Shown in pieces: positions 1 to 64,000 of a DNA stretch of 64,000 bases. Under the pieces are notes generated by a model. It did no database searches and had not been told where the DNA came from. It worked only from the letters and a program-made list of their open reading frames with translations. Within the stretch, counting starts at the first letter, position 1; every line of letters begins with the position of its first letter. The DNA lies in assembly GCF_022447245.1 (NCBI RefSeq), contig NZ_JAKVBC010000001.1:62001-126000 (forward strand), read 5' to 3'. The position numbers and the translations under genes were made by a program. The stretch comes from Kordia sp. (lineage in GTDB: Bacteria; Bacteroidota; Bacteroidia; Flavobacteriales; Flavobacteriaceae).

Positions 1-471
1 TAATAGTGTGTGTACAAAATCACGGTCAAATTCGTCTGGTTTTTTGATGCGATCTATCTCTGTCTTATTCATGAGTTTTATTACATCTTTATAAAAAGGG
101 AACTTTTCCAATCCAATGAAAAACAAGCGAATTTCTGGTTCTTTTTCTTTGTTTATGTACGAGTTAATTGAATCCTTTTTGGGATTGTAATTCTGTAAAA
201 ATTTATACAAGAATTTAAACATTCGTGTGGCAGCTCCAGAAGCAGGTGTGAACTTGATAATTTCTAAGGTTTGATACTCGTCTTTGTAAGCTTGAATATA
301 CGCTTCTTCTGTTTCTTCGGTAAGTTTTAAAATACCTCGATGTATACTTGCATGTTCAGTAATATCTGCATACGGTATTTTTTTTTCAAATTTATCGAGT
401 TGCTCTTCAACTTCAAGCAACGTCAATCCTTTTGCTTCTATTTGCGCTGTATGTTTTTTTGAAAAATTCAA
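1..471 (-). CDS. DUF4301 family protein, N-terminal part (runs off the window edge)
   Basis: The frame is open for 157 codons from a TTG start to the window edge. The first residues read LNFSKKHTAQIEAKGLTLLE, and the motif FTPASGAATRMFKFL matches what I recall of DUF4301 proteins of unknown function. The TTG overlaps the TGA stop of the upstream kinase gene as TTGA, which argues for translational coupling and explains why an ATG-only search misses it. There is no ATG in a sensible place. The gene is last in the operon of thiamine-binding protein, PnuC and NadR-like kinase. The family assignment is from memory; the reading frame and overlap are seen directly. Confidence 0.75.
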   Translation of the reverse strand, partial: MNFSKKHTAQIEAKGLTLLEVEEQLDKFEKKIPYADITEHASIHRGILKLTEETEEAYIQAYKDEYQTLEIIKFTPASGAATRMFKFLYKFLQNYNPKKDSINSYINKEKEPEIRLFFIGLEKFPFYKDVIKLMNKTEIDRIKKPDEFDRDFVHTLL

Positions 472-1025
472 TGTCTTCTTAGCAGTTTGTCTATTGTTGC
501 AACGGCGGTTTGAAAACGCAGTTCTATAGCACCTTTTAACAATAGATGCGGTTGGTTATAGGTTTGTAAGGTTTGCTGAAATTCTAAAAAAGCCTCTTCT
601 CTTTTATGAGGCAAATCGCGAATTCCATCGTTTTTCCAAGGCGTATCAATATAAGTCAAAAAATAGAAAGTAGCAGTACTTTTTTCTACATATTTTTCCA
701 GTGTTTTGCTTTTAAATTCAGGGTAATAAATTCGTGCATACGTAAGTGTTTCTAAAATATCTGTATCACAAATGAACATTGTGTTTTCTTCTGCTTGACA
801 CTCTAAACGCAATTGTCCTTTGGCAATCGGAATTACATCATCGGATGTTAGTATTTCTCCTTTTCGCTGCTTTTCTTCAGCATACATACGCGCATATTCA
901 GGAACATAAGCTGCATTGTAATGTGCTGCTAGTTGCTTAGCAAGTGTTGTTTTCCCTGTTGATTCAGGACCAAATACTACGATTTTAAAGCGACTTCTGC
1001 CTTGTTGTTCAATGTTTTTCTCCAT
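468..1025 (-). CDS. NadR-like P-loop kinase (ribosylnicotinamide kinase type)
   Basis: A 185-residue ATPase with Walker A GPESTGKTT near residue 19 and a PEYAR motif at about residue 43, both typical of the C-terminal kinase domain of NadR. That domain phosphorylates nicotinamide riboside on entry to the cell. The NadR DNA-binding and adenylyltransferase domains are absent, so this is the stand-alone kinase form. The start lies 49 bp inside the pnuC gene and its stop overlaps the DUF4301 start, so the genes are probably translationally coupled. If the neighbouring transporter carries thiamine, the substrate could instead be thiamine or a precursor. Confidence 0.8.
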   Translation of the reverse strand: MEKNIEQQGRSRFKIVVFGPESTGKTTLAKQLAAHYNAAYVPEYARMYAEEKQRKGEILTSDDVIPIAKGQLRLECQAEENTMFICDTDILETLTYARIYYPEFKSKTLEKYVEKSTATFYFLTYIDTPWKNDGIRDLPHKREEAFLEFQQTLQTYNQPHLLLKGAIELRFQTAVATIDKLLRRH

Positions 1026-1684
1026 GCAATGTATCCAAAGATGGCTAAAATTAAGAAAATTGTGAATTGAATTGCTGTGAAACCAAGTCCTTTAACAAAG
1101 TATAACGGTACAGAAATGATATTTCCAAAAATCCAAAACATCCAGTTTTCAATCTTTTTGTTTGCCATGAGCCACATTCCCGAAAAGAAAATCCCTGTAG
1201 TAAATATGTCTAAATATGGTGTAATGGTTTTAATTTCTTCAATGGAACCGAAGCTAGAGAAAAATAAATCGATCGTTTCTGCTACATTTAAGTGAACATC
1301 TATTTTTTCTACTTGGATATACACAACATAGGTAAAAGCTGCGGTGAATAGAAAAATCCCGAGTGTTATGAGTTTTTGTGAAAAATTGGTTCGAGAAATT
1401 TCAAGTTGCACCTCATCTCTAATTCGTGTCCACATATACCAACCATAGATACTCATAATAGAGTAATACACGTTGATAATCATATCTCCATATAAAATAA
1501 AATTATAGCAGATATAGATATAAATCAGTGTACTGATAATTCCTGTGGGATATACCCAAATTTTCTCTTGTTTGGCAAACCAGACACTGGCAATTCCAAA
1601 ACCTGCAGCAAGAATTTCTAAAACTACATCTACCCAAAAGGCACCTTGATACGGCTCCAATAAAAAATCAAAAAACTGGCTCAT
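977..1684 (-). CDS. pnuC: PnuC-family vitamin transporter
   Basis: A 235-residue membrane protein with about seven hydrophobic helices. It has PnuC-type features: the segment WVYPTGIISTLIYIY, and WYMWTRI in the central loop. PnuC proteins move nicotinamide riboside (PnuC), thiamine (PnuT) or riboflavin (PnuX) by facilitated diffusion, with a kinase trapping the product. The start overlaps the end of the thiamine-binding-protein gene by 17 bp and its end overlaps the kinase gene. The kinase looks NadR-like, which favours nicotinamide riboside. The upstream thiamine-binding protein keeps a PnuT role open. I see no TPP riboswitch before the operon. Confidence 0.85.
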   Translation of the reverse strand: MSQFFDFLLEPYQGAFWVDVVLEILAAGFGIASVWFAKQEKIWVYPTGIISTLIYIYICYNFILYGDMIINVYYSIMSIYGWYMWTRIRDEVQLEISRTNFSQKLITLGIFLFTAAFTYVVYIQVEKIDVHLNVAETIDLFFSSFGSIEEIKTITPYLDIFTTGIFFSGMWLMANKKIENWMFWIFGNIISVPLYFVKGLGFTAIQFTIFLILAIFGYIAWRKTLNNKAEVALKS

Positions 1685-1928
1685 AGTTACTTCGGTCTGA
1701 TTTTACAATTTTCATAGTTAGTAGAATGTGTTCTGACTTTTCAAATGCTGTTTTCACTTCAGAAGTCAACAATTTCATAATTTCGTCATAGTCACCATAA
1801 ATTTGCGTGCTTAATGGATTTTCTAACACTGTATACTGAGATGTTCTTAATTTTTTAATAAAGTTGATAATAGGTGTTTCAAAGTCATCTTGCAAAGGTG
1901 TTAAGGTGAGTTCTACTGAGATGTTCAT
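1668..1928 (-). CDS. Thiamine-binding protein family (MTH1187/YkoF-like)
   Basis: An 86-residue protein with the fold signature of the thiamine-binding family: an N-terminal strand ISVELTLTPL, a central helix PIINFIKKL, the YGDYDEIMKLL turn and helix, and a C-terminal strand ILLTMKIV. Members bind thiamine or related ligands as small ferredoxin-like homo-oligomers. It is first in the operon with the PnuC-type transporter, overlapping it by 17 bp. The match is by pattern only and the ligand is inferred. Confidence 0.65.
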   Translation of the reverse strand: MNISVELTLTPLQDDFETPIINFIKKLRTSQYTVLENPLSTQIYGDYDEIMKLLTSEVKTAFEKSEHILLTMKIVKSDRSNYEPVF

Positions 1929-2012
1929 TTTTTAGGTGTTTGACTATTGATTTGTCTTTTTGTTTATTCTTTGATTTGGCTGGTTGTTAAATGTATCTTC
2001 TCAATTCAACAT

Positions 2013-2753
2013 TTAGCATTCCAAATTCTTAAGTTCTAACAAAAACGCTTCGTTTTCTTCAAATGCTGTTCCAATTACAACTAAATCTGCACCTGCATTA
2101 AACGCTGCATTAAGCTGGGTTTTGGATCGAATTCCGCCACCAACAATTAGTGGAATTTTCAATTTGCTCGAAACTTCTTTTATAATATTTGTATTTACTG
2201 CTTTTTTAGCGCCACTTCCTGCTTCTAAATATATTAGTCGCTTTCCTGAAAACTGTCCTGCCAGCGCTGTATGCATTATGGTTTCTATACTATCTTGCGT
2301 TATTGGTTTGGTTTCACTTATGCGTTGTACGGCTGTTTCTACACCGCCATCAATTAAAATGTAACCTGTTGGGATAATTTCTAAACTCGTGTTGATCAAC
2401 TTTTCTACAGATTGTACTTGTTGCTCTATTAAATATTTTGGATTTCGTCCAGAAAGCAATGACAAAAATAAAATTCCATCTGCGGCTTCCGTAATTTGCT
2501 CATGACTTCCAGGGAATATTAAAACGGGCAAATGTGTATTTTGTTTGATCGTTTTTACAACTATTCCCATCTTTTTTTCAGCATCTGTACTTCCACCAAC
2601 AAATACATGTGTAATGATGGACGTGTGTACTTTTTTGAAAAATTCAGGAATATGATCAATATCAATCTTGTCAGGATCAATCAATACTGCCAATAGTTTT
2701 TGATTGCCTTTTTTTGCTTCAAGGATATGTTTGTACATTGTTTGCATGTTCAT
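2013..2753 (-). CDS. Geranylgeranylglyceryl/heptaprenylglyceryl phosphate synthase family (PcrB-like)
   Basis: A 246-residue TIM-barrel prenyltransferase. Seen motifs are LIDPDKID (residues about 21-28), VGGSTD, PGSHEQI and the phosphate-binding VGGGIRSKTQ near residue 200. The family joins a polyprenyl diphosphate to sn-glycerol-1-phosphate. In Bacteroidetes the product and purpose are less clear than in archaea or Bacillus. The ATG follows the stop of the phosphopantetheinyl transferase gene after one base, so the two are co-transcribed. Confidence 0.88.
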   Translation of the reverse strand: MNMQTMYKHILEAKKGNQKLLAVLIDPDKIDIDHIPEFFKKVHTSIITHVFVGGSTDAEKKMGIVVKTIKQNTHLPVLIFPGSHEQITEAADGILFLSLLSGRNPKYLIEQQVQSVEKLINTSLEIIPTGYILIDGGVETAVQRISETKPITQDSIETIMHTALAGQFSGKRLIYLEAGSGAKKAVNTNIIKEVSSKLKIPLIVGGGIRSKTQLNAAFNAGADLVVIGTAFEENEAFLLELKNLEC

Positions 2754-2754
2754 T

Positions 2755-3393
2755 TTAACGACTTTCTTCTAGTGCATATACACAGGTAAATCCTTCAAAC
2801 TCTAAAAAATTTAGTGAGTACTTTGCCGTTTCTTTTCCATAAAACACCATTCCTTTTGTATGTGAAGTTTCCATTGAAAAATCATCAATATCAATATGTT
2901 TTAAAAAGCTAAGTCCTTTTTTGGCATATACTTTATAAACAGATTCTTTTCCGCCCCAAACTATGGTTAATTTTCGAACTAACGCTTCATGATTGGCAAT
3001 AGTTTTGTATTCTTCTAGTGGTGTAAATTTATGTGCGATACGTAAAATTTTATCGCGTTGTTTTTCAATATCGATACCAACTGGAGTTGTATTGCTCACA
3101 ATAATCGCTGAAAATTGAAAAGAATGTGTGATTGAAATGTATTTTCCATCTTTTAGATGTGGTTTTCCTTTTTCTTCATAATAAAGATCAAAATCGGTGT
3201 AACCAACCTCCGCTAATAAATGACGTACACTTATAAATCCGCGTTGATGAATTTCGGAACGCATACCATCTAATCGTTGTTGACAGTGATTTGTAAGTTT
3301 TATATCACGATTTAATTCTTCAAAAGACTCTTCTATCTTCCAAATCAGCACTTTAGTATCATTATTTACTGTTATAGTTTTGTAAAGAGCCAT
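2755..3393 (-). CDS. 4'-phosphopantetheinyl transferase superfamily protein
   Basis: A 212-residue Sfp/AcpT-type enzyme that transfers phosphopantetheine from CoA to carrier proteins. The two magnesium and CoA motifs are present: VGIDIEKQRDKI (about residue 105) and WGGKESVYKVYAKKGLSF (about residue 145). GKPHL and ISITHSF precede them as usual. It heads the pair with the PcrB-like gene and is divergent from ahcY. Target carrier proteins cannot be told from the sequence. Confidence 0.88.
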   Translation of the reverse strand: MALYKTITVNNDTKVLIWKIEESFEELNRDIKLTNHCQQRLDGMRSEIHQRGFISVRHLLAEVGYTDFDLYYEEKGKPHLKDGKYISITHSFQFSAIIVSNTTPVGIDIEKQRDKILRIAHKFTPLEEYKTIANHEALVRKLTIVWGGKESVYKVYAKKGLSFLKHIDIDDFSMETSHTKGMVFYGKETAKYSLNFLEFEGFTCVYALEESR

Positions 3394-3413
3394 TATATTA
3401 AAAAGTTATTTAG

Positions 3414-3421
3414 TACCTTTG
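3414..3421 (+). promoter_or_regulatory. Possible -7 element of the ahcY promoter
   Basis: TACCTTTG fits the Bacteroidetes -7 consensus TAnnTTTG. A good TTTG at -33 is not visible, so this is tentative. It would give a 5' leader of roughly 100 bases. Confidence 0.35.
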
Positions 3422-3529
3422 CACTCGCAAACTTTTGACATGCAAATAGTATGCTAAAGTTATGCAGCGAATTTAAACATATTTTAGGTCACAAACCATA
3501 ATTTATTCAAACTATAAAAAAAGAAAAGT

Positions 3530-4846
3530 ATGAGTACAAAATCAGTTCCTTACGTAGCATACAAAGTTAAAGACATTTCTTTAGCGGCATGGGGAAGAAA
3601 AGAGATCGAGTTAGCTGAAGCTGAAATGCCAGGACTTATGAGTCTTCGTGAAGAATACAAAGATGAGCAACCATTAAAAGGAGCAAGAATTGCAGGTTGT
3701 TTACACATGACTATCCAAACAGCTGTTTTAATCGAGACTTTAGTTGCATTAGGAGCAGAAGTTACTTGGAGTTCATGTAACATCTTCTCTACACAAGATC
3801 AAGCTGCTGCTGCTATTGCTGAAGCTGGAATTCCAGTATACGCTTGGAAAGGAATGAACGAAGAAGAGTTTGATTGGTGTATTGAGCAAACATTATTCTT
3901 TGGAGAAGATCGCAAGCCATTAAACATGATTTTAGATGATGGTGGAGATTTAACAAATATGGTTTTAGATCGTTACCCAGAATTAGTTGAAGGAATCAAC
4001 GGATTGTCTGAAGAAACTACAACAGGAGTTCACAGATTATACGAAAGAATGAAGAATGGTACATTACCAATGCCTGCAATCAACATTAACGATTCTGTAA
4101 CGAAGTCTAAATTTGACAACAAATACGGATGTAGAGAAAGTGCAGTAGACGCTATTCGTCGTGCAACTGACGTTATGTTAGCAGGAAAAAGAGTTGTTGT
4201 TTGTGGATATGGAGATGTTGGTAAAGGTACAGCAGCTTCTTTCCGTGGAGCAGGTTCTATTGTAACAGTTACTGAAATTGATCCAATTTGTGCTTTACAA
4301 GCTGCAATGGACGGATTTGAAGTTAAGAAATTAGAAAATGTTGTTGGAAAAGCTGATGTTGTAATTACAACTACTGGAAACAAAGATATCGTCACTGGAA
4401 AGCATTTCGAAGCAATGAAAGATAAAACAATCGTTTGTAACATTGGACACTTTGATAATGAAATCGCAGTTGCATGGTTAAACGATAATCACGGGGCTTC
4501 TAAAGTTGAAATTAAGCCTCAAGTTGATAAGTATACTGTAAACGGAAAAGATATCATCTTATTAGCAGAAGGACGTTTAGTAAACTTAGGTTGTGCTACA
4601 GGTCACCCAAGTTTTGTAATGAGTAACTCATTTACAAACCAAACGTTAGCACAAATCGAGCTTTGGAACAACATTGAAAAGTACGAAAACAAAGTATACA
4701 TGTTACCAAAACACTTAGATGAAAAAGTAGCACGTTTACACTTAGCAAAAATCGGAGTTGAGTTAGAAGAACTTTCACAAGATCAAGCTGAATACATTGG
4801 TGTAACAGTTGAAGGACCATTTAAGCCAGAGTACTACAGATACTAA
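3530..4846 (+). CDS. ahcY: Adenosylhomocysteinase
   Basis: A 438-residue enzyme that splits S-adenosylhomocysteine into adenosine and homocysteine, clearing the by-product of methylation. Seen are the substrate-site block [10 protein letters not shown] (136-145), [18 protein letters not shown] (187-204), the NAD-binding GYGDVGKG (226-233), [10 protein letters not shown], and the C-terminal KPEYYRY tail typical of the family. Length is normal. It is a single-gene unit with its own terminator, divergent from the phosphopantetheinyl transferase. Confidence 0.97.
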
Positions 4847-4869
4847 GATTCATCTTAACATAATATGTA

Positions 4870-4908
4870 AAAGCCTTTTATCGTTTGATTAAAGGCTTTC
4901 TTTTTTTC
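4870..4908 (+). terminator. Intrinsic terminator of ahcY
   Basis: AAAGCCTTT and AAAGGCTTT form a 9-bp stem with a 12-base loop, followed by a run of T. It lies about 25 bases after the ahcY stop. Confidence 0.85.
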
Positions 4909-4982
4909 TTATACTGAGCAACCAATAATACAGATTGACATCTAAACAGTAACGTTTTGCACCTTATTTAATACCTTGTTCT

Positions 4983-5780
4983 ATGAATTTTGGTTTCCGA
5001 TTTGTTTTCATCTTTCTTTTTTGTTGTATGAATAGTAGTGTTGCACAACAAGTTGATTCTTTACTGATTTTTTCATACGAAGAATTAAAAAATCAATATC
5101 TAAACTTTGAGTATACAAATCCTAACTTAGCACAAAAATATGCACAAGCATCCTAATTGAAAGTAAAACAAGAAGGCAATGAATTTGAAAAAAACACAGC
5201 ATACTTAATTATTCCTTCTTCCGAAAATTATTTTGATAATATTGAAGTCTCAATGAAATATATAGACTCTTGTATTTCGAACGCGAAAACAGAAAAACAC
5301 AATTCCTTATTGATAAGAGCTTTAAGCCAAAAAGGATGAACTTATTACAAATTTGGAAAGTATACGAAAGCCACTCAAAATTATTTGAAATTTGATTCTA
5401 TAGCGACCGCAACAAAAAATGTACGCTACTTGATGTATGCAAATCAAGGTATTGGTTCTATAAAAAATGTCATGGGCGATCATAAAGGTGCTGCAAAATT
5501 ATTTCTAAAAAATAAAGAAATCATTGCGCCTATTATGGAAGAGAAAGGGTATCATACAGAATACTTTGATAGCACTTTCTTCTGCATATTCTTATTTTGA
5601 TGTAGATACTGCTGCTAGTTATTTGCCTGAACTCAAATAAATTAATTAGTATTGAAGAAGGTGATATGGATGCTCTAGCCTATTGCTATTCATTACAGGG
5701 GATTGTAGATAATAAAAAAAAAGAATATGACAAAGGGTTGACGGTTTTACAACAAGCAGATCTAGCTTTTAGTCAACAAT
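4983..5780 (+). pseudogene. Decayed TPR-type regulator or exported TPR protein
   Basis: ATG at 4983 begins a signal peptide (MNFGFRFVFIFLFCCMNSSVAQ) and a TPR-like region. The frame is stopped by TAA at 5154-5156 and TGA at 5337-5339, yet reads on as homologous-looking protein in the same frame (TYYKFGKYTKATQNYLKFD). It then shifts frame at about 5575 and again near 5640 (DALAYCYSLQGIVD). The architecture resembles the N-terminal half of the TPR/AraC regulators at 43.6, 46.1 and 52.1 kb, but no membrane helix or HTH follows. It ends by running into a TonB-receptor tail. Clearly non-functional. Confidence 0.75.
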
Positions 5781-5989
5781 ATAAAGATTACTTCAGATGG
5801 GATTTAAAATTTGGAATTAAGATTAATAGTAAGAAAAAGAAATTATCACATCAATTTTATGTTGATTTACAAAATATCACCAATCAAGAAAATGTGTTTG
5901 AACGTCGTTACAATCGTTTGACCAATAATGTCGATCAAGTCAATCAAATTGGTTTATTTCCTGACGTTGGCTACAGATTGCAGTTTTAA
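5781..5989 (+). pseudogene. C-terminal remnant of a TonB-dependent receptor
   Basis: In the same frame as the last TPR fragment, the protein becomes a beta-barrel end: YFRWDLKFGIKI, FYVDLQNITNQENVFERRY, IGLFPDVGYRLQF, stop. The final aromatic residue and the DLQN(I/V)TN motif are typical of the last strands of TonB receptors. The upstream barrel, plug and start are missing, so a deletion has fused two unrelated gene remnants near 5780. Confidence 0.7.
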
Positions 5990-6068
5990 TCGTTCGTTTA
6001 TGTAATTCAAAGATACGCTTTGCCTTATAAAGCGCAGAGCGTTTCCTTAATATTTTAAAAACCAGATT

Positions 6069-6611
6069 ATGAAAAGACGCATACTTTTAATCATACTAGC
6101 CGTTATTATTTTTTTATTCATCTTTATCAAAATTAGAATGAATCATTCCAATCCTGAAGTATTACTTCCTCAATTATCCGAAATAGAAAACAACATTGAA
6201 TATAGAGATGTTAGAAACATAGCCGTTTCCAAAGCAGATGTCGCTTGGCATTTAGATCATATATTGAAAACCGTCAACAGATTGACAGAAGCTTTAGAGA
6301 ATTCTGATCCTAATACATATGAAAGTTCTTTTAACGTACCGCGAATTATGTAATTAACTGCAGGATACATTCCTCGTGGAAGAGCACAATCACCACAAAA
6401 TATTCGTCCGCCTAAAATTATTGTTACAGATGATATCTTACGGCAATTGTCAGAAGCTCGAAAAAATATAGAAAAATTACGATCCTTAGATGTAAACGCA
6501 AACTTTGATCATCCTGTATTTGGTATGTTGATCAAAGCACAAACCATTCGTTTTTTAGAAGTACACACCAATCATCATTTAAAAATTATAGCCGATATTT
6601 TGAAAGAATAA
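6069..6611 (+). pseudogene. DUF1569 (DinB-like) membrane-anchored protein with one in-frame stop
   Basis: The first 94 codons give an N-terminal membrane helix and AWHLDHILKTVNRL. TAA at 6351-6353 then interrupts the frame. The same frame continues for 85 codons with GYIPRGRAQSPQNIRPPKI and FLEVHTNHHLKII to TAA at 6609-6611. The halves join into a normal DUF1569-type protein of about 180 residues, a family of the DinB/YfiT four-helix fold with His residues that could bind metal. One base change is enough to explain the break. Confidence 0.75.
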
Positions 6612-6676
6612 GGATGTATTACAAAAATAGACGTAGCAAGGTTCGCTTTATAAAAATAAAAAGGTGAATACACAGA

Positions 6677-7432
6677 TTAATACCCCGTAACTAACAAACC
6701 TCTAGCACCACGCATCCCGCATTTTTGATACTTATTGTAGGCTTTGGCGGCGCGTTCTCGGATTTCAGCATCAGACTCGTTTAAAATCCAGCCGTCAATT
6801 GCCCATTTTAAGGTATATGCTTCTGGTGACATCAAACCAGTAGACCAAACTAAGGGATTGGCTCCTGTTTGTTGCAGATAAGGTTTAAAATAATCTTTGC
6901 TTATACAAGCTAGTATAATAGCGTCTCTCTTTTTCTTATTTTTTGGATTGAACTTCGTATCTAAACTAAATTCCATCAAACCATCATGCCCTACATAGGC
7001 TAGCAAATTTGAATTTCCTCCGAAACTCATTTTTTTATTATTCTCTATAATTTCAATTGGATTTGCTCCACTACTTGCATCTAAAAAATCAATGGTAGTT
7101 TGCTTAATATATTTTCCATCATACGCATCTGCCAGCAAATAGGTATTGGATGTTCTGTGTTTGAAAAGTACGCGTTCTAGTATTTTTGGATGTTTTGTTG
7201 GAAGCGTTTTTACAAATTGCCAATCTTTACTTCGTTTAAAATGTGTTTTCACGCCATACAGAGCACCCCAATACAAATTTGTTCTTGGATTTTGTCCATT
7301 TCCTAATGTTTTCGGAACAGGTACAATTCCCTGATTCGCATTATCACACAAAGCAACAAACACATGAATTTTTTTCTGTCCAAAAACGGCAAAACTCATA
7401 CAAAAAAAGAAAATAGTAAACATTGACTTCAT
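6677..7432 (-). CDS. Exported protein of unknown function with a possible clan-CD-like His/Cys pair
   Basis: A 251-residue protein when started at the ATG at 7432 (MKSMFTIFFFCMSFAVFGQ), which gives a clean signal peptide; an upstream ATG at 7459 adds nine residues. I do not recognise the family. A hydrophobic strand ending in YVGHDGL (His about 149) and a second ending in IILACISKDYF (Cys about 176) resemble the HG and AC motifs of caspase, legumain or gingipain-type peptidases. Also seen are FVALCDNANQGIVPVPK near the mature N-terminus and GMRGARGLLVTGY at the end. Peptidase function is inference only. Confidence 0.7.
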   Translation of the reverse strand: MKSMFTIFFFCMSFAVFGQKKIHVFVALCDNANQGIVPVPKTLGNGQNPRTNLYWGALYGVKTHFKRSKDWQFVKTLPTKHPKILERVLFKHRTSNTYLLADAYDGKYIKQTTIDFLDASSGANPIEIIENNKKMSFGGNSNLLAYVGHDGLMEFSLDTKFNPKNKKKRDAIILACISKDYFKPYLQQTGANPLVWSTGLMSPEAYTLKWAIDGWILNESDAEIRERAAKAYNKYQKCGMRGARGLLVTGY

Positions 7433-7555
7433 AGAATTCGGTTTATGGTCATGTATCATTATAACGAAGAAAAGTGTAAACTTTAGTATAGAGCGTTAAA
7501 ATCAATAATAAAATTTAAAAAAATAGTATCTTGTTGGACCAAAATCATATACAAA

Positions 7556-9730
7556 ATGAAACGTATTTCCATAGCCATTGTTTGTAGTATATTATTCTTT
7601 GCATCCTGTGAAGAAACTACAAAAAAAGAAAAATCAAATACTCCTGTGAATTCAGAAAATCCATTCTTTGCAAAATGGGACACTCCTTTCGGGGTACCTC
7701 CTTTTGATAAAATAAAGAATGAGCATTACATGCCAGCATTTAAAAAAGGGATGGAAGAAAACCTTGCTGAAATTGATGCAATCGTAAACAACTCTGAAGC
7801 TCCCACGTTTGCCAATACACTTGAAGAGTTAGAAAGATCAGGTAAATTACTTACCAAAGTTCAACGCGTGTTTTCTAATTTGACAGGTTCAAACACCAAT
7901 CCGAAATTACAAGAATTACAACGTGAATTAAGTCCAATGCTCTCTTCGCACAGAGATAAAATCACACTTAACGAAGGATTATTTAATCGTGTTGAAACGA
8001 TTTGGCAAGCACGAGAAAATCTTGACCTTAATAGTGAACAACTCAAACTTTTAGAATATACACGCAAAAGGTTTGTACGTAGTGGAGCATTACTAAATAA
8101 AGAACAAAAAGCTAAAGTCACAGAAATTAACTCCAAGATTTCCGAGTTAACAACAGCATTTGGCCAAAATCTATTAGCTGAAACTAATGGCTTTGAACTC
8201 ATTTTAGATAAAGCTGACTTAGATGGCTTGTCTGATGGCATCATAGCGGCAGCAGCAGAAACAGCTACGCAAAAAATGAATAACGCGAAAACAGAGGAAG
8301 AAAAAGCAAAATACAAAGACAAGTATGTATTTACACCGCATCGTAGCAGCATGTATCCATTCTTAACAGAATCTAATCGACGTGATTTACGTGAACAATT
8401 GTACAAATCTTACGTTCAACGTGGTGATAATGACAATGAAACAGATAACAAAGAAATCGCTGCAAAAATAGCTAAACTTCGAGCAGAGCGTGCAAAATTA
8501 ATGGGCTATGAGACCCATGCACATTTTGTATTAGAAGAACGTATGCTAAAAACTCCAGAAGAAGTTTATAACTTATTAATGCAATTATGGAAACCTGCTC
8601 TAGAAAGAGCCAAAGTAGAGGTTGCCGATATGCAGGCAGTTGTCGATGCAGAAGGACACGATTTCAAAATAGCAGCATGGGATTGGTGGCAGTATTCAGA
8701 AAAAGTACGTAAAGCAAAATACGATTTGGATGAAGCAGCATTAAAGCCTTACCTATCTCTTGATAATGTACTTAATGGTGTATTTGCAACAACAAATAAA
8801 CTTTGGGGTATTACATTTACAGAACTTTTTGATATTAAAACATATCATCCTGATGCACGTGTATGGGAAGTAAAAGACAAAGATGGTACACACCTTGGAA
8901 TCTTTATTGGTGATTATTTTACACGTTCAAACAAGCGTGGCGGAGCATGGATGAGTAGTTTTAAAGGGCAATCTAATTTTGATGGAAAAGAACGCCCTGT
9001 TGTTGTAAATGTATGTAACTTTCCTGCTCCAGTTGGTGATGCGCCAGCACTTCTTAGCTTTGATAATGTGACTACTTTATTCCATGAATTTGGGCATGCC
9101 ATGCATGGTATTTTATCGAATGTAAATTACAGTAGTATGTCTGGTACATCTGGACCTCGTGATTTCACCGAATTTCCTGCTCAAATTCTAGAACACTGGG
9201 CAAGTGAACCAGAAATTCTTAAATCGTTTGCTACACACTACAAAACAGGTGAAGTTATTCCTGATGAATTAATCAATAAAGTTTTAAAGGCTTCTAAGTT
9301 CAACCAAGGTTTTGCAAATACAGAATATCTAGCAGCTTCATTACTAGATATGGATTGGCATACTATTAATGCTGATGAAGATTTAAAAGATGCAGATGCT
9401 TTTGAAGAAGCTTCAATGTCTAAAATTGGATTGATTGGAGTAATAGCTCCACGTTATCGCAGTACGTACTTTGCTCATATTTTTGCGGGTGGATATGCTG
9501 CTGGATACTATAGTTATGTACACTCAGCAGTTCTTGACTCAGATGGTTTTGAAGCATTTAAAGAAACAGGAGATGTATTTAATCCTGAACTAGCAGCAAA
9601 ACTAAGAAAACATGTGTACGAAAAAGGTTCTACTGAGGAAGCTATGGAACTATACAAACAATTCCGTGGTCGTGAACCTAAAATAGATGCATTACTAAAA
9701 GTGAGAGGATTAGACGGTTCATCTGACTAA
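7556..9730 (+). CDS. dcp: M3-family metallopeptidase (Dcp-like lipoprotein)
   Basis: A 724-residue protein. The N-terminus is a lipoprotein signal with lipobox FFASC (Cys about 19), so it is anchored facing the periplasm. The zinc motif HEFGH lies at about residues 510-514 in LFHEFGHAMHGILS, with downstream glutamate and the TSGPRDFTEFPAQILEHW block typical of the M3A family. Dcp enzymes remove dipeptides from peptide C-termini or act as oligopeptidases. It is monocistronic, with a terminator after the stop. Confidence 0.93.
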   Translation: MKRISIAIVCSILFFASCEETTKKEKSNTPVNSENPFFAKWDTPFGVPPFDKIKNEHYMPAFKKGMEENLAEIDAIVNNSEAPTFANTLEELERSGKLLTKVQRVFSNLTGSNTNPKLQELQRELSPMLSSHRDKITLNEGLFNRVETIWQARENLDLNSEQLKLLEYTRKRFVRSGALLNKEQKAKVTEINSKISELTTAFGQNLLAETNGFELILDKADLDGLSDGIIAAAAETATQKMNNAKTEEEKAKYKDKYVFTPHRSSMYPFLTESNRRDLREQLYKSYVQRGDNDNETDNKEIAAKIAKLRAERAKLMGYETHAHFVLEERMLKTPEEVYNLLMQLWKPALERAKVEVADMQAVVDAEGHDFKIAAWDWWQYSEKVRKAKYDLDEAALKPYLSLDNVLNGVFATTNKLWGITFTELFDIKTYHPDARVWEVKDKDGTHLGIFIGDYFTRSNKRGGAWMSSFKGQSNFDGKERPVVVNVCNFPAPVGDAPALLSFDNVTTLFHEFGHAMHGILSNVNYSSMSGTSGPRDFTEFPAQILEHWASEPEILKSFATHYKTGEVIPDELINKVLKASKFNQGFANTEYLAASLLDMDWHTINADEDLKDADAFEEASMSKIGLIGVIAPRYRSTYFAHIFAGGYAAGYYSYVHSAVLDSDGFEAFKETGDVFNPELAAKLRKHVYEKGSTEEAMELYKQFRGREPKIDALLKVRGLDGSSD

Positions 9731-9748
9731 CCACAATAAAATTATCTA

Positions 9749-9784
9749 AAAAGCGGCATGGAAACCCCGAGCCGCTTTTGTTTT
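9749..9784 (+). terminator. Terminator after the M3 peptidase gene
   Basis: AAAAGCGGC pairs with GCCGCTTTT around a 13-base loop, followed by a T-rich stretch. Confidence 0.75.
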
Positions 9785-9804
9785 TAAATATACTTGCTAT
9801 ACTT

Positions 9805-10554
9805 ATGAGATTTCTTAAAACTCTAATTTTCTGTATTATCTTATGTTCAGGTTTTGCAATGTATGCGCACTCAGAAGATGAACTTATAATATCAGAAATT
9901 GAACAAGGTCAACTTGATATGCAAGACCAACAAATGACTGCTGAATATGAAGCTGCCTTAAAACGTCTGCGGATGCGAAAATTAGCAGCAATGCCTTGGC
10001 AAGAAAAGTTTTTCATATTCATTAAAGCAGGTATACAACACATTATTCCAAAAGGTTTAGATCACATTCTTTTTGTATTAGGACTATTTTTTTCTAGTCT
10101 TATTTTTATGTCATTATTGAAGCAAGTAACGGCTTTTACACTCGCACACACCATTACATTAGCGCTTGCCGCATTAGGATTTGTAGAGATTCCATCTAGT
10201 ATAGTTGAACCTCTTATAGCACTTTCTATTGTTTGGATAGCTGTTGAAAATTGTATGTTCAAAAAAACTAACAAGTGGCGACCAATCGTTGTATTTGTCT
10301 TTGGCTTATTACTCGGTTTAGGTTTCGCATGCGTTTTAAGTGAATATGGATTGCCTAATGACTATTTTTCACCTTGATTACTAGCGTTTAATATTGGGGT
10401 AGAACTTGGGCAGTTATTGGTACTTATTATTGCTGCCGCACTGGTATGGTTTATTAGAAAGAAAAGTTGGTATCGCCAAAGATTACAAATACCAGCCTCT
10501 ATAGCGATCGCTTTAGTTGGTTTATTCTGGTTTATTGAAAGAGTATTTTTATAA
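9805..10554 (+). pseudogene. HupE/UreJ-type membrane protein with one in-frame TGA
   Basis: From ATG 9805 the frame encodes a signal peptide, a short charged region, then membrane helices with GLDHILFVLGLFFSSL and FTLAHTITLALAALG, the hallmark of HupE/UreJ_2 proteins. TGA at 10375-10377 interrupts after DYFSP. The same frame goes on with LLAFNIGVELGQLLVLII and two more helices to TAA at 10552-10554. The family normally has this AFNIGVELGQ segment, so the stop is a lesion. A tryptophan codon TGG changed to TGA would explain it. Such proteins are proposed metal permeases, often for nickel or cobalt. Confidence 0.82.
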
Positions 10555-10663
10555 TAGTCCTCAAAAGATCATCGTAAGATTAATTTTCTACATAAAAAAT
10601 TAGAACATATAACTTATAATCAACACATTTTTTTAACACTATGTGACGAGACATCGAACATAT

Positions 10664-10700
10664 AAAAAAAAGCCTGAACCTATTGCTCAGGCTTTTTTAT
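10664..10700. terminator. Bidirectional terminator
   Basis: AAGCCTGA and TCAGGCTT form the stem, with A-run on the left and T-run on the right, so it can work both ways. It sits between two convergent broken genes and overlaps the stop codon of the minus-strand one. Confidence 0.8.
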
Positions 10701-11428
10701 ATTATTGTTTTAAAGTCATCAGCATCAAACTTCCCCCAACATCCTTCTAGATGCTCATATAACTGCTTCACAGTTTCTGTAAAATACTTTTCTTCAACAT
10801 TGACCGCCTCTTCCCAAAGTTTAAAAAAAGTTTTATCAGGAAATGCAGTAAAATTATTTTTACTACGATACGTTTTGTCAAATAGTATCCTATCAAGCTT
10901 TTCTATTGAAGGGATCTCAAAACCTATATAAAAACTGTACGCTTTAAAAATATGATCTAGAAACTGAAAATAATGATACTTACGTAGATTCGTTTCGTTT
11001 TTAATTTTTATAAAATGGTTAAATAACATATATTTTTTTAGTGTAAATAAATCAGGTGTAGGTGATTCAAAATCTAATTCCATTACAACACTAGCTTTTT
11101 CCTTTAACTTTTCTACAGCTCCATTTTTATCATACAATATTACACCTAAAGAAAACATCCTTACTTCAAATTTAGACTGTCTATAAAATTGACTATGTAT
11201 CGATCGAAGATAATCTGTAATTGTTCCTGTAATGTATGAATATGAATAACCATCAATTGTTTCCACTCCTTAATAGTGTATTTCCACATCATCTAGAAAA
11301 ATAATTCTAAGATCAATATCAGAATTTTGCGTATGCAATTTTGTAGCATAACTTCCTGAAACAACAACACCTATAACGTTTTCATCAGATTTCCACTTAT
11401 TAGTATATTCGTAAATATGTTCTTCCAT
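10697..11428 (-). pseudogene. Nucleotidyltransferase-domain protein split by an in-frame TAA
   Basis: ATG at 11428 starts MEEHIYEYTNKWKSDENVIG followed by GSYATKLHTQNSDIDLRIIF. This is the GS...SDID catalytic motif of minimal nucleotidyltransferases (antibiotic-modifying and MNT families). TAA at 11270-11272 (codon 53) stops the frame, but it continues unbroken for 191 more codons with a helical domain ending GCWGKFDADDFKTII. A GTG at 11266 could restart the second part without its catalytic domain. I read it as one gene disabled by one base change. Confidence 0.75.
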
Positions 11429-11577
11429 TATGAAATTTACCTTAATTTTTTAGCAGGTCAAATAAATTATTTTCATTAAAAATATGAGATAAGCTTTATT
11501 AAAATATTTTTAAACTCATTAATTTTAAGTAAAATTTACCTTACTTTTAATTTAATTAAAACCAAATTATTTAAATT

Positions 11578-11794
11578 ATGAAAAAAAGCACAAGCAAATC
11601 AATTAAAATTAAATAAATCAAAAATATCTGATTTGTTAGGATTGAGTATTGAAAAAATTAGAGGTGGAGTTGACTCTAGAACAAATGATTCAGGAAGAAG
11701 TTGTTTATGGAGTCCTGAATCGTGTAGACATCAAATGTGCGATGACTACGATTATTCTACAAATGGCTGCGATACCACTTGGAGTAGTCAATAA
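11578..11794 (+). pseudogene. GG-leader peptide precursor, frameshifted in its 5' A-tract (peptide L)
   Basis: As written, ATG at 11578 gives only 12 codons. If the run of seven A after ATG had six, the frame would read MKKAQANQLKLNKSKISDLL, then LSIEKIRGG and a tail with SCLWSPESCRHQMC and NGCDTTWSSQ, ending at TAA 11792-11794. That is the leader-GG-core layout of the peptides at 43-58 kb, here with four Cys in the core. The downstream frame is open from 11600. It has its own terminator and lies alone, away from any regulator. True frameshift, slippage switch and sequencing error are all possible. Confidence 0.7.
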
Positions 11795-11832
11795 AAAAAG
11801 CCTGAACAATAAATATGTTCAGGCTTTTTTAT
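11794..11832. terminator. Terminator after peptide L, facing rpmA
   Basis: AAAAAAGCCTGAAC pairs with GTTCAGGCTTTTTT around a 10-base loop. It has A and T runs on both sides, so it can end the peptide gene (plus) and the rplU-rpmA operon (minus). Confidence 0.85.
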
Positions 11833-11849
11833 TTGTCTTCAGATACTAA

Positions 11850-12110
11850 TTATGCTTCGAAAGGTTCGATTGATACATAAGATCTGTTATTTGCTTTCTT
11901 TGTGAATTTCACAATACCATCTACTTTAGCATGTAATGTATGGTCTTTCCCCATATATACATTCTCTCCTGGATTGTGAGTAGTTCCTCTTTGTCTAACG
12001 ATGATATTACCAGCAATTGCTGCTTGTCCACCAAAAATCTTAACTCCTAATCGTTTCGATTCTGATTCTCTACCGTTTTTCGAACTACCAACACCTTTTT
12101 TGTGAGCCAT
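11850..12110 (-). CDS. rpmA: 50S ribosomal protein L27
   Basis: An 86-residue protein with the L27 pattern [36 protein letters not shown] and [16 protein letters not shown]. Its N-terminal tail reaches the peptidyl transferase centre. It follows rplU by 41 bases, the usual order. Confidence 0.98.
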
Positions 12111-12151
12111 TTTCGTAAGGTTTTAAATTGTTATACTTAAGTGATTTGCAT

Positions 12152-12784
12152 TTATGCTTTACCACCATCTAATTCGTCTTGCCATTTCTTTAACTCATCC
12201 CACTTTCCGTCAGCAGCTAATTGAGCTTGTACTGGCCAAGTATCAGTAACGTGGTTTCCGCGTACACCTGAAATGATTTCAGAAATTTTTGCTGGTTCAG
12301 TTTTCGCTAACTCAGCGAATGTTGAAATTCCAGCTTCTGCTAAAGTAGATGCAATCTTAGGTCCAATTCCTTCGATTTTCTTTAAATCATCTCCTTTAGT
12401 TGTTGCTTTTTTTGCTGCTGGCTTTGCAACTTCTTTTTTAGCTTCTTTCTTTGGTGTTGCTTTTTTAGCTCCTGAAGCTACGATGTTTTCAATTACAATT
12501 TCAGTTAAAGATTGACGATGACCATTTTTTACACGGTAACCTTTACGTCTTTTCTTTTTGAAAACAATTACTTTATCACCTTTAAGGTGTTTTAAAACTT
12601 TAGCCTCTACTGCGGCTCCGTTTATAGCTGGGGCGCCAATAGTAACTTGTCCGTTATCGTCTAACAAAAGAACATTGTCGAAAGTAACTTGCTTTCCTTC
12701 TTCTGTTGCTAAACGATGAACAAATACTTTTTGATCTTTCGCAACTTTAAATTGCTGCCCTGCTATCTCTACAATTGCATACAT
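12152..12784 (-). CDS. rplU: 50S ribosomal protein L21 with Bacteroidetes C-terminal extension
   Basis: Residues 1 to about 103 are a normal L21 (MYAIVEIAGQQFKV, KRRKGYRVKNGHRQ). A Lys/Ala-rich linker follows, then a second domain with KKIEGIGPKIASTLAEAGI, a helix-hairpin-helix-like motif found as an L21 extension in Bacteroidetes. Total length 210 is about twice that of E. coli L21. It is the first gene of the operon with rpmA, driven from a clear Bacteroidetes promoter. Confidence 0.96.
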   Translation of the reverse strand: MYAIVEIAGQQFKVAKDQKVFVHRLATEEGKQVTFDNVLLLDDNGQVTIGAPAINGAAVEAKVLKHLKGDKVIVFKKKRRKGYRVKNGHRQSLTEIVIENIVASGAKKATPKKEAKKEVAKPAAKKATTKGDDLKKIEGIGPKIASTLAEAGISTFAELAKTEPAKISEIISGVRGNHVTDTWPVQAQLAADGKWDELKKWQDELDGGKA

Positions 12785-12825
12785 AGCGTATCGTTTAATT
12801 AATTAATTTTATCCAAAAATGGACG

Positions 12826-12856
12826 CAAATATACACCTAATTAATTAATCTACAAA
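12826..12856 (-). promoter_or_regulatory. Promoter of rplU-rpmA
   Basis: Read on the minus strand it is TTTG, 19 bases, TATATTTG: an exact fit to the Bacteroidetes -33/-7 consensus. The rplU ATG lies 42 bases further on. Confidence 0.75.
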
Positions 12857-12861
12857 CACTT

Positions 12862-13311
12862 CTATGGCAGTTTATTAGTAATATTCCAACTTGGCTTAAA
12901 TTTTTGCATAAATAAAAGACTCAAAACAACGGTAGATGCGAATCCTTCTATCAAAATAATAAAGAGCAAAAGTCCTGGTTCTGTGGATACACTACCCAAA
13001 CTCATTGACATAATTTTTTCACCAAAAGCTACATCAATATGAAAGATGTATACAGCCATAAAGAAGGTAAAAACTAAGGTTGCAATAAATCCAGAGAAAA
13101 TACCCGCTTTAAATCCTTCAAAATAATTAAAGCCAGCACCACTATCCTTTTTGGTATTTCTTATAACAGTGTAAATTCCATAAGCAACAATGACACCATT
13201 AAATAAACGTAACCATGGATTTTCATGTAGACCAAAAATTCTTACTAATAAAAAGTATAAAATAAGTCCTAAAGCTATAAATCCACCGTATTTTATTGTT
13301 TTCTTTTCCAT
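12862..13311 (-). CDS. DUF4199 family membrane protein
   Basis: A 149-residue protein with four predicted membrane helices, separated by the charged NTKKDSGAGFNYFEGFKAG that is typical of DUF4199. No function is established. Single gene next to the L21 operon. Confidence 0.7.
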   Translation of the reverse strand: MEKKTIKYGGFIALGLILYFLLVRIFGLHENPWLRLFNGVIVAYGIYTVIRNTKKDSGAGFNYFEGFKAGIFSGFIATLVFTFFMAVYIFHIDVAFGEKIMSMSLGSVSTEPGLLLFIILIEGFASTVVLSLLFMQKFKPSWNITNKLP

Positions 13312-13480
13312 ATAATTTGGGGTTTTTATAAGTTATTAAACATCTGATTCACATAAATATACGAAAAAACTAAAACTTCTTAAAATAATCAAAAAATTAA
13401 TTCTTTCCTTGCGAGGTGTAACAATTTTATAGAACTTGCGTCAGATGAAAAATAACTCAAAGTCAAAAAAATTAAATGCA

Positions 13481-14809
13481 ATGAAAAAAAGACTATTTTC
13501 AATAGCTTCTTTAATGCTAGTTGGTTGGTTTGCCCAAGCACAAGAAGTTAAGTTTGAAGAATACGATTTAGACAACGGTTTGCACGTAATTCTTCACCAA
13601 GATAATGGAGCTCCTGTAGTAACTACATCTGTGATGTATCACGTAGGAGCCAAAGACGAAAACCCAAAACGTACAGGTTTCGCTCATTTCTTCGAACATC
13701 TTCTTTTTGAAGGAACAAAAAATATAGGACGTGGAGAATGGTTCAAAATTGTTTCATCTAATGGTGGCAGTAATAATGCTAACACATCAGATGATAGAAC
13801 ATATTATTACGAAGTATTTCCCTCTAATAATTTAGAATTAGGTTTGTGGATGGAATCTGAGCGTATGCTTCACCCGGTTATTAACCAAATTGGAGTAGAC
13901 ACACAAAATGAAGTGGTAAAAGAAGAAAAAAGACTTCGTGTAGACAACCAACCTTATGGACGCATCATTGAATTTATTAAAAAGAATATGTTTAAAAAGC
14001 ACCCTTATCGATGGACAACTATTGGAGAGATGGCTCACTTAGACGCTGCTACGCTAGATGAGTTTTTAGCATTTAACAAAAAATTCTATGTTCCTAATAA
14101 TGCAACTTTAGTTGTTGCTGGAGATATCAATATCCCATCAACTAAAAAATTGGTTAAAGATTACTTCGGAGATATTCCTAGAGGAAAAGATATAGAAAGA
14201 AGTTTCCCCAAAGAAGATCCAATTACAAAAGAATTTAAAGCAAAAGCATACGATCCTAATATACAAATTCCGGCAATAATTGCTGCCTACAGAACTGCTT
14301 CGTTCAAAACAAGAGATGCACGCATATTGGATATGATTTCAACCTATTTAAGTGGTGGAAAAAGTTCTAAACTTTACAAGCGTTTGGTAGATGATAAAAA
14401 AATGGCTTTAGCAGTTCAAGCGGTTAACTTAAGTCAGGAAGATTACGGAACTTATGCACTATTTGCTCTTCCTTTAGGTGAAAACACATTAGAAGATCTT
14501 GTAAAAGAAATAGATGATGAAATTAAAAAATTACAAACCGATTTAATCTCTGAAAAAGATTATCAAAAACTTCAAAATAAATTTGAAAATAACTTTGTGA
14601 ATTCAAATTCAAGTGTTGAAGGAATTGCCAGTTCATTAGCAACATTCAATGTATTGTATGGAGATACAAATTTGATCAATACAGAAATTGACATTTACAG
14701 ATCAATCACCCGAGAGGAAATCAGAGATATTGCTAACAAGTATTTAAAAACAACTCAACGTTTATTATTGGAATACTTACCATCTGAAAAAGACGCAGAA
14801 AAAAAATAA
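13481..14809 (+). CDS. M16-family zinc peptidase, active subunit
   Basis: I start at ATG 13481 because it gives a signal peptide (MKKRLFSIASLMLVGWFAQA); ATGs at 13436 and 13445 are too far upstream of it. The inverted zinc motif HFFEH is at residues 69-73, with the downstream glutamate in NEVVKEEKRL. The remainder is the usual pair of M16 half-domains. These exported peptidases act in the periplasm. The next gene, nine bases on, encodes a second M16 protein without the zinc motif, so the two probably form a heterodimer. Confidence 0.92.
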   Translation: MKKRLFSIASLMLVGWFAQAQEVKFEEYDLDNGLHVILHQDNGAPVVTTSVMYHVGAKDENPKRTGFAHFFEHLLFEGTKNIGRGEWFKIVSSNGGSNNANTSDDRTYYYEVFPSNNLELGLWMESERMLHPVINQIGVDTQNEVVKEEKRLRVDNQPYGRIIEFIKKNMFKKHPYRWTTIGEMAHLDAATLDEFLAFNKKFYVPNNATLVVAGDINIPSTKKLVKDYFGDIPRGKDIERSFPKEDPITKEFKAKAYDPNIQIPAIIAAYRTASFKTRDARILDMISTYLSGGKSSKLYKRLVDDKKMALAVQAVNLSQEDYGTYALFALPLGENTLEDLVKEIDDEIKKLQTDLISEKDYQKLQNKFENNFVNSNSSVEGIASSLATFNVLYGDTNLINTEIDIYRSITREEIRDIANKYLKTTQRLLLEYLPSEKDAEKK

Positions 14810-14818
14810 GATAGACTT

Positions 14819-16909
14819 ATGAAAACAAAAATATATTCACTTCTTGTATTGTTACTTGCTACGCTAACAATGCAAGCTCAAATAGATAGATCTGTACAAC
14901 CAAAACCAGGTCCTGCTCCAAAAATTAACATTGGAAAACCCACAACTTTTACGCTGAAGAATGGCTTAACAGTAATGATTGTTGAAAATAACAAATTACC
15001 TCGTGTTTCTGCAACACTCCGAATTGATAATCCTTTAATCGTTGAAGGCAAAAAGGCCGGTGTTAGTGGCTTATTGAGCTCTTTGTTAGGAAATGGATCG
15101 ACTACAATTTCAAAAGACGATTTTAATGAAGAAGTGGATTATTTAGGAGCTTCTTTGAATTTTGGTTCTCAAAGTGCTTTTGCCAATTCACTTTCAAAAT
15201 ACTTCCCAAGAATTATGGAATTAATGGCTGATGCTGCACTACATCCAAATTTTACTCAAGAAGATTTAGATAGCGAAAGAGCCAAAGTTCTGGAAAACTT
15301 AAAATCTGAAAAGAAAGATGTAAAAGCAATTGCTAGAAGGGTAGAATCTGTACTAGCATACGGTGCTAATCATCCTTATGGAGAGTTTACAACTGAAGAA
15401 TCTGTAAAAAGTGTAACACTTGATGATGTAAAAACTTTTTACGAAAAATATTTCAAACCCAATAATGCATTCCTAGTGATTATTGGTGATGTAAAAGCTA
15501 GAAAAGCTAAGAAATTGGTTAAAAAACTGTTCAATGACTGGGATAATGAAGCAATTACAGCAGACACATATGATACGGCAAAAAATCCAACTTCCACAGA
15601 AGTTAACTTTATCAATATGGAAAATGCCGTACAATCAGAAATTAGCGTACAGAATACTGTAAACTTGACAATGAAGGATCCAGATTACTTTCCTGTATTA
15701 ATTGCAAATAACATCTTAGGTGGTGGTGGAGATGCTCGTTTATTCAACAATCTGCGTGAAGATAAAAAGTTTACTTACGGTTCGTACTCAAGTATTGGAA
15801 ATAACAGAAAAACAACCTCTCGTTTTAGAGCCTCTGCAAGTGTTCGAAATGAAGTTACGGACAGTGCTGTAGTTGAAATTTTGAAAGAAATAAAAAAAAT
15901 TACCACGGAATTAGTTTCAGATGAAGAACTCAATAAAGTTAAGGCTAAATATGTTGGGCGGTTTGTAACAGGAGTTGAACGACCATCAACTATTGCAAAT
16001 TACGCATTAAACATTATTACTGAAGATTTACCAAAAGATTTTTACGAAACCTATTTAGAAAGAATTGAAGCGGTAACCAAAGAAGATGTATTAAGAGCTG
16101 CCAAAAAATACTTCCTGAGAGAAAATCTTAGAATTATTGTTACTGGAAAAGGAAGTGAAGTAGCAGATCGTTTAGAAAATATGATGTTTGAAGGAAAAAA
16201 AATTCCTGCAAAATATTATGACCAATTCGGTGAGCCAACGAAAAAACCAGAATTCAAAAAGCCAATTCCTGCTGGTGTAACTGCGCAATCAGTAATTGAC
16301 AATTATATCAAAGCGATTGGTGGAAAAGATAAATTGATGAGTGTTTCGTCAATTGTTCAAGAAATGGGAACTTCTTTCCAAGGAATGGACATGTCAATGA
16401 ACATGAAGCAAAAAAGTCCAAACATGCTTGCTGTTGATATGAGCATTGCAGGAATGGGATCTGTATTTAAGCAAGCTTTTGATAGTGAAAACGGATACAT
16501 GGAGCAACAAGGTCAAAAAATGGACATGCCTAAAGAAATGTTAGACGGATTAAAAGCTAAAAAAGGATTATTCCCTGAATTATTCTATAGCGATAGTAAA
16601 CTTACATTAAAAGGCATTGAATCTGTTGAAGGAAAAGATGCATATATTGTTGAAGTAGAAGATTCAAAAGGAGAGAAAATAATAAACTATTATGATGTGG
16701 CTTCTGGTCTGAAAGTTAAAAAAGTTGAAACTGCTAAAGGTCCAAGAGGACAAAAAGTTGTTCAAGAAACTAGCTACGGAGACTATCAAGATATTGACGG
16801 TGTTAAATTCCCTTATAAAATGGTTTTACCTATGATGGGACAAAAAGTAGAGTTTACTACAGTAAATGCTAAAATAAACGCACCATTAACGAAGAAAGAT
16901 TTTCAATAG
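14819..16909 (+). CDS. M16-family protein without zinc site, with C-terminal extension
   Basis: A 696-residue exported protein (signal MKTKIYSLLVLLLATLTMQA). Residues about 40-460 are an M16 fold, but the region where HxxEH would stand reads GLLSSLLGNGS, so it cannot bind zinc that way. The last 200 residues start NYIKAIGGKDKLMSVSSI. This looks like the lipoprotein-carrier (LolA/LolB-like) fold often attached to Bacteroidetes M16 proteins. It is the probable partner subunit of the preceding peptidase. Confidence 0.88.
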   Translation: MKTKIYSLLVLLLATLTMQAQIDRSVQPKPGPAPKINIGKPTTFTLKNGLTVMIVENNKLPRVSATLRIDNPLIVEGKKAGVSGLLSSLLGNGSTTISKDDFNEEVDYLGASLNFGSQSAFANSLSKYFPRIMELMADAALHPNFTQEDLDSERAKVLENLKSEKKDVKAIARRVESVLAYGANHPYGEFTTEESVKSVTLDDVKTFYEKYFKPNNAFLVIIGDVKARKAKKLVKKLFNDWDNEAITADTYDTAKNPTSTEVNFINMENAVQSEISVQNTVNLTMKDPDYFPVLIANNILGGGGDARLFNNLREDKKFTYGSYSSIGNNRKTTSRFRASASVRNEVTDSAVVEILKEIKKITTELVSDEELNKVKAKYVGRFVTGVERPSTIANYALNIITEDLPKDFYETYLERIEAVTKEDVLRAAKKYFLRENLRIIVTGKGSEVADRLENMMFEGKKIPAKYYDQFGEPTKKPEFKKPIPAGVTAQSVIDNYIKAIGGKDKLMSVSSIVQEMGTSFQGMDMSMNMKQKSPNMLAVDMSIAGMGSVFKQAFDSENGYMEQQGQKMDMPKEMLDGLKAKKGLFPELFYSDSKLTLKGIESVEGKDAYIVEVEDSKGEKIINYYDVASGLKVKKVETAKGPRGQKVVQETSYGDYQDIDGVKFPYKMVLPMMGQKVEFTTVNAKINAPLTKKDFQ

Positions 16910-16931
16910 ATAAAATCAACATAATATCAAG

Positions 16932-16965
16932 AAGCCGGAAGTAGATTACTTTCGGCTTTTTTTAT
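16932..16965 (+). terminator. Terminator after the M16 pair
   Basis: AAGCCGGAAGTA pairs with TACTTTCGGCTT (one G-U pair), then T-run. It overlaps the last codons of the convergent exporter gene. Confidence 0.8.
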
Positions 16966-17824
16966 TCACCAAATACACACCGAATAAAATAATAATTCCT
17001 CCCAAAATCTGATATACACTTAGCTTTTCACCTGCAAAAACACCCCAAAATATAGCAACAATAGGCATCGTATATGTAACGGAAGAAGCAAATACGGGAC
17101 TAGAAATTTGAACTAATCTGCTGTAAATAACTTTTGCAATGGCAGTTCCAAAAAAGGATGAAATCACAACATAGCTCAACGCTTCTTGCATTTCTTCATT
17201 CGCTAAAATTTGATTAAAAAACCCTGTAGAAATTAAAATCACCAAAGCAGGAATTATAATAATTATAAAGTTTCCTGTTACAATCGCCAAAGCATTGACA
17301 TCATTCAAATACTTTTTGATCATATTCACATTCAAACCGTAACCAATGGTTGCCATTACTATAAAAACGCTGTACCAATAATTTTGACTTTCATGAAAAT
17401 TAGCACCTGCAATAATCAACACCAATGCGCCAACCAAACCTATTAGCACTCCTAAAATTTGTTTTTTGGAAACTGTAACACCAAACAACAACATTCCAAA
17501 AACAAGGGTGTTTAATGGCGTAAGCGAGTTTAACATACTTGCTACAGCACTATCTAGTTGTTCTTGTGCCAATGCAAATAAAAATACTGGGAATAATGAA
17601 CCCGCCATCGCAGTCCAAAAAATCCATTTCCACTGTGATTTTTTAATAAGTTTTATCGTATTCAATCCTACAGAAAAGAGAAAAAAAGCAGTCACAGTAA
17701 TACGCAACGCTCCTACTTGTACAAAACTCAAACCTTTCATGGCTTGATCAATTAGAATAAAAGAGCTTCCCCAAATTAATGACAATAAGGCAAGATAAAT
17801 CCACTTTAATTTTGCGTCATCCAT
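16946..17824 (-). CDS. EamA/DMT-superfamily exporter
   Basis: A 292-residue protein with ten predicted helices in two EamA repeats (first from WIYLALLSLIWGSSFI, second from NYWYSVFIVMATIGYGLN). It ends in short positive tail NKKSRK. Members export metabolites or drugs; the substrate is not readable. It is transcribed alone and its stop lies in the terminator of the neighbouring operon. Confidence 0.88.
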   Translation of the reverse strand: MDDAKLKWIYLALLSLIWGSSFILIDQAMKGLSFVQVGALRITVTAFFLFSVGLNTIKLIKKSQWKWIFWTAMAGSLFPVFLFALAQEQLDSAVASMLNSLTPLNTLVFGMLLFGVTVSKKQILGVLIGLVGALVLIIAGANFHESQNYWYSVFIVMATIGYGLNVNMIKKYLNDVNALAIVTGNFIIIIIPALVILISTGFFNQILANEEMQEALSYVVISSFFGTAIAKVIYSRLVQISSPVFASSVTYTMPIVAIFWGVFAGEKLSVYQILGGIIILFGVYLVNKKSRK

Positions 17825-17958
17825 AAATGTATTTCATTAGACTCTGCAAAAGTCCAACAATTATTTCGAATATTTCATTCATATTTGTTTAATTTTGCAA
17901 TGCTTGAATAAGCAAAAATTATACAGACTGTATGTTGAGTTATAAAATAAAAGTAAAG

Positions 17959-18345
17959 ATGAAAAAAATACTATTTATATGTGTAATGACATTGGCTATT
18001 GTAAGTTGCAAAGACAACACAACACCTAAAACAATTTCAGTTGATACACAAACAAAAACTGTAACTAAAGAAACTAGTAAAGAAGACCTAGCTGCAAACT
18101 ACAACAAAGCAGAATTTAAAATTGATGGTATGACATGTGCTGTTGGTTGTGCCAAGCGTATTGAAAGTAAATTAGCTGCTATGGAAGGTGTAAAATCTGC
18201 TACAGTAGATTTTGAACAGAAGTTAGCAAAAGTGGAATACAACGATGCTAAAGTAGATTTTGAAGCACTAACCAATCAAGTTGCAAAAGTGCCTGGAGAA
18301 TACAAAGTATCTGATATGAAAAATGTAGAAGCTTTTACAAAATAA
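17959..18345 (+). CDS. Heavy-metal-associated (HMA) domain lipoprotein
   Basis: Start taken at ATG 17959, which gives the lipoprotein signal MKKILFICVMTLAIVSC; an ATG at 17932 adds nine residues before it. The mature part has one ferredoxin-like HMA domain with metal motif GMTCAVGCAKRIES. This CxxxC spacing differs from the classic CxxC but is common in Bacteroidetes. A TAATTTTG element at 17890-17897 may be its -7 site. It probably hands copper or a similar ion to partners in the periplasm, which fits the genes that follow. Confidence 0.85.
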   Translation: MKKILFICVMTLAIVSCKDNTTPKTISVDTQTKTVTKETSKEDLAANYNKAEFKIDGMTCAVGCAKRIESKLAAMEGVKSATVDFEQKLAKVEYNDAKVDFEALTNQVAKVPGEYKVSDMKNVEAFTK

Positions 18346-18389
18346 GACCATTTTATAAAAGCATAACTACATAGCAAATAACAAACGTT

Positions 18390-18418
18390 AAAGTCGTCAA
18401 TTATTGGCGACTTTTTTT
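18390..18418 (+). terminator. Terminator after the HMA gene
   Basis: AAAGTCGTCAA pairs with TTGGCGACTTT around a short loop, followed by T7. Confidence 0.8.
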
Positions 18419-18428
18419 ATGATTTTTG

Positions 18429-18459
18429 TTTGATCTTGAAGTTCCCTAAACTACCTTTG
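18429..18459 (+). promoter_or_regulatory. Promoter of the CNGKCYL/outer-membrane protein operon
   Basis: TTTG, 19 bases, TACCTTTG: an exact match to the Bacteroidetes promoter consensus, ending 17 bases before the GTG start. Confidence 0.8.
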
Positions 18460-18476
18460 TATTCATTATTCTACTC

Positions 18477-18851
18477 GTGAAAACTATTTGGGCACATATC
18501 TTTATTTTACTATACGTAACTGCCATGCTACGCCCTGTAATGCCTTTAGTAAACTACATAATCAATCAAAATTATATTGCTGATTTTTTGTGTATCAATA
18601 AAGACAAACCTGAACTGGAATGTAACGGAAAATGTTACTTGGCAGACCAACTCAAAAAAGCTGCTGAAGAAAAGGAAAAAAATCTTCCTGCCATTGCTAT
18701 GGAAGAATATCCAATCGGAATTATAATATTTACTTCATTTCAAGCTACTGAAATAGCTGAAACACACAAAGAAACAAATTTTCAATACCAAAACAGTTAC
18801 ACATTTTCGTATTTGAACTCCGTTTTTCATCCACCAACTTTCAATTCATAA
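18477..18851 (+). CDS. Small CNGKCYL-motif protein, copy 1
   Basis: A 124-residue protein from a GTG start (KTIWAHIFILLYVTAMLRPV). It has one N-terminal hydrophobic segment, then DFLCINKDKPELECNGKCYL with three Cys, a KKAAEEKEKN stretch, and an aromatic tail. No ATG fits before the membrane segment. It is unrecognised but clearly paralogous to the gene at 20066, about 60-70% identical. The CxGKC cluster beside HMA, Met-rich and TonB genes suggests a metal-handling role, which is inference. Confidence 0.75.
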   Translation: MKTIWAHIFILLYVTAMLRPVMPLVNYIINQNYIADFLCINKDKPELECNGKCYLADQLKKAAEEKEKNLPAIAMEEYPIGIIIFTSFQATEIAETHKETNFQYQNSYTFSYLNSVFHPPTFNS

Positions 18852-18993
18852 ACATACATGCTTTATGCTTTTTCTTAGATGGCTTTACACGATCTAAAAG
18901 CACTTATTATGAATTAAAATCAAAAACAATTTTGTTGCACATTTTAATACAATACTCTCGTGTGCAGCAATTTTACACTTAATTAATATACAG

Positions 18994-20016
18994 ATGAAAA
19001 ATATGATATCTGCTATTCTATTGATAGCAGCAACCTTCACATACGCACAAAAAACAGAAGACTCAACTACAAAATGGACAGGAAGCAGACCTGACGGACA
19101 TGCACCAATCTCAGTAATGGGAGATCACACGCATGGGAAAGGCGAAATCATGTTCAGCTACCGTTACATGTACATGAACATGGAAGACCTAAATCGCAGT
19201 AGTGAAAATACGCCTTTTTCAGATGCTTTATCCCAATACATGGTAACACCGATAAAAATGCCAATGCAAATGCACATGTTAGGCGCTATGTATGCTCCTA
19301 GCGACAAAGTAACTTTAGTAGTGATGGCAAATTACTTAACTAGTGAAATGGATCACATAACACGCATGGGTAGAACATTCACTACAGAAACTTCTGGATT
19401 TGGAGATACAAAAGTGACTGCGTTGTACAAATTCTTCAACAAAGATAGACAGCAATTGCACGCACAAATTGGAGTTTCATTACCAACAGGAAGCATTGAC
19501 GAACAAGATGTAACACCAGCTTCTGCGCCAAATGAAGTGATTTTACCATATCCAATGCAAATTGGTAGCGGAACGTTTGATGGAGAATTGGCATTAACCT
19601 ATTTAAAGCAATGGAACAAATTCTCTTTTGGAACACAAGCAAGAACCACATTGCGTTTTGGAAAAAATGACAATGATTATCGTTTAGGAAATCGTTACAG
19701 CTTGAACAATTGGGCAGCATTTAAAGCTACAGAATGGTTAAGTTTTTCCGGAAGAGTAGAAGTTGTTGCTATCGATAAAATTGAAGGTGCAAATTCGGTA
19801 TTGAATCCTATGATGGTGATTACAGCTGACACACAAAACTCAGGAATGACTTATGCAAATGCTGGACTTGGCTTCAATTTGTACGCGTTTAAAGGTTCCT
19901 TGAAAAATCTACGTTTCGGGTTTGAAGCTGCATTGCCGATCTTCCAAAACATGAACGGAATTCAATTGCGAAACAAAGAAACACTAACATTCGGGTTACA
20001 ATATGCATTCAAATAG
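18994..20016 (+). CDS. Met-rich outer-membrane beta-barrel protein
   Basis: A 340-residue exported protein (signal MKNMISAILLIAATFTYA). The N-terminal part is rich in His and Met: DGHAPISVMGDHTHGKGEIM, YRYMYMNMEDLN, IKMPMQMHMLGAMY. The rest shows alternating strands and ends in QYAFK, as in outer-membrane transporters of the phenol-degradation/MetA-like fold. Such Met and His clusters commonly bind copper. It lies between the two CNGKCYL genes and appears to be in one operon with them. Confidence 0.75.
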   Translation: MKNMISAILLIAATFTYAQKTEDSTTKWTGSRPDGHAPISVMGDHTHGKGEIMFSYRYMYMNMEDLNRSSENTPFSDALSQYMVTPIKMPMQMHMLGAMYAPSDKVTLVVMANYLTSEMDHITRMGRTFTTETSGFGDTKVTALYKFFNKDRQQLHAQIGVSLPTGSIDEQDVTPASAPNEVILPYPMQIGSGTFDGELALTYLKQWNKFSFGTQARTTLRFGKNDNDYRLGNRYSLNNWAAFKATEWLSFSGRVEVVAIDKIEGANSVLNPMMVITADTQNSGMTYANAGLGFNLYAFKGSLKNLRFGFEAALPIFQNMNGIQLRNKETLTFGLQYAFK

Positions 20017-20065
20017 TATTGGACAAACTTCATAATCCACAATAACATTTATATACCATTTTCTC

Positions 20066-20446
20066 TTGAGAAATAGTTGGGCACATATCTTTATTATTTT
20101 ATACATCACAGCAATGTTACGCCCAGTGATGCCACTAGCCTATTATGTAATTAATCAAGATTACATAGCTGATTTTTTGTGTATTAATAAAGATAAACCT
20201 GAATTGGAATGTAATGGTAAATGCTACTTAGCAGAACAGCTAAAAAAAGCTTCTGAAGAGAAAGAAAAAAATCTACCTGCCATTCAGATGGAAGAATATC
20301 CTATTGGCTCTATTGATTTTAGTTTTTTCCTTTCAGAGAAACCGTATATAAAATCTACCACAAACAATATAGGATACTGCAATCACTACAAATTCGCGTA
20401 TTTAAGTCGTGTATTTCATCCTCCAAGTATTTTTCATCTAACATAA
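20066..20446 (+). CDS. Small CNGKCYL-motif protein, copy 2
   Basis: A 126-residue paralogue of the gene at 18477, from a TTG start (RNSWAHIFIILYITAMLRPV). It keeps the hydrophobic N-terminus and FLCINKDKPELECNGKCYLA, with divergence in the last 45 residues. Both copies lack an ATG start, which suggests that low or tuned translation is conserved. It lies upstream of the TonB receptor gene, separated by about 140 bases. Confidence 0.75.
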   Translation: MRNSWAHIFIILYITAMLRPVMPLAYYVINQDYIADFLCINKDKPELECNGKCYLAEQLKKASEEKEKNLPAIQMEEYPIGSIDFSFFLSEKPYIKSTTNNIGYCNHYKFAYLSRVFHPPSIFHLT

Positions 20447-20588
20447 CAAATTGCATCGCTTTCCCTAGAGCGATGTGGCACGCCTAGCAATAGAAAACAA
20501 GCTAGGTGTGCCTTCCCTATGTTTAATATTGAAGTCAACAATCTGTATACAACACAAAGATTGCTTAGACTTCTACGACTATAATTCG

Positions 20589-22949
20589 ATGAAAAATATA
20601 TTTTTTAGTGTTCTACTCGGAATTCTATTCACTTGCAATGCATTTGCACAAACCACATATCAAGGAAACATTACAGACATAGATAAAAAACCAATCTTTG
20701 GCGCTACAATAGTATCTGTAAAAAATGCTGAAAAAGGCAGCATGAGTGACGAGAACGGAAACTTCTCTATTACATTGAATGACACAAACACTGTTTATAT
20801 TTCTATGATGGGATTTGCACGTCAAAAAGTAACTTTAGACGCTTCAAAAACTACACAAATTGTATTAGTAGAAAGTTTTGAAAGTTTAGACAATGTTATA
20901 ATTTCCGCCAGTCGCGAGCAACAAAAAAGAGCTGAAGTTCCTGCTTCTGTTTCTGTGCTTACAGTAGAAAAAATACAAGAACGAAAAGCTTTTGGTATTG
21001 ATCAACTGGTCAATCAAGTTCCTGGTGTGTTCCTTTCTACCTCAACAGCTGCAAGTAACGAGCAACATTTTATGGCAACCAGAACACCAATTTCTACAAA
21101 ATCACTTTTTTTATATTTAGAAGACGGATTGCCAATTCGACCTGTAGCAGTATTTAATCACAATGCATTATTAGAAATGAACAACACTTCCTTTGGACGT
21201 GTAGAAGTATTAAAAGGTCCTGCTTCTAGTATTTACGGAAGTGAATCTGTAGGCGGAAGTTTTAACTTCCTAACCAAAAATCCAACGAAAGAACTTTCTG
21301 GAAGTGTCGGATTTCAAATCAATGATCTAGGCTTAACACACTATGAATTGGAAATATCCAACTCACCAAATGAAAACTTTGGTTTCTATTTAGGAACACA
21401 TTATGTACAACGAAAAAAAGGTCCTGTAGGACATTCTGACTATGAAAAATTTGCATTGACATTTAAAACTGTAAATGACATCTCAGACCGTTTTCAATGG
21501 ATCAATGCATTGACGTTGGTAGATTATCGCTCTGACATGACAGGTTCGCTATCTGAAAGAAACTATTCCGCAGGAAATTACGAAAGCAATCAAACATTTA
21601 CAGAACGTGATGCCTTAGCGTTTCGTTTTAGAAGTACATTTGAAGCTTTATGGAATGTAAAGCAAAAAACAACATTCAACCTGATTTTTAGAAATAATCA
21701 AATGGATCAAAATCCTTCGTACAGAGTGCGTCAATTTCGCCAACAAGGTCAATTGACTGGTTTTGGTTCGGGAGAAGTAAACAGTAACAAATTCAAAAGT
21801 TATGTAGGTTTAATTCAACATAAAATCGATTTCAACTTTGCCGCTTCTTCTTTAATTGCCGGAATTACCGCTGATTTTTCACCTCAGAAATACATTGGAC
21901 AAACTACGAATGTCATTGTAAATCCTGAAACAGGTCTAAACACAAGTTTTACTATAAATTCAAATGATTTTATACTTAATTACGAAGCTGATATTTTTAA
22001 CTATGCTGGATATCTACAATATGAAATCTCTCCTTTAGACAAGTTAAAAATAACTGCTGCTATTCGTTTTGATAAATTCCTATATGACTACGATAATAAA
22101 ATAGAAAATACTGCTGGTGTTCAAGATACTGAAGTAGATTACGACAATATCTCTCCAAAATTAGGTGTGAATTATAACTTTTCAAACACACTTGGAATCT
22201 ATGCGAATTATGCTAACGGATTTACACCTCCGCAAACGTCAACACTGTTCAGAAAAAGCAGAAATAACGATGCTGGTGGAACTATTTTTGACTTGAATCC
22301 AGCCATTTACAACAACTATGAAGTTGGTGGATACTTTGCTATTCCAAACACCTTGCAAGTTGATCTTGCTTTGTACCAACTTGATGGAAAAGATCAATTA
22401 ATTTCTTTACGTGATGATGAAGGAAACTTTATTCAGAGAAATTCTGGAGAAACGCGTTCACGTGGAATTGAATTAGGACTTACCTATACGCCTTATGGCT
22501 TTTTAGAATTAAATGCTAGTGGAAGTTATACTACACATGAATACATCTCTTTTTTTGACAACGGAATTGATTATTCTGGGACAGACATGCAAACTGCGCC
22601 TAACCTTTTAGCAAATACAACATTAGCATACAAACCTTTTAAAAACTTCAGAGTAGCAGTAAACTATGAACACGTTGGTGATTATAATACAAGTTTTGAA
22701 GGACAAGCCGTAATTGGTGAAGCAGCAAATGGCGATGATATTTTAGGAACAACAACTTATGGAGGACATCATATTTTTAATGCACAACTAAGCTATCGCT
22801 ATCAAAATATTGAAGTTTGGGGACACGCATTGAATCTTTTTGACAAACTGTATTCCGTTCGTGCTTCATACAATCGTTTCCGCGGAGAGAATTCGTATAC
22901 CATTGGAAATCCAAGAGCATTTCACTTTGGAATTTCATATTCGTTTTAA
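20589..22949 (+). CDS. TonB-dependent outer-membrane receptor
   Basis: Start taken at ATG 20589 for the signal peptide MKNIFFSVLLGILFTCNAFA; the longer frame from 20475 has no export signal. Order: carboxypeptidase-like regulatory domain (YQGNITDIDKKPIFGATIV), plug domain (VEVLKGPASSIYGSESVGG), then a barrel of about 600 residues ending FHFGISYSF. The 786-residue length and plug are of the siderophore/metal type. With the PepSY membrane protein three bases downstream it looks like an iron or copper uptake pair. Confidence 0.92.
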   Translation: MKNIFFSVLLGILFTCNAFAQTTYQGNITDIDKKPIFGATIVSVKNAEKGSMSDENGNFSITLNDTNTVYISMMGFARQKVTLDASKTTQIVLVESFESLDNVIISASREQQKRAEVPASVSVLTVEKIQERKAFGIDQLVNQVPGVFLSTSTAASNEQHFMATRTPISTKSLFLYLEDGLPIRPVAVFNHNALLEMNNTSFGRVEVLKGPASSIYGSESVGGSFNFLTKNPTKELSGSVGFQINDLGLTHYELEISNSPNENFGFYLGTHYVQRKKGPVGHSDYEKFALTFKTVNDISDRFQWINALTLVDYRSDMTGSLSERNYSAGNYESNQTFTERDALAFRFRSTFEALWNVKQKTTFNLIFRNNQMDQNPSYRVRQFRQQGQLTGFGSGEVNSNKFKSYVGLIQHKIDFNFAASSLIAGITADFSPQKYIGQTTNVIVNPETGLNTSFTINSNDFILNYEADIFNYAGYLQYEISPLDKLKITAAIRFDKFLYDYDNKIENTAGVQDTEVDYDNISPKLGVNYNFSNTLGIYANYANGFTPPQTSTLFRKSRNNDAGGTIFDLNPAIYNNYEVGGYFAIPNTLQVDLALYQLDGKDQLISLRDDEGNFIQRNSGETRSRGIELGLTYTPYGFLELNASGSYTTHEYISFFDNGIDYSGTDMQTAPNLLANTTLAYKPFKNFRVAVNYEHVGDYNTSFEGQAVIGEAANGDDILGTTTYGGHHIFNAQLSYRYQNIEVWGHALNLFDKLYSVRASYNRFRGENSYTIGNPRAFHFGISYSF

Positions 22950-22952
22950 GAG

Positions 22953-24191
22953 ATGAAAAACGCAAAATTAAATGCTTGGTTATGGAAGTGGCACTTTATT
23001 GCAGGAATCATTTCGCTGCCTCTTATCGTGCTACTTTCCATTACTGGCGGAATATATCTGTTCAATGCAGATTATGAACAAAAAACAAAAACTTCACTTC
23101 AAAAAGTTGAAGTCGCTGAAAACAGAATAAGTTTTCAAGAACAATTGGAACTGATTACTCAAGAAGTTGGAAAAAAACCAGCAAGTATAACTATTCCAAT
23201 AGGTAAAAATGAAGCAACCGAGTTTGTATACGGTCGTTTTGGAAAAAAGAAAAGCTTCTTTGTTGATCCATACAAAGCAACTGTTGTAGGAAAATATGCT
23301 GCAAAAGACACCAATATGTACAAGGTTCGAAAATTACATGGAGAACTTTTAGGTGGAAGTTTTGGGACAAAAATCGTGGAATTGATTGCAAGTTGGATGG
23401 TTGTTTTAATTCTAACAGGAATCTTTATTTGGTGGCCAATTCGAAAGTGGAGCCTAAGAGGTTTGTTTACCTACCGAACAAAACTTGGCAAACGCACTTT
23501 CTTTAGAGACTTGCATGCTGTTACTGGATTTTGGATCTCTATTTTATTAGTATTAGTATTAGCTAGTGCATTTCCTTGGACAGATGTTGTAGGTAATAAT
23601 TTTAAATGGCTGCAAAAAGTTACCAATACAGGATACCCAGAAACTTGGACTGGACGCAAATTGCAATCTAACATTGCAGAAAAACCTATTTCTTTGGATG
23701 AAATGATTGTTAAAGCAAAAACTCTACGACTCAAAGGAGTCGTTTCTATTGGCATTCCAAAAACTCCCGAAAGTACGTTTAGTGTTTCAAATAAAACTAT
23801 ATATTTAGATGCACAAAAAAAATATCATTTTGATCAATATTCAGGAAAGTTAATTGTGAAAAATAATTGGAAAGATGTCGGAATTCTGATGCGTGGACGG
23901 ATGTGGCTCATGGCATTTCACCAAGGTGAATTTGGTGCTTGGAATTGGTGGTTGATGTATGGATTGGCCATCATTCTAACTATCATGAGTGTTTCAGCAA
24001 TTATTTCATACCTATTACGAAAACGAAGAGATTCATGGGGAATTCCGAAAGTTCCTGCAAAATTTAAAGTTGGAAAAGGAATTGTAATTCTCATCATACT
24101 ATTAGGAATTCTATTTCCTTTGTTTGGCGCAAGTATTATATTGATTTATCTCTATGAGAAGATTAAAGCTCTGCAAAAGTCATTGACTTAA
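22953..24191 (+). CDS. PepSY-associated membrane protein
   Basis: A 412-residue inner-membrane protein with about four helices. The first helix reads WHFIAGIISLPLIVLLSITG, with KLHGELLGG and RDLHAVTGFWISILLVL later; these His-bearing helices define the PepSY_TM family. They are found next to TonB receptors for ferric siderophores and are thought to act in reduction or release of the metal. The ATG follows the receptor stop after three bases, so the two are translated from one message. Confidence 0.9.
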   Translation: MKNAKLNAWLWKWHFIAGIISLPLIVLLSITGGIYLFNADYEQKTKTSLQKVEVAENRISFQEQLELITQEVGKKPASITIPIGKNEATEFVYGRFGKKKSFFVDPYKATVVGKYAAKDTNMYKVRKLHGELLGGSFGTKIVELIASWMVVLILTGIFIWWPIRKWSLRGLFTYRTKLGKRTFFRDLHAVTGFWISILLVLVLASAFPWTDVVGNNFKWLQKVTNTGYPETWTGRKLQSNIAEKPISLDEMIVKAKTLRLKGVVSIGIPKTPESTFSVSNKTIYLDAQKKYHFDQYSGKLIVKNNWKDVGILMRGRMWLMAFHQGEFGAWNWWLMYGLAIILTIMSVSAIISYLLRKRRDSWGIPKVPAKFKVGKGIVILIILLGILFPLFGASIILIYLYEKIKALQKSLT

Positions 24192-24198
24192 AAATAAG

Positions 24199-24231
24199 AA
24201 TCCTCAATTGTAATGATTGGGGATTTTTTTA
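24199..24231 (+). terminator. Terminator after the receptor/PepSY operon
   Basis: AATCCTCAAT pairs with ATTGGGGATT (one G-U pair), then T-run. Confidence 0.7.
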
Positions 24232-24326
24232 ATGTAATAACAAAACGTGGGTTTCCATCTACATCTTAATTGCGCTCGATGTGACACATAGAAATGATAA
24301 AAATATTAACAATTCAAAAGCGTTTG

Positions 24327-24345
24327 CACTGAGCTTTTCGAAGTG
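24327..24345. repeat. Short palindromic intergenic repeat
   Basis: CACTGAGCTTTTCGAAGTG is an imperfect palindrome. I recall closely similar CACTTCGACAAGCTCAGTG elements scattered between genes of many flavobacteria. Only this one copy is in the window, between the 3' ends of two convergent genes. Confidence 0.45.
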
Positions 24346-24357
24346 AAATAAGCGTGT

Positions 24358-24921
24358 CTAATGTTTCCACTCCAAAGATTCTACCAGCTTACGAATGTCT
24401 TTTTTAATATACATGACCGCTGGAAAAATAGAATCATAATTAGGTCGCGCATTAAAATATAATGAACCTGTTAAAAAGTGTTTGGTACTATCCGTTACAT
24501 AAAACTGTGCTTGTGAAGCTGCATTTCCTGAAACCTCATACACCATTCCATATACACCTTGTTCCTTATTTTCATACACCGTTGGATCAATAGCATCTGC
24601 TTTTACCGCATGTTCATAAGTGAGTTTTTGCACATCTTCCAACAGTTGATTCAAGTTTCCATTTACAGGCACATACGATAAGTGTATAGTTCCATTTAAG
24701 GCAGGATATTCTAAATTGATCCAACAATTATTCTGAGGATCAATGAGAGCAAGTTCATTTTTATCAAATGCATACGGACAATCTGACTGCACTTTTGCAT
24801 ACTTTGGCAAAGGATATTCTAAACTTAAATAACCTTTTGGTTTTGGTAACACTTCACCTTCACAGGAAATAAAAAGAATGCTTAATACTAAAATGATGCT
24901 TGCGTAGGGTGTTATTTTCAT
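24358..24921 (-). CDS. gldD: Gliding-motility lipoprotein GldD
   Basis: A 187-residue lipoprotein (lipobox LFISC) with the conserved PKPKGYLSLEYPLPKY at the mature N-terminus and SLYFNARPNYDSI near the C-terminus, typical of GldD. It is required for gliding and linked to the type IX secretion machinery in Flavobacterium. The start overlaps the gldE stop by four bases (ATGA), the conserved gldE-gldD order. Confidence 0.93.
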   Translation of the reverse strand: MKITPYASIILVLSILFISCEGEVLPKPKGYLSLEYPLPKYAKVQSDCPYAFDKNELALIDPQNNCWINLEYPALNGTIHLSYVPVNGNLNQLLEDVQKLTYEHAVKADAIDPTVYENKEQGVYGMVYEVSGNAASQAQFYVTDSTKHFLTGSLYFNARPNYDSIFPAVMYIKKDIRKLVESLEWKH

Positions 24922-26228
24922 TCTTTCAGGCTTACTTTTACTTGTTTCAATCGTTTATTGTCAATTACTTCCACAGTAAACGTATAATTACCAAAGTTTA
25001 TTTTATCTCTTACTTTTGGAAAACCTCTAAAAATTTCCAACACAAAACCAGCAATCGTCTCCGACTCGCCTTTATGCGATTCAAACTCTGAATTATCTTC
25101 TAATCCGATTATTTTATAGAAATCTTTTAGGTTCGTTTTCCCTTCAAAGACGTAGTTTTTATCGTCAATTTTGGAATAGTTTACATCTTCATCATCAAAC
25201 TCGTCACTAATATCACCCACAATTTCTTCAATCACATCTTCTAGTGATACCAAACCAGAAGTTCCTCCATATTCATCAACTACAATCGCCAAATGGATTT
25301 TCTTTTCTTGGAATTCACGTAATAAATCGTCTAACTTTTTATTTTCAGGAACAAAATACGCATCACGCAATAGCGGCTCCCATTCAAAGTTTTTGGTGTC
25401 TATATGAGGAATCAAATCTTTTACATATAAAATTCCTGAAATATCATCCAAACTCTCTTTATACACTGGAATTCGCGAATAGCCATTTTTTGTAATTTCA
25501 CTTAAAACTGTCTCAAAGCTCATCCCTTCTTTTAAAGCAAAAACATCCATTCGTGGTTGCATTACCTGTTTAGTATCTGTATTTCCAAACGAGACAATTC
25601 CTTGTAGAATTTTCTGTTCTTCTTTGGTGGTTTCATTTTCTGAAGTCAATTCTAATGCTTGTGATAATTGATCCACTGAAAGATTCGATTTTCTTTTCCC
25701 CAACTTATTCTGAATTAATCCAGAAACAAAACTCATGGGCATACTAATCGGTGCAAATATTTTATCCAATACATTCAGTGGATATGCCATCATTGCCGAA
25801 AACTTATGTTTGTTTCTACTTGCATATACTTTCGGAAGAATTTCACCAAAAAGTAAAATCAAAAATGTAACCACGCCAATTTCAATAAACAAACGAAACC
25901 ATTCTGGAGTAATTCCATCAAAAAACTTATCGCTAATAGATGCAAACAATAATACTGTTGCAATATTGATAAAATTATTAGCAACTAAAATAGTTCCTAA
26001 TAATTTTCGAGGTTTCCGAAGTAATTTTGCAGCGAGTCGTAAACGTGCCGATTTAGATTCCTCAGCTTCATTGATTTCGGTTTGTGATAATGAAAATAAT
26101 GCGACTTCCGCACCAGAAATTAAGGCAGAGCAAAACAACAATATACCAAAAAACACCATCTTAAAAATATCTAGTCCTTCAAGAGACGCTGTAAAGAGTA
26201 GTAAACTGGGTTCCGGATCCAAAATCAA
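24918..26228 (-). CDS. gldE: Gliding-motility protein GldE (CNNM/CBS family)
   Basis: A 436-residue protein. Order: a CNNM-type membrane domain (about residues 20-190; helices from MVFFGILLFCSALISGAEVAL), two CBS repeats (about 215-330; QPRMDVFALKEG and VVDEYGGTSGLVSLED), and a C-terminal CorC/HlyC domain. The fold is that of magnesium/cobalt efflux proteins. The position before gldD identifies it as GldE. It lies 20 bases after ssb. Confidence 0.93.
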   Translation of the reverse strand: MILDPEPSLLLFTASLEGLDIFKMVFFGILLFCSALISGAEVALFSLSQTEINEAEESKSARLRLAAKLLRKPRKLLGTILVANNFINIATVLLFASISDKFFDGITPEWFRLFIEIGVVTFLILLFGEILPKVYASRNKHKFSAMMAYPLNVLDKIFAPISMPMSFVSGLIQNKLGKRKSNLSVDQLSQALELTSENETTKEEQKILQGIVSFGNTDTKQVMQPRMDVFALKEGMSFETVLSEITKNGYSRIPVYKESLDDISGILYVKDLIPHIDTKNFEWEPLLRDAYFVPENKKLDDLLREFQEKKIHLAIVVDEYGGTSGLVSLEDVIEEIVGDISDEFDDEDVNYSKIDDKNYVFEGKTNLKDFYKIIGLEDNSEFESHKGESETIAGFVLEIFRGFPKVRDKINFGNYTFTVEVIDNKRLKQVKVSLKE

Positions 26229-26248
26229 ACTGATTAATTAAACTTCGA

Positions 26249-26737
26249 TTAAAATGGTAGATCATCGTCTTTCTCAACATGCGTAGCTTGTGGCGTATGC
26301 TGTTGTGGTTGTTGTACTTGCTGAACTGGTTGCGCAGCTTGATGATTCGTAGTTGTATTTGCAGAAGTATTGGCAGCCGCTGCATTGGATTGCGATTCTT
26401 GTTTAGTAGACAAAAATGTAAAGTCAGTCACTTGAATTTCTGTCGTATAACGCATTTGCCCATCTTCTCCTTGCCATTGTCTATTTTTCAAACGACCTTC
26501 TACATATATTTTGTCTCCTTTGCTTAGATATTTTTCACAAATTTCTGCGGCTTTGTTTCGCACTACAATATTATGCCAATCTGTGTTTACGACACGTTCG
26601 CCTGTTTGTTTATTTGTATATGAATCGTTGGTTGCTATCGGGAAACGTCCAATACAACCGCCACCTTCAAAGTAGTGCATTTTTACCTCATCTCCCAAGT
26701 GTCCTATCAACATTACTTTATTTAGTGTTCCGCTCAT
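26249..26737 (-). CDS. ssb: Single-stranded DNA-binding protein
   Basis: A 162-residue protein with an OB-fold at residues 1-110 (MSGTLNKVMLIGHLGDEVKM, NTDWHNIVVRNKAAEICEKY, YVEGRLKNRQW). It continues with a Gln/Thr-rich linker and the acidic tip DDDLPF that recruits partner proteins. Located between mutY and gldE in the order usual for flavobacteria. Confidence 0.97.
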   Translation of the reverse strand: MSGTLNKVMLIGHLGDEVKMHYFEGGGCIGRFPIATNDSYTNKQTGERVVNTDWHNIVVRNKAAEICEKYLSKGDKIYVEGRLKNRQWQGEDGQMRYTTEIQVTDFTFLSTKQESQSNAAAANTSANTTTNHQAAQPVQQVQQPQQHTPQATHVEKDDDLPF

Positions 26738-26779
26738 TGTTTAAAATTTATGTGTATAATCAAATGTACTAAAAAACCA

Positions 26780-27817
26780 TTAAAAATTGAATTCTTCTAT
26801 AAAGTTTCCAATTAGTATGGGTACTGGATATTGTCGAATTTCTTGCAAAAGTATTCCATTTTTTAAATTATCGGTCGTTTCTACAATCCAAAATGTAGTA
26901 TGTAAGTGTTGATGCGATAATTTATGGACTTTTTCTTTTTTATTAAATGCCGTGATGGAGAAGTTTTCTATTTGAAGTACATCTTTTATTGCTGATTGAT
27001 GCAAAGTGATATCTTTTACTGCTTTTTCTGTTTCTACCAAAGGAAATTGATACAATCCTTGCCAAATACCTTTTCCTTTTCGTTCCTCCAGAAGCGTCTC
27101 GGATTGGTTTGAAACTACTACGAGATAATTAAACCAGCGATGTTTTACCTTCGTCTTCTTCAACTTTACAGGCAACATCCCTACGCGCTGATTTTTCAAT
27201 CCTTCACAACTTTCGTTTACAGGACATATAATACAGTATGGACTTTGCGGTTTGCATTGTACGGCACCAAACTCCATAATAGCCTGATTAAAATTGGCAG
27301 GATCATCTTCATCGATCACTTCAAAAGCCAATTCTTTAAACTTTTTGATACCTTCCGTACTATTAACAGGTGTATCAATATCAAAATAGCGCGACAAAAC
27401 TCTATATACATTTCCATCTACTACAGGCGCAACTTCATCAAAACAGATGGAAGCTATAGCACTTGCAGTATAATCTCCTACACCTTTTAACTTCAAAAGT
27501 GCTTTATAATTATTTGGAAATTCACCATTATAATTAGTAACAATATCTTTTGCGGTAAAGTGTAGATTTCGAGCTCTCGAATAATAGCCCAATCCTTGCC
27601 ATAATTTTAACACGTATGATTCTTCGGCTTTCGCTAGATCGTATACAGTAGGAAATGCTTCCGTAAACTTCTCATAATAAGGCAATCCCTGAGCTACACG
27701 GGTTTGTTGAAGCATAATTTCAGACAGCCAAATTCGGTATGGATCTTTCGTTTTTCGCCATGGTAAATCGCGTTTATTTTGCAAATACCAGTGTGTAATT
27801 TCTTTGGAAAAGTTCAT
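26780..27817 (-). CDS. mutY: A/G-specific adenine glycosylase
   Basis: Start taken at ATG 27817 (MNFSKEITHWYLQNKRDLPW); an upstream in-frame start at 27835 adds six residues. Contains the helix-hairpin-helix LKGVGDYTASAIA, catalytic Asp in VVDGNVYRVLSR, the 4Fe-4S cluster CKPQSPYCIICPVNESC (C-x6-C-x2-C-x5-C), and a C-terminal NUDIX-like domain that senses 8-oxoguanine. It removes adenine mispaired with 8-oxoG. Divergent from the HU gene. Confidence 0.95.
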   Translation of the reverse strand: MNFSKEITHWYLQNKRDLPWRKTKDPYRIWLSEIMLQQTRVAQGLPYYEKFTEAFPTVYDLAKAEESYVLKLWQGLGYYSRARNLHFTAKDIVTNYNGEFPNNYKALLKLKGVGDYTASAIASICFDEVAPVVDGNVYRVLSRYFDIDTPVNSTEGIKKFKELAFEVIDEDDPANFNQAIMEFGAVQCKPQSPYCIICPVNESCEGLKNQRVGMLPVKLKKTKVKHRWFNYLVVVSNQSETLLEERKGKGIWQGLYQFPLVETEKAVKDITLHQSAIKDVLQIENFSITAFNKKEKVHKLSHQHLHTTFWIVETTDNLKNGILLQEIRQYPVPILIGNFIEEFNF

Positions 27818-27899
27818 CAAATCAAAATAATACACAAAAATAAATGTTTATATCGTTAAATTTTAATCAATTAGAACATAAATATTATCTAATTAATTA

Positions 27900-27907
27900 T
27901 ATATTTG
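27900..27907 (+). promoter_or_regulatory. -7 element of the HU gene promoter
   Basis: TATATTTG matches TAnnTTTG. The -33 region is weak. The start codon is 43 bases downstream. Confidence 0.55.
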
Positions 27908-27949
27908 CATCCCTTAATTTTATATAACGAATAAACAAAATATATTAAA

Positions 27950-28240
27950 ATGACGAAAGCGGACATCGTAGCAAAGATTTCAGAAAAACTAGGAATGGAA
28001 AAGAGTGAAGTACAGGCAACTGTAGAAACTTTTATGGAAGAAGTAAAGAACTCTTTAGAAGGAGGAGACAATGTTTACTTAAGAGGATTCGGTAGCTTTA
28101 TCATCAAAACTAGAGCTGAGAAAACAGGAAGAAACATCTCTAAGAATACAACTATTAAGATTCCTGCACACAACATTCCTGCATTCAAGCCTGCAAAAAT
28201 CTTTGTTGAAGGAGTGAAAGACAACGTTAAAGTAAAGTAA
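27950..28240 (+). CDS. HU-family DNA-binding protein
   Basis: A 96-residue histone-like protein with MTKADIVAKISEKLG, GDNVYLRGFGSFIIKTRAEK and the arm motif RNISKNTTIKIPAHNIPAFKPA. It bends and compacts DNA. The gene stands before the small basic ribosomal protein and RNase G. Confidence 0.96.
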   Translation: MTKADIVAKISEKLGMEKSEVQATVETFMEEVKNSLEGGDNVYLRGFGSFIIKTRAEKTGRNISKNTTIKIPAHNIPAFKPAKIFVEGVKDNVKVK

Positions 28241-28280
28241 TTAAAAGAATACAATTTATTAATTAAAAACATAGAGCATT

Positions 28281-28370
28281 ATGCCAAGTGGTAAGAAAAG
28301 AAAAAGACACAAGGTGGCTACGCACAAGCGTAAAAAAAGAAGAAGAGCCAACCGTCACAAGAAGAAGTAG
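28281..28370 (+). CDS. Small basic AURKAIP1/COX24-domain protein (bS22/mS38-like)
   Basis: Thirty codons encode 29 residues that are more than half Lys or Arg: MPSGKKRKRHKVATHKRKKR and so on. The composition and the KRRR-NRHKKK ending match the family that includes mitochondrial mS38 and mycobacterial bS22, small-subunit ribosomal proteins. It is 40 bases after HU, with a strong terminator overlapping its stop. Too short for usual gene finders. Ribosomal role is inferred from the family. Confidence 0.85.
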   Translation: MPSGKKRKRHKVATHKRKKRRRANRHKKK

Positions 28371-28396
28371 TTTTCTATAAACTACTTCTTTGTTTT
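28362..28396 (+). terminator. Terminator overlapping the end of the bS22-like gene
   Basis: AAGAAGTAGTTT pairs perfectly with AAACTACTTCTT around a 5-base loop, followed by TGTTTT. The stop codon lies inside the 5' arm. Confidence 0.85.
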
Positions 28397-28561
28397 ATAC
28401 GTAAAACAAAACAACGTTCTTTGAAAAAAATTACATATTAAAGTAAGTACTACTGTCTTGTGCTTACATTCTTAGTATGTACATTTATTAGGTAAAAACA
28501 ATACCTGTGAAAATTGTTTAATCCATCTGTACATTTTTGTATGGATAAAAATTGAATCAGA

Positions 28562-30109
28562 GTGAATAAAGAATTAATTATTAGATCCAATTCCTCTGAA
28601 GTTGATTTTGCCTTGCTAAAGGATGGAAAACTTATTGAATTACATAAGGAAGCAGACAATAATGATTTTGCAGTTGGAGACGTATTTCTTGCCAAAATAA
28701 GAAAACCCGTTTCAGGACTCAATGCAGCTTTTGTGAATGTAGGCTATGAAAAAGATGCCTTTTTACATTATCATGACTTAGGTCCACAACTTCTTTCCTT
28801 ATTAAAATTTATAAAACGTGTAAGCACAGGTAAACTAAAAGATTATACTTTAAAAAACTTTCCGTTTGAACCTAATATTGATAAAAATGGTAGCATCATG
28901 GATGCGGTAAAAGCCAATCAATCAATATTAGTACAAATTGTGAAAGAGCCAATTTCGACCAAAGGTCCTAGAATTAGTTCGGAACTTTCTATAGCAGGAC
29001 GATATATTGTACTTGTTCCCTTTTCGGAACGTGTTTCCATATCGCAAAAAATAGAAAGCAAAGACGAGAAAGACCGATTAAAACGTTTGGTACTCAGTAT
29101 CAAGCCTAAAGGTTTTGGCGTTATTGTACGTACAGTAGCTGAAGGCAAAAAAGTAGCTGAATTGGACAAAGACTTACAAAATTTGTTGACTAAGTGGTCA
29201 ACAATGTGTAAAAAATTGTATAAAGCAGATCATCCTTCGAAAGTATTAAGTGAAATGAACAAAGCGTCTTCTATTTTAAGAGACATATTTAATGAATCAT
29301 TCACAGGAATTCAAGTCGATGATGAAGATCTTTTTTATGAAATTAAAGAATATGTGCACAAGATTGCACCAAAAAAAGAGTCTATTGTAAAATTGTACCA
29401 ATCTAAAGTTCCACTCTTTGAAAAATATGGAGTAGAACGACAAATTAAAACCTCTTTTGGAAAAACAGTTTCCATGAGTAAAGGCGCTTATTTAGTAATA
29501 GAACATACCGAAGCGTTACATGTTATTGATGTAAACAGCGGAAACCGTTCCAACAAAGCCAAAACACAAGAGGACACTGCATTAGAAGTCAACCTAATTG
29601 CCGCAAAAGAAATTGCTAGGCAACTACGATTACGCGATATGGGAGGAATTATCGTAATCGACTTTATCGATATGACCAATGCAGAACACAGAAGAACTCT
29701 ATTTGATCATTTGAAGGCAGAAATGAAAGATGATAGAGCGAAACATAAAATATTACCTCCAAGCAAATTTGGTTTGGTACAAATTACGCGACAACGAGTA
29801 CGACCAGAAGTAAATATTAAGACACGTGAACAAAACCCTAATGGAAATGGTAGCGAAGTGGAAGCACCAATTGTTCTTGTCGATAAAATTACAACTGATC
29901 TAGAAAGAATTTTAGCCAAAAAAGAAGGCTTAAATGGAGTTACGCTCAACACACATCCGTTTATTGCGGCGTATCTCACAAAAGGATTTCCATCCATCCG
30001 TTTTAAATGGTTCCTAGAACACAAAAAATGGGTAAAAATATTACCAAGAGACGCTTACACGTATCTAGAATATCGTTTTAAAGACAAAAACGATGAAGTT
30101 TATAACTAA
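28562..30109 (+). CDS. rng: Ribonuclease G (Rne/Rng family)
   Basis: A 515-residue endoribonuclease from a GTG start (NKELIIRSNSSEVDFALLKD). It has an S1 domain (about 38-130; GDVFLAKIRKPVSGLNAAFV), the RNase H-like catalytic region with VIDVNSGN and IVIDFIDM carrying the metal-binding Asp residues, and a small C-terminal domain. The HU, small ribosomal protein, rng order is common in flavobacteria. It processes rRNA and decays mRNA. Confidence 0.95.
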   Translation: MNKELIIRSNSSEVDFALLKDGKLIELHKEADNNDFAVGDVFLAKIRKPVSGLNAAFVNVGYEKDAFLHYHDLGPQLLSLLKFIKRVSTGKLKDYTLKNFPFEPNIDKNGSIMDAVKANQSILVQIVKEPISTKGPRISSELSIAGRYIVLVPFSERVSISQKIESKDEKDRLKRLVLSIKPKGFGVIVRTVAEGKKVAELDKDLQNLLTKWSTMCKKLYKADHPSKVLSEMNKASSILRDIFNESFTGIQVDDEDLFYEIKEYVHKIAPKKESIVKLYQSKVPLFEKYGVERQIKTSFGKTVSMSKGAYLVIEHTEALHVIDVNSGNRSNKAKTQEDTALEVNLIAAKEIARQLRLRDMGGIIVIDFIDMTNAEHRRTLFDHLKAEMKDDRAKHKILPPSKFGLVQITRQRVRPEVNIKTREQNPNGNGSEVEAPIVLVDKITTDLERILAKKEGLNGVTLNTHPFIAAYLTKGFPSIRFKWFLEHKKWVKILPRDAYTYLEYRFKDKNDEVYN

Positions 30110-30354
30110 CAAAAAGCGACCAAGTTTGGTCGCTTTTTTTGTTTGTTGTTTTTGACACAACTAAAAATAACTTCCCTCCAGTTGTTAATTAATCGAATCA
30201 ATTGTGCACGAGAGGTAAGTGTCGTAATCTCAGAATTATCAGAAAGACTAATAGCCCTTCCGCTCGGAAGGTCGGTAATTTTTGCTATTTGATTTACAGA
30301 GATGACATGCACTACATCTTGCTTGTCGGTCACGGTTATAAATTTTGGCTCCAT
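30106..30354 (-). CDS. Small protein of unknown function
   Basis: An 82-residue frame: MEPKFITVTDKQDVVHVISV, then INQIAKI and ISLSDNSEITTLTSRAQLIRLI. The strand pattern suggests a small beta domain, vaguely like LytTR or FlbD-type pieces, but I do not recognise it. The last ten residues (KKRPNLVAFC) are encoded by the rng terminator and the stop overlaps the rng stop. That odd C-terminus hints at a lost original stop. The first 65 residues look like real coding sequence. Confidence 0.5.
   Translation of the reverse strand: MEPKFITVTDKQDVVHVISVNQIAKITDLPSGRAISLSDNSEITTLTSRAQLIRLINNWREVIFSCVKNNKQKKRPNLVAFC
30111..30140 (+). terminator. Terminator of rng
   Basis: AAAAAGCGACCAA pairs with TTGGTCGCTTTTT around a 2-base loop, then T-run, starting two bases after the rng stop. 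Confidence 0.85.
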
Positions 30355-30521
30355 GTATGTTTGTATTCAATTCTTTATTTAACTTATTACTATTGAAATA
30401 AATCTAAGTGTTTTTTAAATTCAAAACTAGGGTGTTTTTCCTAAAAAATACTACATAGTATATCTGCCTTTTACAAGTAGCCTCTTTGTTTTTTAGTAAC
30501 TTTATACAGTAAAACAATACC

Positions 30522-30900
30522 ATGAAAAACAACAACCTACTTCTATTGCACGGCGCTTTGGGAAACAAAGTACAATTAAAAGCCCTGCAAAAACTTTTAG
30601 CAGACGATTTTAATGTGCATACACTTAACTTAGAAGGTCATGGCGGACGCGTTTCCAATGATGAGTTTGACATGGAACGATTTGCCGGGAATGTCCTTGA
30701 AAAACTTCAAACACTCGGAATTTTCAAAACAGATATTTTTGGCTATAGCATGGGCGGTTATGTTGCGTTGACTTTTGCAAAAAGACATCCAGAATTGATT
30801 GATAATATTGTAACTCTTGGCACAAATTTTAATTGAACCTTGGAAAGTGCACAACAAGAAGTCAGAATATTGAATCCAAAGAAAATTGAAGAAACTGTAG
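30522..30900 (+). pseudogene. Alpha/beta hydrolase remnant
   Basis: From ATG 30522 the protein has LLLLHGALGNK, LNLEGHGGR and the nucleophile elbow GYSMGGY, then LGTNFN. TGA at 30834-30836 follows, where relatives have tryptophan. The frame continues as TLESAQQEVRILNPKKIEETV. Resemblance ends near 30900, with low-complexity sequence after it, so the C-terminal half with the catalytic His is gone. Both a nonsense change and a truncation are present. Confidence 0.75.
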
Positions 30901-31032
30901 CAATACAAATTTTCACTAAAACTTTTTCTTTGCTTGTTAACTCAGTAAAAATTCGTGTTTACTCATTTATATTTTACTTGAACAAAGATTTAAACTACTT
31001 TTAAGCATAAAAGTTACCAAAACCAATCCATT

Positions 31033-31896
31033 ATGAAGAAGATACTCACTCTTTTATGCGCTGTGTTCATTGCTACGATAAGTTTCGCGCAAAGCACACA
31101 AAAAGTATTATTCAAATTTGATAAAAATTATTTCGAAGCCGTTGACAAATGGGTTTTGTATGCGAGTGAAGAAGGAGATGCCAAATTAGGTTTAGGTTTT
31201 ATTTACATAGATGAAGAAGCTGGTTTTACCTTAAATCATGAGCGTGAAATTTCTATAACTCCTAGCGGATTAAAAAACGGCAATGGTCTTAAAAATACTA
31301 ACATCAAAATGAGACTTACACCAAATTCTGCAAAAGTTAGCATTTTAACTACCGAACAAATAAAAGAACTAGGTTTACCCGAACAGCCTGAATGGTTAAA
31401 AATCTACAAAAGAAATTCAGAAAAAGTGTCCTATTTAAAAAGCATAGGATATTATTACAATCATGTTGGCGCTAGTAAATTTGCCTTAGTTCCACTATTA
31501 AAAGCGTATGAAAAAGAGCCGCATTTTAATGGATTGGAGTTTGAGCTATCGTATGCATATAATGCAATTGGACAATTTAAAAAAGCCATTACGGTATTAG
31601 AAAAAGCCATTCATAACAATCCTAATAATTATTATTTCTTTCGCGAATTAGGCTTTGCCTATAAAAATTTAGACCGAGTTGAGGATGCTGAAAAGGTGTA
31701 TAAAAAAGGAATTTCGATTTCAGATAACGACTTTGAAAAGAGCGAAATGGCTGTAAATATGGCACAAACTTATTTTCAACTTCGCAATAGCGCTAAGTTT
31801 GACGAATGGGCAAAATTGACACGAAAGTATGCTGAAAAAGGATCGCGTTATGCCCAATTTATTGACTATTTTGAAAGTAAGTGGGATAAAAAGTAA
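31033..31896 (+). CDS. Exported tetratricopeptide-repeat protein
   Basis: A 287-residue protein with signal peptide MKKILTLLCAVFIATISFAQ. Residues about 145-260 contain three TPR units (PLLKAYEKEPHFNGLEFELS, AITVLEKAIHNNPNNYYFFR, AEKVYKKGISISDNDFEKSE). The N-terminal 120 residues are not recognised. A probable periplasmic scaffold. It precedes an ATP-grasp gene by 32 bases. Confidence 0.8.
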   Translation: MKKILTLLCAVFIATISFAQSTQKVLFKFDKNYFEAVDKWVLYASEEGDAKLGLGFIYIDEEAGFTLNHEREISITPSGLKNGNGLKNTNIKMRLTPNSAKVSILTTEQIKELGLPEQPEWLKIYKRNSEKVSYLKSIGYYYNHVGASKFALVPLLKAYEKEPHFNGLEFELSYAYNAIGQFKKAITVLEKAIHNNPNNYYFFRELGFAYKNLDRVEDAEKVYKKGISISDNDFEKSEMAVNMAQTYFQLRNSAKFDEWAKLTRKYAEKGSRYAQFIDYFESKWDKK

Positions 31897-31928
31897 CTTT
31901 ACCCAATTAGAAATTCTCAATATATTTC

Positions 31929-32708
31929 ATGCTTTTCTTAGTACAATCTAATATTTATTCAGATCCAGATCACAATCGTATTTTTGATGCGTTGTATGAT
32001 TTGAATATTCCTTTTGAAAAAATTGAATTGAACTCAGAAACCCAAGAAATTATCGTAAAAGCGGATCGCAATGATGTTTTTGTATATGGTTCTGTAAAGC
32101 TCGCACGACTTGCTAAAGCGAATACTAATTGGTATCCAGGTTCATTCTATGGAGGAAATCATCAATATAAAATCTATTCGGAATACTATAAAGAAAATTT
32201 ACTGAATTACGATGTAGAAGTGTTTCAATTTGGCGATACTAATTATTGGAAACCGAACGAGCAAAAATTTATTAAACCGTATAAAGATGCTAAGATTTTT
32301 ACAGGAAAAGTATTTACCAAAACCAAATGGACTGACTTTGTTGAAAATTCACTGGAAAATCCTAAAACACCATTACTAAACGCAAAATCGTTGGTACAAG
32401 CTTCTATTCCTAAAGAAATATACAAGGAAGCACGTTTGTGGATTGTTGGCGAGCAAATTGTGGCAGCAGTGTATTACAAGTTCAATGGAGATATGGTTTT
32501 TGAAGCCGAAGTGGCGGAAGAAGGTATTGCTTTTGCCAAACAAATGATTGCCATTTATGAAGTAGCTGAAGCCTTTGTGATGGACATCTGTTTGACAAAT
32601 TACGGTTGGAAAATTGTTGAAATCAACTGTATCAATAGTGCTGGTTTTTATCCAAACCTCAACGTACACAGTTTGGTAAAGGCGTTGAATATTTATTTTT
32701 CAAATTAA
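31929..32708 (+). CDS. ATP-grasp domain protein (R2K/DUF4343 type)
   Basis: A 259-residue cytoplasmic protein. ATP-grasp elements seen are FIKPYKDAKIFTGKVF (phosphate-binding strand), ARLWIVGEQIVAAVYYKFNG, and the metal-binding end VMDICLTNYGWKIVEINCIN with acidic residues and Asn. The R2K clade is linked to peptide-tagging or toxin-like biosynthesis, with unknown substrates. The 9-base gap to the next small gene suggests co-transcription. Confidence 0.75.
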   Translation: MLFLVQSNIYSDPDHNRIFDALYDLNIPFEKIELNSETQEIIVKADRNDVFVYGSVKLARLAKANTNWYPGSFYGGNHQYKIYSEYYKENLLNYDVEVFQFGDTNYWKPNEQKFIKPYKDAKIFTGKVFTKTKWTDFVENSLENPKTPLLNAKSLVQASIPKEIYKEARLWIVGEQIVAAVYYKFNGDMVFEAEVAEEGIAFAKQMIAIYEVAEAFVMDICLTNYGWKIVEINCINSAGFYPNLNVHSLVKALNIYFSN

Positions 32709-32717
32709 TTCTACTGT

Positions 32718-33065
32718 ATGAATTCTCCGCATCCATTCAGCCAACCTATTAGTAACGCACAAAAAAACATTCTCAAAGGCAATATTCATTTCACACAATC
32801 AAAAGGGAAATGGACTATTGAAGTTACTGCTGTTTGGAATAAAAGAATTCACAAAATAACGATTAAAGCAAGAAATTCAGAAATAACTTATAATTTCCCT
32901 TGCTGTAAAATTTTTAAAAGCACATTTCTAACACTGATTTCGTATGTAAATTTCGGACGAACTGAAGCCTACAGTTTTCAAGGGGAAAAAAGCATTTTCT
33001 CTGAAACAATACTCAAAAGCAAAACTACAATTCCACTAATGGAAACTAAAAACCCAATCATTTAG
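32718..33065 (+). CDS. Hypothetical protein
   Basis: A 115-residue frame starting MNSPHPFSQPISNAQKNILK and rich in Lys, Ile, Thr. It starts nine bases after the ATP-grasp stop. I recognise no domain. The composition is coding-like (no long low-complexity run), but evidence is limited to frame and spacing. Confidence 0.5.
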   Translation: MNSPHPFSQPISNAQKNILKGNIHFTQSKGKWTIEVTAVWNKRIHKITIKARNSEITYNFPCCKIFKSTFLTLISYVNFGRTEAYSFQGEKSIFSETILKSKTTIPLMETKNPII

Positions 33066-33299
33066 TTAAAAGATTCTTTTCTTATTTTTTCTGGCGGAAT
33101 TCGTTCAAAAGACCATAAGAGTCTCTCAAATATATTTGTTTTGATAGATGTTTTATTAAATAAGATGAATCAAGCAATTGCCAACTCAAAATAAATATTA
33201 CTAACAAAAAACTACTTCGACCTAAAATATACAAATGGATTGAGTAAAAAAGTATATGAGTTTTTATTTTTACATCAAATTTAATGGAATTAAAAACTC

Positions 33300-33944
33300 A
33301 TGAAACTACTCTGTTCTTGGTCTGGCGGGAAAGATTCTTGCTATGCATTGATGCAAATGCAACAAAAACCAACTGTTTTATTAAATGCTTTAAATGAAGG
33401 AGGAGAAATAAGTCGTTCTCACGGACTTTCCAAAGCAATATTAAAAGCACAAGCAGATGCCTTAGGAGCTTCTATACATTACATCTCTGCAACTTGGAGT
33501 AATTATACCAATAAGTTTATTGAGAAGCTTAAAACGCTTGCAAATCAATATGAATTAACTCATGCCGTTTTTGGTGATATTGATATTGAATCGCACCGCG
33601 AATGGGAAGAATGTGTATGCAAAGCTGCTAATATCAAGTGTAATTTGCCGCTTTGGCAACAAGATCGTAGCACACTTGTTAACGAAATGATTGATGCTGG
33701 AATTGTCGCCATGATTGTTTCCTGTAATGCTGACCTAGGCTCAGACTTTTTAGGCAAAATCATCAATCAAGAAACTCTGGCTTTATTAGCCAAAAAAGGT
33801 GTTGATGTTTGTGGTGAAAATGGTGAGTTTCACACTGTTGTTTTAGACTGTCCATTGTTCAGTAAACCTGTTGAGGTTGTACAAGGAGCAAAATTAGTCA
33901 ACGGAACTGGATATCATTTTTTGGAGCTATCACTTAAAAGCTAA
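33300..33944 (+). CDS. Diphthine--ammonia ligase family (ATP-pyrophosphatase, Dph6-like)
   Basis: A 214-residue N-type ATP pyrophosphatase with PP-loop SWSGGKDSCYAL at residues 6-17, then THAVFGDIDIESHREWEECV, LPLWQQDRSTLVNEMIDAG and VCGENGEFHTVVLDCPLF, all typical of the Dph6/MJ0570 family. In eukaryotes it makes diphthamide on EF2. Bacteria lack diphthamide, so the bacterial substrate is unknown. Four-base gap to the next gene. Confidence 0.85.
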   Translation: MKLLCSWSGGKDSCYALMQMQQKPTVLLNALNEGGEISRSHGLSKAILKAQADALGASIHYISATWSNYTNKFIEKLKTLANQYELTHAVFGDIDIESHREWEECVCKAANIKCNLPLWQQDRSTLVNEMIDAGIVAMIVSCNADLGSDFLGKIINQETLALLAKKGVDVCGENGEFHTVVLDCPLFSKPVEVVQGAKLVNGTGYHFLELSLKS

Positions 33945-33947
33945 TTT

Positions 33948-34508
33948 ATGAAAGACTATATTCAACTGAAAGATATACCTCAAGAAACATTAAAAAAAGC
34001 AGTACATTTCTTAATTCCTGAAATGAAAATTGAAGTTGCAGAAATATATAAAAGTAACGATAATTTAGACTTCATTATCATCTTTCCAAAAGGCATTACA
34101 AATGAACTTTTTATATTTTTTTATTGCGCCCTAATGGCAAAAGATACCGCCAATGCTAAGAATCTTTTAGGCTGGTTTTTTGCAAATGATGATATGACAA
34201 AGCCAAATGCAAAAGGAGCTGATTTTGGAAAATTTTCTAGTACTAATTTCTCCAGACGCATCATGATTACGCCTAATGGTGACGAAAAGGGAAATTTTCA
34301 TCAACATGGAATTATTGAAACTGGTGTAGAAATCCATTTTGGCATGGATGGAATCTTTAAAACGCTTACAGAAACACAACTAACTTACATTCAACCTAAA
34401 CAAAACTTAGCAGAATACACAAAAATAGATCGCATAGAAAAACCTATTTCTAAAAAAGCAGAAACAAAAGGTTGCCTTGGTGTAATAAGTAGTCTTTTTG
34501 GCTTTTGA
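33948..34508 (+). CDS. Hypothetical protein
   Basis: A 186-residue protein starting MKDYIQLKDIPQETLKKAVH. Predicted mixed alpha/beta, with no signal peptide. A Lys-rich linker leads to the C-terminal KGCLGVISSLFGF, which could be an amphipathic anchor. I do not recognise the family. It is translationally close to the Dph6-like gene (three bases apart). Confidence 0.65.
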   Translation: MKDYIQLKDIPQETLKKAVHFLIPEMKIEVAEIYKSNDNLDFIIIFPKGITNELFIFFYCALMAKDTANAKNLLGWFFANDDMTKPNAKGADFGKFSSTNFSRRIMITPNGDEKGNFHQHGIIETGVEIHFGMDGIFKTLTETQLTYIQPKQNLAEYTKIDRIEKPISKKAETKGCLGVISSLFGF

Positions 34509-34514
34509 TTGAAT

Positions 34515-37500
34515 TTATCGTGTAATCTTCTTCGTCAGCGAACCTTTTTCTGTATCAATCACAACTACATACACACCAGAAGCTTGCTCACGAAGTGATA
34601 CTTTCTGATTCATATCTGTAGTAGTTCCTATCAATTTCCCCATCATTGAATATACGTTGACACTATTAATAACAGTTCGTGTACGCTGCTTGATTTCAAT
34701 TTCTTTGTTCGTATTCAAGTACACCGCTACAGCATCTTCTGCGATAAGTTCTTCTTCAACACTTAAAACAGAATTGATAAATTGCAATTGAAATCGGTTT
34801 GGATACATCCCATCGGTCGTTGTAAATGTGTAAGGTGCTTGTTTTAAATTGTGTGTAATATTTAACTCTAAATCTTTCAAATATACTTCAACTACAGCTG
34901 TATTTAACACACCTTCTATTTGACTAATACTAATGGTTACATCTCCTAAAACAGCAGCATCATATCCTAACGGAACAACATCTGTATCTTCAAAAGCAGG
35001 TCTTCCCTGAATTCCATATTGATGCGTATCATCTTTGGAATAGAATCGCAAGTAATTAAAACCATTTAAACGAATTCCATCATACAATCTGTCTTTTTGC
35101 AACGTTGCTTCTTCAAAAAATCCAATTAAAATTTGACTAAACGCACCATCAGCATTGGTAAGATTCAACCAAATTCGGTCGCGCTCTTGTGAAGCTTGCA
35201 TTATATTTTCAGCACTGCTCGGTCTAAAAAAGTCATTATTGCTATAGGTATTGCTTCGCATACTATTGTTAAATGTCACAGTTCCAGCCGTAATTGCTTC
35301 TATAAAAAATCCTTGCCCAGAAGCAATAAACCCAGTTGGCACTGTACTTCCACTGACAGAGCTCGTACCAACTCCACCTGAAGCATTGTACATGGCGTAA
35401 TCGTCTGTACTGTAGTTGTACAAATCTGGTCCCGGATTTGACATGGAAGCATCGTCTACATGCGTCCAAAAATAAAGTGTCCCTGTAATGTTTGTATTTA
35501 ATGTCACAAAATCGTCTGCGCTGATTGCTGACGGATATGGATTTCCAACAAAATTCCAGTCGTCATCTGTATCAGTAGCATCTGCACTTAAGCTGATTGG
35601 TGATGTTACAACTCCATTATTTACTTCGCCATTAAACGTAATATTTTCTGTTCTTGGAAAACTTCCCGTAGTTGGTCCCATAGAAGCATAACCAACACCA
35701 GGTGTCATCGTATTTCCTGATAAAACGTATGTCCATACATCATCATCGTCATCAATTTCATCATTATCTAAATCTTCAAAATTAGCAGCTACATAACTAT
35801 AGGTTCTATCTAAACGCCACGTTCCTAAAGCAGTTCCAAAAGTTGTACTTGTCACTGGCGACGACCAATAAGTGTAATCGTATTGTTCAAAAGAAGTGGT
35901 TGTTTTTTCGACATTTACAATTCCTGTTCCATTGAGAGTAACTGTCCCAGAATCGTCAACCATAATTAATGAGCCTTCGTGTTCAACATCCAGAATTCCA
36001 GTAGTATTTATGGTTAAATCATTCTGAATATCCATATACGTTCCCGCTGGAATTGTTGCCGTTATGCCGCTATCTACAGTCAATGAACACGCAATTAAAT
36101 TACCATTGGTTGAAGTATTGTAATTTCCCGATAGTACTGCTATTCTCGATCTATCTGAAGTTCCATTACTCCAAGAAGAACCATTCCATGTGGTTGTTCC
36201 TTCTTCATGTTCTCCTAAATACGGGTTTGTTCCAGACACTGGATTTTCTACTTCTGTATCTGTAAATTCTACCCAATCGTTAATGTCAAAAGTTGTAGAA
36301 GGTTCTGAAGATATACACGAATTTCGCACAAAGCATCTACGGTCTCCCCAAGTAGTTCCATCGCCAATAACATCTACTCTATTTGCCCAAGTATTACTAT
36401 CTATTGTTGTTGATATAAGTACAATATCATCTCCACTAAATAAACTTGCTGTAGAAGGGAAATCGAATGTAGGATTACCATCATATCCGACTTCTCCAGG
36501 TGAAGCATAGGCTGGTAATACTGCAGAATCTTCTCTATAACGTCTTACCTCTCCAACTGCCATATCTGTAGCTATTAATATATTATTGTTGAATGATGGA
36601 GAAGCAGTATTCGAAGGATCTGCTGCTGAAGGATTGTCTGCATCAGCATTGTTTAAAACCACAATAAAATAGGTGTTTGCTGGAATTATACTACCACTTA
36701 CATTTTTTACTTCTATCCATTTATTAAATGATGTTCCTTCGTAATATTGCGTGATCATAATGTCGTTTGAACCTGCGCCATCATTGTCTGTAATGGTTAA
36801 TGTATGTGTTGAATTTGTTCCAATAGAATGCGTAGTTCCTCCTGAAACATTCTGTAAGTTTAAAATCACGGTTTCGCTAGGCTCTACAATCGCATCATCA
36901 TTTGATATATAAATCGTTACACATTGATTCGCTGAAGATCCTGCTGGAAATGTAAGAGTTACAGGAAACGAGATTGCTGCAGGTGTTCCTGCACCATCAT
37001 CATAATCTGTTCCATTGGTTGCTGTACTTCCTCCATCGAGTGCAACTTCGACTGTTGTTGCAGATGAGCCACTTGGATTTGTAATGGAAACACAAACATC
37101 TATAAATACTCCATCTTCCGCTAAGGTGGAGGTTGTAGCTACAAATTCAACTTGTGTACTGGCACAAGGAGAAGTTAATGAGTTTGTGCCTGGAGAACCG
37201 CCAATAGTTACTTCTTGCCAATTGGTTCCAGTATCGGAATTATCCATCGTAGCATCAATGACATGCAAAGAAGCATCATTTCCATCAGCTCCATCGGCAT
37301 CATCATACGTTACTACATCGGCAACTGATGCTCCGTCTGCAGCAAATAAGATAATTGTATCTGTAGAATTTAACAGATTATTGGTACTATTTGTACTGGC
37401 ATCTTCACCTTCATCTGGCGTAAAATTACATCCTGAATTGTACGTTCCATCGCCATTACTTCCAAGAGAAACTGTAATACAATCTCCATCAGCTAGCATT

Positions 37501-39014
37501 GTACTAGCCCCAAATGTATGTTCAGTAGTTCCTCCTACATCAATAATATATGAACTAATATTTTGAGAGCTTCCTGACACATTACAGATTTCTATCCACT
37601 CATCATCTGTTCCAGAAGTATTGTACATAATTTCTGTGATTACTACATCAGCTGTTGGTGGTGTATTTATGGTTAAAATTCCAGAATTATATGTTACTGG
37701 ATCCCAAAAATTCCCCATATTATCTGCTAAAATTCCCCCATAGGTAAAATCGCTGTTGTTGATTCTAAAACGACTTGCATAATAATAAGTTCCAACGGCT
37801 AATGAAGAACCTATTTCTGCTGTATATTGATCGTTATTTCCAACATCAGAATCGTATGTAGCTGCAACCCAAGTCCAACCTCCATCAACTGTTGGGTCAT
37901 TATCTGTTGTATTATACCCAATCCATGCTTCTGTATTGGCGCCTTCCCCAGCTGCATCTGTAATTCCCGGCTCATATACTTGCGCATATACATTAAACGT
38001 ATTTCCTTGGGTAATTGTGGCAGTTTTTGGGAAATCTACGTTACAAAAATCAGCGATGACTGGATCTATTGTTAGTTGTACAGAATCATTACTCCAAACT
38101 CCGCCAGAACCTCCATACGTAAAGTTACAACTATTTAATCTGAAACGACTCGCATAGTAATAGGTTCCTGTAGGCAATGCGGCGCCTATTTCAGCACTAA
38201 ATTCATCATTATTTCCAGCTTGCACATTGAATGTTGCTGCAACCCAAGTCCATCCAGCTCCTGAACTAGGATCGTTATTTGTTGTATTGTAACCAATCCA
38301 TGCCTCTACTCCTGTTCCTGCTCCAGCTGTTTCAGTAACTCCAAGTTCATATCCTTGCGCAAATACTGTAAAATTATCTCCGACTGTTATTGTTTGTGAG
38401 GTTGTTGGAAATTGTATATTTACAAAATCCATGGCATCTGTACATGAAGAACTTACGGTTCCATTTACGATAATATCATTACCAGAACCTTCAAATCCTC
38501 CTGAGCCACCATTAGCTTCTGCCCGACCGTATATTCTATATGTAACTGCAGCTGTATTTCCTATTTGATTTACGATAAATGTTATTGTTTGCACACTTGT
38601 ATTGTCGGCAATCGCCATTTCAGTGTCAATATTGGCAGCATAGTTGTCTACTGAACTACGCAAGGCAATTCCGCTGAGTCCAGTTCCTGAACGTTGTACA
38701 TTGAACACTATGGTGGTTACATCAAATTCATAACCACTATTTGGCGTGATTGTAAATTCCATGTAATCATTTCCTGAAACTGCATTTGCGATGCTTGTTG
38801 TTGCCCAAGAAGTTGCATTAAATCTGTTTGCATTGTTCGATGCTGTTAATCCACTACCTCTCGTTATTGTAGAGCTAGATAGGTTAGCATTATTTGAGTT
38901 TGAGTTTGCCGAAAACTCATTTCCTGATAAGCCATTAAAGTCAAATGTTAAAATTTGAGCTTGTCCAATAAAACAGATTAGAAAGAAGAAAACAGGGGCT
39001 ATTTTTCTTTTCAT
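34515..39014 (-). CDS. Large multidomain surface protein with type IX sorting tail
   Basis: Start taken at ATG 39014 (signal MKRKIAPVFFFLICFIGQAQ); about 1,499 residues. In order: an N-terminal jelly-roll-like domain; two repeats each with EAWIGYNTT and WTWVAAT; a lamin-tail domain (ITEIMYNTSGTDDEWIEICN); a Calx-beta domain (SFPVTLTFPAGSSANQCVTI); a second lamin-tail-like domain (DIMITQYYEGTSFNKWIEVK); a long linker; and a C-terminal sorting domain ending SGVYVVVIDTEKGSLTKKIT. Type IX cargo is cleaved at this tail and displayed or secreted. No catalytic domain is recognised; adhesion or matrix role is likely. Confidence 0.9.
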   Translation of the reverse strand: MKRKIAPVFFFLICFIGQAQILTFDFNGLSGNEFSANSNSNNANLSSSTITRGSGLTASNNANRFNATSWATTSIANAVSGNDYMEFTITPNSGYEFDVTTIVFNVQRSGTGLSGIALRSSVDNYAANIDTEMAIADNTSVQTITFIVNQIGNTAAVTYRIYGRAEANGGSGGFEGSGNDIIVNGTVSSSCTDAMDFVNIQFPTTSQTITVGDNFTVFAQGYELGVTETAGAGTGVEAWIGYNTTNNDPSSGAGWTWVAATFNVQAGNNDEFSAEIGAALPTGTYYYASRFRLNSCNFTYGGSGGVWSNDSVQLTIDPVIADFCNVDFPKTATITQGNTFNVYAQVYEPGITDAAGEGANTEAWIGYNTTDNDPTVDGGWTWVAATYDSDVGNNDQYTAEIGSSLAVGTYYYASRFRINNSDFTYGGILADNMGNFWDPVTYNSGILTINTPPTADVVITEIMYNTSGTDDEWIEICNVSGSSQNISSYIIDVGGTTEHTFGASTMLADGDCITVSLGSNGDGTYNSGCNFTPDEGEDASTNSTNNLLNSTDTIILFAADGASVADVVTYDDADGADGNDASLHVIDATMDNSDTGTNWQEVTIGGSPGTNSLTSPCASTQVEFVATTSTLAEDGVFIDVCVSITNPSGSSATTVEVALDGGSTATNGTDYDDGAGTPAAISFPVTLTFPAGSSANQCVTIYISNDDAIVEPSETVILNLQNVSGGTTHSIGTNSTHTLTITDNDGAGSNDIMITQYYEGTSFNKWIEVKNVSGSIIPANTYFIVVLNNADADNPSAADPSNTASPSFNNNILIATDMAVGEVRRYREDSAVLPAYASPGEVGYDGNPTFDFPSTASLFSGDDIVLISTTIDSNTWANRVDVIGDGTTWGDRRCFVRNSCISSEPSTTFDINDWVEFTDTEVENPVSGTNPYLGEHEEGTTTWNGSSWSNGTSDRSRIAVLSGNYNTSTNGNLIACSLTVDSGITATIPAGTYMDIQNDLTINTTGILDVEHEGSLIMVDDSGTVTLNGTGIVNVEKTTTSFEQYDYTYWSSPVTSTTFGTALGTWRLDRTYSYVAANFEDLDNDEIDDDDDVWTYVLSGNTMTPGVGYASMGPTTGSFPRTENITFNGEVNNGVVTSPISLSADATDTDDDWNFVGNPYPSAISADDFVTLNTNITGTLYFWTHVDDASMSNPGPDLYNYSTDDYAMYNASGGVGTSSVSGSTVPTGFIASGQGFFIEAITAGTVTFNNSMRSNTYSNNDFFRPSSAENIMQASQERDRIWLNLTNADGAFSQILIGFFEEATLQKDRLYDGIRLNGFNYLRFYSKDDTHQYGIQGRPAFEDTDVVPLGYDAAVLGDVTISISQIEGVLNTAVVEVYLKDLELNITHNLKQAPYTFTTTDGMYPNRFQLQFINSVLSVEEELIAEDAVAVYLNTNKEIEIKQRTRTVINSVNVYSMMGKLIGTTTDMNQKVSLREQASGVYVVVIDTEKGSLTKKITR

Positions 39015-39120
39015 ATAGCAACATAATTTATACCCCACAAAAATACTAGATTAAAAGTCAATTATCAAAAGTGCAAAAACTTGTCTCTGTAAATAAATAG
39101 TTATTCTTTTGTAAACTCGT

Positions 39121-39591
39121 ATGGAAAAGAAGTCTTATTCAGTTACCGAAGCTACAGTAAAGCTGCAACAGTTTTGTGCATATCAAGATCGTTGTCATAA
39201 AGAAGTTGTGGAAAAGTTACAAAAAATGAACATGATTCCAGCAGCAATTGACATGATTGTAACGGAGTTGATTCAGGATAATTTTTTAAACGAAGAACGT
39301 TTTGCCAAAAGTTTTGCCAGAGGAAAGTTTAGAATTAAAAAATGGGGACGTTTACGCATTATTCGAGAATTGAAATTTCGAAATATTTCAAAATATAATA
39401 TTGATATTGCGCTGAAAGAAATTGAAGAAACGACCTATTTAGACACACTTGATGAATTGGCTAAAAAACGCGCAAAAGCTGTTAAAGAGACGAATCTATT
39501 TAAGCGAAAAAAGAAAATTGCCGATTATTTATTGTATCGCGGCTGGGAATCGAATTTAGTATATGAAAAGATTAATGAATTGGTGAAATAA
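39121..39591 (+). CDS. recX: Regulatory protein RecX
   Basis: A 156-residue helical protein with the RecX three-repeat pattern: LQQFCAYQDRCHKEVVEKL, FLNEERFAKSFARGKFRIKK with WGRLRIIRELKFRNIS, and KKKIADYLLYRGWESNLVYE. RecX binds RecA filaments and limits recombination. The gene is alone and convergent with the cupin gene. Confidence 0.9.
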   Translation: MEKKSYSVTEATVKLQQFCAYQDRCHKEVVEKLQKMNMIPAAIDMIVTELIQDNFLNEERFAKSFARGKFRIKKWGRLRIIRELKFRNISKYNIDIALKEIEETTYLDTLDELAKKRAKAVKETNLFKRKKKIADYLLYRGWESNLVYEKINELVK

Positions 39592-39595
39592 CCTT

Positions 39596-40468
39596 TTACA
39601 ACGCAATATTATTTTTGCGATGTGTTCTTACGATAGCTTCTTCATTTTTCCAATCAATCCACTTCTGACCTTTCATTCTACGCATCAAATTGTCATAGTG
39701 TCTCATCACAAAAATATTATAGATCGCTTTTCCTAAATTTTTTGGTTTTCTAGCAATAGCGCGCAAACTCATAGAGAAACCTGGCGTAATGTATTTCATA
39801 TAATGCCACCAACCTTCTGGCATATATAGAACATTTCCGTGTTCTAGATTTGCAATGTGCCCCTGCGCTTTTTGTAATGCAGGCCATTTTTCAAAGTCAG
39901 GATTTGAAAAATCAATATCTTCTCTTACAATCAAAGAATGTGGAATTTTGTAGAGAAAATCGCTTTGTTTTTGATCGAATAGAATACACTGCTTTTTACC
40001 TTCAAAGTGAAAGTGAAAAATATTGGCCAAGTCAATATCATAGTGCATAAACGTATGCGAATCTGTTCCTCCAAAGAATAGCATTGGTAAGGATTTCATT
40101 AACTTTAGTCCAAAATCAGGATATGAGAAATCATCTTGTAAGGATGGTACTTCTTTTAAAATATTCCACAAGAAAATTCGATATTTAGTAGGTTCAAGCT
40201 TCAGTAAATCTACGTATTCTGACATTTTCATTTTGGCATGTGGCTCATTAAAACCATCTTTATAGTCTACAGGTCTATCATCATATAACGGCACTTCTTT
40301 ATCGCCCGCTATTTCTTTCATATAATCCAAACTCCACTTGGTGTATGCAGGCCAATCTTCTATAAAATTTTCTATCACCACAGGCTTCTGTGGCTTAAAG
40401 TAATTGTTTATAAAGTCTTCTTTGGTAATTGTTTTAACCCTTGGAATTTCTTGCAGATTCAATTTCAA
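39596..40468 (-). CDS. Cupin-like (JmjC/cupin_8) protein
   Basis: A 290-residue protein of the cupin_8 family. The iron-binding HxD...H set is visible as FMHYDIDLANIFHFHF (His and Asp) and MPEGWWHYMKYI (His). N-terminal VIENFIEDWPAYTKWSLDYM is typical. Family members are 2-oxoglutarate and iron-dependent hydroxylases acting on proteins or small molecules; the substrate here is unknown. Single gene, with a terminator between it and bioB. Confidence 0.85.
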   Translation of the reverse strand: MKLNLQEIPRVKTITKEDFINNYFKPQKPVVIENFIEDWPAYTKWSLDYMKEIAGDKEVPLYDDRPVDYKDGFNEPHAKMKMSEYVDLLKLEPTKYRIFLWNILKEVPSLQDDFSYPDFGLKLMKSLPMLFFGGTDSHTFMHYDIDLANIFHFHFEGKKQCILFDQKQSDFLYKIPHSLIVREDIDFSNPDFEKWPALQKAQGHIANLEHGNVLYMPEGWWHYMKYITPGFSMSLRAIARKPKNLGKAIYNIFVMRHYDNLMRRMKGQKWIDWKNEEAIVRTHRKNNIAL

Positions 40469-40533
40469 AATTCTAACGTTTATTCTAGCTAAGTTAATAA
40501 ATTGTTATGAAATGAAAAATATAGTCGTAATAA

Positions 40534-40563
40534 AAAAGAGCTCATTACAAGCTCTTTTTTTTA
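40534..40563. terminator. Terminator at the 3' end of bioB
   Basis: AAAAAGAGCT pairs with AGCTCTTTTT around a 7-base loop, with A and T runs on the two sides. Confidence 0.75.
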
Positions 40564-40569
40564 TTCTAG

Positions 40570-41748
40570 TTACCCTTTTACATTTTCAGGTTTAGAAGCT
40601 TTTTCGGGCTTGACTACCTCATCTCCATTTATAATTTCATCAATTTTGAGCTTAATTTTCTTTTCTTTTCCTTTTTGCTTGGCAATCTCATTACGCTCAA
40701 TTGTATGCTCAGGTCTTGACCATTTTGGCTTTTCTCCTAGCGATTGATATTGAGAATCTTCTGCTTCTACTGTTTGAGGTTGCACCTTTTTTGTAAATGG
40801 TTTTTGAGGATTTAAACCTAACAACTTAAACATTTTCATGTCTTCATTTACATCAGGATTTGGCGTTGTCAATAACTTGTCTCCAGCAAAAATAGAGTTG
40901 GCTCCTGCAAAGAAACACATGGCTTGCCCTTCACGACTCATACTTGTTCTACCTGCAGATAAACGTACTTGCGTTTCTGGCATTACAATTCTTGTCGTTG
41001 CTACCATACGAATCATTTCCCATATCTCAACTGGTTTTTCGTTTTCTAATGGTGTTCCATCAACAGCTACTAAAGCATTGATTGGTACTGATTCTGGTTG
41101 CGGATTTAAAGTCGATAATGCTACAAGCATTCCTGCACGATCTTCAGTTGATTCTCCCATTCCTATAATTCCACCACTACAAACTGTAACATTCGTTTTA
41201 CGAACATTTTCAATCGTTTCTAAACGATCTTCATATCCACGTGTAGAAATGACTTCTTTATAATATTCTTCCGAAGAATCTAAATTATGATTGTAGGCAT
41301 ATAATCCAGCTTCTGCTAGACGTTTTGCTTGATTTTCAGTCACCATTCCTAATGTACAGCAAACTTCCATATCCAATTTATTGATCGTACGTACCATTTC
41401 TAATACTTGATCAAATTCTGGTCCATCTTTTACATTTCTCCATGCTGCTCCCATGCACACACGTGAACTTCCAGAAGCTTTGGCACGCAATGCTTGTGCT
41501 TTTACATGACTTACTTTCATTAAATCATTTCCTTCAATGTCGGTGTGATATCTTGCTGCTTGCGGGCAATATCCGCAGTCTTCTGAACAACCTCCTGTTT
41601 TTATAGATAGTAAAGTGGAAACTTGTACGGTATTTGGATCGTGATGTATTCTGTGTATTGTTGCTGCTTCATACAGCAACTCCATCATAGGTTTATTATA
41701 GATTTCTAAAATTTCTTCTTTCGTCCAATTGTGTCGTATGTTGCTCAT
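40570..41748 (-). CDS. bioB: Biotin synthase
   Basis: A 392-residue radical-SAM enzyme that inserts sulfur into dethiobiotin. The 4Fe-4S motif is in KTGGCSEDCGYCPQAARYH (CxxxCxxC). Other signatures are GSSRVCMGAAWR, YNHNLDSSEEYY and SAGRTSMSREGQAMCFFAGAN. A Lys/Glu-rich extension of about 70 residues follows the enzyme fold, as in other flavobacteria. It lies 17 kb from bioA, bioD and bioF. Confidence 0.96.
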   Translation of the reverse strand: MSNIRHNWTKEEILEIYNKPMMELLYEAATIHRIHHDPNTVQVSTLLSIKTGGCSEDCGYCPQAARYHTDIEGNDLMKVSHVKAQALRAKASGSSRVCMGAAWRNVKDGPEFDQVLEMVRTINKLDMEVCCTLGMVTENQAKRLAEAGLYAYNHNLDSSEEYYKEVISTRGYEDRLETIENVRKTNVTVCSGGIIGMGESTEDRAGMLVALSTLNPQPESVPINALVAVDGTPLENEKPVEIWEMIRMVATTRIVMPETQVRLSAGRTSMSREGQAMCFFAGANSIFAGDKLLTTPNPDVNEDMKMFKLLGLNPQKPFTKKVQPQTVEAEDSQYQSLGEKPKWSRPEHTIERNEIAKQKGKEKKIKLKIDEIINGDEVVKPEKASKPENVKG

Positions 41749-41839
41749 AAAAAAGTTAATTTGGTGACAAAAATAGTTATATCCATTTAGATTCTGCCTC
41801 TGTAGCGTCTAAAATATCAATTTTTAATATTTATGCTAT

Positions 41840-42259
41840 TTACTTTGCTACTTTAAAAGCATCTTCTTTGTCGGTTGTAGAATAGGCTTTGATGCGATGA
41901 TTTCCGTTATAGAACAGGTTTAATACAATAACATCATTCTTAACAGTTGCTTCAGCAGTGAGCGCTCTTACTTTTGCAGATTCGGTTGTACTGAATACAG
42001 AAATATAGTCTATTTCAGGTAAATCTTCCCATTTTCCGTACCTGATTCCAAACAGCTCCATAAAGTTTCTATAGCGTTGTATGTCAAGTTCTATTTCTGA
42101 TCCATCTTTATTAAAAAAGAAAATAGACATTCCACAGAAAATCATTCCAAACAAATTCCCAGTAACAAGCCATGCTATTCCCATAAAGAAAAACGCAACG
42201 CCAAACACATAACGCATGATTGGCACTTTTCTTTTGAGTACTATTCTATTATTTTTCAT
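41840..42259 (-). CDS. Small membrane protein of unknown function
   Basis: A 139-residue protein with two adjacent membrane helices (VFGVAFFFMGIAWLVTGNLF, GMIFCGMSIFFF) followed by a soluble domain with YGKWEDLPEIDYISVFSTTE. It resembles the layout of flavobacterial proteins that read out hydrophobic bilayer components, but I do not recognise it. It overlaps the start-side hydrolase gene by 11 bases. Confidence 0.6.
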   Translation of the reverse strand: MKNNRIVLKRKVPIMRYVFGVAFFFMGIAWLVTGNLFGMIFCGMSIFFFNKDGSEIELDIQRYRNFMELFGIRYGKWEDLPEIDYISVFSTTESAKVRALTAEATVKNDVIVLNLFYNGNHRIKAYSTTDKEDAFKVAK

Positions 42260-43217
42260 TTATGAAATCTGTAAACAGTTGATAAAATTTCTCTGGCTCT
42301 TCTGAGTACGGATTGTGTCCGCTTTGCTCAAACATGACAAATTTTGCTTGTGGCATGAATTTCTTGTACTGCACTGCAAATTCAGGTGTAGAAACACCAT
42401 CATAACGCCCTGCAACCACTAAGGTTTTTGGTTTTACATTTTTTAATTCTTTGCGATAGTCTTGATAGATCATACTTCCAAAAACATCAAAATCTACATC
42501 TTTTCCAATGATTGCTACATATACATCATTTGCCCAACTTCTGTGTTTGTATAAGGGTGAGTTTTGCTTGAGTTTTGTGTTGTGATAGTATATATATTTT
42601 GTTGGAAAACTTCCATATACTTTCATAAATTCAGGATCACTAGAAACATAGCCTAGCGCACGCAACGAGTCTAACTTTTTCCACTTTTCAGGAAAGTGCG
42701 TCTTTGCATAGCGGTTGTAACTATCGCAGTTTGCTTGCCACATGGCTCCGCTGTGAAAACCATTAATCAATACCATTTTGTCAACATTGTTTTTGTATTT
42801 GATAGCATACGCTTGTGCAGGAACTGTTCTGTAGGAATGTCCTACTAACGATATTTTTTTGAATTTTAAGAGTTTGCGTAATTTTTCAATGAGTTCTACA
42901 TCATTTTCTACCGAATATTCCGATACATTTTTTGCATTATCACTTTTTCCTCTTCCCAAAAAATCAAAAAAGACCATTGTATGCGTTTTGTAGTAGTGTC
43001 CAAAGTTCCCTTGCATATAATCGTGAGAGTTTCCGGGTCCGCCTGGCAAAAAGAATATTGGATCGCCAGTTCCTTTGACTTCCACATTGATTTTATAACC
43101 ATCAATTGTGTAGAATTTTGATTCAAATTTGTTAAAAATGTCAGGATCTTGTTCTCCTAAAATTGTGGTAGAATAGACAAATAAAAAGAGAGTAAAAACT
43201 CGTAACAGGAATTTCAT
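42249..43217 (-). CDS. Exported alpha/beta hydrolase (proline-iminopeptidase-like)
   Basis: A 322-residue protein with signal peptide MKFLLRVFTLFLFVYSTTILG. Oxyanion-side motif FFLPGGPGNSHDYMQ is typical of proline iminopeptidases. The nucleophile elbow reads LVGHSYRTVPA, so the usual GxSxG has Arg for the last Gly. Acid and base are probably in VVAGRYDGVS and QSGHNPYSEE. The gene overlaps the following small membrane protein gene. Substrate unknown. Confidence 0.8.
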   Translation of the reverse strand: MKFLLRVFTLFLFVYSTTILGEQDPDIFNKFESKFYTIDGYKINVEVKGTGDPIFFLPGGPGNSHDYMQGNFGHYYKTHTMVFFDFLGRGKSDNAKNVSEYSVENDVELIEKLRKLLKFKKISLVGHSYRTVPAQAYAIKYKNNVDKMVLINGFHSGAMWQANCDSYNRYAKTHFPEKWKKLDSLRALGYVSSDPEFMKVYGSFPTKYIYYHNTKLKQNSPLYKHRSWANDVYVAIIGKDVDFDVFGSMIYQDYRKELKNVKPKTLVVAGRYDGVSTPEFAVQYKKFMPQAKFVMFEQSGHNPYSEEPEKFYQLFTDFINEK

Positions 43218-43315
43218 ACAAATGATTTATTGTAAATATAGTTATTTGACTACAAAATAGAAATTACGTTACAGGAAAGAAAAAACAACCACAAGTTTTA
43301 AAATATTAGACAAAA

Positions 43316-43340
43316 AAAGCCTTGAAAATTCAAGGCTTTA
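43316..43340 (-). terminator. Terminator after peptide A
   Basis: AAAGCCTTG pairs with CAAGGCTTT around a 6-base loop. On the minus strand it is followed by seven T. Confidence 0.75.
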
Positions 43341-43359
43341 TATACATCTTATTTACAGT

Positions 43360-43554
43360 TTATCTTCCTTGAGATTCAGTACATGCTTGTCCGTGTGTTG
43401 CGTCTTCTCCTGTGGCTCCTAAATCTTGATCTGTCTCTCCGTGTTCAGTATCAGTAGGGATACTTGAACCCCCTTTAATATGATACATATCTATTGGATT
43501 GATTCTTGAGATTATTACTTTTTTTAAACTGATTTTTCTCGATTGTTTCTTCAT
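43360..43554 (-). CDS. GG-leader peptide A
   Basis: Start taken at ATG 43554; an upstream in-frame ATG at 43587 precedes the conserved MKK leader start. The 64 residues read MKKQSRKISLKKVIISRINP as leader, then DMYHIKGGSSIPT and an acidic tail with one Cys (HGQACTESQGR). Leader form (Lys-rich, LxLKK, GG) resembles Bacteroidetes natural-product and class I lanthipeptide-type precursors. It shares INP...IKGGSS[IL]PT with peptide C at 45889. It lies just downstream of regulator 1. Function of the product is unknown. Confidence 0.75.
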   Translation of the reverse strand: MKKQSRKISLKKVIISRINPIDMYHIKGGSSIPTDTEHGETDQDLGATGEDATHGQACTESQGR

Positions 43555-43623
43555 AATTTTAAATATTTTCAAAGTTAATAAGCCCAAGATATATTTAGAT
43601 TCTAAATTAATAAAAATATCCTA

Positions 43624-43645
43624 CCCTATTTCAATCAAAATAGGG
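43624..43645. promoter_or_regulatory. CCCTATTT palindrome upstream of peptide A
   Basis: CCCTATTT, five bases, AAAATAGGG is an inverted repeat about 70 bases before the peptide A start. A TAACTTTG at 43570-43577 (minus) could be the -7 site. It resembles the element before peptide C and two half-sites before peptide E. It is a candidate operator for the adjacent AraC-type regulators; a weak terminator for regulator 1 is the alternative. Confidence 0.5.
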
Positions 43646-43651
43646 AGTTTA

Positions 43652-45271
43652 TTAGTTCTCAGATGCATCCATTTTATTGAGTTGCTTGATATAATAGGAA
43701 GGATTTAGCTCTGTTTTCTTTTTAAAGTGTTTTACAAACGAATCAGCACTTTTATAACCAATTTCTGTGGCGATCGCTTTGATAGAAAACATCCTAAATT
43801 TTTCATCATTCTTTAATCTTTTTAAAACATATTCAATTCGCAAATCGCTGATGTAATCATTAAAACTTTTCTCTTTGTGCTTGTTGATTATTTGTGATAG
43901 GTATGTACTATTCGTTTTTATTTTTTTTGCAACAGATCGCAAATTACATGTAGATTTTAAAAAGTATTCTTGCTCTTCTAATTTCTCCAATCTCGTCAGA
44001 ATGGATTTTATAGTCTCATCATCTAAACGAATATTTTTCGTTTTGCTTTTGGGTTTATCGGACGCGATACTTTTTTTATTTGCTTCTAAGGTTGTGATTT
44101 TTTCTATGAGTGTATTAAACGTAGCTCTATTTGCCTTTTGCTTTTTGATGTATAAGAATGAAATTAGAAGAAATGCTATGGCTACTAATAGAATCACCCA
44201 CCACATATAGCTAATGGTTTTCTTTTGTTCTTTTCCTTGATGTTGCAATGCTTCTATTTCAGATAAAAGATTATTACTATCTTCTTCATGAAACCTATTC
44301 ACAGCAGCGTCTTTCCGAGCACGAGCTGTATCTTTCAATACATTTACCTTATCTAAAAAGAATGCAACTTCTTTGTAATTTTCTTTTTTTTTGTAGCAAT
44401 CTGCCAAAAGCTCATAAGCTTTGATCATGTTATCCTTTACTTCATCTTCTTTTTTGACATCAACAGTTGAGTTTAATAATTCTTGAATGGCTTCGTCATA
44501 CTTTTCTTGATCATAATAACATCCTGCAATGGCGCCACTAGTATTAATAGTAGGAAAGAAAGGACTTTCTATCTTACCTTCTTCTAAAATATCTTTACTC
44601 TTGTATAAATAATAAAAAGCTTCTTCCCATTTTTGTTGATGTCGGTAATACTTTCCTTTCTTGATATATAAATCAACAAGACCCGCATCAAAATGTAGTT
44701 CTTCTGCTAAATGAATCCCTGTATTTACATAAGAAAGCATCGTCTCGTAATCCTCTTTTGCCAAAAAAGCATCACATATCACTGTTAACAACTTGACATG
44801 ACTTACTGTATTTTTAATTGAACTTTTATCAACTAATGTGAGCGCATACAAAGAAAAATTGACAGCTTTATCTTTTTTATTCACTGTAGGTAAAAAAGCT
44901 ATTAATCCAGAATACGCTTTTAATTCATGGTCAATATCTTCATTTTTTTTTGCTACTTTCAATGCATTATAATAGGCTTCTATTGCTTTTTCGTTATTCC
45001 AACTGTATAGATATGATTTCCCGAGCTGCATATACGCACGAAATAACAAACTATCGTTGTTAAGCTCTTTTGAAAGAATAGCTGCATCTAGAGAATAGGC
45101 AATACTTTTTTGATATTTTTCTTTGATTTGTAGCTCACGAGCGAGATCTATATATCGTTTTAATGTTTGCTCTTTGGTTTCTTTTGTATTTTGAGTTTGT
45201 TGTGAAAATGAGTTATATCCAATCAAAAAAAAGATAATTCCCAAGAGAATACTTCGCGCTTTTTTATTCAT
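43652..45271 (-). CDS. TPR / membrane / AraC-type regulator 1
   Basis: A 539-residue protein. Signal peptide MNKKARSILLGIIFFLIGYN; TPR units over about residues 35-330 (YMQLGKSYLYSWNNEKAIEA, AIAGCYYDQEKYDEAIQELL); one membrane helix at about 355-375; a coiled-coil linker; and a C-terminal AraC-type HTH from about 440 (LRSVAKKIKTNSTYLSQIIN, IGYKSADSFVKHFKKKTELN). The TPR part would face the periplasm and the HTH the cytoplasm, so it can sense outside signals and control promoters directly. It is flanked by peptide B (upstream) and peptide A (downstream) and is paralogous to regulator 2. Confidence 0.88.
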   Translation of the reverse strand: MNKKARSILLGIIFFLIGYNSFSQQTQNTKETKEQTLKRYIDLARELQIKEKYQKSIAYSLDAAILSKELNNDSLLFRAYMQLGKSYLYSWNNEKAIEAYYNALKVAKKNEDIDHELKAYSGLIAFLPTVNKKDKAVNFSLYALTLVDKSSIKNTVSHVKLLTVICDAFLAKEDYETMLSYVNTGIHLAEELHFDAGLVDLYIKKGKYYRHQQKWEEAFYYLYKSKDILEEGKIESPFFPTINTSGAIAGCYYDQEKYDEAIQELLNSTVDVKKEDEVKDNMIKAYELLADCYKKKENYKEVAFFLDKVNVLKDTARARKDAAVNRFHEEDSNNLLSEIEALQHQGKEQKKTISYMWWVILLVAIAFLLISFLYIKKQKANRATFNTLIEKITTLEANKKSIASDKPKSKTKNIRLDDETIKSILTRLEKLEEQEYFLKSTCNLRSVAKKIKTNSTYLSQIINKHKEKSFNDYISDLRIEYVLKRLKNDEKFRMFSIKAIATEIGYKSADSFVKHFKKKTELNPSYYIKQLNKMDASEN

Positions 45272-45444
45272 ATGCCTAATGGAAAAAGAAAATTTAATAT
45301 TGACTACAAATTAATCATATTAATCTTATAACCATGAATCGTGTAAAATTTTAATTCGAATTTAACGCATAGGCGTATCTTTGCATCATATTTGTTAGAT
45401 AAACAACACGCTTAATCAACACTTTACATAGAAACATATATTTA

Positions 45445-45489
45445 TTAATTACGCCACAGTAAAAAGATTGTAATTGCTGTAGCGTAATT
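45445..45489 (-). promoter_or_regulatory. Hairpin between peptide B and regulator 1
   Basis: ATTACGCCACAG and CTGTAGCGTAAT form a 12-bp stem with one wobble and a 17-base loop. A related hairpin lies at the equal place between peptide D and regulator 2. It could be an attenuator or a processing site; there is no T-run for a normal terminator. Confidence 0.5.
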
Positions 45490-45530
45490 TTAAAAACTCT
45501 TATGAGTTACACCTCATTAAAAGTATCCAA

Positions 45531-45677
45531 TTATTTCAAGTGGCAACCAATTCCTCCTAACCATCTAGGAACTGAATTACACATTAGAGCCGTTGCTCCA
45601 CCTCCATTTACTTTTTTAAGATCAAAATTAGTAATTACCTCTTTGTTTAACTTTAAGCTTTTTAATGATTTTTTCAT
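45531..45677 (-). CDS. GG-leader peptide B
   Basis: A 48-residue peptide. Leader MKKSLKSLKLNKEVITNFDL, then KKVNGGG, and core ATALMCNSVPRWLGGIGCHL ending in Lys. Cys33 and Cys45 with Ser/Thr between leader and end could allow a thioether or disulfide ring. The core pattern LMCNSV...GGI-CH-K is shared with peptide D, though the flanking residues differ. It lies directly upstream of regulator 1 on the same strand. Confidence 0.78.
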   Translation of the reverse strand: MKKSLKSLKLNKEVITNFDLKKVNGGGATALMCNSVPRWLGGIGCHLK

Positions 45678-45701
45678 TTTATCAATTCTTATAATATAAC
45701 C

Positions 45702-45716
45702 TACTCTATTAAAGGT
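45702..45716 (-). promoter_or_regulatory. Promoter-like block shared by peptides B, D and E
   Basis: On the minus strand the sequence ACCTTTAATAGAGTA stands 25 bases before the ATG. Related sequences are CCTTTAACAAAGTA (peptide D, 48094-48107) and CGTTACTAGAGTA (peptide E, 48387-48399) at almost the same distance. It may be a core promoter or activator site of this peptide group. Confidence 0.45.
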
Positions 45717-45833
45717 TTTCGGTTTTCCCTGTGAACAAAATGCACGCTAGCTATGCTTTATTCTGAGAACCAATTTCTGTTATTAAAATCGTTTAAAAAA
45801 TTATTGTGTCGCGAGATTAAAAAAATTCGGGCT

Positions 45834-45863
45834 CAAAAAAAGTCTTGTATAAAAACAAGACTT
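45834..45863 (-). terminator. Terminator after peptide C
   Basis: AAGTCTTG pairs with CAAGACTT around an 8-base loop; on the minus strand a T-run follows. It separates peptide C from peptide B. Confidence 0.75.
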
Positions 45864-45888
45864 CAAAAGTGAAATACTATGTAATTAT

Positions 45889-46041
45889 TTAGAGCGAAAG
45901 TGTAGGGCAATCTTCTTGAAATGTTTTTTCATCAAACTCCGTTGGAAGACTTGATCCTCCTTTGATTTGCTCCGTAGTTTCTGGGTTTATTGTAGCAATA
46001 GTAATTTTCTTTAAGCCGATTGTTTTTAAGCTTTTCTTCAT
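45889..46041 (-). CDS. GG-leader peptide C
   Basis: A 50-residue peptide: leader MKKSLKTIGLKKITIATINP, then ETTEQIKGGSSLPT and a short acidic core with one Cys (FQEDCPTLSL). It is the paralogue of peptide A and takes the same place downstream of a regulator. Shorter than A by 14 residues. A perfect 24-bp palindrome lies about 65 bases before the start. Confidence 0.78.
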   Translation of the reverse strand: MKKSLKTIGLKKITIATINPETTEQIKGGSSLPTEFDEKTFQEDCPTLSL

Positions 46042-46106
46042 GATTATAAGATTTTTGTTTTACGTACTAAATATAGGTGCTCATTGAAAATTAGCGAAAA
46101 TATAAT

Positions 46107-46130
46107 ACCCTATTTTTTAAAAAATAGGGT
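46107..46130. promoter_or_regulatory. Perfect palindrome with ACCCTATTTTTT arms, upstream of peptide C
   Basis: Two 12-base arms (ACCCTATTTTTT and its complement) meet without a loop, seven bases after the regulator 2 stop. TATATTTA near 46072 (minus) is a possible -7 element for peptide C. Same half-site as the element before peptide A. Candidate operator; a terminator for regulator 2 cannot be excluded. Confidence 0.55.
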
Positions 46131-46136
46131 CGATTT

Positions 46137-47765
46137 TCAACTTTCATCTGATTTCATTTTGTTCAGTTCTTTTATGTAATAAGAAGGGTTTAATCCTGTT
46201 TTCTTTTTAAAGTGTTTTACAAAAGAATCGTCGGTTTTATACCCTAATTCTGTGGCAATTCCTTTTATAGAGAAAGACCTGAATTTTTTATCATTTTTCA
46301 ATCTTTTTAAGACATATTCTATTCGTAAATCATTGATGTACTCACTAAAACTCTTCCCTTTTTCACTTCTGATAATTTGTGATAAGTAGGTAACATTGGT
46401 TTTTGTTTTTTTAGCAATAGAAGCTTGTGTACAATTTGATTTTAGAAAATATTTTTGTGCTTCCAGTTTATCTAATCTTCCTATAATTACCTTGATTGTA
46501 GAATCGTCTACTAAGATATTTTTACTTTCTTTTTTAGGCGGTTTTTGCAATGCAACTTTTTCTTCTTCTTCTAAAGCAGATATCTTTTTGAGTAAATCTT
46601 GAAATGTTGCCCGATTCGCTTTTTGTTTTTTTACATACAATAGCAATGTTATCATAAATGCTGAAGTTGCCACTATGATTGTCCAAAACATATAACTCAT
46701 AGTTTGCCTGTCTTCTTTTCCTTTGTTTTGAAGTGCTATTATTTGATTTAGAAACTTTTCACTATCCTGATCGTGAAATTTATTTGTTGCTATATTTTTT
46801 TTACGACTTGCTGTATTTGTTATGGTAATTACCTTATTTAATAAGGACGTTGCTTTTTTATAATTTTCTTTTTTTATATGACATTGAGCCAACAAATCAT
46901 AGGTTTTGATTACATTATCTTTTTCTAAATCTCCTTCTTTAATAATAGGAATCGAATTTGACAAATGTGTAATGGCTTCATTATACTTTTGTTGATCGTA
47001 AAAACATTCTCCTATGGCATAATTGGTATTTACAGTAGGAAAAAAAGGATTTTCCAGATCGTTTTGGTCAATGATTTTTTTTGCGTAAAACAAGCACTCA
47101 AAGGCTTTGTCATAATTTTTTTGATGTCTATAAAACTTTCCTTTTTTTATATGCAAATCCACAAGTCCTTCTTGAAAACGTAAGGTATCCGCTATCTCAA
47201 TTCCTTTTTCAATATGTGGATACATCGCTTTATAGTTTCCTTGCGCCATATAAGCATCGCATATCGTTGTCAATACACGCACATGGTTTTTTTCTCCTTT
47301 AAAAGAAGCTTTATCAATAAGACTCAAGGCATATATGGAGAAATCTACCGCTTTATCTTGTTTGTTTATGACTGGTAAAAAAGCAATTAATCCTGAATAG
47401 GCAATCAATTCTTGATCAATATTTTTATTTTCTTTAGCAATAGCAAGTGCGTTGTAGTATGCTTCAATTGCTTTTTCATTTTTCCAACTATAGTAATATG
47501 AGTTTCCAAGCTTCATATAGGCTTTAGACAATAGCTCTTTGTCTTCTATTTCTTTAGCAATTTTGGTGGCTTTTAAAAAATATGATATGCTACTTACATA
47601 GTTTTCTTTTTTCTGCAATTCATTCCCAACATCCATATACTGCTGTAATGTTGTTTTTTGATCGCTTTTTAAAGATTTTTGTTGTGAATATGCAAGTGCG
47701 CAGGTTAAAAGGAAAAAAGTTTTTAATACGATACTCCTTATTTTCAACTGTTTATTATACTCCAT
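46137..47765 (-). CDS. TPR / membrane / AraC-type regulator 2
   Basis: A 542-residue paralogue of regulator 1 with the same order: signal peptide or N-terminal membrane segment (SIVLKTFFLLTCALAYSQQ), TPR units (YMKLGNSYYYSWKNEKAIEA, ECFYDQQKYNEAITHLSNSI), one helix near 357-378 (FWTIIVATSAFMITLLLYV), linker, and AraC HTH (QASIAKKTKTNVTYLSQIIR, ELGYKTDDSFVKHFKKKTGL). The HTH recognition helices differ only a little from regulator 1, so both may bind related sites. Flanked by peptides D/E upstream and C downstream. Confidence 0.88.
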   Translation of the reverse strand: MEYNKQLKIRSIVLKTFFLLTCALAYSQQKSLKSDQKTTLQQYMDVGNELQKKENYVSSISYFLKATKIAKEIEDKELLSKAYMKLGNSYYYSWKNEKAIEAYYNALAIAKENKNIDQELIAYSGLIAFLPVINKQDKAVDFSIYALSLIDKASFKGEKNHVRVLTTICDAYMAQGNYKAMYPHIEKGIEIADTLRFQEGLVDLHIKKGKFYRHQKNYDKAFECLFYAKKIIDQNDLENPFFPTVNTNYAIGECFYDQQKYNEAITHLSNSIPIIKEGDLEKDNVIKTYDLLAQCHIKKENYKKATSLLNKVITITNTASRKKNIATNKFHDQDSEKFLNQIIALQNKGKEDRQTMSYMFWTIIVATSAFMITLLLYVKKQKANRATFQDLLKKISALEEEEKVALQKPPKKESKNILVDDSTIKVIIGRLDKLEAQKYFLKSNCTQASIAKKTKTNVTYLSQIIRSEKGKSFSEYINDLRIEYVLKRLKNDKKFRSFSIKGIATELGYKTDDSFVKHFKKKTGLNPSYYIKELNKMKSDES

Positions 47766-47828
47766 AAACTAAAAGAACTTTGTTTACTTTGTAAATATAG
47801 TAATTAACAATAGAGTGATTGCAAATAA

Positions 47829-47887
47829 GAATTACGCTACAGCATAGAAAAAGTCTGCGCATCAACCTTTTCTTCTGTAACGCAATT
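47829..47887 (-). promoter_or_regulatory. Hairpin between peptide D and regulator 2
   Basis: ATTACGCTACAG and CTGTAACGCAAT form an imperfect stem (two mismatches) with inner AGAAAA/TTTTCT pairing. It is the counterpart of the hairpin before regulator 1, which supports common descent of the two units. Confidence 0.45.
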
Positions 47888-47918
47888 TACATGTATTTAC
47901 AGATAAAATACCACTAAC

Positions 47919-48068
47919 TTATTTTACATGGCAGCTTATTCCACCTTCCCTGAAATCTACTGAATTACACATTAACTCAAGAAGACCATATCTTCCAGAA
48001 ATTTTTTCAGAAGTAAAAACAGTAACAACATTTCTATTTATTTTTAATTTTTTAAATGACTTTTTCAT
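47919..48068 (-). CDS. GG-leader-type peptide D (degenerate GG)
   Basis: A 49-residue peptide (a second ATG at 48071 adds one Met). Leader MKKSFKKLKINRNVVTVFTS, then EKISGRYGLL and core ELMCNSVDFREGGISCHVK. The usual GG is GR here, so processing may differ or be lost. Core Cys34 and Cys46 and the LMCNSV...GGI-CH-K pattern match peptide B. It is directly upstream of regulator 2, the same place peptide B holds for regulator 1. Confidence 0.72.
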   Translation of the reverse strand: MKKSFKKLKINRNVVTVFTSEKISGRYGLLELMCNSVDFREGGISCHVK

Positions 48069-48197
48069 CATTTATATTTTTTAAAATTTAATGTACTTTG
48101 TTAAAGGCTTTAAGCTTTTATTTTGGATTAGTGTTTGTATAAAGTTTGCTAGAAATTACTTCGATAAACTCTATGTATGCACAAAAGCTAGTTTTTA

Positions 48198-48362
48198 TTA
48201 ACCACAAACCAATGCTCCAGTATGGCAAAAAAGATCTGTTGGTGGTTCTCCTGTTTTACACTCAGTAACTGTATTGAATATACTTCCTCCTGTCACTTTT
48301 TGAGCGTGAAAATTAGATACTACTTCTTTATTGATCTGTAGTTTTTTTAATGACTTTTTCAT
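48198..48362 (-). CDS. GG-leader peptide E
   Basis: A 54-residue peptide: leader MKKSLKKLQINKEVVSNFHA, then QKVTGGS and a core with three Cys (VTECKTGEPPTDLFCHTGAL, then VCG). The leader is close to B and D, but the core has no partner in the window. It is first in the D-regulator 2-C unit. Two CCCTATTT half-sites lie further upstream at 48491-48516 and 48651-48679. Confidence 0.75.
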   Translation of the reverse strand: MKKSLKKLQINKEVVSNFHAQKVTGGSIFNTVTECKTGEPPTDLFCHTGALVCG

Positions 48363-48490
48363 CGTTTTGTGTTTTTAAATGTGGCTTACTCTAGTAACGA
48401 TTTTCAGCTTCCTCGTTTTCGAAATTGATCACAATTGTTTTTGATTTCTGACACGAATGTCTGGCTTTTAAAAGTCGTAAAAAAGAGACA

Positions 48491-48679
48491 TATCACGACT
48501 TTAAACAAAATAGGGTTGAAAAAAACAGAAAGTATGAAATATATAAAAAACCTTCCTAAATTCGTTTGTATCTCAGCACTTCAGCAACACTTAATAACCT
48601 AACAAACAACACTTTAATCGTTTTTAGTTAAAAAAAATACCTTTATAACTATCAGATACGATTTTAAACGAAATAGGGT
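48491..48679 (-). repeat. Two direct repeats upstream of peptide E; otherwise gene-free stretch
   Basis: The stretch 48363-48766 has no gene that I can support. It holds two copies of one element, read on the minus strand as AACCCTATTTTGTTTAAAGT (ending near 48499) and AACCCTATTTCGTTTAAAAT (near 48661). They share the CCCTATTT half-site of the palindromes before peptides A and C, but without the inverted partner. Probable binding sites or a remnant of a duplicated peptide upstream region. Confidence 0.5.
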
Positions 48680-48717
48680 TTATTTTTTTAGTTAAAAAGT
48701 ATAAAATATAGCTCATA

Positions 48718-48746
48718 AAAAAAATCCGCACGATGGCGGATTTTTA
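48718..48746 (-). terminator. Terminator after the flotillin gene
   Basis: AAAAATCCGC pairs with GCGGATTTTT around a short loop, with T-run on the minus strand. It is 21 bases after the flotillin stop. Confidence 0.75.
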
Positions 48747-48766
48747 GTGATTGTACGATTGTATTT

Positions 48767-50224
48767 TTATTCTACTGTTTCAACATCTGTTGTATCAGAA
48801 GTCGTTCCTACTTCCGTAATATCTTTACCTTTTAGATATTCTGGTAATTCCATTCCTGCCATGTTGAACATTTCTTGTAATGGCGGAACTGCTTTGTACA
48901 TTCCTGAGATAAAGTTAGAGGTAGATGTTTTTCCATCTTTGCCTCCGCCACCATTTTCCCAAACGGTTACTTTATCAATTTTGATATTTTTAATTGCTTC
49001 TGCTTGTGTTTTTACCAATTCAGGCAATTTATCAGCAATTAACAATAAAACAGCATCTTTTGCATCATCTCCAGCAGCTTTTACAATTTGATCTAAACCT
49101 TGTGCTTGTTTCGTTAAGACTTCATATAAACCTTGTGCTTCAGCTTGTGCTTTGAATAAGATCGCATCTGCTTCACCTTTTGCTTTTCTACGGATTCGCT
49201 CTGCTTCCGCTTCTGCATCAATTTCTACTTTTCGCTTGTCAATTTCTGCTGGTACAATAACGTCTGCTTGTTGCGATGAACGTTCTCTTTCTGCTCTCGC
49301 CATTTCTGCTTCGCGCTCCGCTGCATAAGACTCTTCTAAAGCTTTTGCTGCTTGTACTTTCTCCGAAGCTATCGCCACACGTTCTGCTTCTGCCTCTCGC
49401 TGTCTACGTAACGAATCAGAGTTGGCAACTTCAATTTTTGCTTTGTTTTCTCCATCAACAGCTTTTGCATTTGCGGCTGCTACTTGTGTACGCTCATCTT
49501 GCGATGCATTTGCTTCACCAATAGCACCATCTCTGTTTTTCTCTGCAACGGATTTACGAGCTGCGTTGATTGCGTGTGCTGCGGCTTCTTTACCAAGTGC
49601 TTCAATATATCCTGATTCGTCAACAATATCTGTAATGTTTACATTGATCAGTTTTAAACCTACTTTCTTTAATTCAGATTCAACACTTTCGGAGATGTTT
49701 GATAAGAATTTATCTCTGTCGGAGTTAATTTCTTCAATATCCATCGAAGCTACTACCAAACGTAATTGTCCAAAAATGATTTCCTGTGCTAACTCTTGAA
49801 TTTCATTTTGTCCTAATCCCAGTAAACGTTCTGCTGCATTTTGCATTACACCCGGTTCAGTAGAGATACCAATGGTAAATCGTGAAGGTACATTGACACG
49901 AATATTCTGCTTACTTAAGGCATTTACTAAATTTACTTCTATAGAAATTGGAGTTAAATCTAAGTATTCAAAATCTTGGATTACTGGCATGATAAATGCC
50001 GCACCACCATGAATACATTTTGCAGATTTTCCTCCGCCAACTTTTCCATAAACTACAAGAATTCTATCCGAAGGACAACGTTTGTAACGACGTATAAATA
50101 CTGTAATTATTAAAAAAATGAAGAGTACTATTGCTGCAACTAAAATTAACGAAGGCATACTTTCGAGCAGTGTACCTTCCTCACCACCAAGCTGCGTCTG
50201 CAATAAGAGAAGTGTTTTTGTCAT
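48767..50224 (-). CDS. Flotillin-family protein
   Basis: A 485-residue membrane-anchored SPFH protein. One N-terminal helix (SLILVAAIVLFIFLIITVFI), the SPFH domain to about residue 230 (GKVGGGKSAKCIHGGAAFIM), then a long Ala/Glu-rich coiled coil (AEAERIRRKAKGEADAILFK) and a C-terminal tail. Flotillins organise membrane microdomains. The start is two bases after the NfeD-like gene, the classic partner. Confidence 0.93.
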   Translation of the reverse strand: MTKTLLLLQTQLGGEEGTLLESMPSLILVAAIVLFIFLIITVFIRRYKRCPSDRILVVYGKVGGGKSAKCIHGGAAFIMPVIQDFEYLDLTPISIEVNLVNALSKQNIRVNVPSRFTIGISTEPGVMQNAAERLLGLGQNEIQELAQEIIFGQLRLVVASMDIEEINSDRDKFLSNISESVESELKKVGLKLINVNITDIVDESGYIEALGKEAAAHAINAARKSVAEKNRDGAIGEANASQDERTQVAAANAKAVDGENKAKIEVANSDSLRRQREAEAERVAIASEKVQAAKALEESYAAEREAEMARAERERSSQQADVIVPAEIDKRKVEIDAEAEAERIRRKAKGEADAILFKAQAEAQGLYEVLTKQAQGLDQIVKAAGDDAKDAVLLLIADKLPELVKTQAEAIKNIKIDKVTVWENGGGGKDGKTSTSNFISGMYKAVPPLQEMFNMAGMELPEYLKGKDITEVGTTSDTTDVETVE

Positions 50225-50226
50225 AA

Positions 50227-50808
50227 TTATTTTTTATTTATTGGTTGAACGATTAATATTCCAGTTCCTGTAATTTCTTTTACTTCTACTACAGTTCCTG
50301 TTTTAAGTGTTTCATCACTATCCGCAAGTGCATCTAATTCGCGTAAAGCTCCTTGAACATTGACATGAACTTTCCCTATTTTAGAACGATTGGCTCCAAT
50401 AGTTAAATAAACTTCACCGACATTTCCGATTGCATTTTCTAACTTAAGCGTACCGCTACTTACTAGTTTATTGATATAATAAATAAGTGCTGCCATTACT
50501 GCCATCATTGCTAATCCAGCTAGTGTCGATATTAAAAGTGTTACACCTTTTCCGTAACCTGCATTGATACACGAAATTCCTGCCCAACTGAATATGGTAA
50601 AGAATGCCACTAGGTTTTTGAATGTAAAAAATTGAAATCCAATTCCTGTATCTGCTTCAATATCTGCATCTACATCACCATCTACGCCATCTGCATCACC
50701 TATCAAAAATGTAGTAATGAGTACAAATACGAAAATTGTTGATGATATTGCAGCGATAATCCAATACGCTTTTTCAAAAGCGGTTAATGCTGAAAACCAA
50801 TCTCCCAT
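50227..50808 (-). CDS. NfeD-like membrane protein
   Basis: A 193-residue protein with three or four helices (from AYWIIAAISSTIFVFVLITT; WAGISCINAGYGKGVTLLIS), an acidic loop (DADGVDGDVDADIEADTG), and a C-terminal OB-fold (NAIGNVGEVYLTIGANRSKI, VVEVKEITGTGILIVQPI). NfeD proteins work together with flotillins in membrane organisation. Same operon as the flotillin gene. Confidence 0.88.
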   Translation of the reverse strand: MGDWFSALTAFEKAYWIIAAISSTIFVFVLITTFLIGDADGVDGDVDADIEADTGIGFQFFTFKNLVAFFTIFSWAGISCINAGYGKGVTLLISTLAGLAMMAVMAALIYYINKLVSSGTLKLENAIGNVGEVYLTIGANRSKIGKVHVNVQGALRELDALADSDETLKTGTVVEVKEITGTGILIVQPINKK

Positions 50809-50849
50809 AGTATACGGTTTTAATGTGTTATTTTAATCTCTGTTGAATT

Positions 50850-52010
50850 TTAGTCTTTGCATAGCAATACTGAAACAGCATTTCCTCCAAATCCGACCGC
50901 ATTAACCAAAATTTTGTTTAGTTTTTGCGGAATATTTCTTTCGTCAAGATACGGAATTGATATGAATTGTTGTTGCTGTATCATGAGAATTGCTAATTCT
51001 ACACTTAACATTCCTGAAGCTCCAAAAGTGTGGCCTATTTTCCATTTATTAGTAGTCAAACTCGGCATTTTGTTACAAAATATTTTTTTGATGGCTTGAT
51101 ATTCTGCCAAATCACCTTTTATAGTTCCAGGTGCATGAAGCACCACAGCATCAACTTCTTCTGGCGAATGTCCTTGTAATGCCAAACGCATTGATTTTTC
51201 AAAACAGATGCCTTCTGCCGATATGGACGTATTGTGTTTTAAAATTTCTGTAGCATAACCAATTCCTCTAATTTTTGCCAAAGCATGTTGCTTTTCTCCC
51301 TTTTCTAAACAGATAGAAGCCGCACCTTCACCCAAAATCATAGTGTTTCGCTTTTTTTCTAAATCCAATGACAAGCACGGATAGTCAGCTTCCTTTTTCG
51401 CATAAATATGCAATGCTTGCATCTGTGCAATGGTAAAAGGTGTTAAAGGTGCTTCACTTCCTCCTACTACAAATTTTTTTGCCATTCCTGACTGCAGCCA
51501 AGCAATGCCATTTAACAATGCGTGCAATGCCGTAGAACAGGTAATGGAATGTGATATTTGTGGTCCAGTCGTTTGCAAATCGTGTGCAACCCAAGACGAA
51601 ATATTTCCGAGTGTTGTTGTTGGTGAACTTAAGGTTTGTGTGTGTTGATTTTCTAGGAAATCTTTGTGATATTTTTCAAAGAGTGTCGTTGCTCCTCTAG
51701 AGGAACCTATGTTGATTCCAAAATCATTGTCATCATTCCAACCTGCGTTTTCAACAGCAATTCGTGTAGCTAGTATTGCATATAATACACTATCATCTAG
51801 GTTTTTATATTTTGAATTGGAGTTTTTTAACGCTTCAACAGTACCTTTAGCCACTGCAGATAGTGGTGCTGTATACACCTTTTTATTGTGAATTGTGTAT
51901 GTGTGAAAACCATGTGTGCTTTCGGTGTAGTGTTTCCAAATTTCAGCTTGTGCAATTCCCAAAGGAGATACTGAACCTAAGCCTGTTATAGAAATACAAT
52001 CATGCATCAT
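50850..52010 (-). CDS. Beta-ketoacyl synthase (KAS II/FabF-like)
   Basis: Start taken at ATG 52010 (or 52007); about 386 residues. Active-site Cys is in ISHSITCSTALHALL (about residue 157), with the two catalytic His in VVLHAPGTIKGD and WKIGHTFGASGM. The end GFGGNAVSVLL is typical. I recall this type of synthase sitting next to bioA in other flavobacteria. Here bioA lies 6 kb away across the regulator/peptide block. A role in pimeloyl precursor supply for biotin is inference. Confidence 0.85.
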   Translation of the reverse strand: MMHDCISITGLGSVSPLGIAQAEIWKHYTESTHGFHTYTIHNKKVYTAPLSAVAKGTVEALKNSNSKYKNLDDSVLYAILATRIAVENAGWNDDNDFGINIGSSRGATTLFEKYHKDFLENQHTQTLSSPTTTLGNISSWVAHDLQTTGPQISHSITCSTALHALLNGIAWLQSGMAKKFVVGGSEAPLTPFTIAQMQALHIYAKKEADYPCLSLDLEKKRNTMILGEGAASICLEKGEKQHALAKIRGIGYATEILKHNTSISAEGICFEKSMRLALQGHSPEEVDAVVLHAPGTIKGDLAEYQAIKKIFCNKMPSLTTNKWKIGHTFGASGMLSVELAILMIQQQQFISIPYLDERNIPQKLNKILVNAVGFGGNAVSVLLCKD

Positions 52011-52120
52011 AATCAAATAAATTGAGACTGCTAATATCGTAAGAAATCAGTAATCTCAACTTCTTTTTCTATTTTTGATTTATTAAAATTCCCTTACTAA
52101 TTTTTCATCTCTAAAATAGA

Positions 52121-53824
52121 ATGCATTTTTTACATTTAAAATTCACTTATGTTGTTGTTTTATGTATGCTAATAATCGTTCCTGCTTTTGGTCAAGTTGA
52201 TACTTCTTTTCCTCAAAAAGAACTTACAGCACAATCAAAATTTATAGAAAAACATCAAGGTTCAAAAGTAGATATAGAAGCGTATATAGAAACCTATCTT
52301 GCATCAGCCATACAGGCAAAAAATGCGAATCACGAAGCAAAAGCATATTATTATTTATGCCGATTGCATCGTAAAAAGAAAAATGCAGAACGCGCACATT
52401 ATTTTATTGATAAAGCAATTTCTATTGCAAAACAAAAGAATGACTCGTATAGTTTAGGGCTTTTTTTACATAGAAAGGGAACTGTTTTTTATGCAACTGC
52501 TAAAAACGAACAAGCGTTAAAATATTACTTAAAAGCCTATGAATACTTACATACAAAGGAAACTCCGGTAGAAAAATTATTAAACTTACGATATGATATT
52601 GCAACGATAAAACTTAAAGCCAAACATTATAGTGAAGCTTTAACACGGTTTAAAAGTATTGCGAAATCATACGATTCTCTTTTTAAGCGACCTAACAATG
52701 CTGGTAAACATCATAAACCTTTTGTAAGTGTGTTAGCTACTTTGGCTGATACCTATACAGAGCAAGGCTTTTTGAAAGAAGCTATGGATGCTTACGAAAA
52801 AGCACTACATATTAGCATTACTTTTGATTATACATTTGGCACCTACGTCTCATTAGGTGGAAAAGGAAAAGTATTAAATCACCAAAAAGAATACGATAAA
52901 GCCTTAACAGTTATTAATGAGTCAATCCAAATGGCAACAACTGACACGCTTGCTAAAGGCGTAATTCCTTTTTTATATGCGCATAAAGGAGAAAGCTATT
53001 TTGGGTTGAAAGAATACAAAAATGCGATTCTAAATTTCAAAAAAACAGATTCCATCGTCAAAGCTGATAACTTGAATTTTATAGAGTTAGATTATGTATT
53101 AAAACTCATAGCTGCTAGTTATCGGGCATTAGAAGATTATGAAAAATCCTCCTTCTATTTTTATGCACATGCTGATAAAAGTGATTTGAATGAGAAGGAA
53201 CGTATCAAATTACGCGAAACTATTTTTAATGATTTTGAGTTAAATAACATCTCCAAAGAACTAGAAACGATAAAAGAAGAAAAAGGTGTATTTAAAAACT
53301 GGTTTTATTTTAGTGTATTCATTATTCTTTGTGTAAGTATCATATTTGTGATTACGGTTTTTTATTACAAACGAAAACAACGGAATACTAAAGAAAAATT
53401 TGACAAACTTATCGCTTCTATTTCCACTAAAGAAGTAGCTAAAAGCAATAAAAAGAATTTTGTCATTTCAGATGAAACTTCTCAAGAAATTCTTGAAAAG
53501 TTAGATGATTTTGAGACCTCTCTAGCATTTTTAGACAACAAATACAATCTGGCCATTTTGGCAAAACAATGCAACACAAATTCTAATTATTTATCTAAAA
53601 TTATTAATCATCATAAGCAAAAGTCGTTTTCTCAATATTTGACTGATTTGCGAATAAATTATATCATAAGAGAATTAAAAAATAATAAAAAATTACGGGC
53701 TTATACGATACAAGCAATTGCTGAAGAAATTGGTTTCAATAAAGCTGAAGCCTTTTCAAAAGCGTTTAAAAAGAAAACAGGTTTCAATCCTTCTTATTAT
53801 ATAAAAAACCTTGAAACTATTTGA
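52121..53824 (+). CDS. TPR / membrane / AraC-type regulator 3
   Basis: A 567-residue protein: signal peptide MHFLHLKFTYVVVLCMLIIV..GQ, TPR units (YYYLCRLHRKKKNAERAHYF, GLKEYKNAILNFKKTDSIVK), one helix at about 395-415 (FYFSVFIILCVSIIFVITVF), linker, and AraC HTH (LAILAKQCNTNSNYLSKIIN, EEIGFNKAEAFSKAFKKKTG). It has the same build as regulators 1 and 2 but belongs to a distinct subgroup, together with the decayed copy at 54677. It is divergent from the ketoacyl synthase and stands before peptide F. Confidence 0.88.
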   Translation: MHFLHLKFTYVVVLCMLIIVPAFGQVDTSFPQKELTAQSKFIEKHQGSKVDIEAYIETYLASAIQAKNANHEAKAYYYLCRLHRKKKNAERAHYFIDKAISIAKQKNDSYSLGLFLHRKGTVFYATAKNEQALKYYLKAYEYLHTKETPVEKLLNLRYDIATIKLKAKHYSEALTRFKSIAKSYDSLFKRPNNAGKHHKPFVSVLATLADTYTEQGFLKEAMDAYEKALHISITFDYTFGTYVSLGGKGKVLNHQKEYDKALTVINESIQMATTDTLAKGVIPFLYAHKGESYFGLKEYKNAILNFKKTDSIVKADNLNFIELDYVLKLIAASYRALEDYEKSSFYFYAHADKSDLNEKERIKLRETIFNDFELNNISKELETIKEEKGVFKNWFYFSVFIILCVSIIFVITVFYYKRKQRNTKEKFDKLIASISTKEVAKSNKKNFVISDETSQEILEKLDDFETSLAFLDNKYNLAILAKQCNTNSNYLSKIINHHKQKSFSQYLTDLRINYIIRELKNNKKLRAYTIQAIAEEIGFNKAEAFSKAFKKKTGFNPSYYIKNLETI

Positions 53825-53845
53825 TTTTACTCGTATTTCAGTTCC

Positions 53846-53905
53846 CGTTTTTCATGAAAACAGCGTTGTCTTTTTTTGAATCATTCGAAAAATAAGATAC
53901 TTTTC
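53846..53905 (+). promoter_or_regulatory. Operator and promoter of peptide F
   Basis: CGTTTTTCATGAAAACA (53846-53862) is followed 12 bases later by TTTG (53875-53878), 19 bases, TACTTTTC (53898-53905), with the ATG 31 bases on. Same geometry as the elements before peptides G and J. Only one good repeat copy is seen here. Confidence 0.6.
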
Positions 53906-53936
53906 AATTCGAAAAAAATAATATAAATCTGATTTT

Positions 53937-54194
53937 ATGAAGAAAAAAAAGAAAAGTTTATTGTCGCTAAACAAAGTACGTATTCATAATTTAAATCAAC
54001 TGTCCAACATCATTGGCGGACTAGATGATGCTACTAAAGATTGTGAAACATATCAAGAAGATGTTTGTATATGCGAAGAAACCTTGAGCTGTAGAAGTAG
54101 TGCGTATGCGCCTCCAACTGGCTTTGACGATTCATTAAATCCTATGAATACTTCAACACAAACCAATGGTTTGCCTGGAAATGATTGTTGTTAA
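53937..54194 (+). CDS. GG-leader peptide F
   Basis: An 85-residue peptide, the longest of the group. Leader MKKKKKSLLSLNKVRIHNLN, then QLSNIIGGLDD and a core with six Cys: KDCETYQEDVCICEETLSC and a final DCC. It shares DCET...CxC with peptide G across the terminator. Located 112 bases after regulator 3 on the same strand, so likely its nearest target. Confidence 0.78.
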   Translation: MKKKKKSLLSLNKVRIHNLNQLSNIIGGLDDATKDCETYQEDVCICEETLSCRSSAYAPPTGFDDSLNPMNTSTQTNGLPGNDCC

Positions 54195-54216
54195 CACTTA
54201 ATAAGTACAGTTTTGT

Positions 54217-54246
54217 AAAAGGCGCTCAAATGAGCGCCTTTTTTTA
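54217..54246. terminator. Terminator between peptides F and G
   Basis: AAAAGGCGCTCA pairs perfectly with TGAGCGCCTTTT around two bases, followed by T-run. It serves the convergent peptide genes. Confidence 0.85.
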
Positions 54247-54259
54247 TGTTCAAATTCTA

Positions 54260-54478
54260 TTAAAGACAATAGATAAAAGAAAAACAAACTGGATCGTTTG
54301 CAACATCTAAAGTGGCACAATTTTCTGTGTCTTTTGGGTCTCCACAAAGACAAGAAGCCGTTTCGCAATCTGTATCTACGGAAGCATTAATTGTTGGACC
54401 TTGATTCCAATATCCACCTTTAAGGTTTGCTACTTTAGCTTTTTTTAAACTCAACTTTGCTAATTTTTGTTTTTTCAT
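54260..54478 (-). CDS. GG-leader peptide G
   Basis: A 72-residue peptide: leader MKKQKLAKLSLKKAKVANLK followed at once by GGYWNQGP, then a core with six Cys (DTDCETASCLCGDPKDTENC, DPVCFSFIYCL). The leader is shorter than in the others. Core relates to peptide F by DCET..CxC. Convergent with F; its promoter and operator lie toward the decayed regulator. Confidence 0.8.
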   Translation of the reverse strand: MKKQKLAKLSLKKAKVANLKGGYWNQGPTINASVDTDCETASCLCGDPKDTENCATLDVANDPVCFSFIYCL

Positions 54479-54507
54479 AATTATAAGCGTTTGATTTTAC
54501 AATGCTC

Positions 54508-54589
54508 CAAAACTATTGTCTAATAGCTGCGTTTACAACCTACTATACACGCATTTCTTGAAAAACGAGTTTTGTTTTCACGAAAAACG
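54508..54589 (-). promoter_or_regulatory. Promoter and tandem operator of peptide G
   Basis: On the minus strand: repeats CGTTTTTCGTGAAAACA (54573-54589) and CGTTTTTCAAGAAATGC (54551-54567), period 22 bp; then 12 bases; then TTG (54536-54538), 20 bases, TAGTTTTG (54508-54515); then 29 bases to ATG. Peptide J shows the same order with the same spacings. The repeat would be contacted on one face of the helix, as suits an AraC-type dimer. Confidence 0.7.
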
Positions 54590-54676
54590 TGTGGTAGAAT
54601 ATTGATGAATTCTTCGAACGCTTTTTGTTTTTTGATTACTTTTAAAAACCGCATACATTAAATTAACAATATCGAC

Positions 54677-56382
54677 ATGGCTGTAAGCCACAAACGATTC
54701 TTTTATATATTTTTTCTACTTTCCTATGCTATTGGGTTTTCATCCAATGATTCCCTTGCAGTTTTTAAAGAGAAGAATCTTTCACAACAATATGTATATC
54801 TTAAAGAGCATTTGAATGCTGCTAGAGATATTGAAAAGTATATCGCAGCATTTTCAACAAAAGCAAATGCTCAAAAAGACACCAATTATATTGCGCAATC
54901 CTATTATTTTAAACACCGAATTCATAGAAAATCAAAATCATATGCAGAAGCACATTTGGCCATTGACAAGGGTATTTTATTTGCTCAACGTAATAAACAA
55001 GATTCACTAGTAGCGTCATTTTTTCATGCAAAAGGCGCTACTTTTTATATTCAATCTAACTACGAAAATGCATTAGATTATTATATACAAGCCTATGATT
55101 TGATGCGTACAAAAGGTGCTATTGAGAATCGATTGACCTTAGAGTTTGATATTGCCACCATTAAACTTAAAGTTGGGAAAACCAAATAAGCATTGCGTGA
55201 GTTTGATAAGATTATACACTCATACGATTCGCTGCTGAACATCAAACCTGATTCCCAATTTTTAAAGGTTCGCTGTATTAAAATGCTCAATAATACGGCA
55301 AAATCGCAAACAAATGTAGCTATGTATGAAAAGGCAATTGAATTGTATTCCAAAGGTCTATTATTGAATGAAACCACCAATTATCTATCGGGACAATGTA
55401 TCGCTATTGGCGGAAAAGGAAATGTTTATACTGCTTAAAAAAAGTATCAAAAAGCACTTCTTACGTTAGAAGAAGCATTGGCAATTTCTACTAATAATGA
55501 TGAACTGCACTTGATTACTCCTTTTTTATTACTAGATAAAGGGAAATGCTTATTTGGCTTAAAAAAATATAAAGAAGCATTGAAGAATCTTGAAGAAACC
55601 GATCGAATTATACGCGATAAACAACTGAATCTTATTGGTTTATACGAAACCTATCAGTTTCTTGCCAAAACATATGTACAATTAGGAAATCATGAAAAGG
55701 CTACCGAAGTATATGATCTGTATATCGAACGTAAAAACTTAAACACGGACAAACGTTTTGAATTGTATAAAACCATATTTGAAGGATATGATTTAAAAAA
55801 TGTTGAATATCGTGCCGAGAAAGCCAAGAAAGAATCCAATTTGTTTAAAAGTTATTTTTCACAAGCCATCATTGCTATTGTAGTACTTTTGATTATAGCA
55901 ATTAGCTTCTTTCTGTATCATAGAAATCAACAGAAGCAGAAGTTAGCAAAGTTTCATACAGTTATTGATACATTGAAAACTAAAGAGGTTTCAAAAGATA
56001 CAACTCCATCGAAAGGCTATGTACTATCTGACTAAAAAGCAGCAAAAATACTAGAGGTTTTAGAAAAATTAGAAGCAAAATTTTTTTTCCTCGATAAGAA
56101 ATAGAATTTGTCTACACTTGCAAAAAAATGCAATACCAATTCCTGCTATTTATCACAAGTCATCAATAAATATAAAGGAAAAACATTTTCAGAATATATG
56201 ACTGATATGCGCATTTCATACGTTTTAAAAGCTTTAAAAACGACAAAAAGTTACGTTCGTATACCATTCAGTCTATCACAGAAGAAATTGGTTTTAAGAA
56301 GTCAGAATCGTTTGCAAAAGCGTTTAAGAAGCGAACTGGACTCAATCCGTCTTATTATATAAAAAACCTTGAAAACATCTAG
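54677..56382 (+). pseudogene. Decayed TPR / membrane / AraC-type regulator 4
   Basis: From ATG 54677 one frame encodes a close relative of regulator 3: signal peptide, TPR units, membrane helix (YFSQAIIAIVVLLIIAISFF) and AraC HTH. It is stopped by TAA at 55187, 55436 and 56033 and by TAG at 56102, and shifts frame by one near 56240. After the shift it reads KKLRSYTIQSITEEIGFKKS to the normal end NPSYYIKNLENI and TAG at 56380-56382. Five lesions rule out sequencing error. Neighbouring peptide genes are partly decayed as well. Confidence 0.9.
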
Positions 56383-56403
56383 TTTTCAGCATATTATTTA
56401 ATA

Positions 56404-56422
56404 GCTATTTTTATAAAAATCG
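56404..56422 (+). promoter_or_regulatory. Operator-like element before peptide H
   Basis: GCTATTTTTATAAAAATCG resembles the TTTTTATGAAAA repeats before peptides I, J and K and lies 72 bases before the ATG. A second copy and a clear promoter are not seen. Confidence 0.45.
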
Positions 56423-56493
56423 ATTATTAACATTCGGATTTTTGTATGAAATTAACGGACTTATTAGTAGCATTAATCTTTAAAACGAATATT

Positions 56494-56712
56494 ATGAAAC
56501 GTACATTTTACAAAAAATTAGCTTTACAAAAAATTACTATCGCTCATCGTTTGTATGGTGGAAGCGCATCACCAAATACAGAGTCATCTCCTACACAATC
56601 AAGTACTTTCCACGAACCAACGGAAGTACCTACAGATTTTCCAGAAATTGATAAAACCGGTGAATCACAAAACACGACCTTAATTATTGGTAATCAACAA
56701 TCGTGTGTGTAG
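56494..56712 (+). CDS. GG-leader peptide H
   Basis: Start taken at ATG 56494; an upstream in-frame ATG at 56446 would add 16 residues unlike any leader. 72 residues: MKRTFYKKLALQKITIAHRL, then YGGSASPNTE and a Ser/Thr/Pro/Glu-rich core (STFHEPTEVPTDFPEID) with a single Cys one residue from the end. It shares FH[ED]PTE and its general make-up with peptide K. A terminator follows. Confidence 0.72.
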   Translation: MKRTFYKKLALQKITIAHRLYGGSASPNTESSPTQSSTFHEPTEVPTDFPEIDKTGESQNTTLIIGNQQSCV

Positions 56713-56733
56713 TTATTTATCACTAAAAAATCA

Positions 56734-56763
56734 AAAAGCGAACATTTCTGTTCGCTTTTCTTA
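56734..56763. terminator. Terminator between peptides H and I
   Basis: AAAAGCGAACA pairs with TGTTCGCTTTT around a short loop, followed by T-rich sequence; the two flanking genes are convergent. Confidence 0.75.
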
Positions 56764-56771
56764 TAACTTTA

Positions 56772-57047
56772 TTATGCACAAACTTGCACTGATAAGCATA
56801 TATTTGGAATTTCACCATAACAATACGAAAGTTAAATGGTTGGTCTTGTACAACCTTCCGTATAAGTTGCAACAATAGAAGGTCCTGTTACTACACAATC
56901 TTTTGAATAACACGCACCGTGTTCTGATTGTACTGGACATGGATACTCTTTTGTTACATTAGTTCCACCAACAATACCAGATGATTGCAAATTGGACACA
57001 CGATTTTTTTTTAGACTTAATTTTCAGTTTATATTCTTTTTTTTCAT
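56772..57047 (-). pseudogene. GG-leader peptide I, broken by two stops
   Basis: One frame of 92 codons runs from ATG 57047: MKKKNIN, TGA, KLSLKKNRVSNLQSSGIVGG, then a core with six or more Cys. TAA comes within TEGCTRPTI-stop-LSYCYGEIPNICLSVQVCA. The last part aligns with peptide J (CTRATIELSYCNNGVPQGCQ SVQACA), so Glu became a stop. The gene is therefore dead unless both stops are read through. Operator repeats upstream are intact and shared with peptide K. Confidence 0.82.
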
Positions 57048-57076
57048 GATGAATATATTTTTGATTAATAATGATA

Positions 57077-57161
57077 CTAAGTTAGAAGGCTTTTTAGGCG
57101 AACACAAGCTATTACTAGCGACTTTCATAAAAATAGATCACGATTTTTATGAAAATAGATG
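57077..57161. promoter_or_regulatory. Shared operator of divergent peptides I and K
   Basis: Two repeats in tandem: CGACTTTCATAAAAATAGAT (from 57119) and CGATTTTTATGAAAATAGAT (from 57141), period 22 bp. Toward peptide I there follow TTG (57105-57107), 20 bases, TAACTTAG (57077-57084) on the minus strand. Toward peptide K no good promoter is visible. The starts of both peptides lie about 70 bases from the repeats. Confidence 0.6.
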
Positions 57162-57230
57162 TTAAGTATCGGGAATATTTTTAGGAATTAGTGTTCTTCA
57201 TACCGTTAAATTATTTTTAAAAAGATCAAT

Positions 57231-57428
57231 ATGAAGAGTATAGCTAACAAAAAATTAGTTTTAAAAAAAGTAACTACTTCAACACACCAAATTTTTGGAG
57301 CTTCTAATGCAAATCCAAGCCAAGATGATAATACCGATAGCGAAACACTTTCGAGTGCATTTCATGATCCAACAGAATCTCAAATAAACCCCAGAGTTTT
57401 AAGTCAAAATGCAGAGATTTGCTTGTAA
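57231..57428 (+). CDS. GG-leader-type peptide K (GG changed to GA)
   Basis: A 65-residue peptide: MKSIANKKLVLKKVTTSTHQ, then IFGASNANPS and a polar core (SSAFHDPTESQINPR) ending in AEICL with one Cys. It is the paralogue of peptide H (YGGSAS... FHEPTE). Gly-Gly at the expected cut site is Gly-Ala, still acceptable for some GG peptidases, or a first step of decay. Confidence 0.68.
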   Translation: MKSIANKKLVLKKVTTSTHQIFGASNANPSQDDNTDSETLSSAFHDPTESQINPRVLSQNAEICL

Positions 57429-57454
57429 GACTTCTTATATTTTTAACGTATATA

Positions 57455-57486
57455 AAGAGCGAACCCAAAAAGGTTTGCTTTTTTAA
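57455..57486. terminator. Terminator between peptides K and J
   Basis: AAAGAGCGAACC pairs with GGTTTGCTTTTT (imperfect), followed by T-run; the genes on both sides are convergent. Confidence 0.65.
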
Positions 57487-57518
57487 TAAATGTAATCCAA
57501 CGATTAAGGTGACATACA

Positions 57519-57799
57519 TTATGCACAAGCTTGTACTGATTGGCAACCTTGTGGTACACCGTTATTACAGTATGAAAGTTCTATCGTGGCTCTAGTACAT
57601 CTATCTGCGCAGGTTACTGCTTCAGTAGCATCAGTTACTCCTCCTCCACAATTGTTTTGGCTTGTCGTACGACCAGGTTCACATGTAGCTAAATTTACAG
57701 AGATTGTTGTAAAGTGTGGAAATGAACCACCATTAATGTTTGCTAAGTTTGAAATCATACTTTTGTTAAGTCTCAACGTTGTTAAGTTCTTTTTTTCAT
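57519..57799 (-). pseudogene. GG-leader peptide J, frameshifted in its 5' A-tract
   Basis: ATG at 57799 has the right RBS and promoter distance, but with seven A after it the frame stops after five codons. With eight A it would read MKKKNLTTLRLNKSMISNLA, then NINGGSFPHF and a core with eight Cys (ATCEPGRTTSQNNCGGGV, CADRCTRATIELSYCNN, QGCQSVQACA). The present open frame can start only at TTG 57776, losing the MKK start. The core is intact and related to peptide I. Slippage, real lesion or sequencing error are all possible. Confidence 0.78.
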
Positions 57800-57827
57800 T
57801 GTGATAAATTTTGATTTAATAATGCGT

Positions 57828-57912
57828 CAAAACTAGATTTGATTTCGTACTGACACAAGGCAGTATTTGCCGTTTTTATGAAAATCTATCACGTTTTTAT
57901 CAAAACAGATAG
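57828..57912 (-). promoter_or_regulatory. Promoter and tandem operator of peptide J
   Basis: Repeats (plus strand) CGTTTTTATGAAAATCTATC from 57871 and CGTTTTTATCAAAACAGATA from 57892, period 21 bp. Then 12 bases, TTG (57856-57858, minus strand), 20 bases, TAGTTTTG (57828-57835), and 28 bases to ATG. The -33/-7 sequences and all spacings equal those of peptide G. Confidence 0.7.
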
Positions 57913-58008
57913 TGTTATCTATTCATTTTTTTAAAAAATAGAAGTTTAAATATCAACATTTTACATCTTAAAAATAACTAATGAGAATTGTTTCGGTTAG
58001 ATTCTTAA

Positions 58009-59274
58009 CTATAATGCATCTAGCGTTTCTCGAATGGCCTGATATATTTGTTGCAATTGCACATCTGTAGTGATATATGGTGCTAATATATAGATGGTAT
58101 TTCCTAGAGGGCGCAGACAAACACCTTTGCTCATAAACGAATTGAACAATTTGTCACGTAAATTTCCATATCGTTCCATTTCAATGTTAAGATCGAGTGC
58201 AAAAATTTGCCCTTGTTGTCGGGTAGATGCTACTTTTGAATGGTTTTCTATTTCTTGATTAAACTTTTTGTGCGATGCTTCTATGCGTTTCAAGTTAACT
58301 TGAATTTCTTCAGATTGCAACAATTCAATTCCCGCAACAGCGGCACTACAAGCAACTGGGTTTCCAGAATAGGTATGCCCGTGAAAGAATCCTTTTTTCA
58401 TATCATCGGCATAGAAAGCATTGTATATCCTTTGACTACAACTTGTAATTGCCATGGGAACCATTCCTGAGGATAATGCTTTTGACAGACAAACAATATC
58501 TGGTTTTGTTTCTATAAAATCTGAAGCGAAATTTTTTCCTGTTTTACCAAAACCTGTCATAATTTCATCTGCGATAGTGACTACATTATGTTCTTGCGCT
58601 ATTTTCAATATTTCATTGATATGTGCTGCTTTGTGTATTTGCATTGCAGCTGCACCTTGCACTAAAGGCTCGTATATAAAAGCAGCGACTTTATGTTCTG
58701 TTATTAGCTCTGTAAATACGGCTTTTACTTCCTCTAAATTTTCAGCATTTGGAACAGGAATTCGAGCTACATCAATAAAAAACTCTTCAAAAGGTCCGTT
58801 GTAGACAGATAATCCTGAAACAGACATGGCGCCAAAAGTATCTCCGTGGAAACCATTTTCTAAGGCAATGATTTTCCCTTTATGATCTCCGTTGTTGAAG
58901 TGATATTGCAATGCCATTTTTATTGCCACATCAACCGCTGTAGATCCATTGTCTGAGAAAAATAATTTTTCTTGATTTTCAGGTAGTATTTCAATGAGTT
59001 TTTCTGAAAGTTCTACCGCAGGTTTGTGCGTGAATCCTGTAAAAACTACATGATCTAAGTTTTGCATTTGTGTATGCACTTTATCTATGATGTATGGATT
59101 GCAATGTCCATATACACATGTATACCAGGAAGCAATTCCATCAATATACTCGTTGCCATTTTCGTCGTATAAAACTGCGCCTTTAGCTTTGGTGATCGCA
59201 ATATGATTTGGATGCGATTTGTGCTGTGTTAATGGATGCCAAAGGTGTTTTTTATCTCTTTCTTGTAAGCTCAT
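58009..59274 (-). CDS. bioA: Adenosylmethionine-8-amino-7-oxononanoate aminotransferase
   Basis: A 421-residue PLP enzyme of biotin synthesis that turns KAPA into DAPA using SAM as amino donor. Seen are HLWHPLTQHKSHP at the N-terminus, GIASWYTCVYGHCNP, the PLP site ADEIMTGFGKTG, and the Schiff-base Lys in VCLSKALSSGMVPMAIT. Its start overlaps the bioD stop by one base. Confidence 0.95.
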   Translation of the reverse strand: MSLQERDKKHLWHPLTQHKSHPNHIAITKAKGAVLYDENGNEYIDGIASWYTCVYGHCNPYIIDKVHTQMQNLDHVVFTGFTHKPAVELSEKLIEILPENQEKLFFSDNGSTAVDVAIKMALQYHFNNGDHKGKIIALENGFHGDTFGAMSVSGLSVYNGPFEEFFIDVARIPVPNAENLEEVKAVFTELITEHKVAAFIYEPLVQGAAAMQIHKAAHINEILKIAQEHNVVTIADEIMTGFGKTGKNFASDFIETKPDIVCLSKALSSGMVPMAITSCSQRIYNAFYADDMKKGFFHGHTYSGNPVACSAAVAGIELLQSEEIQVNLKRIEASHKKFNQEIENHSKVASTRQQGQIFALDLNIEMERYGNLRDKLFNSFMSKGVCLRPLGNTIYILAPYITTDVQLQQIYQAIRETLDAL

Positions 59275-59885
59275 TATAATTTTTCTTTGAATGTTTCCGC
59301 ATATTCGCGAATTACATTTTGATCAAAATACGGTTCTTCATCGATGCGTCCAATCACAGGGACATTAGTCATTTTTTTAATGATAGCTTCTGTCGTTGGA
59401 TGTTCCTCTCCACTGAAAAGAATAGATACATTGAATCCTTTTTCTTTTAATAAATTCACCGTTAGTAATGTATGATTGATACTTCCTAAATAATGACGTG
59501 ACACCACAATTACATGATATTCAGGTTTTATAACATCTAAAATTGTATGTAAATCATTTAACGGCACTAGAATTCCGCCTGCTCCTTCAATCACTAAATG
59601 ATTGTCCGTTATTGGCTCTTGAATTTCTGCTAAATTGATCGTAAGATTGTCAATTTCTGCGGAAGCATGTGGACTCATTGGCGTATTGAGCGCATAACTA
59701 TTTGGGTGAATTTTTGTGTTTTGGTTTGAAATGTATTTTTCTATTTTGTGACTGTCAGAATTGTCTAAATCTCCTGCTTGTACAGGTTTCCAGTAATCTG
59801 CTTGCAATGCTTCTGTTATGATGGCTGAAGCTACTGTTTTTCCTACTTCTGTAGAGATTCCTGTAACAAATATTTTTTTCTGCAT
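59274..59885 (-). CDS. bioD: Dethiobiotin synthetase
   Basis: A 203-residue ATPase that closes the ureido ring of dethiobiotin. P-loop variant VTGISTEVGKTVASA at residues 7-20, YWKPVQAGDLDNSDS, and VIEGAGGILVPLND are all typical. It overlaps the DUF2007 gene before it and bioA after it by one base each. Confidence 0.95.
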   Translation of the reverse strand: MQKKIFVTGISTEVGKTVASAIITEALQADYWKPVQAGDLDNSDSHKIEKYISNQNTKIHPNSYALNTPMSPHASAEIDNLTINLAEIQEPITDNHLVIEGAGGILVPLNDLHTILDVIKPEYHVIVVSRHYLGSINHTLLTVNLLKEKGFNVSILFSGEEHPTTEAIIKKMTNVPVIGRIDEEPYFDQNVIREYAETFKEKL

Positions 59886-60274
59886 TAGTTGTTTTTTGGT
59901 TTAAAAATTTCTCCGCAATCGATGCATTCGTAACGCTTTGGTTCTAAAAACGGAAATAGCATATAGAAGATGCTTTTTTTGAGCGGCGCAATGATGATAC
60001 GGTTTTTTTCACAATTTGGACACACAATTCGATTGCCTTTCATGTCCTTTTCATATTCGCGCAATTCATTGTATAATTCAATTGATACTTCTTTATCTTG
60101 TAAATGTACTTGAAGTTTTACGCCACCAATTGCATGACTCACCATTGGATCAGTATCTATAGTATATTCATCTCTTAAAAATACTTCAATACCTTGCGAT
60201 TCAAATCTTCCTTTCATTACTTGTGCTTCTGCAGTATACTCAAATGTAGCTACTGTATAGAAATCGTTTTGCAT
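59885..60274 (-). CDS. DUF2007-domain protein with zinc ribbon
   Basis: A 129-residue protein. Residues 5-70 form the DUF2007 domain (YTVATFEYTAEAQVMKGRFE; often called putative signal-transducing protein). A C-terminal zinc ribbon has IVCPNCEKN and YECIDCGEIF. It overlaps bioF by 25 bases and bioD by one, so it is fixed in the biotin operon, but no role in the pathway is known to me. Confidence 0.82.
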   Translation of the reverse strand: MQNDFYTVATFEYTAEAQVMKGRFESQGIEVFLRDEYTIDTDPMVSHAIGGVKLQVHLQDKEVSIELYNELREYEKDMKGNRIVCPNCEKNRIIIAPLKKSIFYMLFPFLEPKRYECIDCGEIFKPKNN

Positions 60275-61407
60275 GTTTGTATTTTTTGTAAGGTGTTACT
60301 AATTGTTTTTATTTCTGCTTCTGTATTGTATGAATGCAAACAGAAACGCAAACGTTCTTTTCCTTTAGGAACTGTTGGTGATAGAATTGGTTTTACTTGA
60401 AATCCTCTTTCTTGAAGTATTTTTGCTGCGTTTTTTACATTTTCATTTCCCGAAAGGATACAACAATGAATTGCTGCGTTTCCGGGGATACAGTTGAGTT
60501 GTTTTGTGACTTCTCGAAAAATAGTTATGTTATTGCGTAAACGCTGAATTTCATTTGTGTTTAAAAGCTCTTCATACGCTATTTTGATTGTTGCAACTGC
60601 ATGAGGAGACAATCCTGTAGTGTAAATTAAACTTCTTGAAAAATTGACCAGATATTTTTTTAAGGTTTCACTTCCCACAACAACTGCACCATGACAACCC
60701 AAGGCTTTTCCAAACGTGTAGGTTCTGGCAAAAACTTCATTTTCTAGATTTAATTCATGCAATAATCCTTGTCCATTTTGGCCAAAAACACCTAAAGCGT
60801 GTGCTTCATCTATTACTAGATAAACTTCTTCTTTTTTACAAAGTGCTACCAAAGCTTTCAAGTCTGGAGAATCACCATCCATGGAAAATACGGATTCCGT
60901 CACCACATATATTTCTTGATATGTTTTATTTACTTGTTTTACCTTTTGAATTCGTTCTTGTAAATCAGTAAGATTGTTATGTTTGAATTTGTATGATTTT
61001 GCATGTCCCATACCAATTCCATCACGAATAGATGCATGAATGGATTCATCATATAGTATTACATCTCCACGTTGTGGCACAGTTGAAAAGAAACCAATAT
61101 TAGCATCGTATCCTGAGTTAAAAAGCAATGCTGCTTCACTGTTGTGAAATTTACATAATTGCGCTTCTACTTCTCGATATAGTTCATGGTTTCCAGATAG
61201 TAACCGCGAACCTGTAGCACCATTTTGTTGTATATTTCTATCTAGTAATAGTTGATGTGTTTTGTTAAAAATGCTTTCAGAAGTAGCAAATCCCAAATAA
61301 TCATTCGAAGAAAAATCAATTCTATCTGAAGAAATAGGAAGTTCTCGCAAGCTGTTATTTTGCAAGCGACCTTTTAATTTTGCTTGTATTTTTTTGGGTG
61401 TTTTCAT
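60250..61407 (-). CDS. bioF: 8-amino-7-oxononanoate synthase
   Basis: A 385-residue PLP enzyme that joins pimeloyl thioester with alanine. Motifs: SSNDYLGFA, GATGSRLLSGNHELYREVE, VIDEAHALGVFGQNGQGLL, and Lys of TFGKALGCHGAVVVGSE. First gene of the bioF-DUF2007-bioD-bioA operon. Confidence 0.95.
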   Translation of the reverse strand: MKTPKKIQAKLKGRLQNNSLRELPISSDRIDFSSNDYLGFATSESIFNKTHQLLLDRNIQQNGATGSRLLSGNHELYREVEAQLCKFHNSEAALLFNSGYDANIGFFSTVPQRGDVILYDESIHASIRDGIGMGHAKSYKFKHNNLTDLQERIQKVKQVNKTYQEIYVVTESVFSMDGDSPDLKALVALCKKEEVYLVIDEAHALGVFGQNGQGLLHELNLENEVFARTYTFGKALGCHGAVVVGSETLKKYLVNFSRSLIYTTGLSPHAVATIKIAYEELLNTNEIQRLRNNITIFREVTKQLNCIPGNAAIHCCILSGNENVKNAAKILQERGFQVKPILSPTVPKGKERLRFCLHSYNTEAEIKTISNTLQKIQTCKTISIQ

Positions 61408-61482
61408 ACATCAATCCACTTTGAATCGTGTGCTTCTGTTACGTCTAACAAATCTATTTATAGTGTTTTTGCCAATTGCTTT

Positions 61483-61640
61483 TCAACTTTTTAGTGCTTC
61501 TTCTTCAGAAGCGCTCGTGTAATTATAAAACAAAAGAAAGGCTGCTGTGAGTGATACAGCACAGCAAACAGCAGCAATTAGGTTCTGCCATAAGGGTCTA
61601 TTTCCATGAGAAATTACGATTCTTTCATTTATAACGCAAA
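61483..61640 (-). other. Open stretch between bioF and the sanA-like gene
   Basis: An open frame without a normal start codon encodes ERIVISHGNRPLWQNLIAAV, a short hydrophobic segment, and SASEEEALKS before TGA at 61483. It reads like a small single-helix membrane protein or a remnant. No ATG, GTG or TTG fits well, so I do not call a gene. Confidence 0.3.
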
Positions 61641-61669
61641 AATACTGATTATTCTATGGAGATTTGCTG

Positions 61670-62329
61670 TTAATTGATAGCTATTTTTTCACCTAGAAAT
61701 TTTGGTTGCTTTCCAATGACTAAGTCAATACACATGGCGACACGCGCAAAGGTTTCTCGCACTTTTACTTTAAACCCATTGCTTCCGCCTACATCTTTTG
61801 CATTAAACCCAATGGCTTCAATTCCTTTGGCATTGGCAATTGCAATAGCTCGTTCGTTATGAAATTGTTGTGAGATGATTGTAACACTTTCTTGTTGAAA
61901 TATTTCTTTGCATCGTATAACAGAATCTAAGGTTCGAAAGCCCGCATAATCTAAGAATATTTTATGCTCAGGAACTCCTTTTGTAATTAAGTCTTCTTTG
62001 AATGTTGTGGGTTCGTCATAATATTTACTTCCATTATCGCCACTTACCAATATATATTCTATTTTTCCAGCTTTGTAGAGTTGTACTGCTGCATTGATTC
62101 TGTTTGAGTAAAATAAATTGACTCTTCCGTTTTTGAGATATTTAGCGGTTCCTAGCAACAATCCGACTTTATTTTTTGGAATTTCAGAAACTTTATTGAA
62201 TGTTTTCCCATTCGAACATACTTCAACATATACATTACAACTTATGATACCGACAACCAATAGTACAAGCGTCCAAGCTACTCGCTTTACCCATTTTTTC
62301 ATTTGAAATTTATCTAATTTTCCCTTCAT
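61670..62329 (-). CDS. SanA/YdcF-family (DUF218) membrane protein
   Basis: A 219-residue protein with one N-terminal helix (VAWTLVLLVVGIISCNVYVE) and a periplasmic DUF218 domain: NKVGLLLGTAKYLKNGRVNL, YILVSGDNGSKYYDEPT, GVPEHKIFLDYAGFRTLDSV, FHNERAIAIANAKGIEAIGF. E. coli SanA affects envelope permeability to vancomycin. The enzymatic activity is not known. Single gene. Confidence 0.88.
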   Translation of the reverse strand: MKGKLDKFQMKKWVKRVAWTLVLLVVGIISCNVYVEVCSNGKTFNKVSEIPKNKVGLLLGTAKYLKNGRVNLFYSNRINAAVQLYKAGKIEYILVSGDNGSKYYDEPTTFKEDLITKGVPEHKIFLDYAGFRTLDSVIRCKEIFQQESVTIISQQFHNERAIAIANAKGIEAIGFNAKDVGGSNGFKVKVRETFARVAMCIDLVIGKQPKFLGEKIAIN

Positions 62330-62335
62330 ATATTA

Positions 62336-62364
62336 AAAAGCCCTTTCAAATTGAAAGGGCTTTC
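62336..62364. terminator. Terminator between the sanA-like gene and a pseudogene
   Basis: AAAAGCCCTTTCAA pairs perfectly with TTGAAAGGGCTTTC around one base, with A and T runs on the sides. It ends the decayed gene to the right (minus strand). Confidence 0.8.
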
Positions 62365-62385
62365 AGTTTGTTTAGTTAGCTATTT

Positions 62386-63219
62386 TTAAATAGTATTAAT
62401 ATACTGAATTAGTTTTTTAAGCTCTCTTCTTTATTGAGTTTGATACGGTTTTTCTTTATAAATGCACTAATTTGATTTACTTTATCAAGAAACAACTCTA
62501 AGAGTGCTTTTTTCCATTTTGGAAGCTTAATAGCATGCCCATTATGTGCCTTTTCAATGAAGAATTCGCAACGCATATCTTTGAATTCTGTAGTCACTGA
62601 AGAAGCTGAATTTCCATAGGTAGCTTTTTTACGCTTCACCATCTTTTTACATTCTTTCTTGTATAATGAAATCTTATCATTGTCTTCAAGACTGATCTAG
62701 TATAGCCTAAGTCATTTTCTTTTTTGCTATTGATATTTTCTAACACACCAAATGTAATATTGTTTGCATGTTGATTGATTACATAACATTTCTTTTTAGA
62801 AAATATCAATACATCTTCCTTTTTGGCTCCTTTACTACCATATCATCCATTAGTATATTGTAACGCATTAAATATATTTTGTTTACAGGAGCAATATTTG
62901 CTGTAGTAAACGATTCTTGTTTGTACGGCGTTCCAATGGTATTGGATTCATCTACAATTCCCTGATTTCTAACGATCACTGAATTGAGGTCATTATGCAA
63001 ATCCATAGAAGCTCTTAAAGCAAGATCAATACCAGATGCAGGTGGTTTTTCTCCGTAGCTTCCTCCCTTACAATGTTGTGAAAATCCTTCAAAGCTTAGT
63101 AGTAAACAAAATACCATAAGGTATATTAGTTTATTTAACGTGGTTTTGGTGTGATTTATTTTATAATAAATCTTTTTTTGGTTTAATGTTAACTTAAAGT
63201 TACAAAAAATTATGAGCAA
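62386..63219 (-). pseudogene. Exported protein of unknown function, broken by three frameshifts
   Basis: Three open pieces join into one protein. The first has a signal-like LMVFCLLLSFEGFSQ and HCKGGSYGEKPPASGIDLAL, to VVKEP (about 62825). The second reads KKEDVLIFSKKKCYVINQHA to LGYTRS. The third reads ISLYKKECKKMVKRKK to LDKVNQISAFIKKNRIKLNK. A run of six A at 62412-62417 (minus strand) hides the natural end: with seven A the frame would go on LKKLIQYINTI to TAA at 62386. The family is unknown to me. It is paralogous to the next pseudogene. Confidence 0.7.
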
Positions 63220-63276
63220 GCGAAATTATTGAGGCTGTTTTCACAAATAAGCATCTGATTCTGTATAATTTACATA

Positions 63277-63309
63277 AAAAAGCATCAACCTTTATTGCTT
63301 GATGCTTTC
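63277..63309. terminator. Terminator between two paralogous pseudogenes
   Basis: AAAGCATCAA pairs with TTGATGCTTT around an 11-base loop, with A-run on the left giving T-run on the minus strand. Confidence 0.7.
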
Positions 63310-63339
63310 ACTATTTTGTGTAATGAGTAAAGTATATGA

Positions 63340-64000
63340 TTACAGTAAATTCACATAAGTCATTATTGTTTTCAAATCTTCATCTCTTGTTACTTTTAAT
63401 TTATTTTCTTTCATAAATGCTTTTACAGCAGCTATTTTATCTCCAAAAAATTTGGCAATGCCTCTTCGTGTTCTTGACAGTTTTTAAGCATTTCCGCTTT
63501 TATTAAATTCTACGTAATACACCGTATTCATTGGCTGAAATTCGATAACAATTTCAGGAGCTGTCATCATGTATGACATATTTTTTAGACCAACTGCTAG
63601 TATTTTAGTATTCTTTTTGTGGAGAGAAACGTAATCGCTTTCCAATAAATCCACATAATAGCCTAATATGCTTTTATCTTTTCTATCGTCCGGATCTAGG
63701 ATTTTATAAATAGCTCCATTTTCAGTAAAAACAATTTTATCTTAGAGACGACTTTTATTTATCCATCCCTCTTTTTCTTAACTCTTCACTTCCATTCCAT
63801 CCAAAAACACATTGTAGCCTGTTTTAACTTCAGTTTCAGTTGAATCTGCACCTATTACTGGCTTAAACTCTTCATCAAAATACTGTGAACCATCTGCAAT
63901 CTCAATTAGACTTTTATTTGGATTTATGTCCAAATAATGGGTTGTAATGTAGAACAATAAAAAATATAAGTGTCGGAGTATTGTTTCGTTTTAATATAAT
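63340..64000 (-). pseudogene. Paralogue of the preceding exported protein, decayed and cut by the window edge
   Basis: Reading toward lower coordinates, one frame gives KTGYNVFLDGMEVKS, TAA, EKEGWINKSRL, TAA, DKIVFTENGAIYKILDPDDR, and EIVIEFQPMNTVYYVEFNKS to TAA. A shifted frame supplies EMLKNCQEHEEALP, and another the end KFFGDKIAAVKAFMKENKLK to NLL and TAA at 63340. The order and the ending (DKIAAVKAFMKEN versus DKVNQISAFIKKN) match the neighbour. Two stops and at least two shifts make it non-functional. Confidence 0.7.

Follow-up and report, generated by a model that had tools for sequence, protein, structure and literature searches.

How is an island built in which short leader-peptide genes alternate with one-protein regulators, and what would such regulators sense? 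The window analysed here is a 64,000-nucleotide (64-kb) stretch of a Kordia sp. genome. All eleven short genes that share a leader, as reported in the initial annotation, are present in 43360-57799, two of them being broken, and the four interleaved TPR/AraC regulators are all recognised by Pfam, the fourth as a broken gene (Table 1). The island is one sample of a genus-wide Kordia system. We consider it rather probable that each unit represents a one-protein peptide-sensing switch for lanthipeptide-type genes, amplified in Kordia.

Composition and decay of the island

According to Pfam, receptor and HTH reside in a single protein, with no separate histidine kinase and response regulator, and HTH_18, the domain of AraC/XylS-type regulators, exceeds its cut-off in the three intact regulators of the window. 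Predictions place a hydrophobic part at the N terminus and a single membrane helix between the TPR part and the HTH. The suggested orientation with the TPR part outside and the HTH inside is congruent with the features predicted for the protein: a superhelix of TPRs, a single long helix in the membrane and a cytoplasmic HTH. Regulator 2 has an orthologue of 87% identity in an uncultured Kordia. In a scan of named genomes, a single query protein yielded two loci. Regulator 4 is interrupted by in-frame stops at 55187, 55436, 56033 and 56102, its pieces showing 57-90% identity to an intact relative in genome G002, and peptide 56832-57047 meets its in-frame TGA after seven codons. Considering that peptide 57519-57799 is broken as well, the final quarter of the island is in decay.

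Table 1. Genes and candidate sites of the island, numbered by position in the window.
Feature	Position	Strand	Basis or remark
GG-leader peptide adjoining regulator 1	43360..43551	-	98 nt past regulator stop
Unit 1 operator, palindrome	43624..43645	.	Sequence; 1 mismatch to CCCTATTTTN4AAAATAGGG
TPR-TM-AraC regulator 1, 539 aa	43652..45271	-	Pfam TPR_12 and HTH_18; hydrophobic segment from residue 357
Second-tier GG-leader peptide	45531..45677	-	2 Cys in core
GG-leader peptide adjoining regulator 2	45889..46041	-	96 nt past regulator stop
Unit 2 operator, perfect palindrome CCCTATTTTTTAAAAAATAGGG	46108..46129	.	Sequence
TPR-TM-AraC regulator 2, 542 aa	46137..47765	-	Pfam; AlphaFold2 pLDDT 88.2
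Second-tier peptide, GG-like (GR) leader	47919..48071	-	Without family match
Second-tier GG-leader peptide	48198..48362	-	3 Cys in core
Operator-like site upstream of peptide 48198-48362	48494..48515	.	Sequence; 3 mismatches
TPR-TM-AraC regulator 3, 567 aa	52121..53824	+	Pfam
Unit 3 operator CGTTTTTCATGAAAACA	53846..53862	.	Sequence
GG-leader peptide adjoining regulator 3	53937..54194	+	113 nt past regulator stop
Second-tier GG-leader peptide	54260..54478	-	6 Cys in core
Unit 3 site, second copy, upstream of peptide 54260-54478	54573..54589	.	1 mismatch
TPR-TM-AraC regulator 4, broken	54677..56382	+	Pfam; four in-frame stops
Unit 4 palindromic site	56405..56422	.	Similar operator in G002 relative
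GG-leader peptide adjoining broken regulator 4	56494..56712	+
GG-leader peptide, broken	56832..57047	-	In-frame TGA within leader
Unit 4 site, two copies	57119..57158	.	~22 bp apart
Peptide with GA at leader end	57231..57428	+	Core resembling 56494-56712
GG-leader peptide, broken	57519..57799	-	Out of frame near its start
Unit 4 site, two more copies	57870..57912	.	~21 bp apart

The absence of LanB, LanC and a peptidase-transporter noted at the outset holds for the window, where LanB and LanC are missing among the larger ORFs, and fails for the rest of the genome. One LanB is found at C1:228978, approximately 110 kb from the island, in a lanthipeptide cluster that holds its own TPR-AraC/peptide unit; LanC gives three genome matches, one with an internal stop, and the C39 peptidase six, of which three are strong and lie in open frames of ~745 aa. 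Biosynthesis and export genes are not missing from the genome but lie outside the window.

Regulator-peptide linkage and putative operators

The initial annotation named a lack of linkage in related genomes as the refuting case, and the Kordia genomes show the opposite. Among the best 149 TPR-AraC matches from 11 Kordia genomes (in a listing that spanned 60 genomes, one further match, G010 C8, being left out), 136 are followed on the same strand by a GG-leader gene, at a median of 96 nt and a 5-95% range of 77-128 nt, with orthologues from several genomes representing non-independent observations. Moreover, of the 13 regulators without a scored peptide, 6 show at 73-116 nt a short ORF of the GG type that had received no score. 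In the present genome, 17 of the 18 listed regulators have an adjacent peptide, and the chance of a peptide start in a given 300-nt same-strand window is p 0.004, taking ~150 listed peptide matches in 5.24 Mb. By one common method in this genome, a peptide start falls within 300 nt downstream of 13/20 long-ORF AraC genes (two of the 20 being outside the TPR-AraC family) versus 1/22 other intact AraC genes. Per-genome counts are lower bounds, with at least 23 regulators and at least 137 or at least 150 peptide candidates where these values are reached.

A palindrome occupies 68 of the 136 regulator-peptide gaps, the other 68 having none at the threshold used. It is centred at -82 +- 13 from the peptide ATG, and its distance to the stop of the regulator varies from 0 to 134 nt; palindromes scoring at least 9 occur at -100..-81 in 24% and at -80..-61 in 29% of the 136 adjacent promoters, as compared to 1% each in shuffles. 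In 13/17 occurrences, the motif TAnnTTTG begins at a distance of 42-44 nt from the centre of the palindrome. A location shortly past the regulator stop, in units that are paralogous, is also what would be expected if the palindromes terminated transcription of the regulator genes and the pairing reflected mere copying of one cassette. We rejected the terminator reading and regard this explanation as highly improbable, as the position is held from the ATG and not from the stop, a T-run of at least 5 follows only 8/68 palindromes, and further copies of the site are found ahead of other peptides and upstream of regulators; furthermore, orthologues keep the sequence while paralogues differ.

The recurrence was assessed by scanning for own against foreign sites, which replaced an all-pairs promoter comparison over all clusters that separated weakly (means 15.2 vs 14.85 of 20). 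The own site recurs elsewhere in its own locus in 28/66 loci, versus 12/990 foreign-site scans, and is found upstream of the regulator in 19/66, versus 16/990. Between orthologues the palindromes are conserved at 20.7/24 positions as compared to 12.5-14.7 in the flanks (145 pairs), where windows tolerated 3-nt shifts only, so that insertions depress flank similarity; these conservation and recurrence tests covered 66 of the 68 palindromes. Paralogue operators differ, with types including ACCCTATTTT and TCGTGATATTT, and operator similarity tracks HTH similarity (65 of 68 palindromes), also at HTH identity below 0.7 (rho 0.24, reached in 0/300 permutations). Taken together, the difference between paralogues, the conservation between orthologues, the tracking of the HTH and the recurrence in the own locus suggest that each unit appears to carry a private operator. 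Control running from regulator through operator to peptide is well supported at the sequence level, congruent with the DNA sites originally proposed as output. The window site of the 43624/46108/48494 group has 10 genome matches at up to 3 mismatches, the best two and one of the eight 3-mismatch matches falling in the island. A first pattern scan of the window (46 matches vs 31 expected) was too loose and was set aside.

The adjacent peptide as possible ligand or product

The resemblance of the leaders to class I lanthipeptide leaders stands in part: of ten island peptides (out of eleven) compared with NCBIfam, seven match NF038153 at E 4e-4 to 0.2 and three have no match, and none of the ten reaches the 22-bit cut-off, the best scoring 20.4. 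The leader is of the GG type without a hydrophobic stretch, i.e. unlike a Sec-exported propeptide. The peptides are coding and constrained, with dN/dS of 0.23 in the leader and 0.28 in the core (123 pairs). Leaders of regulator-adjacent and other peptides are distinguishable across genomes, 44/47 and 49/54 being assigned correctly with training and test genomes that share orthologues.

These sub-threshold matches, a leader motif as in Bacteroidetes LanA (PMC7268733, in its available portion), the complete cluster with one LanB and the high content of Cys, Ser and Thr in many second-tier cores would also fit an island that is mainly a class I lanthipeptide precursor library, with ordinary pathway regulators, the single LanB/LanC set at C1:227716-231000 modifying in trans and its C39 transporter exporting. 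We judge this unlikely, as more than 100 leaders would fall to one LanB, and it leaves unexplained both why each unit has a single receptor and a single operator and the Cys-free adjacent peptides elsewhere. For the second-tier peptides, the precursor library and peptide sensing are compatible. At least three Cys are present in 78/135 adjacent Kordia peptides, the difference in Cys between adjacent and other peptides being small; with so many Cys, adjacent peptides in Kordia may themselves be lanthipeptides.

In 29 of 88 family members examined outside Kordia, the regulator has a comparable peptide with almost no Cys beside it, the other 59 having no such neighbour. LanB is near most of the non-Kordia units checked, and yet 28 of the 29 peptides have 0 or 1 Cys (11 have none), and are thus not multi-ring lanthipeptides. 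A scripted 'GG-type' rule called 12/40 outside Kordia, of which five were kept after reading by eye; six were histone-H1-like proteins and one had a class II-type leader.

The TPR part is considerably more variable than the HTH (median identity 0.22 vs 0.54 over 9,180 regulator pairs), and core identity correlates with TPR identity at rho 0.56 and with HTH identity at a little lower 0.44, an excess that common descent may explain. Rap and NprR are among the fold and profile matches of the TPR part, some of these containing pheromone, the top matches being general peptide-binding TPRs (LGN, designed TPRs) ahead of the pheromone receptors. It is conceivable, albeit doubtful in our view, that the palindromes mediate control of the peptides by the regulator while the TPR part senses something else, such as envelope stress, a compound from a host or prey, or a folding state within the export machinery, with the peptides serving as output only. 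All operator evidence is equally compatible with such a signal, TPR domains bind many protein partners, pheromone receptors do not lead the fold matches, and many family relatives have no adjoining peptide. However, receptors and peptides form one-to-one pairs with constant placement, the leader of the adjacent peptide is of a separate type, that peptide is nearly Cys-free outside Kordia even beside LanB, and divergence is much faster in the sensor than in the HTH. On the reading that we favour, the adjacent peptide would be the ligand of the TPR part.

A proposed circuit and its known relatives

In the proposed peptide-sensing circuit, the TPR-TM-AraC gene is followed in the sequence by the GG-leader peptide gene, and in about half of the units a unit-private palindrome, located just upstream of the peptide promoter, before other cluster peptides and sometimes upstream of the regulator, would serve in an activator-like position as the site for the unit's own AraC domain. 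Export of the peptide and cleavage after GG would be the task of a C39-type ABC transporter whose gene lies at another place in the genome, whereupon the TPR superhelix outside the inner membrane would bind the mature adjacent peptide and the single membrane helix relay the signal to the HTH, resulting in positive feedback and switching on of second-tier, more Cys-rich lanthipeptide-type peptides. In other flavobacteria the module belongs to class I lanthipeptide clusters, and in Kordia it would have multiplied to about twenty units that differ in operator and sensor. More tentatively, with chances that we place slightly short of even, each Kordia genome would hold about twenty mutually insulated pheromone circuits, each with a membrane TPR-AraC receptor, a cognate GG-leader pheromone and a private operator, derived from the flavobacterial lanthipeptide-cluster regulator module and forming a Bacteroidota pheromone-sensing class with an outside-facing one-protein TPR receptor. 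If right, Bacteroidota gain a genetically encoded class of peptide signalling amenable to pair-by-pair tests, about twenty natural receptor-peptide-operator sets per genome become available for studying how specificity splits after duplication, and a possible handle emerges for activating silent flavobacterial lanthipeptide clusters.

GG-leader pheromones operate in bacteriocin clusters of the ComC/BlpC/plantaricin type, which likewise have the inducer gene beside the receptor, C39 export (inferred in Kordia) and DNA sites repeated ahead of the cluster's peptide genes, as seen in the Kordia own-site scans; in Kordia, one protein replaces histidine kinase and response regulator. The RRNPP systems of Firmicutes (Rap-Phr, NprR-NprX, PlcR-PapR), as defined in the available text of PMC10075063, similarly have a small propeptide gene adjoining a TPR receptor gene, as in the Kordia pairs, and a receptor that may carry its own DNA-binding domain, and the Kordia TPR matches RapF and NprR and aligns to Rap-pheromone structures. 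In contrast to the intracellular RRNPP receptor with its own HTH type and Sec-signal propeptide, the Kordia receptor is predicted in the inner membrane with the TPR part outside, employs AraC, and is accompanied by a GG leader.

For Bacteroidales RiPP clusters, the accessible part of PMC10352776 reports TPR genes in 2/9 and raises pheromone binding as a possibility, its description containing no AraC fusion, operator or repeated unit. We found no description of TPR-AraC/GG-peptide units in the open-licence PMC literature, the scope of the search, with subscription papers outside it. Bacteroidetes class I lanthipeptide clusters share the LxLxKx5L...GG leader in the portion of PMC7268733 at hand, the description there being without the regulator and private operator. 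Most Kordia units differ from such clusters in having no LanB, while one Kordia unit, and several in other flavobacteria, lie inside LanB clusters.

Regulator-peptide units of the island and of Kordia

The initial annotation had described eleven leader-sharing peptide genes interleaved with four TPR/AraC regulators, and this arrangement is indeed real: eleven short genes, with an M-K-rich start, LxLxK, a helix and a GG or GG-like end, are found among the regulator genes. All four regulators are present, yet the fourth is not intact, and two of the eleven peptides have broken leaders (table). The window spans C1:62001-126000 of a 5.24 Mb draft genome; an uncultured Kordia has a regulator 2 orthologue of 87% identity with matching neighbours. 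Biotin genes flank the island.

Coordinates of island features (window positions) and of further loci (L, examined loci; C, contigs; G000, a genome)
Feature	Position	Strand	Remark
Regulator 1	43652..45271	-	98 nt from stop to ATG of adjacent peptide
Regulator 2	46137..47765	-	96 nt from stop to ATG of adjacent peptide
Regulator 3	52121..53824	+	113 nt from stop to ATG of adjacent peptide
Regulator 4	54677..56382	+	four in-frame stops
Island peptide	56832-57047		leader broken
Island peptide	57519-57799		leader broken
Island with flanks	40570-61407		bioB at one end; bioA, bioD and bioF at the other (named by eye, without search); also Band-7 protein and ketoacyl synthase (Pfam)
GG-leader peptide	G000 C33:25695-26139 (L072)		134 nt downstream of an ordinary AraC gene
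Decayed TPR-AraC genes with peptides or remnants downstream	L056 10635-11300; L057 9100-10100; L060 9866-10452
TACGGTAAAACCGTA-like palindrome	G000 C20:33254 (L070); C34:108887 (L053)		upstream of peptides away from TPR-AraC genes
LanB match	C1:228978		island lies roughly 110 kb away
Cys-rich GG-leader peptides	L314 1262-1681; L316 1272-1682		4-5 Cys, near regulators

A leader profile built from 40 peptides of the window's genome, and thus favouring its own genus, gave at E<=1e-4 at least 108 matches in that genome and from at least 84 to at least 134 in each of ten other genomes of the genus, among the matches listed; four of the 49 other genomes in the same search matched, with 1, 1, 1 and 5 hits. 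Weaker relatives exist outside the genus. TPR-AraC proteins number 15 to at least 23 per Kordia genome, and the search for more leader-plus-regulator units was rewarded: among 149 examined of the best 150 TPR-AraC matches, 136 have a same-strand GG-leader gene downstream (11 to 216 nt, median 96), and 6 of the other 13 are followed, 73-116 nt away, by a GG-type ORF that was left unscored. On the upstream side, 35/149 have a peptide no more than 300 nt away (same strand in 29), mostly at tandem units. Ordinary AraC genes of the window's genome have a downstream peptide in 1 of 22 cases; one such arrangement is seen at L072. Several TPR-AraC genes have decayed beside their peptides, and units are therefore gained and lost.

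Palindromes before the adjacent peptides

The link between regulator, operator and peptide is the firm part of the analysis, and we consider it very likely. Palindromes scoring at least 9 precede the 136 adjacent peptides at -100..-81 (24%) and -80..-61 (29%), where shuffles give 1% in either interval; other upstream positions show no excess. Such a palindrome was detected in 68 of 136 regulator-peptide gaps. Measured to its centre, the distance to the ATG is 82 +- 13 nt, yet that from the regulator stop ranges from 0 to 134 nt; T-runs of at least 5 come after it in 8/68. Terminators, the alternative reading of palindromes in such gaps, are therefore improbable: the spacing is fixed to the ATG rather than the stop, and the T-runs expected of them are few.

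As putative operators, the palindromes form families including CCTCAAATTn4AATTTGAGG, GTCGTATTTn4AAATACGAC, TCGTGATATTTATAAATATCACGA, GTGCAATTTATAAATTGCAC and, in the window, ACCCTATTTTn4AAAATAGGGT. Over 145 orthologue pairs the 24-bp site retains 20.7 bases and the flanks 12.5 to 14.7. Operator similarity follows the HTH, with 21.3 of 24 bases shared at HTH identity >=0.8 and about 12 at 0.4-0.6; below 0.7 a Mantel test gave rho 0.24, with 0/300 permutations as high. Moreover, the own site recurs elsewhere in the locus (>=17/22) in 28/66 loci, versus 12/990 foreign-site scans, and, at >=16/22, within 600 nt on the upstream side of the regulator in 19/66 versus 16/990; many recurring sites precede a further peptide of the cluster by 72-85 nt. 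Enrichment, dependence on the HTH and local recurrence are all congruent with the proposal that DNA sites are the regulators' output. Across the whole genome the window site has 10 matches at <=3 mismatches (control 3); those with 0 and 1 mismatch and one of the eight with 3 mismatches are in the island.

Of 17 occurrences of the motif TAnnTTTG, which we take to be the flavobacterial -7 element, 13 are at 42-44 nt from the palindrome centre. Such a spacing would suit an activator, a direction of control read from the site's location upstream of the promoter element. A different palindrome precedes peptides that lie away from TPR-AraC genes (L070, L053).

Lanthipeptide genes and units beyond Kordia

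LanB, LanC and C39 transporters, proposed for a search outside the window, are each represented in one cluster around the sole LanB match of the genome. Beside LanC and the N- and C-terminal LanB proteins, this cluster encodes LanA-like peptides along with HlyD and a C39 ABC transporter, and it also holds a TPR-AraC gene with its adjacent peptide; thus, one unit sits inside a lanthipeptide cluster. Class I clusters with LxLxKx5L...GG leaders and C39 proteases are described from Bacteroidetes (PMC7268733), many RiPP clusters are reported from Kordia (PMC10734526), TPR genes occur in two Bacteroidales RiPP clusters, with pheromone binding named as a possibility (PMC10352776), and RRNPP is defined in PMC10075063; the portions of these four papers available to us contain no description of the TPR-AraC/GG-peptide unit.

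TPR-AraC matches at E<=1e-80 occur in 69/296 genomes of the order, the window's included. Outside Kordia, 88 rows were examined (L123-L141, 19; L249-L277, 29; L278-L317, 40; one gene twice), with a Kordia-like GG peptide next to the regulator in 3, 17 and 9 of these, respectively (L265 by eye only); the peptide gene is downstream in the regulator's orientation in 18 and directly upstream, read divergently, in 11. Downstream of six more regulators there is, by eye, a GG leader of class II type; three of these (L257, L274, L277) and L310 also carry a divergent peptide or fall in both counts. At the regulators of the remaining rows no GG peptide was found. The 29 adjoining peptides have at most one Cys in 28 cases and none in 11, and palindromes near -80 to -97 recur. 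A serine peptidase follows 16/17 downstream units with further DNA read (S8 eight, S9 six, S15 two), with none found downstream of the L123 unit. Twelve LanB genes were detected in 8/10 genomes searched, ten of them no more than about 6 kb from a unit.

The two kinds of peptide seen in Kordia recur at L314 and L316, whose regulators have a one-Cys divergent peptide besides the Cys-rich ones. A histone-H1-like small protein follows another TPR-AraC set (L287, L290, L294, L295, L297, L299), and at L261 and L312, which belong to another family of the order, the small proteins that follow have a Sec-type signal and no GG leader.

Sensor part and candidate ligand

The anticipated layout of TPR, single helix and AraC HTH is matched by the predicted structure of regulator 2 (pLDDT 88.2, pTM 0.63), in which a TPR superhelix leads into one long helix that spans the hydrophobic segment, with the HTH at the C-terminus. 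In sensor profile searches the best matches were engineered TPRs and LGN, followed by RapF (4e-16), NprR (1e-13 and 9e-13) and Rap3T; in Foldseek, LGN-peptide complexes lead and Rap-pheromone complexes rank 33 and 45. These matches fit peptide binding, short of proving it. Between regulators, median identity is 0.22 for the TPR versus 0.54 for the HTH (9,180 pairs), and peptide core identity tracks TPR identity (rho 0.56) slightly more than HTH identity (0.44).

By their leaders, the adjacent peptides are a separate type, LKKxKIAKI-like as opposed to LNKKxISxL-like in the other peptides; profiles trained on six genomes classify 44/47 and 49/54 in five others, with orthologues shared between the sets. 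Cores of adjacent peptides are the more acidic ones, at a median net charge of -3 versus -1, and have slightly fewer Cys (median 3 versus 4). As 78/135 Kordia adjacent peptides have at least three Cys, Cys content alone cannot separate the types there. Given their fixed place, own leader type, the TPR sensor and a near Cys-free form beside LanB in relatives, the likeliest reading, which we favour modestly, is that each adjacent peptide is the ligand of its TPR-AraC regulator. The peptides are coding and both of their parts are constrained: dN/dS is 0.23 in the leader and 0.28 in the core (123 reciprocal-best pairs, TPR identity >=0.65).
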